NCBI RefSeq assembly: GCF_020382885.2
Contig: NC_058504.1
Coordinates: forward strand, 13,031,019 to 13,095,018
Length of the DNA stretch: 64,000 nt
Origin: Scatophagus argus
Taxonomy: Eukaryota; Chordata; Actinopteri; Scatophagidae
Direction: 5' to 3'
Part shown: positions 1 through 64,000 of the stretch, one piece after another
Position numbering within the stretch: the stretch's first letter is position 1
Layout: the number at the start of each line of letters is the position of its first letter
Position numbers and translations under genes: made by a program
Notes under the pieces: model-generated
Told to the model about the DNA's origin: nothing
Seen by the model: only the letters and a program-made list of their open reading frames with translations
The model's database searches: none

Positions 1-2554
1 CCCCCTAACATGTTCTCATGTTCTTTGTAATAAAATGCTAAATAGCAATGCTGTTTACAATTGTTGTGTTACACAATTAACACAACAAGTGCATGTATGT
101 TAATATTCTAACATTAAATTCCTGCAGTGCCACCAGAGTTTCATTAGCAACGCTGTCTGCCCCCATAAACACACGCACAGACTTTGTTTCATGAGGAAAT
201 GTATATTAACCTCTGTTTGTGCTTGAATTGATTTTCTGCTGTCCAATTTGTACACCTAACAGAGGCCTAATCTTTCTCCATCCCTCTTTGTATTAAAGAC
301 CATGCATTCTTCCTCTGCAATCTTCCTCTGCAAAGTTGACAGTAAGGTGTGTGTGTGTGTGTGTGTGTGCATGTGCATGTTAAATTAGGCAAATAAAGGT
401 TATGAGAAAGGACAGTATGTAGTACAGAAAATATCCGATTACACAATCACAGACCATTTCTGATATCTTGTGCTCATGACAGTAAGGATACACTGATTGA
501 TCAGACACTGACAGTGATTAGTAAAGTAATTCCTAATGAAAAGTAAATGTGTTGTTCAGTCGTTCAAGCTACAGTGTGACTGCTGTGTAAGAGATTTTCT
601 TGGGAGAGAGATGTGGTGTAAAAGATGGAAGGACTCACTTTAATGAATCCAGTTTATTACCCCCAAAAGGCATTTGTGCATAGAGCTATAAAAATGTATA
701 CATGATACAGTACATTATAAAATGCAGTAGCTCCGAATGGGAGGGAACTGACTAGTTTGCATTCTTTCTGAATTCGGATTAAATTTCATACATTTACTCT
801 ACTGTGTTAGGAATTTGGCTCTTTCGCATTAAGATATTTTGACTTAATTACCAACAACAAAATGAAAGTCAGTATTTTAGTTTCATCAAAACTGTAACCA
901 TGGTTACTGAGATATCACAAGGAAATGTTTATCTTAACATCGCTGCCCCCAATTATGAATCTAGCTCTCAATGTAATTAATGAGCTTTTTATTATTGAAT
1001 GTTTTTCATTAATGGTGTGACATCACTGGACTGAGAAAGATGTTTTTCTTATTATTTTTATTTAACTCTCACTTGATTTGGTTTCGAAAAACCCAAGACG
1101 TTGACAAAAATTAGTAAAAACATGCCTGCACGCACGCACACACACACACATACACACTACACACAAGCTTTGAACTCTCCTTCCTTCTGACATTTGTCCT
1201 CTCTGGAAAAGTCAGAGGCAAGAAAGAGTAAGCTTTAGAAAAAAAAACATTGAGAAGACAGTATAATAAAAGACAAAATAGTCAAGGGAAGGAAAACACC
1301 TTTGTTTTACCTAGCTAGCTTCCCTATGCCATACAGTCTGGAGCTTATTTGTATTTTCACCCATTTTCCAAACCTTTGACGTGTGCAGACATGACATATG
1401 AGTGAAAATCTGGTTTAAAGTGAATTGCTTCAATTGATAATTCCATGTGTAAAATTGATTTTGAAAAGGTCGTCATCATCCAATTAATACTTCAGACTAC
1501 AACAAACTGTGGTCTCATCAAGGACCTCCTCCTTCTCCACTTTCTCCAATCAAGTTCGGTCTTGATATTTTCTTCACTACTACTACTATAAAATGAACGA
1601 TGGTACATTTATTTATTCTGAAACTTTCATTAGTGTTACACAGCTAATCGATGCAAATGTATGGATTCAATTACCATCTTATTTATTAATACCACTTTTC
1701 CCCACCCACTACCACTAGCCCAAACTGATTAACCGTTTATATTTGAGTAAGACCCTCCATGTCATCTCCGCTGCCCACTCTCACATTCAGATGACTATGA
1801 ATAACGTATGAGGCGCTAAAGCATACATTATTTAACTAAACAAGAACACGAGGCAGAGAGGCGATGGGTGTGTCGTGAAAACCAGCATGTGTTGTATATT
1901 TCTCCCATTCCAGGTTTCCACTACTCCTAGCTTCAAAGTTATTAATAGCTACGCTAATACACCCACAAATCTGCAGCATAGAAACAGGTGGGCCATTATG
2001 AGCTAATAATGCTGCTCTCTACGCTCATATCTTGCTCAGTACTGATGAGATGGAAAAAGAAAAGTCAGCTGGAAAACAGTGAGACAAGAACTCAGAAGGA
2101 AAAGCTGAGATCAACAATCGAGTTGTAAAATATAGCTTTTAAGTCCGCATCCAAGGCTGTGGGAACGCGACAAGTGTAGGACAGTGAAGGCTTTTTAGAT
2201 TCAGGATTCCTCCACATGCAAAGCTGATGCAGCAGTCACTCAGAAGCTCAAACCTACTGCTGCTTTTCTTTCTTGTTTCCTTTGTTCTTTATCCACTTTT
2301 ACTTCCCCTCAGATGATATTTTGTCTTGCTCATCTTTGTATTTATTCCAACTATTCTTCAAATTTCAATCAGCATGACTGTCTAATTTCATAGATGCACA
2401 TCATTGATTCCTATTCACATTAAACATGTGACATTGACATTATTTATTCTTATAAATGTAGATGACTGAGTGGCCTCGGAGGAGGTACATGATGTTGAAT
2501 GTAAGTTCTGTCAGACCTTCACTTCGCTTGTGTTAGCTGGTTGTTATAGTAAAC
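1..2554. other. Intergenic, no gene seen
   Basis: AT-rich non-coding sequence. A (GT)n microsatellite lies near 346-368 and a (CA)n tract near 1133-1150. No ORF in it is long or looks like a known protein, and no exon-like block was recognised on either strand. Confidence 0.6.
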
Positions 2555-2860
2555 TCCAGTCCAGGTCTGGATTTCCTTCTGAGTGGAGTTTGCATGTTCT
2601 CCTTGTGCCTGCATGGATTTTCTCAGGGTTCTCTGGTTTCCTCCAACAGTCACAAAAACATGCACATTAGGTTAACTGACTACTCTACATTGCCCCTGGG
2701 TGTCAGTGTGTGAGAGTGTGTGATTGTCTGTTTGTCTGTGATTGTCTGGCGACCAGTCCAGGGTTAGCTCCGTCTCGCCCTTAGTCAGCTGGGACAGGCT
2801 CCAGCCCCCCATGACGCTGCACAGATAAACAGTATAGAAAATGGATGAATGAATGAATGA
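2555..2860 (+). repeat. L2-type LINE 3' end (or SINE with L2 tail)
   Basis: The stretch reads like the widespread fish L2/Maui 3' region. It has a 'gtttgcatgttctcc' block, then 'aaaaacatgcacattaggtt', 'attgcccc', 'ccagtccagggt' and 'cagctgggacaggctccag', and ends in a (gaat)n tail. The same order of blocks recurs at 61810-62080 and, reversed, at 55395-55560. The family assignment is from memory of the consensus, not from a search. Confidence 0.75.
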
Positions 2861-5800
2861 TAGAAGGTTAATTGTAATTTATTTGTAATTAGAAGTGTTA
2901 AGCATATAAACCACCACTTATGAATTGGCAGAATCTATTTCATCGATGAAAAACTTTTAACAGTAAATACGATGCATCAAATAAGTGATGTTAAATACAG
3001 ATGCAATTCAGTAATAATGACCAAAAAAATAAAATAAAATAATGATGTGTTAAAATCAAAGCTCTTACCATTAAATAAAAAAGCTTTGTTTTCCAAAGGA
3101 AAAACTGTCTAGTGCGAAGATAAACAAAAATTTACAAAGATATTTGTCACCTTGCTTAGCACAAAGACCGGAAGCAGGGAAACGGTTATAATCCACCAAA
3201 AAAGACTTGAAACAACTCCATTCGGTTTGCAAATGGCAACAAAAGCCATCAGAGAACTACAATGGTCTTGTTATCTGGACTAAATGATGTTCTGTGAGTG
3301 GACACTGGACCTGGCTGTTAAACGTGGCTGTTAAACTAACTGCTCCTAATGCAAAATCGTTTGATTTCCTAGTTATTTATGTGTTAAATACACAAAATAC
3401 AAAACGGAAGAACACCTCTAAAGTTTATCTAGAGTTTGCTAATTAATTAGCAATAAGTTGAATACCTAGAGTTAAAATTATCGTCATCAATTTCAAACTG
3501 TATGCACACCTGTCTACAACAACTGGAACATTATTAGTATTTTCATTATTGCAATCATTTCTGGTTGATAACTGATTGCAACATGGTTATCTCGTAAAAC
3601 CGTTTTCCAATGTAAACGTAGAACGAGAACTCTCCGCTTTCAGTCGTGGATTCACACAGTTGTCACTTGTCCTTTCCTTTTATTTCTGCCTATTTCAGTC
3701 TCTCTTTTGTATTCACATCCACTGTACTTTGTTACATATTTCTCATTTTCCCTCTCTCCTTGTTTTTCTATTTTCATGTAAATCACACTCCTTGTTTCAA
3801 GCAGACTGTCAAAGATGCTGATCTCTCCATCCTTTTATGTTGCTTAAAAAGACTTTGGAAAACAGGGTATGAGTTAAAAGCAGAGACAGATTCTGGGAAA
3901 GGAATAAAGGGAAGTGGGAAACGAGTGAATTATTTTGACTGACACTGCAGTTTTATAGCTGACTCAAGTTTCCCCCTAATTATTCTTCATGAGGACTGGG
4001 AGAGAGTTAAGTCAGAAAAGACATATAAGGAGAGAGAACAAGACAGTGAAAGGAAAGGACAGAAAGAAGCAGGAGGTTTGGCTCTGAGTCAATGTGGTGC
4101 CTGCTGAAGGACATTTTAATATCTGTGATGTTAAAGGAAGGAATCAGAGGAAAATCAGAGAAACGCTGGTCTGTTGGCTGAGAGGAAAGACTTTTGTTAA
4201 TTTTTTTTTTTTTTTTTGCAGCCTGAATAAATTTCCTCATGGTTGTGGAAGGTTTATGACCCCGTGTCCCTCTTGCACACAATGTATGCTGGACATCTGG
4301 ACATACGAAGTGCTGCCATCTCAGTCATTCAGATGACTGCGCAGTAGCGATCGGTCAGTGGAGCCGAGGGAATGAGTTCAAAGCCACATGCTTGTCTGAC
4401 CCAGTCAGGAGCAGCTCTCAGCTGTCAAAAATGATGTTTCACACCCTTTTTTTATCAGAAAATGATCCCTTGTGAACCCCAATCAGTGTGATGAGAACTA
4501 CCTAAAATGAAACAAACCTTAATCTTTTTGAAAAGTTTATTTGATACTTTGAGTTTATAGTTTGGTCTCCTTACACGGAGGAGGAGGAGTTTACAACCTC
4601 TACTAGAGCCAGTCACTAGGGGGTGATTGAGATGTTTTTTTCACTTTTGGGGAGCTCTCATGTCGTCTATCTTTATATACACTCAGTGGTACAAATTAAC
4701 TGCTGTGCTGAACTTCATGTCAGTTAAGCCAACTGTCTGAACAGTTTTTAAAAAATGAAATCAGTATAACAAAGTGTGTGTCAAAAAGCTTTAATGTTAC
4801 CACGATCCCAGTATCCTGGTGGCTCCAATGTTATCAACACCACCTCACATCAAAGATGGATTCCTGGACCTTCTGTGAGCTCTGGAGTGCAGCTTGCATG
4901 TTCTCTTCTGTTTTAATGCTAGTCACAGCTCAAGGGCACACAGCTAAGGTTGAAGTAGATTAAACTTGTCATGGGTGTGAACATTAATGTGTTTGTCTGT
5001 GTTGCTCCTGTGATGTAACCTGTATTCTGTGAAACTTTCCTCTCTGTCCTCTTCTCTACATCACCTTTCCTCTGCTTGTGTATTCTGCCTCACTTTATTT
5101 GTATTTCTATGTGTGAATACCCAAAATGAATACTCCTAATGCTTGGAAATCCACTCATGATTTCACATTCATCTCCTTTCTCATCCTATCCCTTTTCATT
5201 CCATTGCTTATAGTTCCCACTCTGGGATCTGCCCTCACCTACATCCACTTCTGTGTTATCTGATTTCTTCCCTTCCATCTTTTACATCTTATCGAGCTCC
5301 CACAGATAGGATATTACTGATACAATGTGAAACAAGAGGAAAAGAGCCAATATGTCCAGTTAAGAAAGACAAAAGTCTTCCCTACGGCAGTGTTGTTAAC
5401 TGATTTTAGAATTACTGTCTCGGCCTTTTACCCTTTCATCATACTGCATAAGTCATCTAATAGGATGCCTCCTGCTGAAAGCAAAAACCTCACTGGATCA
5501 TTATTTAGGTTAAAGGCTAACTAATTCCTCACCCTGTTTTCTGCTTTGTGCATGTGTGCGCACATACACAAACTCCACCAAATTATTTGCATCAATATTA
5601 AAATTGGCAAAGCCATGCTTGAAGTGCTAACTGATGATGTCACAGTCAGGGTCCCATGTTGCGGCTAAACACCATTAAAGATTAACTGCCTGCTTTATTC
5701 ATTTTATTCATGGGCCTAGAGACTCGCCCATCTCCACAAATGGCTTTGCCTGGTTTTAATATTAATGCAAATGTTTGTTGCGCAGCATTCCACAGTCAAC

Positions 5801-6032
5801 ACACACACACAATTGTCTGGCTTGAGCACATAGAGAAATGGGTTTCTGTCACATAACAGTGTAGGGCAGTGTTGTTGTTGGCGCTATGGGAGACGGCTGC
5901 CTCTCCAGTATTTAATTTCCCTGAAGGGGTCATCCCAAAAGGATCAATAAAGTGAAGTCTAAGTTGAACTCTACTGAGTATAACCACTGAAAGTTAAATG
6001 ATTCCTACTTTAGTGGTGGAAACATGACTTAT
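2861..6032. other. Intergenic, no gene seen
   Basis: Non-coding. A short piece near 3150-3190 (cttgcttagcacaaagacc and following) resembles part of the abundant fish repeat also seen at 58937-59100. Near 5905-5955 is a LINE-tail-like stretch ending in 'ggatcaataaagt'. A poly-T run lies at 4201-4218. Small ORFs here look random. Confidence 0.5.
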
Positions 6033-7733
6033 TATAGAAAGAAACAAATACAGCACAAAAGATATCTTAATACTTTCTTTACTGTGCTGTGCTCAGTTTT
6101 GTTCAATTCATTTCCTGTTAGTGAGGAAATGCTGCTGTCTTTTCCCACGATCAGCTCAACAGTGCAGCAGTGCTGTGGCTACAACTCTGAAAAGTGGCTC
6201 GTCTTTTATCTAGTTGATCACGGCCATCAACTTCCTGAGGCAAATTTTATTTCTTTCTTTCACATCACAGTAATAAACCTCCACCAAAGGTTGCCACTCT
6301 CCAAGTCACATTTAAATCCTCAGTAGCATCACATTTTATGTGGTGATTCCTATAAAAGTTAACTGAGTCCAGACCTTGAGCCACCAGGAAGGAAATGAGA
6401 GGAAAGAGGGATACAGGAATGCAAAAGGAGAGATGGCAAAAAACACAAAACTAAAGCAGATGGAAAGCACTGCTGCTAGTTAGAAACTTCACTAACCTTT
6501 AATTGGTCTGTTCATTTATAGGCTAGAGGATGTCACTGATGTACTGCATTTACTCTACTCCTGTTGAAAATCTAGATTGATTTACAAGCCTCAGCCCCTA
6601 TAGAAAGAAACAAATACAGCACAAAAGATATCTTAATACTTTCTTTACTGTGCTGTGCTCAGTTTTGTTCAATTCATTTCCTGTTAGTGAGGAAATGCTG
6701 CTGTCTTTTCCCACGGTCAGCTCAACAGTGCAGCAGTGCTGTGGCTACAACTCTGAAAAAGTGGCTCGTCTTTTATCTAGTTGATCACGGCCATCAACTT
6801 CCTGAGGCAAATTTTATTTCTTTCTTTCACATCACAGTAATAAACCTCCACCAAAGGTTGCCACTCTCCAAGTCACATTTAAATCCTCAGTAGCATCACA
6901 CTTTATGTGGTGATTCCTATAAAAGTTAACTGAGTCCAGACCTTGAGCCACCAGGAAGAAAATGAGAGGAAAGAGGGATACAGGAATGCAAAAGGAGAGA
7001 TGGCAAAAAACACAAAACTAAAGCAGATGGAAAGCACTGCTGCTAGTTAGAAACTTCACTAACCTTTAAATGGTCTGTCCATTTATAGGCTAGAGGATGT
7101 CACTGATGTACTGCATTTACTCTACTCCTGTTGAAAATCTAGATTGATTTAAAGGCCTCAGCCCCTATAGAAAGAAACAAATACAGCACAAAAGATATCT
7201 TAATACTTTCTTTACTGTGCTGTGCTCAGTTTTGTTCAATTCATTTCCTGTTAGTGAGGAAATGCTGCTGTCTTTTCCCACGGTCAGCTCAACAGTGCAG
7301 CAGTGCTGTGGCTACAACTCTGAAAAAGTGGCTCGTCTTTTATCTAGTTGATCACGGCCATCAACTTCCTGAGGCAAATTTTATTTCTTTCTTTCACATC
7401 ACAGTAATAAACCTCCACCAAAGGTTGCCACTCTCCAAGTCACATTTAAATCCTCAGTAGCATCACATTTTATGTGGTGATTCCTATAAAAGTTAACTGA
7501 GTCCAGACCTTGAGCCACCAGGAAGAAAATGAGAGGAAAGAGGGATACAGGAATGCAAAAGGAGAGATGGCAAAAAACACAAAACTAAAGCAGATGGAAA
7601 GCACTGCTGCTAGTTAGAAACTTCACTAACCTTTAAATGGTCTGTTCATTTATAGGCTAGAGGATGTCACTGATGTACTGCATTTACCCTACTCCTGTTG
7701 AAAATCTAGATTGATTTACAAGCCTCAGCCCCT
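6033..7733. repeat. Three tandem copies of a ~567-bp unit
   Basis: Units begin at 6033, 6599 and 7166, each starting 'tatagaaagaaacaaatac' and ending 'cctcagcccc'. They differ by only a few substitutions and a one-base indel (an A run after 'ctctgaaa'), so the array is young. The same 68-residue ORF appears in units 2 and 3, but in unit 1 the indel shifts the frame. The ORF is therefore a by-product of the repeat, not a gene. Confidence 0.95.
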
Positions 7734-7981
7734 ATTTGCATTTGACCCTCATTATATTTTCAATTACAAATTAAAAATTTGAAAGCAGCACCACTGGTTC
7801 CTCTCTTTAAAACCGGAGGGCTTGGTGTTACCGTTGATTTAATATTAACATATTTAACATAATAGATTTATAAGTGTTCAGGAAGCAGAAGGGAGTTTCA
7901 ACCACACAAATCAGGTAGGCAGAGTATGAATCTACCTATCCTTCGATAACAAAAAAACAAAACAAAAACAAACGGAGAACC

Positions 7982-8028
7982 ATACTAACTACTTCTTTGA
8001 CCATAGGGGTCAAAGAAGTACTTAGTAT
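7982..8028. other. Near-perfect 21-bp hairpin
   Basis: Arms 7982-8002 and 8008-8028 are reverse complements with one mismatch (20/21) around a 5-base loop. It lies about 320 bp upstream of the promoter of gene A. No flanking target duplication was recognised. It could be a very short MITE remnant or a structural element. Confidence 0.8.
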
Positions 8029-8345
8029 CGGTCAAAATGTCGTCAAATTGTGGCAACTTCCTCTTCTACTTTCTGAAAAATGTGAAACTGTAAAAACAGA
8101 ATGCAAGTGTGAGGAGAGTGCTTAACTGTTACCTAAAAAAATCCGCTTTGGTACACCCCAGACATACAGTTAACTCTTTATTAAATGAACATTTTTCATT
8201 GTGCTCCCAATTTTCCTTCTGTGCTCAAATTTCTTCTTCTTTACTCTTCAGAATAAAGAAAAATAAAACAATTTTCATGCAACAGTAAGGCTCTGACAGG
8301 ATGCTGTAAAATGACAGAATAATGTGGGTGGAACCCTGAATATCC

Positions 8346-8372
8346 ACTTTCATTTCATTTCTCAATATAAAC
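8346..8372 (+). promoter_or_regulatory. Promoter of gene A: IRF-like repeat plus TATA box
   Basis: A run of GAAA half-sites read on the - strand (actttcatttcatttct, 8346-8362) lies directly before a TATA box (atataaac, 8365-8372). The equivalent position in B and C' has the same arrangement. The sequence from here to the ATG at 8471 matches the other copies, except that a block containing the 5' UTR donor site and most of the leader intron is missing. Transcript A would then have an unspliced leader of roughly 75 bases. Confidence 0.55.
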
Positions 8373-8470
8373 TCAAGTTCACGTTTGGTTGCAGCAGAGA
8401 CTCGTTAATACTGTTGGGTCTTTCTGTGTTGGCTTGATTGTTTGTGTGTCATTAGGAAACAACAATAAAG

Positions 8471-10354
8471 ATGGGGGCAGAACAGAGTATCCTGGAAAAG
8501 AATGGCTACACACCAGATAAAAAAACAATTAAGGACAATTCTGTTGTTGCCACAAAGGGAGGTGAGAAATTTCTCATAAAAAAGATCACATCACATCAGG
8601 TAAGTGATGACTTCCTGAGCTATATTATATGCATTAAATGTTAAACATGGGCCCTAAAGCACATAAAGCATAGAGCAGTTCAAAATCTCATAAACAGTAC
8701 ATTTTCAGCTTTTTTTTTTACCAGCCTTTGTCAGTACTTGAGGTTTGAAGTGAGAAACATAAAAATTTTTAAACCAAACCATAGCATTTCAGCAAAATAT
8801 TTTTTAGCAATTTCTGTAAACTCAATCAAATAAATACAGAAGAAAGACAAAACAGAACAATACATGTCCTCATGAGGTTCCATCATAGAGTTTTTTAATT
8901 CTCTATTGTTTTTTTTACATTCTGTGTTTCTTAAAGTGTTGGAACTTTTTGTCCATGTGCCATTGTGGTAATTGGATCCCAAAATCATCTACAAGCAACT
9001 CTGTTATTTATTGATTGACTTATTTATGGATTTATTTAGCAGCCACTTCACTGTTTTGTGCCATCATTCTGATGTGGTCTCATCTGGTCTATGCAGACGT
9101 TGCTGCTGGACAGCACAAGTTCATTTTGTGCTTGAGAATATGAACACAAAGTCTCACACGCTGCAGTTACATTTACGAGGCTGCAGTTTCTAAACATCCT
9201 CCACACTTCACTCGCACTTTTGTCAGTCAGAAAATTTACCTGATTGTTCTTATCGATATTCGCTCTCATGGGGTTTCTTTCTATGTTCATAACCAGAATA
9301 ATATTTCCCGCTTCATCCTCTCATCAGAAGTTTTAAACACTGACTGCTGATTAAAGCAGCACTCCTTCAGCAGCCCCTCAGCTATCTGGTTTGTTAAGTA
9401 CAAACTCAGACATACAACTTCAACCTGCTGCCCTTCACTTTAACTGTCCGGCACCTCTGCCAGGCCATTCATTCAAGTGGTGTTTTTAACAGACATCTGG
9501 AAGTGCAGACCTCGAATCAGAGATAGAAATCCTCAAGACAATAAGCCATCCTCATATTGTGAGCTGCAAGAACTCTTTTAAAGGTAAGTTCTGACAAATT
9601 TGTGACTTGCCGTTAACACAGTCAGGTCCGAACTTGCAACTTGCTGCCGACTGACTCAAAACATCTCTGCCCTGACACGTCTCTCCTGTCGAGCTGTCGA
9701 TGTTACTATGAAATATGCCTTTTGTTTTAAAGTTAACAACGCTCACTATGTGGTGATGAACTATTGTGAGGGAGGGAGTCTTGCTGCACAGATCAGAGAG
9801 GGTCAGCCCAGTCAACCCCACCATGAGTCTCAGGTACAGTGATCTTCTGCAAAGACATTTTAAATTACAGCAGTGATATGCAGCACTGCAGACCAGTCCA
9901 TTAGTGTGCATGTTTTGCAAATAAATGACATTCTTGCTATTCTAAAAGTGCCATATTTTGTTTTCCAGGTACTGAGCTGGATTGTTGAGATCTGTATGGC
10001 CTTGAAAACCATTCATGATAAAGGGTTGATTCACAAAAATCTGAAGCCAGAGGTACTACACATATTACAAGAAAAATGATCAATGATTGAAGCTTGTGGA
10101 AGTGTTTTTTATTTTATTTTTATAAAATTTATATATATATATATATATAAATGGGCTTTTGGGCTGCCAATTAAATGTCTGTTTTGAAAAGCTACTGAGA
10201 ATTCTGAAATTTACAAATGTTACAATACACTTACAATAATACATTTATCTTTTTATAGAACATATCCCTCACTGAATTTGGAACTGTGTGCTTGGGAGAT
10301 TTTGGAAAAATCAACGAAAAGTACTGTACCCTGTCATCTATTTATTTATCTATG

Positions 10355-10388
<34 letters not shown>

Positions 10389-13300
10389 CTGTATATATAT
10401 ATACACTATATATATATATACATATATTCATTTATATATATTCAGTTATTTATTTATTTTACCCACAGTTGCTCAACGAGCACACAATCTACCACAAACC
10501 AAACAATAAACTGTCTGGCACCAGAAGTCTTCACAGAAGGGACCTATGACGCTAAAAGGTAATAAGGTTTTTAACAAAATGAGAAATTTACTTAACAATG
10601 AATCTGAAGCCCTGAACAACAATAACTCCACTTTGACAAAGAAATGCCATGTCAAAAATAAAAATTATAATAAATTATTTGTCCTTTGGTTTACAGTTTT
10701 CTCTGATTTTTTCTCACTCTTCAGACTATTGCTTTCATTGTCAGCTTTACAGTGCCAGCTTTTTTATTTGCACTGCCTGGTTTTCTGTTTGCAGTTCTGA
10801 CACAAACCTCTTCGTTGGATAGTTTTTTTAGCATTGTGTTGGTCCATTGGCTAATGAGTTTCTGAGTGACAGGTTATGTTATCAGTACAACAAGTGTACA
10901 TGAATGTCAGCTCGTAGTTCATTGCAAACCAGATTGCTTTGCTGGATACCTACTAATCTGAATGCACATGTATGGATCCTGTATGTAGTCTGTACTGTAC
11001 TGCACAATTTCTTGTTGTATTAAAGTAATTTAGAAATCAGCTAATCTTTCCTAGGTAGTTTGCTTAAAGTTACTTTTAGCCTACTTGTGTGTTTAGAGAA
11101 GAGGAGGTCAATTATGAGATGTCACAAAAAAGTAAAAAGAATGTAATCACAAAAGCAAATGAAAAATAGTTTATATGATTATACAAATTATTTGTTTGGA
11201 AGTTTTTCTTTTGAGATGACGATGATGAGTGAGTTTTATTCCTTGCAAAATTATCATCATTTTTGATAATTGATTAGTTTCATTTGATACTATTGGCACA
11301 AACCTCATTATATATGTAGTAACCTGCACTGATTAAAATAGCAGGAGCATATCTCTCTGTCAGATATGCCTTTCAGTGTAGAATTTGTTCACCCATCCAG
11401 TTTTGTTTCCCGGCTGTCCTGAATCCAGTGAAATGAATAAGCTGCTGCAGTAATAGTTGCACTTCTCAACAAAACTAAGAGGCTGCCTTGTCTCAACACT
11501 AACAAACTTTGATTTGCCTTATTTTAGTGACATTTGGTCACTGGGATGCCTACTCTATGAGCTCTGTACTCTGAAACCAGCGGTAAGTGACCCAAACGTT
11601 TCCATGTCCTCAAAGATTTAACATAATAGAGAATAAAGACAAACACAACAAATGAGTTTTAAATGAAGAATTTAACTGAAGAATGTTCCATACAACAAAA
11701 AACATACAAACATCCTGCAATGTTTTCTCAGAGAGCAAAATGACAATTACAATTTGTTCAGAAAATAAACAAATTAAAATATTAAAGACAATGAAATGGG
11801 AGGCAGCGAATGAGAGTAGATAAGAAGATGGATAATTAACTGCAATCGTTGCACATTTATTGCCTGCCCCCCTCCTGTGAGAAAACTTATACCAAAACCA
11901 TCCAACAAATCAACTTCAAACTTGCAGTCCATGTCTGCTATATTTTTTCCTACCTGTCTTTCAGACATATTGTGAGCAAGATGCTAATCTTACTCAGATG
12001 ATGCTAATTTCAGATAAAGAATAACATGAGAGTAACAGAAATGCAGTAATTGGTGATTACATTCCTCACTAAGCAATGAGCAAAGTAGTCTTTTTATATT
12101 CACAGTCTTTCCTAACAACAATTCTCCTTCAGTCCTCAGCAGAGACTCCAACCAAGCTCATTCCCAAGATAATTGGTGGTCGTCTCCCATCTCTCACAGA
12201 GCCATTCTCACCAGAACTTTGTGAGCTTTTGAACAATATGTTGAGTAGAAACCCTCAATCAAGACCAACAGCCAGTGAGATCCTGGAGCGTCCTATTATG
12301 ATAAACTGTCTTTCAGAAAAGGTACGAATATTTCTGTCAAACAAAGGCAGAGTTGTTAAAAGTACCAAAGTCATACCTGAAGTGCTAACATACATTGGTA
12401 GATATGTATAGTACTTAAGTTTTAAGTCTTAAAGTACTAAGTATCAAAATGAGAAGTAAAATGAAGGTATACATATATTGACATGTGTCAAATCTGATCC
12501 AATAATCAGACATGATATTCACCATTTTTCAGATAGTCAGAATCTTTTCCTTTTAAATCTGATTAATCTGAAACTGTAGCGCAGTGGAAGTATGAAGGAG
12601 CAGAAAATGAAGGAATGAGTTTAAGGGACTTTGTTTCCTGCATTCATGGTGACTCTTAAAAGAATTGTAAATTTTATAGAAAGAATGAGTACAATGCACC
12701 ATTTTATGTGCTTTTAATTGAATGACTGCCTAAAGGTACTTAGTTCTCCAATGACAATATTTGTGCTTTTTTGATAGTGTAAATCAACTGTGGAGAAACT
12801 CCAGAAAAAGCTGGGAGACCTCAGGGGTCTGGCTGATGGTTTGGAGCGTGTGCATCAAGGCACCACCATTGGCAGCTTGGCAGGAGGAGTGATTGGGGCG
12901 GCAGGAGGGATAACATCCATAGTGGGCCTGATACTGGCCCCCTTCACTTTGGGAGCCTCTCTTATTGTCACTGGAATTGGAATAGGGGTGGGAGTACTTG
13001 GTGGGGTCACTGCTGGTGCCTCGAATATCACTAATATGGTCAACCAGTCTGCTGATCGCAAGGCTGTTCGATGCATCATTAAAGAGTTTGAGGAGAAAAT
13101 TAATGCAGTTGTCATTTGGCTCCAGGAGCTTTTGGGCATTTTACAGACAATCAGGAGCAGATTTGGCACATTTGACACTGAGTTCAATAAAGACAACTTG
13201 TTCAGGATTGGCTCAAGAGCTGGTAAGGGTTTAGGTGGCATTGCTGAACTGGTCCGACTTGCTCAAGTGATGAATATTGGCAGGATTGCTGCACAAGCAT

Positions 13301-13626
13301 CCAGAGCAGTACGTGTGGCAGAGGTGGCAACAGGTGTGTTTTCGGCTTTATTTGTGGCAGTGGATATTTTCTTCATTGCCATGGATGCAAAGGAAATACA
13401 CCACATTAGACAGGCACAAGCAGCAGAGGACACAGGTGGAAGTAGCTCTGAGTCAGAGTCTTCTCAAAATACAACTCCAGTCAGATCTGAGGTCATGAAA
13501 TTTGTCCTATCAATCAGGCAGGCAGCAGACAACGTGCAGAAAGTCTTGGATGAGCTGAAAGGCATCATCTCATCTATCCCATCAGTCCAGGATGAGTCAA
13601 GTTGGACAAATATGGCGTTGATGTAA
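8471..13626 (+). CDS. NEK-like pseudokinase-apolipoprotein L fusion, copy A
   Basis: Nine exons: 8471-8599, 9493-9583, 9733-9833, 9969-10052, 10259-10320, 10469-10558, 11528-11582, 12133-12321, 12778-13626. All have AG/GT borders and compatible phases, giving 549 residues. Residues 1-6 (MGAEQS) fit an N-myristoylation signal. Residues 25-267 align with a NEK-type kinase: K37 (FLIKK), E53 (alpha-C), IHKNLKPEN at 128-136, D149 in DFG, LAPE at 172-175, DIWSLGC at 187-193. The glycine loop is absent and HRD is H129-K-N131, so phosphotransfer is unlikely, although nucleotide binding could persist. The last exon (268-549) is ApoL-like: a Gly/Ala/Val-rich hydrophobic hairpin at about 295-349, a third hydrophobic segment at about 450-469, a Ser/Glu-rich linker and a C-terminal amphipathic helix. 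Role inferred: a membrane-acting innate-immunity or cell-death-type protein. No named orthologue is recalled. Confidence 0.87.
10355..10436. repeat. CA/TA microsatellite in intron 5 of A
   Basis: A (CA)n tract followed by interrupted (TA)n fills most of the 148-bp intron 10321-10468. The same intron holds a short TATC/TA tract in B and a long (TATC)n tract in C. Confidence 0.9.
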
Positions 13627-13745
13627 CCCAAAGATCTCATCAAAATGACACATTTCAGCTTCGGTCCAGTTGTAATTTCAGAGAGTGCTGCCACCTAGTG
13701 TCTGCTCCATGCTGTGATTCAATAAATCAGCTCACAGAGGGGATC
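13627..13745 (+). promoter_or_regulatory. 3' UTR of A with CTCF-like motif and polyA signal
   Basis: After the stop, GCTGCCACCTAGTGTC (13687-13702) matches the reverse orientation of the CTCF core except at one of the two final Gs. AATAAA follows at 13721-13726. Both are conserved in B and C. CTCF binding is inferred from the motif only. Confidence 0.5.
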
Positions 13746-15063
13746 TCTGATGCTAACATTTGGGTGTCAAAAGTACAACAAAGCACACCTGACCACCTGA
13801 TGTCCAAAGTGCGACAACCCGATTAATTTGAAAATATTCATTTAAGTTTGCCAAGTTAGACTGATAGTCTTCATTGCAAATAATAATAAATCAAGATGGG
13901 AACTTTTGGTTTTAAATGGAATTCTTCTTAATTAAATCAATCAAAAACCGATTTGATCACCTTTAAACTGTCAGAACTAATTCTTGAGAAAACTAGAAAA
14001 GTCCTGGTGAAATTAGTCACATTATTCAGTTTCTATGTAATAATATGGACTGTATTGTAAAGATTTTGAGCTTTGCACTTGATGTAATTGTAAGCAATGA
14101 TTCTATTCAGGATAGTACTGATTTTGAGAATTTTGAGTCTTTATTGTAAGGTTAAACAATGTATTTCAGTTTCATGATGAAATTGTATTGTTCAATGCAG
14201 TCTGATAAAGAGAACATTGATAGTTGTATGTTTATTAGTTATTCTGCACCACCAATGTTAGTTAACAGTTTTTGATCCATTGATGATGTGATTATTAGTC
14301 ACTGTATTGCTTAGTTCTTAATCAGGTAACAGTTTCACATTTGTGTCTCTTTATGATTACAGTCAAAGCCCCCTGTGTGTAGGATTTTAGAAGTTTTAAT
14401 TTGATGATACTTTGGCACATTACCTACACATGGCTCCACCCACAGATCTGAATTGGGGATCCTGTAATGAAAAGGCTCAAATCCCTCCTCAGGACTGTCT
14501 CATCTTTCCACAGACAATAATGTGTGCCACTGCAATAATCTGAAAGACGATAGTAAAACACTGACACTCTACAAAAAGGGGCTTTAACTGTATTCATACA
14601 CGCTATGCTTTTAAGTCATTTGCCAGCTTTTGTATTTGAATGGGGACCCTGACCCTGACTGTCTCCAAACTGCAATTTTACAATTACCATATGAATGTAT
14701 ATGTAATACTTAAATATATACATCTGAAAAATAAATACAAGTTGTAACCAGGATGCTCTCTCCAGAGATTATCTCTCATGATTAACACTCACACAAAGCT
14801 ATCAGTATTATTAAAGTGCCTTTAACTTTTAATAACATACTGCTCAAAAAAATAAAGGGAACACTTAAACAACACAATGTAACTTCAAGTCAATCACACT
14901 TCTATGAAGATAAGGCAATTGGAAAATGTGAAAATGTCTTCTGTGAAAAGTTTTTTTTTTAAGGCAAGTTTGACAGGTCTGCTTTATTTAATCACCCATT
15001 ACATTTTGCATTCTTTGGATAGTTGTTTTGACAGCCACCTGTTAAACATGCAGCCTGTCTTTT
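13746..15063. other. A-B intergenic, duplicated 3' flank
   Basis: Homologous to the flanks after B (from about 23070) and C (from about 37890), so it belongs to the duplication unit. At 14841-14906 the copy-specific piece 'ctgctcaaaaaaataaaggg' and what follows resembles one terminus of a fish Tc1/mariner-type element. It is absent from the other flanks. No coding sequence seen. Confidence 0.6.
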
Positions 15064-15593
15064 AGTCACGACAGACCTGAACCCAAATGCATGACTCTCA
15101 AAGCTTCAAATAAAACTTTTATTCACAAAAGGTACAAACTGTAAATCACTCTTCACAGAGTAAAAAACCTACACTAATCTAAGAAACGAAAAATTCCCTC
15201 AAATCAAGCTAGGCTAAGAAAACAAAAGAAAAAACCACTTGAACAAAGTAACAAAATGACAAGACCTGGCAGTGACATTAGCAATGGCGATGGCAAAGGC
15301 ATGGAGATGATGCTGGCTGTCTAAAAAGGACAAAGGACAAGACAAACTGGCACAGGACAAAGGAAGACGAGGACTATATATACAAACACACAAGGTAAGG
15401 GAACAGGTGGAGACAATCAGGGCGGAGACAGGTAATCCCAAAGGAGGGAAAACAGACAAAGGGAAAAAGCAAAGCTGACGACAATAGACACAGACAGGAA
15501 GTAGTGACAAAATAAAACAGGAAATCACAAGGCAACACAGACACAAGAAAAGAACTGATTAAGTAAACTTAACATTGTTTCTTGGACATGACA
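15064..15593. mobile_element. Non-autonomous dispersed element (~530 bp)
   Basis: The insertion is visible by comparison. The paralogous site at 29275-29290 reads 'cttgtctttttgctttc' uninterrupted, whereas here 'gtctttt' and 'ctttttgctttc' flank 530 extra bases. The element starts 'agtcacgacagacctg' and ends 'cttggacatgaca'. Its interior (aggtggagacaatcag, ggagggaaaacag, aaataaaacaggaaa) matches the repeat at 57050-57295. It has no protein-coding capacity. The short CTTTT flanks may be the target duplication. Superfamily not determined. Confidence 0.75.
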
Positions 15594-17204
15594 CTTTTTG
15601 CTTTCACTTTACGTTTTTCATCATGTGACCTTCCGTGCCCTTCTAGTTTCCTGTCATTTAACGTGTGGATCATTTACCGTGATTTTTATTAAACTAGTGC
15701 ACAAACATGCACTGCTGACACACAAATATGTATGCAAACACACAGAAACTAAGTGAAATCAGAAGCCTGTGTGAAGCTGAGTGTGAATCTATTTGGTTGT
15801 GGTAGAAAAAATTCATTTTTTAATTTTTATTATCTTAACATTATTTTTTCATCATCATACACACAGGCCATCATATGAATCAATCTGTCTACCAACCAAC
15901 AACACACTGATGTGCTTAACATAAAACATGACTATGAATATTTTCAGTAGGTTAACAACTTTGGTACTGTAACATTATCATAGTAATTTATATCTGCTCA
16001 AATGTATGAACACACTGTTATGGAAATTACTCATCTGCCTGTAGTGAGTCCAAAAAAACAAGACTGGAGGGGTAGCATGCACCAAAACACAGAGCCACAT
16101 GGCAGTAAGCAGTTCAGAGTTGTGCCCCGCTGACCGAAGGCTTCATCCCATTATTATACTTTCTGATATGCCTCTGGTCCTTTGTTTGGAGCTTCACAAA
16201 CAATCCTCTACAGATGAAAAAAAAATAATTGAGCTACAATAAAAGGCAGTGATCTATTTCAGAAATTTACAACTGGGTGTAGCCTCCTGTGGTGACCAGG
16301 AGATCATCCTGCCATCGTCTTTATAACCAGGAAGTTATTTGCAGTAGGGCTATAGCAGTAGGGTTTATCAACCTTTGATCATTTAAGCAGTGCCCAACTA
16401 ATGCTACAAACTGCAATACCTAGGAAACAGGACACAGTAAGTCAGAAACAATGTCCATGAATAATAATATCTGTGAAAGTTTATCTGTGAGTTTTGATAC
16501 ATCATTAAAGTTTCAGAACAGTGCATGCTGATGTTGTTCACAGCTTTGCAAAGGAGCACAAGATTTTCGCTTTGAATGTTGTGCTGAAGAAGATAGCGAT
16601 TTATAACTTAAAAGTAAGTGTAAAGCAGAAATTCTGCTTCCAACTTTGCAGTCTCGGCTTTAGTATACGAGTTTCAGGTTTCAGCGATTGCATTTCAAGA
16701 TCCAAGTTTAGTCTATAAACAAAGACTGTAAGACAGGAATAATTCTGATCTTTTCCAAATGTGGTATTAATGAAGCAAATCCTAACTGAGGTGAGACAAG
16801 TCACACACCTGCACTCTGACTGTGTAAAATTTGACAAAATACCCTCATATGGGCAGTTCATGTTTGTTATGTTGTGCTTTTATATTGAGAAGCCTAATTC
16901 CCACATTTATTTTAAACACTCCTTGTCCAATTCATGTAAATTATTAGCAATAGCATTTACACTGTTAATAATTAAATTCAAAAAATCAGCGCTAACTTAG
17001 GAAGAAGCAAAAATGAAACATGAAAGTTGCATTTATGTAACAGATAAACAGCAGAGAACCAAAAGAAGTTCGTGTACAATAGGTAAGGGTAGCAGTATTT
17101 GCAATGCAATGCAATGCAGATACTGTTTGAGTATCAGACCTCTTTGAAGGCTCTGATAGGATGAATTAAAATGAAAACATAATATGAGTGGAAGCCTGAA
17201 TATT
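15594..17204. other. A-B intergenic, upstream part of the B duplication unit
   Basis: The stretch 15594-17000 is homologous to 29281-30110, and 16500-16900 is homologous to 31850-32260. Several short ORFs recur among these copies only because the DNA is duplicated. No exon was recognised. Confidence 0.6.
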
Positions 17205-17299
17205 CAGTTTCTTTTCACTTCTCAATATAAACTGAAGTTCATTTGTTTGAAACAGGGCCTCGTCTTTGCTGTTGGGTCACTCATTGCTTTTGCATCAGG
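17205..17299 (+). promoter_or_regulatory. Promoter and 5' UTR exon of gene B
   Basis: An IRF-like element (cagtttcttttcacttctc, with GAAA-type half-sites on the - strand) sits at 17205-17222. A TATA box (atataaac) follows at 17225-17232, then a leader exon ending before GTATGT at 17300. The matching leader acceptor (cattag plus 'gaaacaa'), present in A, C' and C, is deleted just upstream of the B start codon. B must therefore use another acceptor, retain the intron, or start differently. Confidence 0.5.
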
Positions 17300-17705
17300 G
17301 TATGTGCATTACATGCATGCTACACAATATGTTTTCATTTTATTATCACAATGAAATGTTTTATTTTTGCTTGCTGCTGTAATTATCAAACACAGATTAA
17401 AGCTACTCATCAGATGTAAATGTGTCAGATTGTTGCTGGAAAGCTTTTGATTTGTATTTTGAGTCACTAAATCACTAATAAGTAGTTTAAGAAGTTGATC
17501 AAAGAATCAAAGAATCAGTCCATTCATCAGTGAAGATCTAGTTTGTTTGTTTGTTTTTTCTTTGCAACTCAATTTGATTTACATTTTAACATATAAAATG
17601 GGAAAATGGCATAACCATCCATGTTACTGAACAATGACAGCAACATAAATTATGTAATATCATAATGCTTTCTGTGTTGGTTTGATTATTTGTGTGTCAA
17701 TAAAG

Positions 17706-18866
17706 ATGGGGGCAGAACAGAGTATCCTGGAAAGGAATGGCTACACACCAGATAAAAAAACAATTAAAGACAATTCTGTTGTTGCTACAAAGGGAGATGA
17801 GAAATTCCTCATAAAAAAGATCACATCACATCAGGTAAGTGATGACTTCCTGAACTATATTATATGTATTAAAATGTTAAACATGGGTCCTAAAGCAAGC
17901 AAAGCACAGAGCAGTTCAAAGAGACCGGAGACAATTGTAACAGGGGATGGTTGCAACATGTCATTTTTCTGCCATCAGAAACAAATACACTGCACATGCT
18001 CAGATTCAGCAGGTGCTCCAGGATTTATTGAAAAAAAAAATGTTTTTGACGTATGAAAGTATTTTTTTCTTGAGCTTTGTTTTTGTTAAATTGTTAAACA
18101 AGTGATATGTTAACTTTTAGCTAATGTTGGTTAGCATGCATCAGGTCACCTTGTTTAGCAAGCACATGAGGTTTTATCATGGCTGAACAGGAAGTCAACA
18201 ACTTTTGCAACTGTCCCTGTACAATGTATTAATATTACAAATATTTTTTTTAATATTAAAATCACAGTTCAGTTTTCTCAAATGTCAATTTTGCATAATG
18301 AATGTCTATACTGACAATAGGCAAAATTAAAGTTAATTGCCTCATAAATCGTTCCATGTCACTATGGCAAGTCTACTGTATTTTATATCAATTTGAATCT
18401 TACATCTACACATAAGGCCTTCTCATCTAGACAAATCTATAATTGTCATCTGATCAAAGCTTCTAAATAAATAAATAACACTGTAATATTATTAGGACTT
18501 ACATTTTTGATAATAATCTTTTTGTTAACACTTAAATATATTGTATTTGTTGCAATGTGTTGCAACCATCCCCAGGCCAGGCCATTCATTCAAGTGGTGT
18601 TTTTAACAGACATCTGGAAGTGCAGACCTCGAATCAGAGATAGAAATCCTCAAGACAATAAGCCATCCTCATATTGTGAGCTGCAAGAACTCTTTTAAAG
18701 GTAAGTTCTGACAAATTTGTGACTTGCTGTTAACACAGTCAGGTCTGATCCTGCAACTTGCTGCCAATTGACTCAAAACATTTCAGCCCTGACACGTCTC
18801 TCCTGTCGAGCTGTTGATGTTTAGCAAACAGATACACACACACATCTCTCTATATATCTATCTGTC

Positions 18867-18899
<33 letters not shown>

Positions 18900-19074
18900 G
18901 TCTCTGTCTCTCTTTCTCTCTCTCTCTCTCTCCTATGGCATGCCGTTCAGGAAATTAATATTTGAATATATGGAACGAAATCTCGAATATGTGGAATGAA
19001 ACTCTGAATATAATGCATGAAACCTGACTGACGTCACCATTGTCGCCATCTTTGTATCTTGAGCTATGTGCAGC

Positions 19075-19112
<38 letters not shown>

Positions 19113-22100
19113 TTTTGACCTTTTGTTGTAAAGATGACAACACTCACTATGTGGTGATGAACTACAGTGAGGGAGGGAGTCTTGCGACAAAGATCAGAGA
19201 GGGTCAGCCCAGTCAACCCAACCATGAGTCTCAGGTACAGTCATCTTCTGCAAAGACATTTTAAATTACAGCAGTGATATGCAGCACTGCAGACCAGTCC
19301 ATTAGTGTGCATGTTTTGCAAATAAATGACATCTTGCTATTCTAAAAGTGCCATATTTTGTTTTCCAGGTACTGAGCTGGATTGTTGAGATCTGTATGGC
19401 CTTGAGAACCATTCATGAAAAAGGGTTGATTCACAAAAATCTGACACCAGAGGTACTACACATATTACAAGAACATTGATCAATGATTGAAGCTTGTGGA
19501 CGTATATATATGTATAAATACTGTATATAAACGTCTATTTTGAAAAGTCTTATCAGTAAAATGCTACTGAGAATTTTGAGAAGAGTAAAATTTGGCTTTT
19601 TAAACTTTTATAGAACATATCTCTCACTGAATTTGGAACTGTGTGCTTGGGAGATTTTGGAAAAATCAACGAAAAGTACTGTACCCTGTCATATCTATCT
19701 ATCTATCTACATATATATATATGTTTTTTTCTCTTTTTTTACTTATTCAGTTATTTTTCCCACAGTTGCTCAACGAGCACACAATTGACCACAAACCACA
19801 CAATAAACTGTCTGGCACCAGAAGTCTTCATAGAGGGGACCAATGACGATAAAAGGTAATAAGGTTTTTAACAAAATGAGAAATTTACTTAACAATGAAT
19901 CTGAAGCTCTCAACAACAATAACTCAACATTAAAAAGAAATGCCATCTCAAAAATAAAAATTATAACCTGCAAATAAATTATTTGTCCTTTGGTTTACAG
20001 TTTTCTCTGATTTTTTCTCACTCTTCAGACTATTGCTTTCATTGTCAGCTTTACAGTGCCAGCTTTTTTATTTGCACTGCCTGGTTTTCTGTTTGCAGTT
20101 CTGACACAAACCTCTTGCATGGATAGTTTTTTTTTAGTGTGTGTTGGTCCATTGGCTAATGAGTTTCTGAGCAACAGGTTATGTTATCAGTACAGCAGGT
20201 GTACATGAATGCCAGCTCGTAATTCATTGCAAACCAGAATGTTTTGCTGGATACCTACTAATTTGAATGCACATGTATGGATCCTGTATGTAGTCTGTAC
20301 TGTACTGCACAATTTCTTGTTGTATTAAATGAAATTAGAAGTCAGCTAATCTTTCCTAGGTAGTTTGCTTGAAGTTACTTTTAACCTACTTGTGTGTATT
20401 GGGTTTAGAGAAGAGAAGGTCCATTATGAGATATCACGAAAACAGTAAGAAAAATGTAATCAGAAAAGCAAATGAACAGTAGTTTATATGATTATACAAA
20501 TTATTTTTTGGAAGTTTTTCTTTTGACATTACTTTCTTGAGTGAGTTTTATTATTTGCAAAATTATTATCATCATTTTTGATAATTGATTAGTTTCATTT
20601 GATTTTATTGGCACAAACCTCATTATATATGTAGTAACCTGCACTGATTAAAATAGCAGGAGCATATCTCTCTGTCAGATATGCCTTTCAGTGCTTTCTT
20701 GTTCACCCATCCAGCTTTGTTTGTATTCCAGCTGTCCTGAATCCAGTAAAATGAATAAGCTGCTGCAGTAATAGTTGCACTTTTCAACAAAACTAAGAGG
20801 TTGCCTTGTCTCAACACTAACAAACTTTGATTTGCCTTATTTTAGTGACATTTGGTCACTGGGATGCCTAATCTATGAGCTCTGTACTCTGAAACCAGCG
20901 GTAAGTGACCCAAACGTTTCCATGTCCTCAAAAATTTAACATAATAGAGAATAAAGACAAACACAACAAATGAGCTTTAAATGAAGAATTTAGCTGAAGA
21001 ATGTTCCATACAAAAAAAAAAACATACAAACATCCTGCAATGTTTTCTCAGAGAGCAAAATGACAATTACAATTTGTTAAGAAAAAACAAATTAAAATAT
21101 TAAAGAAAATGGAATTGGAGGTAGCGAATGAGAGTAGATAAGAAGATGGATAATTAACTGCAATCGTTGTACATTTATTGCCTGCTCCCCCTCCTGTGAG
21201 AAAATGTGGAGATTTAACAATTTTACCAAAACAATCCAACATGTCAACTTCAAACTTGCAGTCCATGTCTGCTATATTTTTTCCTACTTGTCTTTCAAAC
21301 AAATTCTGAGCAAGATGCTAATCTTACTCAGATGATGCTAATTTCAGATATAGAATAACATGAGAGTAACATAGAAATGCAGTAATTGGTGATTACATTC
21401 CTCACTTAGCAATGAGCAAAGTAGCCTTTTTATATTTACAGTCTTTCCTAACAACAATTCTCCTTCAGTTCTCAGCAGAGACTCCAACCAAGCTCATTCC
21501 CAAGATAATTGGTGGTCGTCTCCCATCTCTCACAGAGCCATTCTCACCAGAACTTTGTGAGCTTTTGAACGATATGTTAAGTAGAAACCCTCAATCAAGA
21601 CCAACAGCCAATGAGATCCTGCATTGTCCTATTATGATAAATTGTCTTTCAGAAAAGGTACGAATATTTCTGTCAAACAAAGGCAGAGTTGTTAAAAGTG
21701 CCAAAGTCATACTTAAAGTAAAGATATTGTACTAACATACTTTGGTAGATGTGAATAGTACTAAGTATCAAAATGAAAAGTTAAAGTTAGGTATACATAT
21801 ATTAATGTGTGTAAAATCTGATCCTATAATCAGACATGATATTCATCATTTTTCAGATGATCAGAATATTTTCTTTTTAAATCTGATTAATCTGAAACTG
21901 TGGTGGAGTGAAAGTATGAAGGAGCAGAAAATGAAGGAATGAGTTTCAGAGACTTTGTTTCCTGCATTCATGGTGACTCTTAAAAGAATGAGTACAATGC
22001 ACCATTTTATGTGCTTTTAATTGAATGACTGCCTAAAGGTACTTAGTTCTCCAATGACAATATTTGTGCTTTTTTGATAGTGCAAATCAACTGTGGAGAC

Positions 22101-22941
22101 ACTCCAGAAAAAGCTGGGAGACCTCAGGGGTCTGGCTGATGGTTTGGAGCGTGTGCATCAAGGCGCCACCATTGGCAGCTTGGCAGGAGGAGTGATTGGG
22201 GCGGCAGGAGGGATAACATCTCTAGTGGGCCTGGTACTGGCCCCCTTCACTTTGGGAACCTCTCTTATTGTCACTGGAGTTGGGGTAGGGGTGGGAGTAC
22301 TTGGTGGGGTCACTGCTGGTGCCTCGAATATCACAAAGATGGTCACCCAGTCTGCTGATCGCAAGGCTGTTCGATGTATCATTAAAGAATTTGAGGAGAA
22401 AATTAATGCAGTTGTCATTTGGCACCAGGAGCTTATGGGCATTTTACATACAATCAGGAATAGATTTGGCGCTGAGCCACGCCAGTTAAATGAAAACAAC
22501 TTGCTCAGGCTTAATGCTGGCATCAGGGCAGGTAGGGGTTTAGTTGGCATTGCTGAACTGGCCCGACTTGCTCAAGTGATGAATGTTGGCAAGATCGCAG
22601 CACAAGCATCCAGAGTAGTACGTGTGGCAGAGTTGGCAACAGGTGTGTTTTCAGGTTTATTTGTGGCAGTGGATATTTTCTTCATTGCCATGGATGCAAA
22701 AGAAATACATCACATTAAACAGGCACAAGCAGCAGAGGACACAGGTGCGAGTAGCTCTGAGTCCGAGTCTTCTCAAAATACAACTCCAGTCAGATCTGAG
22801 GTCATGAAATTTGTCCGATCAATCAGGCAGGCAGAAGAAGACTTGCAGAAAGTTTTGGATGAGCTGAAAGGCATCATCTCATCTATCCCATCATTTCAGG
22901 ATGAGGGAGAGTTATGTTGGACAGATATGGAGTTGATGTAA
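17706..22941 (+). CDS. NEK-like pseudokinase-apolipoprotein L fusion, copy B
   Basis: Exons: 17706-17834, 18610-18700, 19134-19234, 19369-19452, 19614-19675, 19766-19855, 20846-20900, 21469-21657, 22081-22941. Phases are identical to copy A, giving 553 residues with no stop or frameshift. The N-terminus is MGAEQS (myristoylation-type). Kinase motifs: FLIKK lysine, ESEIEIL, HKNLTPEN (catalytic Asp replaced by Asn, and Lys replaced by Thr in the loop), GDFG, LAPE, SDIWSLGC. No GxGxxG loop. The ApoL exon encodes 286 residues with the same hydrophobic hairpin, the segment ending near 'FVAVDIFF', the SSSESESS linker and the terminal helix. It has four more residues than A, in the middle and at the tail. 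In the first exon, an in-frame ATG at 17682 would add eight residues and remove the myristoylation site. ATG 17706 is preferred because it is shared with A. Confidence 0.86.
17943..18573. mobile_element. MITE-like element in intron 1 of B
   Basis: Perfect 16-bp terminal inverted repeats (ggggatggttgcaaca at 17943-17958 and its complement at 18558-18573) bound about 630 AT-rich bases. These replace the intron sequence present in A, C' and C. No transposase was seen. A target-site duplication could not be found, so a deletion probably accompanied or followed insertion. Confidence 0.7.
18835..19110. repeat. CT-rich and TA microsatellites in intron 2 of B
   Basis: (CA)n near 18835-18844, (CT)n/(TCTG)n at 18848-18935 and (TA)n at 19077-19109. 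Neither A nor C has them, and they make intron 2 about 280 bp longer in B. Confidence 0.9.
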
Positions 22942-23069
22942 CCCAACGATCTCATCAAAGAAGCACATGAAATGACACATTTCAGTCTCGGTCCAGTTGT
23001 AATTTCAGAGAGTGCTGCCACCTAGTGTCTGCTCCATGCTGTGATTCAATAAATCAGCTCACAGAGGGG
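22942..23069 (+). promoter_or_regulatory. 3' UTR of B with CTCF-like motif and polyA signal
   Basis: GCTGCCACCTAGTGTC at 23014-23029 and AATAAA at 23048-23053, as in A and C. Confidence 0.5.
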
Positions 23070-24745
23070 ATCTCTGATGCTAACATTTGGGTGTCAAAAG
23101 TACAACAAAGCACGACAACACAATTAATTTGAAAATGTTCATTTAAGTTTGTCAAGTTAGACTGATAGTCTTCGCTATAAATAATAATAAATCAAGGTGA
23201 TAACTTTTGGTTTTAAATGGAATTCTTCTTAATTAAATCAATCAAAAACCGATTTGATCGCCTTTAAACTATCAGAACTAATTCTTGAGACAACTAGAAA
23301 AGTCCTGGTCAAATTAGTCACATTATTCAGTTGCTGTGTAATAATATAGACTGTATTGTAAAGATTTTGAGCTTTGCATTTGATGTAATTGTAAATAATG
23401 ATTCTATTCAGGATAGTACTGATTTAAGTCTTTATTGAGTCTTTATTGTTAGGTTAAACAATATATTTCAGTTTCATGATGAAATTGTATTGTTCAATGT
23501 AGTTTGAAAAAGAGGACATTGATAGTTGTATGTTTATTCTGCACCACCAATGTTAGCTAACAGTTTTTGTCCATTGATCCATTGATGATGTGATTATTAG
23601 TCACTGTATTGCTTAGTTCTCAATCAGGTAACAGTTTCACATTTGTGTCTCTTTATGATTACAGTCAAAGCCCCCTATGTGTAGGCCACTGCAATAATCT
23701 GAAAGACGATAGTAACACAATGACACCTTACAAAAAGGGGCTTTAACTGTATTCATACACACTATGATTTTAAGTCATTTGCCAACTTCTGTATCTGAAT
23801 GGGGACTCTGACCCTGGCTGTCTCCAAACTGAAATCTTGCAATCACCCTATGAATGTATTTGTAATACTGAAATATTTACATATATACATCTGAAAAATA
23901 AATACAAGTTGTAACAAGGATGCTTTCTCCAGAGATCATCTCTCATGATTAACACTCACACAAAGCTATCAGTATTATTAAAATGCCTTTAACTTTTAAT
24001 AATAGTTTCTCTCTTTAGTCATTGGTTGGCTGTGTCTACCTCTCACGTAGCTGTAAAACATTCATTGAGAGCTTGGTGTCCAGACTCCACACTGACTCAT
24101 TGCTGAGTAATCACAATTTAATCACATTAGACATGCAGGTTGGGTGAAATAGAAACTCTTTGTTGTCCTTAGCTGTCAGTGTGTCATTTTCAGTCTGTGT
24201 GTGTTATTCATGTGACAATACCACATAGAGTTTTTCTTCATCTGTGTGTGCTATAATATGATGCTGGTCTTCAATGTATATTTTGTGTATTAAATTTCAG
24301 CTTTCCAGCTCCCAGCAAAGTGAAAGTGCCGAAGGAACAAAGATATACTTGCCATAAAACCTTGATTTCACAGTCTAAAAGCAGTTGTTGTTAACAAATG
24401 TTGAGGTGACAGCAAAAACCAATCAATCCTGATTCTTCCTCCCTGCCCAAGGACAATAATACTGGGCAAAGGAAACACAAACTAAAAAACCCTGGCATTG
24501 ACAATGTAAATCCCCTTGTTTGGGAGGTGAATGTCTGTTGATTAACTGAACGTGCATAACAGTTACAGTTAACTTGCCACTTGAATACATATGATATATA
24601 CTTGGAAATATCTGGCATGAGTAGGGGCAATGCTGATCTTCTCTCAAAGCAACATCTAAATGCAAGAAGTAAAGATTAGGCAATTAGAAAATGTGAAAAT
24701 GTCTTGTGTGATAAGGCCAGTTTCACAGGTCTGCTTTATTTAATC
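23070..24745. other. B-C intergenic, duplicated 3' flank
   Basis: Homologous to the flanks of A and C. The part from about 24000 to 24350 (ttggttggctgtgtctacc and following) is shared with C at about 38770-39180 but missing after A. No gene seen. The homology is cut by the piggyBac/LINE nest that starts near 24746. Confidence 0.6.
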
Positions 24746-24944
24746 ATCCCAGTGTAAGCCTACATTGGGTTGCTCATTTTGGCAGGAGTGTACAAGTCAA
24801 AAGGCGAAGCAACAGCAAGCCTTTGGGCTGCTGACACCGGAAGGGCAATATTTCCAGCCACCATGTCTCTAAACACATGTTGTTGATGTTTTTCACGTGT
24901 CACATGCTTTGATGACAGATAAACAAGGTCGATTTTCTTCTCAC

Positions 24945-26300
24945 ACTTCAAGACTACACCACAGCAGCTTGCAATGACACCACCTCAGCTCCAAACCACT
25001 GACCGTGCAGGCACAGGATGTGGCACAGATATTCAGCAGGGTGAACCCCAGGAAAGCAGCTGAGCCCCATGGTGTTCTTGGCAAGGTACTAAAGGTCTGT
25101 GCCGACCAGCTCCCCCAGTTCTTCACAAAAATCTTCAACCTGTCTTTGGCACAGGCTTGCATCCCTGCCTGTCTGAAGTCATCCAGCATCATTCCCATAC
25201 CCAAAAAATCATCCACAGCCTGCCTCACTGACTCCCGTCCAGTTCCACTCACTCCTGTCATCACCAAGTGTCTGGAACGGTTGGTGCTAGGCCACATCAA
25301 AGACCGCCTCCCTCCAACCTTCGACCCCCACCAGTTTGCTTACAAAGCGAACAAATCGACAGAGGACGCCATATCCATCACCCTCCACAATGTGCTGAGC
25401 CACCTGATACACAGAGACACCTGCGCTAGGGTGCTCTTTGTAGACTACAGCTCAGCCTTCAATACAATCATTCCCGACATCCTGGTCAGCAAACTGTCCA
25501 ACCTAGGACTCCACCCACTCATCTGTTGCTGCATCGAGGATTTTCTCACAAACAGACCACAGACAGTTAAACTCGGACCCCACCTCTCCTCCTCCCGGAC
25601 ACTGAGCACAGGCGGACTGCGGACCAGCCCACACCAGTAACACCATAGTGACACTAATGTGGTGGGGCTGATCTCTGGAGATGATGAATCACCTACAGAG
25701 ATGAAGTCCTGAATTTGTCTGTATGGTGTCAGGCTAACAACCTCATCCTAAACACATCCTAAGACTAAGGAGATCATCCTGGACTTCAGAAAGCACAGAG
25801 CAGACCCACCCCCACTTTAAATCAACGGTGACTGCGTGGAGAGGGTCCACAGCTTCACCTTCCTCACTTGGTCCATCAATACCAAGTCCGCTCAACCATC
25901 GAGAGCATCCTGTCTTACTGCATCACAGTGTGGTTTTCTCACTGCACTGAAGCAGAGGCTCCATAAGGTGGTAAAGACGGCACAGAGGATGCCCTCTCCC
26001 CTCCCTGACTGTTTAACTGTCACGCTGCCGCAAGGATTCAAGGATTCAAGGAGCTTTATTGTCATTTCACACATGTACACATGAGGTGGAACACATGAGG
26101 TGGAACGAAATTAGCTTCCCTGGTCCCGGTATAAGCCCAATAACCAATACTAATATAAGAACTACCAGAATAAAAAAAATATAAACAATGTCAGAGATGA
26201 CAACAATATTTACAGAGGTGTTGTGCAAATGAAAATAGTAATGCAAAGTTCTTGTGCAAGATGGCTATATTTTGCAATGTTCAGTAGGTGGTTGTCGGGG

Positions 26301-26339
<39 letters not shown>

Positions 26340-27165
26340 TGGGGTGGGGTAGGGAGGGGATGGGAATGGGGTAACAGCAGGGGGCTACAGAGGTCCTCCA
26401 GAATTCAACAGTCTCACAGCTTCTACAGAGTGGCTAACATTATCAGTGACTACACCCATCCTGCCTTCCATCTCTTTGACCTGCTGCCCTCTGGCAGGAG
26501 ATACAGGTCCATCAGAACCAGGACAAACAGACTCAGGAATAGCTTTTTTTCCACAAGCAGTCACCATACTGAACACACGCATACACTAACCACACACCAC
26601 CCTGACCCAAAATGTGTGCAATATGGCAATGTGTAATACAGCTCTGCATCCATCCATAGACAATATTTATATCCATATTAACACTCTGTTCTTGCACTGT
26701 TTTTCTACTTATTTGCACCTTATTTGTTTTATTCTATTTTTATAAGTATTATTTTATTCTTATTTATTTTGACATCAGCTCTCCCCTGACTGAACATTTC
26801 CCATCTCTGCCATATTTTCACGATTGTTAACTGATTTCCTGTCTGTACAACATCCATTGCATGTCTGCCCGTCCTGAGTGAGGGATCCCTCCTCTGTTGC
26901 TCACCCTGAGGTTTCTCCCATTTTTTTCCTGTTAAAGGTTTCTTATGGGAGTTTTTCTTTAGTCGATGTGAGGGTCTAAGGGCAGAGGATGTTGCTATGA
27001 TGTTACATAAAGCCCTTTGAGACAAACTGCTTGTAAGAATGGGCTATACAAATAAGTTGTCTTGTCTTTTACATACTTAAATGTAGATTTGGAATAACAC
27101 CACTCCAAGGCTGTTATAATTTCGTTGTATTCCTTGTACAATGACAATAAAGGCTTTTGATTCTG
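24945..27165 (+). mobile_element. L2/CR1-type LINE, defective, inside the piggyBac
   Basis: An ORF at 25005-25640 encodes the front of a non-LTR reverse transcriptase (RVNPRKAAEPHG, VPLTPVITKCLERL, HQFAYKANKSTEDA, LFVDYSSAFNTIIP). The FADD catalytic box is lost: after 25640 the sequence jumps to the region just following it. The C-terminal 'HLFDLLPSGRRYRSIR' part is at 26455-26525. A 3' UTR-like stretch with 'ggatccctcctctgttgctc' follows, ending near 'gacaataaaggcttttg' (27142-27158). The exact clade (L2, CR1 or Rex1-like) is uncertain. Confidence 0.85.
26032..26400. repeat. Third repeat nested in the LINE
   Basis: It begins 'aaggattcaaggattcaagg' with 'gctttattgtcatttcacac', a block common in fish repeats. 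It contains a (GT)n tract at 26304-26337 and ends at 'ctccagaattcaacagtctc'. It separates the 'SPLPDCLTV' and 'FDLLPSGRRY' parts of the LINE protein. Confidence 0.6.
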
Positions 27166-28953
27166 AGAGCGTGACAAACTTGCAGCAGTATGAGATGTAT
27201 GGGACAAGTGGGTACGGCGATTACCGTTTGTTCACAATCCAGGCCCCCATGTGACCGTGGATGAATGTCTGGTTGCATTTCATGCATGCTGTCCCAGACA
27301 GACAGTACATGCTGAACAGACCAGCCAAATGTGGTATCAAAATGTGATGCACAGACCAGCTATGCCTGGAATATGCAGGTGTGCACTGGTAAATCCCTTG
27401 GGGAAGCACCTGAAAAGAATCAGGGCATAAGGATGGTACTTGGCATGGCTGAAGGACTGAATGGTCATAACATTACATGTGATAACGTTTTAACATCGTA
27501 CACCCTGGGTGAAGACCAGATGAAAAGGAAGGTTTCCTTGTTGGGGATAGTGAGAAAAAACAAGCCGGACCTTCCCTCTGAGCTGCTTGTGATGAAGAAC
27601 AGGAAGGTAACATCTTCAATGTCTGCCTTCACTGACAGAGCCCAAGAAAGGCAAAAACGTCCTGCTGATCAGCACCATGCAAAAGGTGCTGTCCTGAGCA
27701 CCAGAGAAGACAGAAAACCACAAATGCTCTTGGACCACAACAAGACAAAGAGAGGGGTTGATAACCTGGACAAGGTCACAGCCACATGTAGCTGCTGACA
27801 CATGACTGCCCATTGGCCCCTTGTAATTTTCTTCAACATCATTGATGTGAATGCCGGCACTGACGTTTTAATAGGGAGAGAAACAAACAAGGAAACGAAC
27901 AGCAGAAAACTGAGTCAAAGGAGGATTTTCCTGGAGGATTTGGGTTACACGTTGGTGAAACCTCACATCAAGGCAAGACGGTGCCTTCCAAGAGTGTCAA
28001 CGGCTGCTGCAGCTGTTGTGAAGGACATCCACACAGAGACACACACCATAACTCCTCCAGTGGTACAAACTACAGGCAGGAAATGTGGCAGGTGCCAGGT
28101 TTGTCCCAGCAGAAATGATTCCAAAACCAGCAACACCTGTGTGAAATGCAAGAAATATGCCTGCAAGGAACATGCAGGCACCTTCTGCACATCATGTGTA
28201 CAGTAGTGCAGACAAAAGGCTGGGAATCGATCTTCTGGTGGCCTGAAGGAAAAATAATATGCTGTTCATATTCTGTCTCTTCGTATTCTGTCAAACTCAT
28301 TTTAGTGACTATGTAACTTTGTTTTTTACTATCTCACACATTTGCATACATAGCACTTACAGTAGCGCACAAAAAACTCCGACACAATGCCCAAATGTAC
28401 TTTTTTAAAGGTTTTTTTTTTTGTAAATAAAGAACCGTTATGTGCTCCTTAATGATGTTCTGATGATGATGATGTTCTGTTTTACAAATAAAATCTAAAA
28501 CTTTGAAATTGTGTTTGCTTTTCCAGGGATCAAATTAACTCAGAACATAACACATGTTAATATTCTTAAAAACACAAATTGTTTTTCATTCCAAATGTTG
28601 TAGTTAAGAAGAATATGTACTTAGAAGAAATGATATAAAGCCATTAAAACACCATAAAGATATCTCCTTTCCAATTTTAGGTCAATCAGTGAGATTTTAT
28701 GGTGATCTGCATATTTCTCCATAGACGTGTGACGGGTATTCTGGATGTACAAAGGAGGTGGGTCTTGGGATTTGTTTTATTTAAAGGCCTATTTATGCAT
28801 TCAACAAACAAACATAACAAACATAAAGTACCTGACACATAAACTTGGGAAACAATTCAAATTATAATCATTTCAGGAGATTTAAATTGCTGGGGTCAAA
28901 TTGACCCCAAGGATAACTGCTGTTAGTATATTTGAAGGTAACAGGAGGGTTAA

Positions 28954-29635
28954 ACTAGTGCACAGACAAGCACTGCTGACACACAGGTGTGTATACAAAC
29001 ATCATACCTACATACAAAGCAGAAGCTCAAAGCTGCACTTCGCCAAGACTGTCTTAGGGAAGACTGCCATTTTAAGAAAAGGAGTTTTAAATGCATCATA
29101 CGTGATATGCTATGAAGTCATTTGCAAAGCTTATATTCATCTTTGTAGTTTAAGATAATTTTGCACTGACATGGGGACCCTGACATACCAAGGGAAGTTT
29201 GCCAGGTCTGTTTTATCATCCTTTACCCTTCACTCTTTGGATTTTTGTTTTGCCAGCCACCTGTTAAACCTGTAACTTGTCTTTTTGCTTTCACTTTACG
29301 TTTTTCATCATGTGACCTTCCGTGCCCTTCTAGTTTCCTGTCATTTAACATGTGGATCATTTATCGTGACTTTCATTAAACTAGTGCACAAACATGCACT
29401 GCTGACACACAAATATGTCTGCAAACACACAGTGAAATCAGAAGCCTGTGTGAATCTGAGTGTGAATCCCTTTGTTTGTGGTAGAAATAATCACTTCATT
29501 TTTTTTTAAATATCTTAATATTATTTTTTCATCATCATACACACAGGCCATCATATGAATCAATCTGTTTACCAACCAACAACACACTGAAGTGCTTAAC
29601 ATGAAACATGACTATGAATATTTTCAGGTTAACAC
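28954..29635. other. B-C intergenic, duplicated
   Basis: The stretch 28954-29000 matches 15692 onward, and 29161-29640 matches 14962-15062 plus 15594-15970. The block is therefore a second copy of the A-B spacer without the 530-bp insertion. No gene seen. Confidence 0.6.
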
Positions 29636-30341
29636 CTCTTGTACTTTCAGTGTTCATGCAGGCTGTGGTAAAACATTGTTATAATTATTTATATCTAGTC
29701 AACTACTTAAAGTTTCAGAGACATGCATGCTGATGTTGTTCACAGCTTTCCAAAGGAGCACAAGATATTCATTTGAATGTTGTGCTGAAGAAAATGTTGA
29801 TAGCGATTTATAACTGAAAACTAAATGTAAAACAGAAATTCTGCTTTGCAGTTTCACGTTTGGTATACGAGTTTCAGGTTTCAGCGATTGCATTTCAAGT
29901 TCCAAGTTTATTCTATAAACAAAGACTGTAAGACAGGAATAATTTGGGTTCTTTTCCAAATGTCATATTAATGAAGCAAATCCTAACTGAGGTGAGACAA
30001 GTCACACACCTGCACTCTGACTGTGTAAAAATTGATAAAATACCCTCATATGGGCAGTTCATGTTTGTTATGTTGTGCTTTTATATTGAGAAGCCTAATA
30101 GTTCACATGGCTTCATTGGTATTTACATTTATGTTATGTTATAAGCATCAGAGAAACAAAAGGAAGGTTGTGTACAGGATGTGCATTCAACAGGTGGGGG
30201 TAGCAGTATTTTGTGTAAATAAATACAAAAAAAAAATACACCTGACATATCAATGCAGATACTCTATGAGCATCAGACCTCTTTGAAGGCTCTGATAGGA
30301 TGAATTAAAATGAAAACATAATGTGGGTGGAAGCCTAAATA

Positions 30342-30422
30342 TTCAGTTTCCTTTCACTTCTCAGTATAAATTCAAGCTCACATTTGTTTGAAACAGAGCC
30401 TCATCTTTGCTGTTGGGTCAGG
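30342..30422 (+). promoter_or_regulatory. Promoter and 5' UTR exon of C'
   Basis: IRF-like element (cagtttcctttcacttc, 30344-30360; AANNGAAA on the - strand), TATA box (tataaat, 30365-30371) and leader exon ending before GTATGT at 30423. The matching acceptor 'ttattag' ends at 30900. This is the only copy with promoter, leader donor and leader acceptor all intact. Confidence 0.55.
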
Positions 30423-30900
30423 GTATGTACACTACAAGAATGCTACACAATATGTTTTCATTTTATTATCACAATGAAATGTTTTATTTTTGCTTGCTGT
30501 TGTAATTATCAAACACAGATTAAAGCTACTCATCAGATGTAAATGTGTCAGATTGTTGCTGGAAAGCTTTTGATTTGTATTTTGAGTCACTAAATCACTA
30601 ATAAGTAGTTTAAGAAGTTGATCAAAGAATCAAAGAATCAGTCCATTCATCAGTGAAGATCTAGTTTTTGTTGTTTTGTTTTTTTCTTTGCTCCTGTTTG
30701 TCTGCTGTGAGAGTAATAACCAATACAGGCTCAAGTGAAGAGGAGTGTCTGCTTGTGTTTGCAATTCAGTTTGATTTACATTTTAACATATAAAATGGGA
30801 AAATGGCATAACCATCCATGTTACTGAACAATGACAGTAACATAAATTATATAATATTGTAATGCTTTCTGTGTTGGCTTGATTATTTGTGTGTTATTAG

Positions 30901-31044
30901 GAAACAACAATAAAGATGACAGCAGAACAGAGTATCCTGGAAAGGAATGGCTACACACCAGATAAAAAAACAATTAAGGACAATTCTGTTGTTGCTACAA
31001 AGGGAGGTGACAAATTTCTCATAAAAAAGATCACATCACATCAG
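30901..31044 (+). pseudogene. Orphan first exon C' of the fusion family
   Basis: A leader segment of 15 bases, then a 43-codon coding exon (ATG 30916, donor GTAAGC at 31045) with an intact reading frame. It starts MTAEQS, so the myristoylated Gly2 is replaced. No other exon follows: the next acceptor (31770-31772) leads into only six bases of exon 2 before the duplication breakpoint. It may still be used as an alternative 5' exon for gene C, whose exon 2 (33717) has the same phase. Confidence 0.75.
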
Positions 31045-32691
31045 GTAAGCGATGATTTCCTGAGCTATATTATATGCATTAAAATGTTAAACATGGGTCC
31101 TAAAGCAAGCAAAGCATAGAGCAGTTCAAAATCTCATAAACAGTACATTTTCAGCTTTTTTTTTTACCAGCCTTTGTCAGTACTTGAGGTTTGAAGTGAG
31201 AAACATAAACATTTCAGCAAAATATTTTTAATCAATTTCTGCAAATTCAATCAAATAACTACAGAAGAAAGACAAAACAGAACAATACATGTTCTCATGA
31301 GGTTCCATCAAAGAGTTTTTTAATTCTCTATTATTTTTTTTTACATTCTGTGTTTCTTAAAGTGTTGGAACTTTTTGTCCATGTGCCATTGTGGTAATTG
31401 GATCCAAAAATCATCTACAAGCAACTCAATTATTTACTTATTTATTGACTGATTTAGTTATTTATTTATTTAACAGCCACTTCACTGTTTTGTGCCATCA
31501 TTCTGATGTAGTCTCATCTGGTCTATGCAGACGTTGCTGCTGGACAGCACAAGTTCATTTTGTGCTTGAGAATATGAACACAAAGTCTCACACGCTGCAG
31601 TTACATTTACGAGGCTGCGGTTTCTAAACATCTTCCACACTTCAATCGCACTTTTGTCAGTCAGAAAATTTTCCTGATTGCTCTTATCGATATTCACTCT
31701 CATGGGGTTTCTTTCTATGTTCATAACCAGAATAATCGTTGTCGGGCCATTCATTCAAGTGGTGTTTGTAACAGACATCTCTTGTACTTTCAGTGTTCAT
31801 GCAGGCTGTGGTAAAACATTGTTATAATTTTTTATATCTAGTCAACTACTTGAAGTTTCAGAGCAGTGCATGCTGATGTTGTTCACAGCTTTCCAAAGGA
31901 GCACAAGATTTTCATTTGAATGTTGTGCTGAAGAAAATGTTGATAGCAATTTATAACTGAAAACTAAATGTAAAGCAGAAATTCTGCTTCTAACTTTGCA
32001 GTTTCACCTTTGGTATACGGGTTTCAGGTTTCAGCGATTGCATTTCAAGTTCCAAGTTTAGTCTGTAAACAAAGACTGTAAGACAGGAATAATTCTGATC
32101 TTTTCCAAATGTCATATTAATGAAGCAAATCCTAACGGAGGTGAGACAAGTCACCCACTTGCACTCTGACTGTGTAAAATTTGACAAAATACCCTCATAT
32201 GGGCAGTTCATGTTTGTTATGTTGTGCTTTTATATTGAGAAGCCTAATAGTTCACATGGCTTCATTGCTATTTACAGTTTACAAACATCTCTGTTTTCAT
32301 TCCTCAATCCTATTTTAATTCCCACATCTATTTTAAACACTCCGTGTCCAATTCATGTAAATTATTAGCAACGTCATTTACACTGTTAATAATTAAATGA
32401 TTAAAATCAGCGCTAACTTAGGAAGAAGCAAAAGTGAAACATGAAAACTGCGTTTACGTTATGTTATAAGCATGAGAGAAACAAAAGAAGGTTGTGTACA
32501 GGATGTGCATTTAATAGGTAGGGGTAGCAGTATTTTGTGTAAATAGGATGGGAGTTTTCCACCACTTGACATATCAATGCAGTTACTGTACGAGCATCAG
32601 ACCTCAATGACAGTAACATAAATTATATAATATTGTAATGCTTTCTGTGTTGGCTTGATTATTTGTGTGTCATTAGGAAACAACAATAAAG

Positions 32692-34500
32692 ATGAGAGCA
32701 GAACAGAGTATCCTGGAAAGGAATGGCTACACACCAGATAAAAAAACAATTAAGGACAATTCTGTTGTTGCTACAAAGGGAGGTGACAAATTTCTCATAA
32801 AAAAGATCACATCACATCAGGTAAGTGATGACTTCCTGAGCTATATTATATGCATTAAAATGTTAAACGTGGCTCCTTAAGCAAGCAAAGCATAGAGCAG
32901 TTCAAAATCTCGTAAACAGTACATTTTCAGCTTTTTTTTTTTACCAGCCTTTGTCAGCACTTGAGGTTTGAAGTGAGAAACATAAAAATTTTAAACCAAA
33001 CCATAGAAGATCATCGGCAAAATATTTTTAATCAATTTCTGTAAACTCAATCAAATAAGTACAGAAGAAAGACAAAACAGAACAATACATGTCCTCATGA
33101 GGTTCCATCAAAGAGTTTTTTAATTCTCTATTGTTTTTCTTTACATTCTGTGTTTCTTAAAGTGTTGGAACTTTTTGTCCATGTGCCATTGTGGTAATTG
33201 GATCCCAAAATCATCATTATTTACTTATTTATTGATTGATTGATTGATTGATTTATGGATTTATTTAACAGCCACGTCACTGTTTTGTGCCATCATTCTG
33301 ATGTAGTCTCATCTGGTCTATGCAGACGTTGCTGCTGGACAACACAAGTTAATTTTGTGCTTGAGAATATGAACACAAGGTCTCACACGCTGCAGTTACA
33401 TTTACGAGGCTGCGGTTTCCTCCAACATCCTCCACACTTCAATCGCGCTTTTGTCAGTCACAAAGTTTACCTGATTGTTCTTATCGATATTCACTCTCAT
33501 GGGGTTTCTTTCTATGTTCATAACCAGAATAATAGTTCCCACTTCATCCTCTCATCAGAAGTTTTAAACATTGATTGCTGATTAAAGCAGCACTCCTTCA
33601 ACTTCCCTTCAACTAACTGGTTTGCTAAGTACAAACTCAGACGTTCAACCTGCTCTGCCCACTTTAACTGTCCGATACCTCTGCCAGGCCATTCATTCAA
33701 GTGGTGTTTTTAACAGACATCTGGAAGTGCAGACCTCGACTCAGAGATAGAAATCCTCAGCACAATAAGCCATCCTCATATTGTGAGCTGCAAGAACTCT
33801 TTTAAAGGTAAGATTTGACAAATTTGTGACTTGCTGTTAACACAGTCAGATCTGAACCTGCAACTTGCTGCCGATTGACTCAAAACATCTCTGCCCTGAC
33901 ACGTCTCTCCTGTGGAGCTGTCGATGTTACTATGAAATATGCTTTTTGTTTTAAAGGTAACAACACTCACTATGTGGTGATGAACTATTGTGAGGGAGGA
34001 AGTCTTGCTGCAAAGATCAGAGAGGGTCAGCCCAACCATGAGTCTCAGGTACAGTCATCTTCTGCAGTGCAGTCCAGTCCATTAGCGTGCATGTTTTGCA
34101 AATAAATGACATTCTTGCTATTCTAAAAGTGACATATTCTGAGTTCCAGGTACTGAGCTGGATTGTTGAGATCTGTGTAGCCTTGAAAACCATTCATGAA
34201 AAAGGGTTGATTCACAAAAATCTGACACCAGAGGTACTACACATATTACATGAACAGTGATCAATGATCAAGGATTGAAATTTGTGGACGTATGCCTTGT
34301 ATATATATATATATACATATATATGCTTTTAATTTTAAATAAAATGAATAGGCTTTTGGCTGCTGAATAAACATTGAAATTTGGCTTTTTAAAGTTACAA
34401 TAATACATTTATCTTTTTATAGAATGTATTTCTCACTGAATTTGGAACCGTGTGCTTGGGAGATCTTGGAAAAATCAACAAAAAGTACTGTACCCTGTCA

Positions 34501-34543
<43 letters not shown>

Positions 34544-37500
34544 TCTTTTCTTTGTTTTTACACATTTATTTATTTATTTCCCCACAGTTGTTCAACGAGC
34601 ACACAATCGACCACAAACCAAACAATAAATTATCTGGCACCAGAAGTCTTCCCAAAGGGGACCTATGATGCCAAAAGGTAATAAGGTTTTTAACAAAATG
34701 AGAAATTTACTTAACAATGACTCTGAAGCCCTCAACAACAATAACTCCACTTTGTTCATGGCTGAGGACATGCACAGCCATACAATGAAGGTTTGAGCCA
34801 GGTGACTTCCGCTCAGAAAGAAAACAAAAATAAAGTGTGTTTGCTCTTAACATGGAGGCAACACAAAATCGATCCATTTTATTTTTATTTTTTATTTTTA
34901 TTTATTTTTTATTTATTAGTTTCATTTGATTTTATTAGGACAAACCTCATTATATACAAGTACATCTCAAAAAATTAGACTATCATGAAAAGTTCAATAT
35001 TTTTGTCACTCTTTCAGTGTCACTCATTTAAATTCATTCGTGTTCATTACCCATAGAGTGAAATATTTCAAGCCTTTATTTCTTGAAATTTTGATGATTA
35101 TAGCTTCAAGACAGCAAAAACCCAAAATTCAGTGTCTCAGAAAATTAGAATATTGTGAAAAAGTTCAATATTACAAAGTCACGGTGTCACACCCTAATCA
35201 GCTAATTCACTCAAAACGGCAGCAAAGGTTTCCTGAGCCTTTAAATGGTCTCTCAGTCTGGGTCAGTCGGCTACACAATCATGGGTAAGACTATACTGAC
35301 TTGACAGATGTCCAGAAGGCAGTCATTCACATCCTCCACAAGGAGGGTAAGCCACAAAAGGCCATTGTTTAAGAAGCTGGCTTAAGCAATGACCTGACAG
35401 AAGTGAAAAAATTTTGCATTTTTTCATGATATTCTATTTTTTTTTTAATGTACTTGTATGTAATAACCTGCACTGATTAAAATAGCAGGAGCATATCTCT
35501 CTGTCAGATATGCTATTCAGTACTTTCTTGTTCACCCATCCAGTTTTGCTTGTATCCTGGCTGTCCTGAATCCAGTGAAATGAATAAGCTGCTGCAGTAA
35601 TAGTTGCACTTTTCAACAAAACTAAGAGGCTGCCTTGTCTCAACACTAACAAACTTTGATTTGCCTTATTTTAGTGACATTTGGTCACTGGGATGCCTAC
35701 TCTATGAGCTCTGTACTCTGAAACCAGCGGTAAGTGACCCAAACGTTTCCATGTCCTCAAAAATTTAACATAATAGAGAATAAAGACAAACACAACAAAT
35801 GAGCTTTAAATGAAGAATTTAATTAAAGAATGTTCCATACAAAAAAAAACATACAAACATCCTGCAATGTTTTCTCAGAGAGCAAAATGACAATTACAAT
35901 TTGTTAAGAAAAAACAAATTAAAATATTAAAGACAATGAAATGGGATGCAGCGAATGAGAGCAGATAAAAAGATGGATAATTAACTGCAGTCACTGTACA
36001 TTTACTGCCTGCCCCCCTCCTGTGAGAAAATGTGGGGATTTAACCAAACTTATACCAAAACCATCCAACATATCAACTCCAAACTTGCAGTCCATGTCTG
36101 CTGTATTTTTTTCTACCTGTCTTTCAGATAAATTGTGAGCAAGATGCTAATCTTACTCAGATGACGCTAATCTCAGGCATAGAATAACATGAGAGTAATG
36201 TAGAAATGCAGTAATTGGTGATTACATTCCTCACTAAGCAAAGTAGCCTTTTTATATTCACAGTCTTTCCTAACAACAATTATCCTTCAGTTCTCAGCAG
36301 GGGCTGCAACCAAGCTCATGCCCACGATAACTGGTGGTCATCTCCCATCTCTCACAGAGCCATTCTCACCAGAACTTCGTGAACTTTTGAACGATATGTT
36401 AAGTAGAAACCCTCAATCAAGACCAACAGCCAGTGAGATCCTGCAGTGTCCTATTATGATAAACTGTCTTTCAGAAAAGGTACGAATATTTCTGTCAAAC
36501 AAAGGCAGAGTTGTTAAAAGTGCCAAAGTCGTACCTGAAGTCAAGATATTATGCTAATATACTTTGGTAGATAGTATAATAGTACTTAAGTTAAAGTCTT
36601 AAAGTAAGTACTAAGTATCAAAATGAGAAGTAAAATTAAGGTATACATATATTCACGTGTGTCAAATCTGATCCTATAATCAGACATGATATTCATCATT
36701 TTTCAGATTATCAGAATATTTTCTCTTTAAACCTGATTAATCTGAAACTGTGGTGGAGTGAAAGTGAAGTGTTTCAGAGACTTTGTTTCCTGCATTCATG
36801 GTGACTCTTAAAAGAATGAGTACAATGCAGCATTTTATGTGCTTTTAATTGAATAACTGCCTAAAGGTACTTAGTTCTCCAATGACAATATTTGTGCTTT
36901 TTTGATAGTGTAAATCAACTGTGGAGACACTCCAGAAAAAGCTGGGAGACCTCAGGGGTCTGGCTGATGGTTTGGAGCGTGTGCATCAAGGCACCACCTT
37001 TGGCAGCTTGGCAGGAGGAGTGATTGGGGCGGCAGGAGGGATAACATCCATAGTGGGCCTGGTACTGGCCCCCTTCACTTTGGGAACCTCTCTTATTGTC
37101 ACTGGAGTTGGAGTAGGGGTGGGAGTACTTGGTGGGGTCACAGCTGGTGTCTCGAATATCACAAAGATGGCCAACCAGTCTGCTGATCGCAAGGCTGTTC
37201 GACGCATCATTAAAGAGTTCGAGGAGAAAATTAATGCAGTTGTCATTTGGCTCCAGGAGCTTATGGGCATTTTACATACAATCAATAGCAGATTTGCCAC
37301 TGAGCAACGCCAGTTCAATAAAGACAACTTGCTCAGGCTTAATGCTGGCATCAGGGCAGGTAGGGGTTTAGTTGGCATTGCTGAACTGGCCCGACTTGCT
37401 CAAGTGATAAACATTGGCAAGATTGCTGCACAAGCATCCAGAGCAGTACGTGTGGCACAGACATTAACGGGTGTGTTTTCTGCTTTATTTGTGGCAGTGG

Positions 37501-37751
37501 ATATATTTTTCATCACCATGGATGCAAAGGAAATACACCACATTAGACAGGCACAAGCAGCAGAGGACACAGGTACAAGTAGCTCTGAGTCAGAGTCTTC
37601 TCAAAATAAAACTCCAGTCAGATCTGAGGTCATGAAATTTGTCCGATCAATCAGGCAGGCAGCAGATAACTTGCAGAAAGTCTTGGATGAGCTGAAAGGC
37701 ATCATCTCATCTCTCCCTTCAGTCCAGGATAAGGGAGCGTCATGGAGTTGA
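32692..37751 (+). CDS. NEK-like pseudokinase-apolipoprotein L fusion, copy C
   Basis: Exons: 32692-32820, 33717-33807, 33957-34048, 34150-34233, 34423-34484, 34588-34677, 35675-35729, 36291-36479, 36909-37751, in frame, 544 residues. It differs from A and B in several ways. The N-terminus is MRAEQS (no myristoylation Gly). Exon 3 is three codons shorter (the 'SQP' repeat is single). The activation motif is DLG instead of DFG. The start of exon 8 is more diverged (FSAGAATKLM). A small deletion near 37735 shifts the last codons, so the protein ends DKGASWS. HKNLTPEN, LAPE, DIWSLGC and the ApoL hydrophobic segments are kept. The TATA/IRF promoter and leader exon are missing directly upstream: 'cagacctc' (32600-32607) is joined straight to 'aatgacagtaac'. 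The leader acceptor (32671-32676) is intact, so expression may depend on the C' promoter at 30342. Confidence 0.83.
34498..34543. repeat. (TATC)n microsatellite in intron 5 of C
   Basis: About eleven units of TATC, located at the position where A has CA/TA repeats. Confidence 0.95.
34957..35456. mobile_element. Tc1/mariner-like MITE in intron 6 of C
   Basis: About 500 bp bounded by CAAGTACAT and its complement. The inverted similarity extends about 45 bp inward (both ends share 'tatcatgaaaa'). TA is found on both sides (34955-34956, 35457-35458). The empty site is present in A (about 11309-11325) and B (about 20620-20636) as 'cattatatatgtagtaacc'. The interior (ttagaatattgtgaaaaag) resembles a widespread fish mariner-type repeat. 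No transposase ORF. Confidence 0.85.
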
Positions 37752-37885
37752 TGTAACCCAAAGATCTCATCGAAGAAGCACATGAAATGACACATTTCAG
37801 TCTCGGTCCAGTTGTAACTTCAGTGCTGCCACCTAGTGTCTGCTCCATGCTGTGTCCCCACCTGATTCAATAAATCAGCTCACAG
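37752..37885 (+). promoter_or_regulatory. 3' UTR of C with CTCF-like motif and polyA signal
   Basis: GCTGCCACCTAGTGTC at 37825-37840 and AATAAA at 37868-37873, as in A and B. Confidence 0.5.
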
Positions 37886-39185
37886 AGGGGATCTCTGATG
37901 CTAACATTTGGGTCTCAAAAGTACAACAAAGCACACCTGACCACCCGATGTCAGAAGTGCGACAACACAATTAATTTGAAAATGTTCATTTAAGTTTGTC
38001 AAGTTAGATTCATGGTCTTCATTGCAAATAATAATAAATCAAGATGGGAACTTTTGGTTTTAAATGGAATTCTTCTTAATTAAATCAATCAAAAACTGAT
38101 TTGATCGCCTTTAAATTATCAGAACTAATTCTTGAGACAAGAATTGGTCAAATTAGTCACGTTATTCTGATGCTGTGTAATAATATAGATATATATATAA
38201 TATGAACATATATTTACTTTTCTGCTTAGTTCTCAATCAGTTAACAGTTTCACATTTGTGTCTCTTTATGATTACAGTCAAAGCCCCCTGTGTGTAGGAT
38301 TTGAAGAAGTTTTAATTTGATGATACTTTGGCACATTACCTACACATGGCTCCATCCACAGATCTGAATTGGGGAATCCTGCAATGAAAAGGCTCAAATC
38401 CATCCTTCCCCAGGACTGTCTCATCTTTCCACAAACAATAATGTGTGCCACTGCAATAATCAGAAAGACGATAGTAACACACTGACACCCTACTAAAAGG
38501 AACTTTAACTGTATTCATACACACTATGATTTTAAGTCATTTGTCAACTTCTTTATCTGAATGGGGACTCTGACCCTGACTGTCTCCAAACTGCAATCTT
38601 GCAATTACCATATGAATGTATTTGTAATACTTGAATGTATACATCTGAAAAATAAATACAAGTTGTAACAAGGATGCTTTCTCCAGAGATTATCTCTCAT
38701 GATTAACACTCACACAAAGCTATCAGTATTATTAAAATGCCTTTAACTTTTAATAATAGTTTATCTCTTTAGTCATTGGTTGGCTGTGTCTACCTCTCAC
38801 GTAGCTATAAAACATTCATTGAGAGCTTGGTGCCCAGACTCCACACTGACTCATTGCTGAGTACTGTCTCCTCACAGCAGAAAGGTCTTGGGTTTGTCAG
38901 CTTTCGGTTTTATCACATCAGACATGCAGGTTGGGTGAAATAGAAACTTTGTTGTCCTTAGCTGTCAGTGTGTCATTTTGTGTCAGTGTGTGTTAATCAT
39001 GTGACAATACCACATTGAGGTTTTTTTTTTTCATCTATGTCTGCCATAATATGGTGCTGCTTTTGATTGTAAAGCGTGCGTTAACTTCATTAATTTGTTA
39101 ATGATGAGTCTTTCTGCAAATTTGAAAGTGCAGAAGTAGCAAACATGCTTTACTTGCCATAAAGCCTTGACTTTACAGATCAGAT
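37886..39185. other. Duplicated 3' flank of C, end of the cluster homology
   Basis: Homologous to the flanks of A and B up to roughly 39180 (cttgccataaagccttgac matches B near 24349). Beyond this no similarity to the cluster was seen. Relative to B, about 150 bp is replaced by TA-rich sequence around 38180-38220. Confidence 0.6.
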
Positions 39186-42100
39186 AACTCACAGCCATCT
39201 GTGCCCATTCACTGTGCCGACACCCTGGAGTTGCCAGTCACCTAATTAACACAGTAAAGGACAGTGGTCAGACATATCATTGGTGTGTGTGCACAGACAC
39301 ACATTATGTGTCAATACTTATGTCCCTCTACAGCTGCCATGATTAGACACACACACACACACACATAGTTCCAATGTACATGATTGACTTTTTCCACTCC
39401 ACTCCTCTCTTATGAGCTAAGCCGCCCTCAACACGGTCTTTTTCACAGCCGGTAATGAAGAACCATCACATTCATTACACACAGACACAGGCAACGCTCA
39501 CACACAAACAAACACACAGACACACACGCGCACGCTCCAACAATGTAATGATAATTTGCTTTGTCATTTTAGCTGAATAACTGAAATGGCAAATTATGTG
39601 ATTCGTACAGATCACATGCACCCTCAGATGAGTTTAGAGTGGACAAAAGTGAGATTATGTTTGACTGGAGGCATTTGTCTGGATGAACTATAATTTGTGC
39701 TAGTCTCAAGGACTATTTCTGAAGCTTTTGGAGAGTTTTGACATGGTGTTATTGATCTGTGTCTAAAACAGACACGGTCAAAGGTGCAGCAGTGGTTTGC
39801 ACTTAATGAAGGCTAAATTTCTGTTTATCACAGAAAATATTAAGGACAAGAATGTCTCCATAGGATGATGTGTGGTGGATTTTCACCACAGTCAGGGCAT
39901 TGTAACTATGAGAGGTATTTACAAAACTTACTCTATTGCTGTCTAATCTCAGTGTGTGGCTGTCCAATCATTTTTAGCCAGTTTTTTGCCAGTTCAGAAA
40001 AAGAGTGACTTTCTGTCTGCATACATGTGAAGAGGGAGGTGGTTACCATTCTGGAGCACCTCATGTTCTCACATAGAAACATTAAATAAAAGCACATTTT
40101 ATTTACCGTCTGACACTCAAAATCAGTAAGAGTTTACGGTCAAGCTGAGCTGCACAAAAAAACACTATGATACTGAAATTTTGGCTTGATTCTTTCTGGA
40201 GTCCAGAACAGTGTGTTAAAATCATGGCATCTTCAGCTTATCTTATCTTTATGGGTGCCTGACTTTAAAGATGCCTATGATCAAGGTCTTTGCTTATAAA
40301 ACCGCATAACCTTGTGCCAAAAGAGACGTCAGCATTGACAGCAGCTGCATTACATACTGCCCCCAGTAAGATACACTGAGCAGTCATCTTTCACCCGGTG
40401 CTTGTTCAGCCAGTATACTCAGTAATACTGTCATTCTGGCAGAGGCTGCTTGAAACAGCCAATGCTAACCCTGTTGTGTGCAATAACTCCCCAGCACACA
40501 CATATGTAAGGTAAGCAAACTTATTTTAACCCAAAATCACGTTCCTTTTTTTCCTCAAACTAAATCTATCCAAGTGGTTTCTATGTCCAAACTTAACCAA
40601 ATTGCAACCACAGGTCACATGACTAAGATAACAAAGGTCAAATGATGATAACTTTCCTGAACATCTAATACTCATGAAATGTGGACAGGATTGAATGACA
40701 TACGAAAAGCTTAAAATGTGTGACATGACACATGAAATACCCCAAACAGTGACATGCTATGTACCATCCCATGAGATCACGTTGTCGTCGACTAAAAATA
40801 TTAAAATATCTTATCATTTCAGCAGGGCAGATTTTTGAGATTCACGCCTCAAAAATGAACACTTTTAAATTATTTCAGTCTGTACAAATGTACAGTAAAG
40901 AGAAGGTTTTTCTGTTTCTTTCATGTTATCATCTTTAACTTTGTGTAGCTCTCTTTCTCTTTCTTTCGCTGACATCAACAACGCAGTCTGCGAGATCAAC
41001 AAAGAGCACAGATCAAGAGCCCACATGCCTGATGTCTACTCGACTGGTCTGCTTTCCTTTCCTGCCATTCCCTCTCTTTCTTCCTCCAAACTTGTTTCAC
41101 CCCTTCACCTAAATCATTTGTATATCAGTTTGTTCTTTCAGTCTTGCGTGAAATGGCACAACACTCAGATTCAATGAGCTGCTTTTAACTCTGTCAGCTT
41201 GGATGCCTGCCTCCGGTGCCACAGAAACAATAGTCCTAATTAAGTTGCTCAAGCTTAAATAAAACTGTCATGTCTTTTGTTAGTCCTCTTTTGATCCTCA
41301 CCCCATTTTCCTGATTTTCTGATATTCATATTCCAGTTCTGTTCATTGTGTCTGATAGACAGAAGAACTGAAAAACAATTGGCTTGATCTAAAAATGGAA
41401 ACAAGTTTCATGTTTGCTTGTGTATGAGTGTGGACAGTCCTCTTCCTGCAGTCCATCATTTCACTAGTTTAGTAGAGGAGATACATGGGGTTGAAACCCT
41501 TGCATGAATGTACATAAACTAATGGTCAAAATGATGACTGAGTGAGGGGAAAAGGGAGTAGATGAACTGACTGATTTTTGTTTTCTTTTGAAGTTTATTT
41601 AAAGTTTTCAGCAATGGTTATGTCATTAGCTGGGTGTTATATATGATGTTCATCTAAATACAATAAAAATTTGACTTGAAGGTAAGTATTATGATGTAAA
41701 TTGTGGTAGTATTTTCTTATTTTTAATATTTTATTATGGGCTTTGCTTGTAATCTCATTCAGCAAATTCAGGTTCAAGTTCCTTTGCAAAATAAGGTTGG
41801 TGTTCAAAAGTTTTCCAGCTGCAAGAGTTGCTAGAGCTTATTTTTTCTTTTTTTGATTTAGCCTTGTGTGATTACTTAATATCTTGTAAAAGCAGAACAG
41901 TGGTCCTTCTGATTATTACGCTTAATGACTTCTTGTTGGTTTTAATTGGAATTTAAATGTACTTCTCTTTGCTTGTCTATCAAACTAATTATTTAGTTGA
42001 AAACATACTTTTCCACCACTCAGGAAGGCTTTAGAAGTGAGGACTTACAATAATTCAGAAATTATTTAAACTAATTAAATCCACAAACATTCTTCACAGA

Positions 42101-45100
42101 TCTGTGAAATGTGTGAGACTGTATCAAATCATCATATTTTTCACAGTTTTCTTAGCAAAGTGCTCTGTAAACATGTAAACATCTTTATAAAATGCATATT
42201 TGTAAGACAGAAATATACACAAAAAGATTTTTATCAAATTTCTTAATGTTTTTTTGTCACCTGCGTTTCTGTTCCAGAGGCTGAAATACGCCTTCAGCGC
42301 CACTTTGCTTCTTCCTAATGAACGTGGAAATGCCAGGGCCACATTATTTAAATTATCTGGCTTTTATGAAACAAACAGGTCAGATAATTATTTTTGATCT
42401 GCATCATTATGTCAAGCTGTTGCGTTTACAAACTAACCGAAGAATTTGAAGCTGGTTGTCAGCCAGTTACAGTTTATTATTTGTTAAATGGTCTGTTCAT
42501 CTTCAACCTGTTGAGAATTCTTACACAGAACATGTAATCCAATGTACTCAGAATGAATCGCGTGATATTTTTCTCTGTAATACTGAGAGGTAAAGTGGCG
42601 CATTAAATCAGCGTTCTTTTTAAATTAAATCTGGTGTCTTGTACAAAATTTAATTTAGTAAATAAATAGTTCAGGATGTCCTGAAACATAAAACAACATC
42701 CGCTTTATAGTACCAGATAATCATAGTGTCCAACAAAGATATAATAAAACTATCAGCTATACAAGTAACATTGTTTTTGCTTGCAAATCAATTTCCCAAT
42801 CATTTTTACATAAACATTTTCAGTTTGATCTTATATGTTTCTGTTTCAGCATCAAAGGTGTGCCGACAGACAGCTCACATAAAAACATTTCAGCACTGTT
42901 CAGCATTTTATGAAAAATGTCATCACAAAGTTAGAAATTTGGCTGGCTGAAGCTTTGAAATTGAAGCTTGGTTCATTTGTGGATTCTGGTGAATGAATGA
43001 ATGAATTCAGGGAACAATGACGCACGCAGCATTCGGTCTCTGATTGCAAAGATGAAACAGTGTGCTCAGACTTGTGTTTTCCATGGCGAAGGACACTAAG
43101 GCTCGCCAGTGCTGTAATATTCAGAGTCATTTGCTAAACTTTGAGAAACACAACCTTATAGTATTTTTTTAATTACGGTACCCACAAGACCACTGGGAAG
43201 CTATGTGGAGAAACAATGATGGTGTTAAAAGAGTAACACAAATAAATCCTTCAGATGAGAATTAGCAGTGGGTGATAAAAGACCCACTTTCCTTTTTTCT
43301 TATGCAGTTATTGTCTTTCACTTTATCTTCTACTCTGAGGCAGGTCTTGCCAGATGTTTCTGAGTTATTCAGAATTATGTTTGACAGTGAGGGGTGTGCG
43401 GGCTGCCTGGAGAAAGTGGCAGCTGGTTTTGACAGCCTCACAGCAGAATGTCATTTAACACATTACTAAAAAGGCAGTGCATATGCACACTGCAAATGCT
43501 AAATCCATCAATCCATTCAGCAGGGCACAATAAGCGTATTATTAAGACAGCAAAGGTCTGATACTAATCCACTTTGCAAGTCTTTATTGCACTCTGTATG
43601 TGTGTGTGTGTGTGTATGAACACAGACAATCCACACATTAATAGCGTCTTATGGTCAAACAAAACCACAGTACACACATGTGTTGAATATCCTTCAGCTG
43701 CACTGGATAAAAACCAAAGGAGACCATCAAGAAAGCAGAAAGGAGGATTTGATAATACGAGAAGGAAAGGAGTAAGAGTGGGCACAATGACGGAGGAGGA
43801 GGGAAAGTGCCAGTCATTTCTTATAGAACTCTAAATATGCAACCGTCTTATTTACTCATCTTTGAATGTCTAATCTGCAATCACAGTGAATGTGTCTTGA
43901 GATTGATAATTATAACCGAGGAGGGAGTTGGCCTTTGTACAGTTTCTCTGTTATCATACTTTGATATATTAATAATATACTATACAAATGATATGCGACA
44001 AAGCAATAAAATGAATCTTTTTATTCATTAGGCACACACAAGGATGCCACTTGCTTCGTGTAAATACTGTTGCCGACCACACTTGCCTCAAATTCTTTTC
44101 ATATATAATAAAATTTGTTTTTAAAGTTATGCAGCAACCATCAGCACATCCTGGTGCTCACGTGATAATATAAGCTGCTTTACCCTCACTTTCTGTCATT
44201 TATTTCTAACCAGTGTGTCTGCTCTCCTTTTTTTTTTTTGTAAGAAAAGAAGGATTTTCAACATGTTGTAAATACAATATTTTATCCATACATTTTCAGT
44301 GTGACTGTTTTGGATGTCATGTTGTGCAGCTGTCGTGCCTGATACAACAGATCATATTTTCCTATCATATTGTGTGTTGTTTATTTTGTAGACTTACTTT
44401 TGCCTCCCAAAATCTTAGCCTCTCTTTACCTTATCTTACCTCTCGTACTCCTATCCACCACACCCCTTATTTTATCTTAGCCGTTTTACCCTTCCTATCT
44501 CCTGTTGTCATTCCCTTGCCGCTGGCCTCTTTCATTCCCCTTCTGTCATTTTTATTATGATGAAATGACGAAGGAATCTCAGCCTCAACAGTAAAAGTGC
44601 CTCCAACAGAGTGCCTCCTTTACCAACAGACCAGCTCACATATATCTTAACGTGACCTCATCCATTCTGAGGACAGAAAGGAATGGCATACTGGAGTGTC
44701 AAGGACCCCGCTGATTTAAAAGGAGGAGAAGAGGATCGCTTTGATCCTACGGTATTCTCAGAATACTGTACAGGATCACAAAGGAGGAAGAAACAGAATG
44801 AACAGAAGCAGTAAAGACTTGGATTTCACTCACAGTGGTGTGAGTGATAACCAGCGATGTCAGTCCTTCCAGTGGAAGCGTTCAGCTTACTGGTGCACTA
44901 ACGAGTCCCTCTGGCCCGGTCTAAAATCACAAGTGGGCTCACTACGATGCTCATCTGTATGAGAAAGGCAAAGACAGATCTCGATTTATTTTATCATCTT
45001 TGATATACAATTTCTCTTGGTCTCGTGATAGTTCACAGACCAAATCCAATGCCTTCCCCCTCAGTTTTAACCATCATTCTTCCCGTCTCCACTCTTCCTG

Positions 45101-48100
45101 CCTTTTTCCTGAACAGTTCTTTTTTTTTATTTTATGTCATGGCTGCTTTTCCAAACCATTTCCCCCATTCTTGCCATCTCTCACACTGTGCCCTCATATT
45201 TCATCCTGACACTCTTTCTCATTAGGCCCTCTATCTCTCTTGTCCACTCGACTCTCTTGTCTATATACCACCTGACTCCCTCTGCTCTGTTTTACTGTTT
45301 ACCTACCGCCTTCTCTCGCTCTCATTCTCTTCCTCTCCTTTTTCACTGTTCTATTTTCATGCCGCATTAGGTTAGTGAGCAGTGTATAGAAACCATATTA
45401 ACCCAGAGCTTGAGGGAGAGATGAGTAGAGGGAGAGACTGAGCAAGCGACCTAAAGAGACGCTCTGAAGTTCTCAGTGTGCTGACAGGGAAAGGGGGAGG
45501 TCATCTATCTTCCGGGTTTTCTCTCTCATCTCCTCCCTCCCCAGACAGCTAATTCAATATGTTGAGACCAGGACAGAGCTCCGTTCCTTTGTCAACAAAT
45601 TTCATTAAGCAACATTAGTAGTGCTATCAGAGGTGACAGGGAGGAAATGATGGATTCAGATTAGAATATTGAAAATGAAAGTGTTGGAAAAGCAAAATGG
45701 CTAATATGTGTGTGTGCATACATTTGTGCACGGTCTCATACTTGCCACACTTCTCCCCAGCCACTTAACAGGCAGAATTTACATAACCCATTTGAATTTT
45801 CATTATTTCTCTTGGAAAGATTTTGTAATTGGATTTTTTTTTTTTTTTTTTTTTTCCCACAGAATTTCTGAGCCCACTCTCACTCAAGAGGAGACGAATA
45901 CTGTTAAATTACTGTACCTTTTGAAGTAGTTAAAGCTGGGTGTGTTTCAAAAAGTTTCGGTCCTGGTAATGTTATTCACATTTTGCGTAAAAACAAAGCA
46001 TTTTAGCCATACTTTACTTACATTCACATTCAGGCTTTTGTAAATGAATCCATCTAAAAATGGCAAGAAACAGAAGTAATTTGCAATCATATTTGCCAAA
46101 TTGTCACATCTTAAAATTATATAGTGCCAAAATGTAAATGTAGTGTTCATTGATCAAACTGTTGCTTAAATGGTTCTCCGAAGTAGAGAAAACGCTGTGA
46201 CAGAAATGCACAATTTGACTGGCCTGACTGCCAGTTTGACACATCTTAGTCATTTCTATATTTAGCTTACAAAACAGTGAATCTAATAATTCTCATCTGG
46301 ATTCCTCGACATTTGATCTGATAGAAAAGTTTTTACCTTTCTATCAGATCATCACCCCATTTATTTGAGATAAAATGTTTTTACCTCAGATAACACACTT
46401 TTGCTGATAATTTTTCAGTTTCAAATGTAGCTCCTTTATTTAAACCAGAGGGGATTCTAACTGGGTATGTGCGGAGTGAGTGTGACCACACAATGTTTGT
46501 TTCTGATTGGTTAAATTAATTAAATTGATTAAAGGTGTTACAATCATCCCATTCTACAACTGTCATTAGTCTCAAGAGATACACCACTCTACCACTTGTT
46601 TTATGACCAAGTACAAGTATTTACATGTGCGTACTTGCCAAAGTTGTTTTTGTCGAATCTCAGTGTCAAATGGGTGAGCTTGTTTTTGAATTTGTTCACG
46701 GAGAAGTATTTTAGAAATTTTCAGACAACGAAACAATCTGACTAGATGAATCTGTCCTGGAGCTAACTGTTATTAAATGTGACAGACTAATTCGGTTGGC
46801 TTTATTATCAGGGCAAAACAAAACAAGACTGTTTAACACTGATTCTGTTTTGTGTCAAAATAATATTGTCAGTGGCAGACTGCTGAAAAATAAAACCTAG
46901 GGAGAGGAATTCACACTATTTTTTTTGATGAAGAACTATCGTCCCACAAAATATCAAAAAAAAAAAAAAAAAAAAAAATGTTTTTACAAATGTTAATACA
47001 GGTATAATTTGGGCAACACAGGCTATCCATTTGAGTCCAAATGTGATCGGATTTTGGGGGTGTGTTTCTGCTGGGAATTTGTACAGTGCATTTCATTCAT
47101 GAAATAGACCTCACCTTTAAAAGAGAGGAGTAATAACAGGATATGCAACACTCAATCTGACATTTTGAGTTCAACAAGGCTCAGATGTAAACATGACCTT
47201 TAAGGAATTAATTGCTGGTGGCCTGCACCACAGGAGACCTAAACGTAGCCACACCTCTGTTTTCCCTTTTCCTAACTAAAAGAGCAACAGAAAGAACAGC
47301 AAAGAAATGTCTTGACTTCACAGCCTGACACACTTTAAATACAAAATACAAATTTTCTGAAGTAACATCTGGTACATCTGTGTCGACAGCAACACACTGC
47401 AGAAGCGATGAAGGTTTGAACTCACAAGCTGTTTTTAACGTTTGGCCATCTTTCCAGTTTTAGTACAATGTGTCGTAGACAGGCTTGCGCACACACACCA
47501 AAAGAGACACGATTCTCACTGAGGATTTCTCAGAAACATGCTTGCATCAATAGCACATGATTACTGAATTAACCAAAACCATTTGATTACAGGCAGCAAA
47601 AGACAACATCACTGCTGAGCAAACCTAATTTCGTCGAACCACAGGTGCAGCCTGTCGGTAAGGATACACTGACCGACTGCAACAAGTAATCCGTGAAATT
47701 TTCACACACGCAGATATTCTTGTTTTATTCTGGCCATGATGCAGTCAAGTGAACTGACTGGTGTCTCAAGTGGGTGAAGCTCTCATCTGTCTGAAAAGCA
47801 GAGATCTCACTAGACTCATTTGTTGAAATAAAGTGACTGCTGAAGAGGCTTTGTACAGTAGGTCAAGATATTTTTCACCGCACATCAACATCACACTTCC
47901 TGCACTGGCAATAAATGTTGCAGCGTGGTTGCATAAGAACATCCAACATTGAAAATCCATATTGTCTTGTGAGTGAATTGGTTTCCCTCTCTTTTGACAC
48001 CTCCTCTTCGCTGTGTTTTTGTTTTGTTTTTTTCTTCCCTCCCTCCCTCCCGCCCTGTCCCCCTTCGACTGGCTCTTTGGCAGCTACAGGGAGCAGTGAT

Positions 48101-51100
48101 GGAGTGAGTGTGTGTCTTAGTGCTTGTCATGAAAATAGGATTTCAGCAGATGGATGGAAAGATTGTGGAGGAGAAATATAATCTAATAGAAGTACACACA
48201 GAAAGAACGGATTGTGATGGTTACTGGTTTCCTCTCACCCACATGGGGGAGTAACAGATACGCCTGCTCTTTTTTGTCTGTGTGTGCGCGTGTACAGCCA
48301 CACATCTCTGTGCTATCTGTGATATGTGCTAGCAGGTGTCCTAATATAATTCAAATTTGTGAGTGTGCATGACATCTGACTTGTGTGGGAGGTGAAATGG
48401 GGAGAGAACAGAAATTCATTCCTATTGTCTACAAAAGAAAAGAAAAATCTGTGCACTGAGATGCCAAAGCAATGAACCTTAATCTGATATTTGCAACCAA
48501 AAGCACACATAGCTACCAACGCACCAACATGGAGGGATTATCTTGTTTAGCAGATGCATAGCTGATTGATTGTATACCACCCTCTGCATGTAAGATATTT
48601 AAACAGATCCTGTGTGTCTGTTTTTGAAAGCGTGACAGGAGAATAAAAGAGAGAGGACATTTCCCATATTAATACTGATCTCCTCCGCCTCCCTCTGAGA
48701 TGCTGAGTGATGCAGAAGCGAGGAGCCAAATGTTCCCATGGGGATTATGAACAATTCATGTTATTTAATCTTTATTCTTATTATTTCAGCTCTTCTTTTT
48801 TAATCTTACAAGTTCATGAATACATATGACAAAAGTGCCACTATCTCTCCATCTATAGAAATATTTAAATGATAACACAAAACAATAACATTTTGAATAA
48901 AAGTACATTTGTATCAATATGATTCACTGCCCGTTGTTAGTTGTTTTGCTTTTAAATGGTAACAAAACCACTAGAATTTATTCCTTTTATTTTTATTTCA
49001 ACTACGCAATCAGAAAAACGGTTTTGTGCAAGAAAAACTGCAGTAAATGCAGCTGTTATACTGGAAAACTTTTTGGCCAGTCCCTGGAGACAAAACATTT
49101 TTAACCCCAACTTCTCCTAGTATTATCTGTTAATGCTGCCCTTATTTGCTTCACGTTGGCTGTTTTTTAATTTTACCATCACCACACATGCCAAGTAATG
49201 CATCTCACCTTTAAGGTTGAATGATGGAGGGAACTGAGACTGATGCTGTAATCACTGAGTGTTTTACTAACTTGACTGCTACCTTATTAATTCCTCCCCG
49301 TCTTTGTTCACTGGAAACTATAATGTGCTTGGTTTGCTGAGAGTTTCACTGTGGGAGTTAAGGCAGCAGGTGAGTGAGAGGAAAAAAAAAAACATTTCCA
49401 GATTTGGACAACAGCTTTACACTGATTTCCAGAGATGGCTCTCTGCTAAACATGCAATCTCAATCTCAATCTAACTAGCTCTCTCTCTTTGATCATTATA
49501 ACTTTGAATATTTTTAAAACCTCCCATTATTATTACTCTCTTGTGTAGTAAATCACACTCACACAGAGTGCAATATACTATGCATAAGGGTGCAGGATCT
49601 CTCAGGGCAAAGCTGATGCTGTCATATATCATGCAGATTTCTGCCTGTTTGTCAGTCAAACCTCCCCATCTTTTACACTCACTTCCCCTGCATGTGCTGT
49701 CAACAACATTCATATCCATCATTAACCAGTCCAGCTATGTCACGTTCTGGCTCCTCTGTCTTTCTCCTATTTTCTGTTTTCCTTGGCTTCCTTGAAGGAA
49801 GTTTTCCCAGTTTCACTCAACTACAACTACTTTAATTGCACCATACAGAACCGCATTATTATTGTGGTGGTATGGTGGAGAACTATTGCACAGTATTAAT
49901 GGAAGTATTTTTCTGACATTAATACAATTTGGCAAATGTAAGAAAGATACTAAGATGGATCATTAATTTGCTGTATTCTACTGTTCACAGACTGTTATGT
50001 TAGAGTCACAAAATAGAGGAGCCAAAAGTAGACAGGACACAAAGTGTTCAAAAAGACTTACAGACTTGGCAAGAATAAACAAACTGTTTGGATTATGGAA
50101 ATTTTCTTCCTGTGTGTGTCTTACCTGGAGCCTGTCTGTAGCTGAGCAGGGCTGCAGTTACCTGATCTGCAGTTATCCAACACACCTGTTCCTGATCTGG
50201 TCAATCATCTCCACGCTGATCCTGCCGTATTTAAAGACCAGTTCTGCCTCACTATCTTTGCCAGATGATCCTCTACATCCCAGCTGTATATCAGGCTCTA
50301 AACATAATTTGGAAAATTCTTGAAGTCCTCTTTGTGTATGCTAACCTTTGTCTCTTCTGTGTCCAGGTTCACTTTAGTTCACTTTAGTTTAGTGACTTCT
50401 TTGTTAATCAGCCAACTTGAGTTTGTGTATGAGTACCTTGATAAAAGTTTTTTAACTTCACACCCTGTTTCTGAGATCCTGCTTTTGGGTTCCATTCTGT
50501 GACAAGTTTAACAAAAGCTTGCTTTAAAAAGGAACAGAAGAAAGAAAACTAAAGGCAGCTGGGAATTGAGGTGGGAAAAAAACAGAGTCTGAAGTGTGCC
50601 TAACTGTCTGTAGCTGGACTTGTGTCATGTTAACTGTAAATTTTCATTGTGGATTGTGGAGGCTCACTGCACAAGGCTAATTTGTATAAAGTCACGTCTG
50701 CCCTGTCCCTCCAATTTAGATTAGAAACTACAATATAATTACAGTCTTGCTTTGGTGTTTCTTGATTCTACGCGCAGCCTTCAGAAAGTCTTCAGCACTG
50801 CAGCTTGATTGGCAGCACTGATGTGAGCATCTATGAATTTTAACATTTTTGAGCCCTCTTGTCTCACTGCCAGCTTTCAAGGTATCCCATCGTGTTTTGC
50901 GTTGCAAGTCAGTCATTTCCTATAAACAACAAATGAGTGCAAATTTCGACACCACCATTAATTGACAGGTGCAGTGTGAGGCCACAAGAAGAATATCTGC
51001 ATTTCAAGAGTACATTAATGGGGCACAGCAGCTGACTCACAGCATGAACACACCACCAACATAACACGCAAATGAAACAAACTTTTATTTGACTTGCCAT

Positions 51101-54100
51101 TTGAAGGTCTAGCTACTTCAACACTGTGTCCAAACTCAATTTTGATGGCTGAGCTGCAAGTCGTCCTTGACATGTCCTACTCCCTAGTGTTCGGATGAAA
51201 AATGTCTTTTGCATTTGTCAGAGTTTCCAGATTTCGTCGACAGGCTGTTGCTGGAAGGATAATAGTAGCTGCTAGGCACTGATAGCAGAAAACTGCATCA
51301 CTGACATGATTTATAGCTAGGAATCATTATCAAAACCATACAGTTCTTCTTCCAAAATAACTTTGTTGGGTCTGAAGTACATGCTGTTAAACTTCCTTTG
51401 CGTAGTGTGTTTTGCCGCCTAGCTGGTAACATTACTATTGGAGGGTATTTTTTTCTTTCCAGAACTTTCCTTTGGCTTTTACCAGTAGCTACAGTTAGTA
51501 ATAAAAAACCTTCATCAAATTTACCAAAGAAAAATGTTACAGAGTGTCCTTACATTCTGCTTGGTGCCAGTTTCATTGAAGCCTATGGGGATGCAGAGAG
51601 AAGCACACTTAAGCTAAACATGTCTAAGCTGTCTGATGAAGAAGATGAAGAAATGGTGTGATTTGATGAGGAAATGTCTCAAAAGAACACACTTCAGAGA
51701 ACAGACCTGCTAACTGATTTTCCCAAATATGCACATTTATTTATTTGCTGTTGGTCAAATCGTATCTGAAGATGATGACAGACTTACTTTAAAGGGCACA
51801 TAGTGTGTCAAATTAAAATGTTCACCATGGCAAACAAAGTTACAAGTGAAGTGTCCCTTGAAAATACTGAGTTGACTCAAAATAAATATTGTTACCAAAA
51901 TCAGTATTCTTCATTGCTTCTCTCTTCCTTTTATTTTGATGCGAAAACTGCTTTATGGTACATACATATATATGTAACACTTACACAGATTAAACTTCCT
52001 CTGCATCAGTAAGCAACAAAGCTGATCATCAGAAAGTAATGTATCATAATCAATAATGAAGCAATCTGTGCAGTGACAAAATCAACAGTTGGGCTGTAAT
52101 ACAATTTGCCTGGCATTAGTGGTCCTGTGGAAAGATGGGAAGATGGCAGAAATACTCAGTTACAAGTAAAAGTTCTGCATTCAAGATTTTAGTTCTGCAA
52201 AGTTATTATCAAAATATAACAAAACAAAACAAAAGGTACTCATTATTAAGATATTAATCTGGTCATCATTTTAACATTGCAGCTGGCAGAGACAGAAGGT
52301 ATCTCAATTAAATGTAATTATAGTACGTGCTTAAAGACATAAAAAAAAACTGCACTCCTGTCAAATATTTTGCTGACTTGTGTATATTGTGTAATATTAT
52401 TCAACATAATGTTATGTTATATCAGCCAGAATGACAAAGAGTGGCAGTGGTGTTTTGTTTGTTTCTTTGCTTGTTTTTACAAAAAAATGACAACAACTCT
52501 CCTGACTGCAGAAGCAGCACAATCTACTTACTCTAATTATTTTATAATCTATATTTTGCTGGGCAGAAAAACAAATAAGATGTAATTAATGACCAAATAC
52601 TTTAAGAGAATGTATTTACAGTACTATATATAATAATACTATTAATAACAGTATCTATTGTTATCAAATAAGACACTTTTTCTATACCCTGGTTGGGTTC
52701 CTGAATTTCTCACTGTTCATATTACATGTTTTCTGGCTAAAAAAAAGGGGAAAGTTTGCACTTGCTGAGAACTTGTAGGCATGGAGGGCTGAAGGTGGGG
52801 TCAGCAGGAGACCCGTAACAAGTTTTGAGGCCCCCAACAGGTCAGTCCAGCACTGGTTGGCTGCATGGCTGCATTGTTATTCTGTCTGAGAACAGTTCAA
52901 CATGTCATGATGGACCTGAAATGTACAAGAAAGTAATTCACCTCATCTTTGCTGTCACGCCAGTGTTTTTGTCTGTAAAGAAGGAACTGATGGCCATTAT
53001 TTGTTTTTGTTTTGTTTTTTTCCCCAATCAACTAAACATAATCCAGTATTATTGTATTTATATTATATTTGACCTGTGGAACAGCTCAGTGGCTTCTCCT
53101 GAGCTGTTCCTGCTCCTTTAATGTATCAGCTTTGTGCTCAGTCTTGCACATCAGAAATAAAGAATGGAGTATTCAGAGCATAGTGTATTTCATTTTAAGT
53201 CAAAATTCAACCACAGTCTAAATATATTTATGCTGACTTGTTCAATGCCAACCAATATAACTTGCTGTGTATTCGGTTGTGGCTCAGGAACACCATCATC
53301 AAGCATTTATTACAGGCTCAAAGCAGCCTGGACTTATTATCGCTTTCTGCATCTCAAACATTTGACAAGGCCAAAAACACCATGCTCAAGGATATCTTAT
53401 CTATCTGGTAATTTTTTAAATTCCAGATTTTCTCACCTGGTTTTCCCAGGCTTATGCAGCACTGTCTCCTGACATATCGAATTCTGTTTGCTTTTTATTT
53501 TATTTATTTATTTATGGACACTGGCTTCACGGGTAGAATCATTATTTCATTCAAGTTACAGAAATACCTCAGCTGTAGATTGTAGCTTCTTTCAAAAACA
53601 TCAGAGAGGAGGATTGGACAATTGACTATTGGCATTCCAGTTACAATCTCTCTTCTCCAGCTTTTAACATCCCAGTGGTCAATGCTGTAATGTAACTATT
53701 ATTTAAATTGTAGATTTGCTTTATTTATAGACTGTTGTACTGCAGTTTGATCTGTGAATCCACTATTATTTTGTCTTTGGGTAATTAACCCACCTTTTCC
53801 TACATGCTGATGAGCTGCCATCCTTGCATCCCGGTTTTGTATGTTTGTCCCCTTTATCCTTCTTTACTAACTTACCACTTTTTTCTTTTTTTTTTTGACA
53901 GGTCAGCAGGTGGCTACTGTGGCAACAGAATGTGTGGATTAGATTTTACACCCTGTGTGTGTTTGTACATGTGTAGAAAGTTATTTCTCAGCAAATGAGA
54001 ATATGGAAGACATAAGTCATTGCCCCAGGTGGAGTTTATCGCTGCCTTCACATCAGGTTAACAAACAGGATATTCATAGTGCTTAAAAATCTTGCTAGAA

Positions 54101-55394
54101 TCCACTCCTCAACTGGTCAATTCTTTCTTTTCATGCCTCATGTCCCCATGAGATCTAGCTACGTGGATGTTTGAAAATAAAGTTGAAATGAAGTGAGTTT
54201 AATATATATTTTTTTATTTTTTTTTTTTTACCATTCAGGGATGTGTTCTGTATTGAAAGCACAATACAAGGTCTGCTCCAGCTATGCAACCTGTGAAACT
54301 TCTCCACTGCCCTTTGATGCTGCGTCCGGCGTAATGGATAAACCCCACTGACCCTGCAGTGGAGCTCAGAGAGAGACACTTAACAGGCTGTGTTGTCTCT
54401 GCTGTGTTGCATCCTTGTATCTGTGTGCATCTCAGTCCCTGAATGTTTTCAACTACAGCTTTCTGAATCATTGCCCAGCAAAAGGACCTCTGGCACAGGC
54501 AGCCATGACGTGCCTGTCCAAAACAATTAGGGTCACACCCAGAGAAACAGATAAGAGGGGTGCTCCGAGACTCTTCCTGAGCCATGAAGCAAAGTCTACA
54601 GAGAGCTGAAGCAGAGAAATTAAAAGACAGGGCAGTAAGAGTATATAAAGTCAGAGGATGAAAAAGTGCAGAGAATGAACTCGGGATGTTTTTCAGCATT
54701 TTAAAGCTGTGTTTAAAGAGTGAGTGATGAAAGAGGAAGTTTGCGGTCAGAACAATTTTGTGTTGTGGGAGCAAGAAAAACGAGAAGCTCTGACAAAGAC
54801 AAAGAGTCAAAGATGAAGAACGAAGGAAAGGAAGGAGGAGCTTGGATGAAGTCAGAAAAAGGAAAGAATGCATTCTGATATACAATCTGTTTCATCTTTG
54901 TCAAGTATCTCAGAATTTTATGATTTTTTTGGTTGTTTCCGATTGGTTGAAATATTACATGGGCCTTTTGTTCCTAAAAACCTTTAAAACAGGCTGTGAC
55001 CAATCAAGACTGTGCTTCATAATAGGATCATTTTCATTTATGTTACACTTGGGTTTTACCCACTATTTTACCCACTCTACTATAACAATGCAAAAGAACT
55101 AAAATAAGCCACTTAAAATTACTGATTATACAATATATCAGCTTCTTATCTGATGTTGCAGATTGTGTGGAGGCTATCGCACTACTCACTAAAAGAGTAA
55201 AACTGCTGAGAAGCTATTTGCTTCGGAAAACAGTGACGCTAGCACCACTTTATACTCAGTAATATATTTTAACTAGTAATGCCACTACTTGTAATGCCAC
55301 TTTTGCCCACCACTTATAAAGTGAAGTAGCTTAGACAGTCAGGAAGACAATCTTCATACTTGGGCTATTTTATTTTGAATTTCTTTCATCCATT
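39186..55394. other. Gene desert
   Basis: No convincing exon on either strand. Landmarks: (AC)n at 39347-39365, poly-T at 45835-45855, poly-A at 46957-46977, a 13-bp perfect hairpin at 46315-46350, and a likely repeat at about 50000-50510 (cacacctgttcctgatctgg, ccgtatttaaagaccag). The longest ORF (54235-54885, - strand) is low-complexity and is rejected. Confidence 0.5.
46315..46350. other. 13-bp perfect hairpin
   Basis: Arms 46315-46327 (gatctgatagaaa) and 46338-46350, loop of 10 bases. Function unknown. Confidence 0.8.
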
Positions 55395-55560
55395 ATATAT
55401 AACCTCCTATCCTTTGCAGGTTCTAAGGGGGCTGGAGCCAATCCCATCTGATGCTGGGTGAGGAGACAGGTACACCCTCGACAGGTCGCCATTTCATCAC
55501 AGCACTGACACGCTGAGATAAACCACCATTCACACATACAGGCAATTTAGATTCACCACT
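55395..55560 (-). repeat. L2-type LINE 3' end, reversed
   Basis: On the - strand it reads in the same block order as 2555-2860: 'gaatctaaattgcc', 'gtgtgaatggtgg', 'gcgacctgtcgagggtgtac', 'ggctccagcccc', with 'ggctggagcc' visible on the + strand at 55430. Confidence 0.75.
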
Positions 55561-55657
55561 TAAGCTGCCTTCACACGATAAGAGATTTGCTCCTTGGTCG
55601 CAGTGAGGTACGTCAAAGCAAAGTGCAGATGGTTTGAGAGGCAAAGCGCAGCACAGG

Positions 55658-55882
55658 TAAACACTGATCAGCCACAACATTAAAACCACTGACAGGTGAT
55701 GTGACTAAAATTAATCATATCTTTACACTGCAATGTTCTGCATGGGAACCTTAAGTTCTGGCAATCATGTGGATGTTCTTTGACACACACCACCCACTTA
55801 AACATAGTGTTATGGTTAGAGGTTGTTGGGTTTGGGCCCAGAGTCTTCTTTTTATGAGGTGGCAGTGCTAACCATTGCATTA
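55658..55882 (-). repeat. tRNA-headed SINE-like repeat
   Basis: On the - strand it starts with a tRNA-like A-box stretch (atggttagcactgccacctc). It ends with 'cctgtcagtggttttaatg', 'ttgtggctgatcagtg', a tail common in fish repeats. Family name not assigned. Confidence 0.6.
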
Positions 55883-57049
55883 TATTATATTTAAGATTTT
55901 CACTGTATATAGTAATGGTTGTAACACACTGTACATAAGATGAGTTGAGAGGGAGTTTTTACAGTCGGATCACTCTTTTCTGCATACTCTCTCTAATAAA
56001 TAACTTACATACTGACAGTCGTTGCCTCTTATATGGTTGAGGAGACAATCGTTTTAGATATGCAGTTTTGCAGACATATATACCAATTTATTATTCTTTT
56101 ATTTCCCTTGTCTTGCCTAGAGTGTGTCAGGCTGCACTTGAACTTTGAGAAACTGCCAGCTGAATGTTAAACGCCTCTTCTGGAATATTAATAAAGTTTC
56201 GATCAGGCATGCCAGGAATTCATCTTTCAGATTGACTGTCTTGGTGTGAGGCAAAGAGTGCTACTCATAGATTATTTTGACCTGCACAAAATAAGAAAAT
56301 GAAAGGGAAGACATGCAGAGATAGATTGATAGACAGAGAGGGAGAAATGTCTTCTTAATTGGCAGTCAGACTCTGTCAGTGTCAGATGTTTGAAGGATTG
56401 ACTGATTTGTTGAGTAGTGAAAGAGTGTGAGTTAGACTGACAGTATCAGCAAATATGACACAGTTTGAATGAGTTGATGGAGATGGTTTCTAGCATTAAT
56501 TTGATAATATTAAACTGCTCTCCATAGGGATCATTCGTGCACAGTTTCTGCTCACACATTACAGACCTTCCTTTGGTCTTCTGTCCCTTTTCTCCTGTTC
56601 TCATTATTGGCAGTAAATCCACAATAACCTCTTTTGCCTATAGTAGGATTTGCAGCCAACATTCTCACACACATTTGAATACACACACACACAAGTAAAA
56701 ACTTGTGCATATATACCTGCCAAAAAAAGTTCAGAGATAATAAAATATAGGGGATCTGTGGGTTTTAAACTCATTCTCTGTGGATCCGAGTGTAATTAGC
56801 TTTCATGGTTGCAATTTTTCCTTGAGAAAACCTTGATAAGGGTAATCATTTCCTCCCACTCTGAGCAGCCATGAGCCCACCACTGTGGACAGTAATAGAA
56901 TTTTCTCTCAGTCAACTGTAAGTAGAGAACAACCGCATCTTGTGGTATCAGTGCCGAGGCCGTGCGCACACCCACCTCTTTGTTTTGGATCATTTGGATC
57001 ATACCTCAGAGCAGAAGATCACACATCAGCATGTGTGCTCTAGTCAGCT
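55883..57049. other. Intergenic, no gene seen
   Basis: AT-rich sequence with a small (AC)n tract near 56683-56694. No exon or repeat recognised. Confidence 0.45.
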
Positions 57050-57295
57050 CACGCTGCCGATGCAGGGAACCAAGGAAACACAGATGAACTAACAACACAT
57101 ACAAGGGGAGCACATGTATTTTTGGACAACTGGGAGACAACACAGGTGAAAACAATCGGGGCTGGGCAAGCAATCAATAAAGGAGGGAAAACATACAAAG
57201 ACAGGAAATGAAAAGCTGAAGCAGACACAAGGGGAGGAAAGACTACAAAATAAAACAGGAAACTAACCAAACACACACTTCGAACCTACTGCTAC
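57050..57295. repeat. Second copy of the 15064-15593 repeat family (partial)
   Basis: Shares 'aggtgaaaacaatcgggg', 'aaaggagggaaaacatac', 'agacaggaaatg' and 'aaataaaacaggaaac' in the same order as 15410-15530. Confidence 0.7.
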
Positions 57296-58936
57296 TGTTG
57301 TGTTTTATTTGATTGATTTTTTATAAGATTTTTAAAAATCCCCACAATCTACTGCTTCTCCTTCATTTAAAATACCAGAAACCATGAATAATAAATGTTT
57401 GGTTAGAGGGGGCATTTTATATGTGAAAATTCGACAACCTCAGAGCAAAGCCTTGTGCAGCCCCTGCGGTCTCTGGCTCCCCCGCTGAGCAGGACGCAGA
57501 CCCCAGGCTGAGAACCTCTGGTCTACTCGGACACATGGTTTAAAAGCAGCAGTATGTCTGAGTTTAGACTTCTGTCAGGGTGTTTGCGTGGTCAATATCT
57601 GAGCAGCATGTTCAGCATCTCAACCATGACTTGTAATGTGTTTCAACTTAACTCGACAGGCCAAATATGAACATGTCCTTTTTTTTTTTTAATTTCCCCC
57701 TTTTACTGTTATTATCTGTGAAACAGAAAGAGTATGATACAGTTTATAAGAGCACTCAGAGTACAAACATATCTGATGAAGTAGAACATTTTTTAAAAAA
57801 GAGCACAGTTAACAGAAATAAATTTTGTGATGCGAGGAAAGAGTTGTTTGTATGTGAAGCAGTTGCAGAGTGGGCTACCCTGCTTCATTGCAGATAATAT
57901 CTCTGACATGTTTAAAGCTACTGCTGTGGCTGGCCCCTTGACTCTGGCGAGAAGCGCCTCCTGAGAACAGCTCTCCTACTTGCCCGAGTCAAGAAACCTT
58001 GATGACCTTACATGCTGCCTCTTTACTGCTCACCTGGAGGGAGGCCCAGTAGTCTTTTGGTGCTATGCTGCACTGCAGTGCAGCAGCAGTTGTTGTTTCC
58101 TCTCAACTGCTGTAGGAAGATAACCTCTCTGTGTCATTGCTGCTTTATTAAACTAAACAGCTTTCTCCTCTTATGTGTCCTCTGCTCTTCTGGAATATCT
58201 CGGGGGTCTTTGGACCCTGAACACAATATTTGGAGAGGAGTGCAGTGCTGAAATATTTTTTTGTTCCTTTTTTTCTTTTTTATAGTGTTTACCTATTCAC
58301 CGCTGGATTTGCTGTCCTTGGCCATAACCTCACTGTCTGCCTCGCTGTCTGTCTGCGTCTTGTCTGTCTTAAAGGAGGAATATTTGATGTCATACTGTAT
58401 GAAAATTTAGCAAACTTTTACCTCTTCTATCTCTCTATCTCTTTCTCTTCTGGCTTGTCTTTAATTGTGTTTAACTGCAGATTGTGTGTCAGTTCTGACG
58501 AGGTTCAACAAGTTGGTTATGAGATTTCAGCATATTTATTTGATGTTATTTTTCCAGGAAACTCTTATTCTCATGTTCTTTATGTTCTACCATCAGAAAT
58601 CAAACATCACGTGTACTCCATGACTGGGTTTCACGAGAAGTCTGCAATGTTGCCAGGTTTTGAGAAGTTTTCTTTGTTATTTCCCAAATGACTATTCGTG
58701 ATTTATTTGATGATGATGATAGCTTTGCTTCATAGTCCCTCCAGTTTTCCCACGGTAGACACTGAAGTAATTTGAAACGTGGTCCTCTACTTTAGCGCAA
58801 CACTATTCTTTCTCTTACTTACTTACTACTTAAATCATTCTCTGATTTGACGGATGTACCTCTATGGAAAGTGCTCCTCTGCCACAGTCCTCCAACAAAC
58901 CTGAGTCCACCCCCACAGTCGTTATTTGTGTATTTA

Positions 58937-59100
58937 AAGGAATAGACTCACATGTTGGGAAATACACCCAATTATTTTCTTCTTGTGAGATAGATGAGCA
59001 GATCAGTAACAGTCCCATGTCTGCCCTGCCTGCAGCAACTAGTTAACTTAGCATACATCTTAGCACAAAGATGGGAAATATCTAGCTTTTTTCAAAGGTA
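58937..59100 (+). repeat. Abundant teleost interspersed repeat
   Basis: 'aaaggaatagactcacatgt', 'tgggaaatacac', 'gagatagatgagcagatc', 'cagcaactagttaacttagc' and 'cttagcacaaagatggg' follow the order of a very common fish dispersed repeat. The class is not certain. Confidence 0.6.
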
Positions 59101-60240
59101 CAAGAAAGAAAAATTCTCCTTTCAACACCTCTGAAGCCTACTCATCTACCTGTTATATTTTGTTTGCTTAACAGGAATGAACTGTCTTCCTGGGGTAGTA
59201 GTTGGAAGAAATGTGAATGTGATTGCAACTTCATTTCTTTTGCGATGCTTTGAGGCATACCTTTCAGGACCATGGACAGCTCCTCTGCCTGCAACATTTA
59301 TCTGCTTCCCTGAACCTCACAGCTCTGCAACACAGTCTTGATTTGTATTAATTTTAAAGCATCAACAGACGGTAAAACATTGGCAATGATTTTATGTATG
59401 TTCATGTGACCAGTTAATGACTACGAATTAGTACAAATGTGTCCACGTTTGATGAGTTTAGTTTTCTTTTTTTTTCATTTTGTTCTTTCTCACAGATTTT
59501 TTCCACACCATGATAAGCCAACTTTTCATACAGATGTTAAAAGAAATGACAATCACTTTGCTTCAAAAATGGCAAGCTATGAATGCAGTTGTGCCCGATT
59601 GAGAGAATAAAACATCAAAGCTCATTGTAGGTTGTTTCTAAAAGAGTCAGATTTCTGTCTTGATTTAACATGTTTACATGCTGAACATTATCCCATTATT
59701 ATTTGGATGCTAAATTAGTCCTGTGTTTAGATTGGGCAAGTCAACAACATATTCTGTTTACTGTCATTGAAGTCCTTGATGAGGAACTGATTAGGAAACG
59801 AACAAAAACATCTATCGGGATGCTGAGACATTTCTACTCTTTATCCTATTTGCTGGTGGTTTTCATGCTCCGTGAGTTTTCTCTTTTCATCCTATGTGGA
59901 ACGTCAGATTTATGATTGGATTTACAAATGCCCCCTGGATCACCAAACAGAAATGTGAATGCTGTGATGGAAATGCTACATTTTGCAACGTTTGGCACCT
60001 TGCATGATGGAACAGCCCAGGCAGATATCATCTAGGAGGCTGATATGCTTCATGATCCTCGTCCACTCTCAGGCAGACTGACGGAGTTTTTGTCTGGAGT
60101 CGCTCAAGTGGAAATGAAGTTCTCATGCACAAGTTAAAATACAGACACACAGCTCATTAAGAAGCAGTCTATCACACCCCACTGCTCGCTTTCAAACATT
60201 TTGCACACATTTCCTCTTCTCATCTTTTTTGTTTGTGTGT

Positions 60241-60280
<40 letters not shown>

Positions 60281-61356
60281 ACAGCTTTAATCTTGTTTCA
60301 TCATTCTTGGTTTCTATCTCTCCCCTACCGTGTTTTTTTTTTTTTTTTCCTTTCACCATCTGCAGTTGCAGTGTGGCTTGCATGTGACAATAAATTTATT
60401 GCTGGAACACTGCTCCCCTTTGCTTTGTTTCATATATTTTGATCTTTATTATTGAAAATTGGCCCCCCTGCAGCTGCTCTTATCCTTCATCTTCCAGAGC
60501 CTCCCGGTGGATGCTGGGATTAAGAGAAAAAGAAGGAGAGGAAATCAGGGGAATATCTGACTGAAGTGGGCCTGCATTAGGTCCTTTGAACTCAGAGAGT
60601 GGCGAGTCTCTGCCTAAGCTGCTATAAAAACACAATAACAATGAGAAATCGTCTAAAATGATAAATGTATATGGAACCATAGTTTTCTATTTAAAAGCAT
60701 ACAAGTTACATCTGATATGGAGGAAATGACATTTGAAAGCATGGAGTTCAATAAAATCTGACGTAAGACAAGCAAAGGCTGTTCTACCTCCACTCTCCAC
60801 ATCCATCAGTCCAGCCATGATGTCTCTTAGTTCACACAGTGCGAACAGATCACTGTGAACATGCATGAATGTCACTGTGTCTTGCACCATAGCAAGGAGC
60901 CGGCTGTGTTCTCCAGTGTTTTCTCATTTTAACAGTATTTTTAGTGTTTTACATAGCAGCAGTAATATATATATATATACATTATAATCTTGCGCCTTAA
61001 CTTTCAGATATTTGAATGATCTCTGTTTTTTTTTTAAAGCAATGTCTTCAACAAGACATAAGAATATCTTGTTACATCTCCAAAGCTCCATGGAGCAAAT
61101 ATATGTTTATTGGTGTTGTGCACATTGTAGAGGCTCTCTGGAAAAGAAATAAAAGGCGAAAATGTTAATGTGAATGTAAATAAGTGATTGCCGGTTGCTG
61201 AAGGACAAATGCTTAGTTTCATTTTGGACAAGTGTCTCAGCTTTACCCAGATTCACTGTAAATGTCAGAGTATCAATTTAACCCAGGCTACATAACTGTT
61301 ATCATATACTGTGTATAAATGTCTTGTAAGACCTTCTAAATGTCAAAATCAAGTGT

Positions 61357-61396
61357 CTCATAATAATTCCAGCTCATAGGCTGGAATTATTATGAG
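61357..61396. other. Perfect 17-bp hairpin
   Basis: Arms 61357-61373 (ctcataataattccagc) and 61380-61396, loop of 6 bases, with one further flanking pair. Too short for a typical miRNA precursor. Confidence 0.85.
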
Positions 61397-61764
61397 ATGT
61401 CACAGTTCTTCCACTCACACAGTTCTTCACAGAATAAGATGGCAATAAGCAAGAAACGTGTTTTCAAAGCATGAAGTCTCATTATAAGCCTGTGTAATGC
61501 AGATCTTCACTTCTGTCCTTTAGTTCTTTTTTTAATAGCAAAAGTTTTAACTCATTTATGAATCAAGCTACCAAAACACTGCATAAATAAACTAAGTCCA
61601 AGAGTAAAAAAAAAAAATAGAGTTTAATAAACACGAGTTAAAACTTTTCTCTTCCCATATGATTGCAGTATAAAAGCAAAGCAAAACACAAACAAAACAA
61701 AAAGGGACATTTCTTGGACTCTGGTCCAGCTTTTAAAATATATTGTAAAACACTTCTTTAATAT

Positions 61765-62080
61765 GGCTGCCTGGTTAATGACCTCTTACCAAAAATAAGG
61801 AAAAAGGTTCGAATCCTGGTCTGGGCCCTTCTGTTTGGAGTTTACATGTTCTCCCTGTGCCTGGGTAGTCTCTGGGTAGTCCAGCTTCGTCCCACAATCC
61901 CAAAAACATGCACATTAGGTTACCTGGCTGCTCTACATTGCCCCTAGGTGTGAGTGTATGTGATTATCTGACTTTGAGTGCGTCAGCCCTGCAATTGACT
62001 GGTGACCAGTCCAGGGTGAACATCGCCTCTGCCTTGTAGTCAGCTGGGATAGCGCCCCGGGTATATATGGATGGATAATT
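61765..62080 (+). repeat. tRNA-derived SINE with L2-type tail
   Basis: A perfect B box GGTTCGAATCC (61807-61817) lies about 45 bp after a degenerate A box. It is followed by the L2 tail blocks: 'gtttacatgttctccctgtg', 'aaaaacatgcacattaggtt', 'ccagtccagggtg', 'cagctgggata'. It ends in 'atggatggata'. Confidence 0.8.
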
Positions 62081-63232
62081 AATGACTATCTTTGTTAGCA
62101 AAGCATCATGCTAAGCTGTTACTAGAAATGGACTATAAATGCTTCGGAGCCTTTCATTAACATCAGCTAGTCATTGATTTATACAGTATATATGACATGA
62201 CATTCACAGATACAGAGATCCAAGATGGATTCAAGCAGCAGAACTACAGCCAAAGTATTTCAAAGATTTCAGCACCTTGAACAGCTCCTCTACCCGCAGT
62301 GTTTATCTGCTTCATTAAACCTCACCGGCCTACTGGAACAGTCCTGATTATCACATTCTGAAGACACCACCAGACACAAAATCCCGTAGCAGGGCTTCTT
62401 AATTATGAGGACAAGCATTAGATAATACAGTATTTCATAAATAAAGGTTTTGGGTGTCACTTGAATGCACACTGCAGCAAAGACAACTGCAAACTTTATG
62501 AATATAACTCTTCTTTGTGTTTAACCTGTTTCATTTTTAATGAGCTCTGGACCTAGGACAAGGGAACAAAAGAACAACTGCAGCAGACTGAGAGTTTCCT
62601 GGAGGAAACAGCTCAAACAGTACTGAACTTTGGGTAACAAAACAATTATAAGTATCATTAAAATAACACAATAAAGGCCCATGCACACACACGCACACAC
62701 CCATAGATAGATAGATGGATACCACCAAAGCTTGAGTGAACAGCAGATACATTTTCCTCGTTGAACTCCATCCAAGCACACATTATGCCAGCAGAGAAAA
62801 AAAGGAGAAACAAGATTGTTACCAAAGAGAACAAAACCCAGAGAGCGCCACAGATTAAATATTAAAAATATATATCATCACATTCAGCTAAAATGAACGC
62901 CCTAGTTATATGGCCCATTTATGAGCTGATTTCAGAAACAATTCATAAATGGGCCATGGTGACCGTGCTGCTAAAAAGCGGTGTCAACCCAGCTGCCGCT
63001 GAAGCGTTCAGGCACCTCCACCACAGTGCTGATTTTATGGTTTTACGTGACTTAATTGTGTTATTATGGTGGACGAGCGCTTGAAATCCCCGACAAAGGC
63101 GCGTGACTAACATGAAATTTGTGTTTCACGTACGCAGAACAGCTTTGACACGACTCCCAAATCCTGCGCGCGCTCTGGTGTGCACGTGGGGGGAAAAAAA
63201 AAAATCAAATCAATGACACGGTTAATACGTAT

Positions 63233-63233
<1 letters not shown>
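62081..63233. other. Upstream region of the right-edge gene
   Basis: No gene seen. It contains a 15-bp-arm hairpin at 62910-62957 and short (AC)n and (GATA)n tracts near 62685-62720. The C+G content rises after about 62960. Confidence 0.5.
62910..62957. other. 15-bp inverted repeat
   Basis: Arms atggcccatttatga (62910-62924) and its complement (62943-62957), with an 18-base loop, about 400 bp upstream of the right-edge first exon. Confidence 0.8.

Positions 63234-63285
<52 letters not shown>
63234..63285. repeat. (GA)n microsatellite at a promoter
   Basis: About 26 GA units immediately before the C+G-richer first-exon region. GA tracts at this position are common in core promoter regions. 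Confidence 0.95.
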
Positions 63286-63288
<3 letters not shown>

Positions 63289-63289
63289 G

Positions 63290-63461
63290 CGGTGTCTGGT
63301 GACTGAGGAGGAGGAGGGGAAGGAGGAGGAGAAAGCTCCTGGTCCGCTCGTCCTCACAGCTACCTTTTGCCGTCAGACCTACAAACCGGTGTACCCGGGG
63401 CTGCGTTGTGGACTTATTTTCCCCCCGGGAATCGGAACTGGACACCAACAAAGTATCCCAG
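63290..63461 (+). promoter_or_regulatory. Promoter / non-coding first exon of the right-edge gene
   Basis: A local rise in C+G and CpG (gtgtacccggggctgcg) follows the (GA)n tract. The stretch ends in a strong donor, CAG/GTAGGTGAG, at 63461/63462. A possible Sp1 box (gggggcggc, 63601-63609) lies in the following intron. The transcription start is not defined. The ~525-bp intron ends at TTTCAG 63986. Confidence 0.55.
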
Positions 63462-63986
63462 GTAGGTGAGGCAGCGACGCTCTGCATTGTTTTGATGAAA
63501 GAAACATAAACTGGAAATAAATGAAAGTCTTTAATTTCCCATTTCTCGACTTTCACGTTGCTGAGGAGCCGAAGAAGAGAAAGCCAAGACAAAGCTCCGT
63601 GGGGGCGGCAATTGTCTTGACGCCCCTAATTGCTTTTTAAATTGGTGGAGGGGGAACCTCGCAAACGTTTCGCGGTGGCCCATCTGCCGCGGCGACAACT
63701 CTCCAATGTTTATAATCCGATTAGAAGAAGGATTAGCAATTTGATAATAAAAAAAAAGGAGCACTCTGCAATCACTAAGCGTGGTTCGTTTGGAAGCTTT
63801 TAATGTTCCATGCGACACTGTGACCCAAAACGCATCACAACACTCGAGTTCTGTGTTCTTTAAAGTGCACAGTCGCACTTCATTCTGTTCTTCCAACACT
63901 TTGCTGCACCCGCCTCTCAGTTTCTTTTTTCTCGATACGTCTCACATCCCTCTATCTTTTTTAATCTGTTTCTCTCTGTCTTTCAG

Positions 63987-64000
63987 AAGATGTTCATCTT
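63987..64000 (+). CDS. Start of an unidentified gene, cut by the window edge
   Basis: After a pyrimidine-rich tract and the acceptor 'ctgtctttcag' (ending 63986), ATG at 63990 opens a frame beginning M-F-I and leaves the window after 11 bases. Too little is present to name the product. The promoter-like first exon upstream supports a real gene. Confidence 0.5.

What the first reader, a model, noticed from the sequence alone, without database searches (positions are those of the whole stretch)
8471..37751. Tandem family joining a NEK-like pseudokinase to an ApoL membrane domain
Nine exons per copy join in frame in three independent copies. That puts kinase subdomains (FLIKK, HKNL, DFG, LAPE, DIWSLGC) and an ApoL-type hydrophobic domain in one protein of about 550 residues. 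Known ApoLs insert into membranes and are linked to innate defence and cell death in mammals. MLKL is a known pseudokinase that controls a membrane-permeabilising domain. The inference is that these fish proteins form a functionally parallel design with reversed domain order, and a lineage-expanded immune or cell-death switch. I recall no named gene with this layout.
Basis: partly seen in the sequence, partly recalled or inferred. Interest (0 to 1): 0.88.

Follow-up and report, generated by a model that had tools for sequence, protein, structure and literature searches.

The report
Fish pseudokinase fused to ApoL domain
A fish chromosome carries three neighbouring gene copies that each appear to encode a dead protein kinase joined to a membrane-inserting ApoL domain, a combination that could work as a regulated membrane-damaging switch in immunity, though it is not yet shown that the protein is made or what it does.

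Summary
Three tandem nine-exon genes (8471-13626, 17706-22941, 32692-37751) predict proteins of 549, 553 and 544 residues, each matching Pfam Pkinase and ApoL; the best solved kinase relative is NEK1. It is a predicted pseudokinase: HRD is HKN in 3 of 3 and the glycine-loop part of the model is unmatched. The exon 8-9 join is supported by phase, an in-frame TAG just before exon 9, no methionine before the membrane hairpin, and no poly(A) signal in intron 8. No transcript was available. The ApoL part keeps an uncharged hairpin and a pore-lining helix with acidic residues spaced as in APOL1, but lacks the model's first 61-62 positions; the kinase stands there instead. A and B begin MGAEQS (myristoylation-like); C does not. 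The copies are recent duplicates (dS about 0.1), so not independent evidence. At 0 of 8 other ApoL loci was an adjacent kinase found. MLKL-type domains exist in this genome, so this does not replace lost MLKL. A reversed-order, MLKL-like switch is plausible but undemonstrated. Nine paper searches listed no such fusion; protein databases could not be checked.

The parts
8471..12321 (+). Copy A, exons 1-8: NEK-type pseudokinase (8471-8599, 9493-9583, 9733-9833, 9969-10052, 10259-10320, 10469-10558, 11528-11582, 12133-12321)
12778..13626 (+). Copy A, exon 9: ApoL domain, stop codon included
13721..13726 (+). Copy A, first AATAAA after the stop codon (95 bases on)
17706..21657 (+). Copy B, exons 1-8: pseudokinase (17706-17834, 18610-18700, 19134-19234, 19369-19452, 19614-19675, 19766-19855, 20846-20900, 21469-21657)
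22081..22941 (+). Copy B, exon 9: ApoL domain, stop codon included
30916..31044 (+). Orphan duplicate of exon 1 (begins MTAEQS, followed by GT) upstream of copy C; possible alternative first exon or remnant
32692..36479 (+). Copy C, exons 1-8: pseudokinase (32692-32820, 33717-33807, 33957-34048, 34150-34233, 34423-34484, 34588-34677, 35675-35729, 36291-36479)
36909..37751 (+). Copy C, exon 9: ApoL domain, stop codon included; last few residues lost relative to A and B

Best explanation
Each copy is a real gene for one two-domain cytoplasmic protein: an N-terminal NEK1-like pseudokinase that regulates or senses, and a C-terminal ApoL membrane-insertion and channel domain that is the effector. 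Shown by sequence: reading frame, the two domains, loss of catalytic residues, the uncharged hairpin and the pore-lining helix. Inferred: at rest the pseudokinase holds the ApoL hairpin back; a signal (phosphorylation by another kinase, nucleotide, or a pathogen protein binding the kinase fold) releases it to insert at near-neutral pH into an intracellular or plasma membrane, where it conducts cations or remodels the membrane, leading to organelle or pathogen-vacuole damage or cell death. Copies A and B would also be tethered by an N-terminal myristoyl group; copy C would not.
For: Frame and splice model; Pkinase plus ApoL in 3 of 3; NEK1 best solved relative; HKN for HRD in 3 of 3, and Pkinase matched only from model position 19 of 263 in 3 of 3, whereas a NEK-like single-exon kinase from the same genome matches from position 1 and keeps HRD; the ApoL exon cannot start alone: TAG directly before it, first Met at residue 87, no AATAAA or ATTAAA in intron 8, in 3 of 3, with AATAAA 95, 107 and 118 bases after the stop codon; hydrophobic hairpin and pore-lining segment; no acidic residue in the hairpin, and D..D spaced by seven as D348/E355 of APOL1 (alignment; PMC8358165, passages).
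Against: dN/dS of 0.55-0.74 with wide intervals means weak constraint. No interferon or NF-kB consensus upstream. AATAAA also occurs 8, 6 and 8 times elsewhere inside genes A, B and C, once inside exon 9 of A and twice inside exon 9 of C, so poly(A) motifs are weak evidence either way. Copy C has lost the glycine at position 2, the DFG phenylalanine and a few tail residues. Auto-inhibition by the pseudokinase is analogy only.
Confidence: 0.45

Rival explanations
1. Decoy or bait: the pseudokinase mimics a host NEK or other kinase that pathogen effectors attack, and tampering with it releases the ApoL effector; rapid change would follow from an arms race.
For: dN/dS 0.55-0.74 with 87-88% protein identity among copies; recent tandem duplication; ApoL genes evolve fast in primates (as cited in PMC2829049, passage).
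Against: Intervals of dN/dS include 1 for 2 of 3 full-length pairs, so relaxed constraint explains it as well; no site test was run, three sequences being too few.
Confidence: 0.15
2. Membrane-traffic regulator: the ApoL part remodels Golgi or mitochondrial membranes as proposed for APOL3, and the pseudokinase is a scaffold; no cell death.
For: Published views of APOL3 as a membrane-remodelling protein (PMC11726835, PMC13177371, passages); uncharged hairpin, as APOL3-6 lack the acidic residues of APOL1/2 there.
Against: Tandem duplication and weak constraint fit a housekeeping role less well (inference).
Confidence: 0.2
3. Two separate genes: the kinase gene ends after exon 8 by intron retention (25-29 further codons), and the ApoL exon belongs to another transcript.
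For: Intron 8 read-through gives a stop after 29, 25 and 25 codons in A, B and C; 0 of 8 other ApoL loci show a kinase nearby; no RNA data.
Against: TAG directly before exon 9, no Met before the hairpin, no poly(A) signal in intron 8, matching phase 0, GT and AG ends, in 3 of 3.
Confidence: 0.08
4. Decaying gene family: once functional, now drifting copies.
For: Weak constraint; changed start, DLG and shortened tail of copy C; one orphan exon 1.
Against: No stop inside any of the 3 long frames despite 109-117 substitutions per pair; random placement would leave none in 1.7-4.9% of simulations.
Confidence: 0.12

Closest known systems
APOL3 and the mammalian APOL1-6 family
   Same: ApoL Pfam domain; uncharged membrane-insertion hairpin; pore-lining helix with an aspartate at the conserved place and a second acidic residue seven positions on
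   Different: Model positions 1-61 or 1-62 are absent and a NEK-type pseudokinase stands in their place; match ends at model position 281 of 298
NEK1 (NIMA-related kinases)
   Same: Kinase domain; best solved relative, E 1e-52
   Different: Catalytic Asp is Asn, glycine loop not matched; an ApoL domain follows the kinase
MLKL
   Same: A pseudokinase and a membrane-active helical domain in one protein (by design, not by descent)
   Different: Order reversed; membrane domain is ApoL, not MLKL_N; MLKL_N domains exist separately in this genome
Stand-alone ApoL loci of the same genome (C13, C16, C23)
   Same: ApoL exon; the six aligned are 28-42% identical to that of copy A
   Different: No kinase match at E up to 1 within 9.7-30 kb upstream in 8 of 8 loci

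Membership tests
Apolipoprotein L family (PF05461) | Pfam ApoL over gathering score | tested here: met
   79.1, 82.7 and 80.8 bits against cut-off 25.9
Apolipoprotein L family (PF05461) | Membrane-insertion hairpin and pore-lining helix with conserved Asp | tested here: met
   By sequence only: hydropathy, alignment, published positions (PMC8358165 passages); mapping to D348/E355 is mine, by spacing
Apolipoprotein L family (PF05461) | N-terminal four-helix core as in APOL1/2 | tested here: inconclusive
   Match begins at model position 62-63 in 3 of 3 and a kinase precedes it; that the missing part is the published four-helix core (PMC8316464 passages) is my inference. The main exons of other fish ApoLs here also begin only at about 44-51; their first exons were not sought
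Apolipoprotein L family (PF05461) | Membrane insertion or ion conductance | not testable with these tools
   Needs experiment
NEK protein kinases | Kinase domain closest to NEK | tested here: met
   NEK1 182 bits, NEK2 131, NEK7 106 among solved structures, copy A only; NEKs without a listed structure not compared
NEK protein kinases | Catalytic HRD and glycine loop | tested here: not met
   HKN in 3 of 3; Pkinase matched from position 19 only
MLKL | MLKL_N domain (PF22215) | tested here: not met
   No PF22215 match in the three proteins at E up to 0.1; the 3 matches in the genome lie on C7
MLKL | RIPK3-triggered membrane permeabilisation | not testable with these tools
   Needs experiment

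The most novel reading that the evidence does not exclude
A second, independently evolved vertebrate pseudokinase executioner: a NEK-type pseudokinase gates an ApoL cation channel, in the reverse order to MLKL and alongside an existing MLKL, with myristoylated (A, B) and non-myristoylated (C) copies acting at different membranes or as activator and brake.
Probability: 0.25. Interest if true: 0.87.

Novelty: new variant of a known kind. Interest (0 to 1): 0.6.

Why it matters
If the protein is made, it puts an ApoL membrane effector in one chain with a pseudokinase. That would give ApoL proteins a built-in regulator that can be tested directly, and would be a convergent counterpart of MLKL in an animal that still carries MLKL-type domains.

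Tried and rejected
Replacement of lost MLKL: rejected, PF22215 has 3 matches on C7 of the same genome, 1 of them with an internal TGA. Interferon-gene signature upstream: none within 1.5 kb by simple consensus, 0 of 3 copies; a weak test. Further fusion copies: no kinase match at E up to 1 in 20 kb on either side of the window; in the genome-wide kinase search 8 of the 10 best matches lie in this cluster, the other two being C12:16.70 Mb (37%) and C15:12.07 Mb (28%) (255 candidates, 144 scored, so a capped view). Other ApoL loci as hidden fusions: 0 of 8 with a kinase match at E up to 1. Control run afterwards: the same search finds kinase exons in all three window copies and in L045 and L054; at E up to 10 the other loci and flanks give only scattered short matches, best E 1.9. 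Short diverged exons could still be missed. Relatives in viral contigs and genome contigs: none confirmed; these collections are viral and prokaryotic, so nothing follows about fish. Rfam: no match at gathering score. Flanking genes: open frames of 75 codons or more in 40 kb of flank were only looked over by eye, with no clear gene, and 3 frames of 51-64 kb gave no Pfam match. The first dN/dS script failed and was redone.

Papers: nine searches showed no kinase-ApoL fusion in what was listed. Two of them returned no paper, one was on MLKL, APOL and GBP in general, and the longer lists were capped. The library is open-access only. UniProt, Ensembl and NCBI predicted proteins could not be searched, so unnamed predicted proteins with this layout may well be on record.

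Full report
What is there. The window lies on contig C12 of a 570.7-Mb genome in 48 contigs; no name is given and I take it to be a fish. Three genes on the + strand each have nine exons: A 8471-13626, B 17706-22941, C 32692-37751. Joined, they give 549, 553 and 544 residues without stops. 24 of 24 introns have GT and AG ends; boundaries in B and C were placed by homology to A. The copies are 87-88% identical in protein. A further copy of exon 1 stands alone at 30916-31044.

Domains. Pfam finds Pkinase (E 7.3e-45, 2.8e-41, 7e-46) over residues 26 to 256-259 and ApoL (E 5e-22, 4e-23, 1.5e-22) over residues 273-485, 274-487 and 271-484. Among solved structures the kinase part of copy A is nearest to NEK1 (4apc, E 1e-52, 182 bits), then NEK2 (131 bits) and NEK7 (106 bits). 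NEKs without a listed structure were not compared.

The kinase is probably dead. The NEK1 alignment puts HKN where NEK1 has HRD, and all three copies have HKN. The next catalytic lysine is kept in A and is Thr in B and C. DFG is kept in A and B and is DLG in C. The lysine of IKK is kept. The Pkinase model is matched only from position 19 of 263 in 3 of 3, so the glycine-loop part is not recognisable. As a contrast, a single-exon NEK-like kinase on the same contig (L045) matches from position 1 and keeps HRD. A and B might still bind nucleotide; this is inference.

Is it one protein? Tandem repetition of kinase plus ApoL does not by itself prove fusion, because the whole unit was duplicated, and dS of 0.09-0.11 shows this was recent. 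The junction evidence is separate, and is the same in 3 of 3 copies. The codon just before exon 9 is TAG, so the ApoL frame cannot begin upstream in the same exon. Its first methionine is residue 87, after the membrane hairpin. Exon 8 has no stop. Intron 8 (423-456 bases) has neither AATAAA nor ATTAAA, and the first AATAAA after the ApoL stop codon lies 95, 107 and 118 bases on. Exon 8 ends and exon 9 begins in phase 0. Against this: AATAAA also occurs 8, 6 and 8 times elsewhere inside the genes, mostly in introns; read-through of exon 8 gives a kinase-only form with 29, 25 and 25 extra codons; and no RNA was available to decide.

The ApoL part. The match runs from model position 62-63 to 281 of 298, so the kinase sits where an ApoL N-terminal region would be. 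Human APOL1 and APOL2 have a four-helix core in their N-terminal domain (PMC8316464, passages); the correspondence is my inference, and the main exons of other ApoL loci here also begin only at about model position 44-51, their first exons not having been sought. Hydropathy gives a hairpin at about 298-336 and a second segment at about 450-468 in A, with like segments in B and C. The hairpin holds no acidic residue. APOL1 and APOL2 carry acidic residues there and insert at acid pH, while APOL3, 4 and 5 carry neutral ones and insert at neutral pH (PMC8358165, passages). The second segment reads VDIFFIAMD (A, B) or VDIFFITMD (C); the two aspartates stand seven apart, as do D348 and E355 in the pore-lining region of APOL1, where D348 is conserved in APOL1-6 (same passages). 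So the membrane parts look kept.

N-terminus. A and B begin MGAEQS, which fits the N-myristoylation pattern as I recall it; C begins MRAEQS and the orphan exon MTAEQS. If the signal is real, the copies differ in membrane tethering.

Selection. Full-length dN/dS is 0.70 (A-B), 0.74 (A-C) and 0.55 (B-C); of these only B-C has an interval below 1. If the 109-117 substitutions per pair had fallen at random, no stop would arise in 1.7, 2.8 and 4.9% of 2000 simulations. The frame is thus kept, but change is fast; relaxed constraint and arms race cannot be told apart here. Length differences in the coding alignment keep the frame, apart from the last codons of C, where by eye a short deletion moves the stop.

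Wider genome. Fourteen ApoL matches were found, 3 in the window and 11 at eight other loci by my grouping. At 0 of 8 was a kinase match found at E up to 1 in 9.7-30 kb upstream; the same search finds kinase exons in all three window copies. Six ApoL exons from elsewhere are 28-42% identical to that of A, and the best kinase match outside the cluster is 37% identical. Both halves are therefore old relative to the tandem copies, so the fusion should occur in other species; no other fish genome was available to test this. MLKL_N has 3 matches on C7, 2 without a stop. A published survey reports MLKL in various fish and its absence in zebrafish and some others (PMC11476962, passages).

How it most likely works. 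By analogy: the pseudokinase is the regulatory head and the ApoL part the effector, inserting at neutral pH into an intracellular or plasma membrane once released. [quoted passage not shown] Pseudokinase control of a membrane-active domain is known from MLKL, but with the order reversed (abstract start of PMC11476962). Steps shown: sequence anatomy only. Steps inferred: expression, auto-inhibition, trigger, insertion, outcome. A stickleback region with signs of balancing selection holds two ApoL genes among other candidates (PMC2829049, passages), which makes an immune role for fish ApoLs plausible; whether those are fusions is not known to me.

Novelty. Nine paper searches showed no such fusion in what they listed. 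I could not search protein databases, where predicted proteins with this layout may exist unnamed. I rate it a new variant of a known kind: an ApoL-family protein with a pseudokinase in place of its N-terminal region.

Noticed in passing
window 6033-7623: Three tandem copies of a unit of about 567 bases upstream of copy A; the 161- and 300-base stretches compared are 99-100% identical.
   Followed up: no
window 24978-25637 and 27316-27795: Reverse-transcriptase fragment (RVT_1) and transposase fragment (DDE_Tnp_1_7) between copies B and C.
   Followed up: no
window 8600-12777, 17835-22080, 32821-36908: Mosaic similarity among copies: intron 1 is close in A and C only, introns 3 and 6 are closest in A and B, which suggests gene conversion or unequal crossing-over.
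   Followed up: partly
window 12868-12984 (exon 9 hairpin of copy A): A profile of nine ApoL exons weakly matches the hydrophobic segment of two bacterial pore-forming proteins in the PDB (E 2.5e-4 and 3.5e-4); possibly composition only.
   Followed up: no
G000 C7:362386-376688: Three neighbouring MLKL_N matches, one with an internal TGA.
   Followed up: no
L030:941-2641: An ApoL exon on C13 runs into a long charged, lysine- and glutamate-rich open frame of 567 codons.
   Followed up: no
L045:1309-2499 (C12:16.696 Mb): Intact single-exon NEK-like kinase, 37% identical to the fusion kinase, on the same contig.
   Followed up: partly
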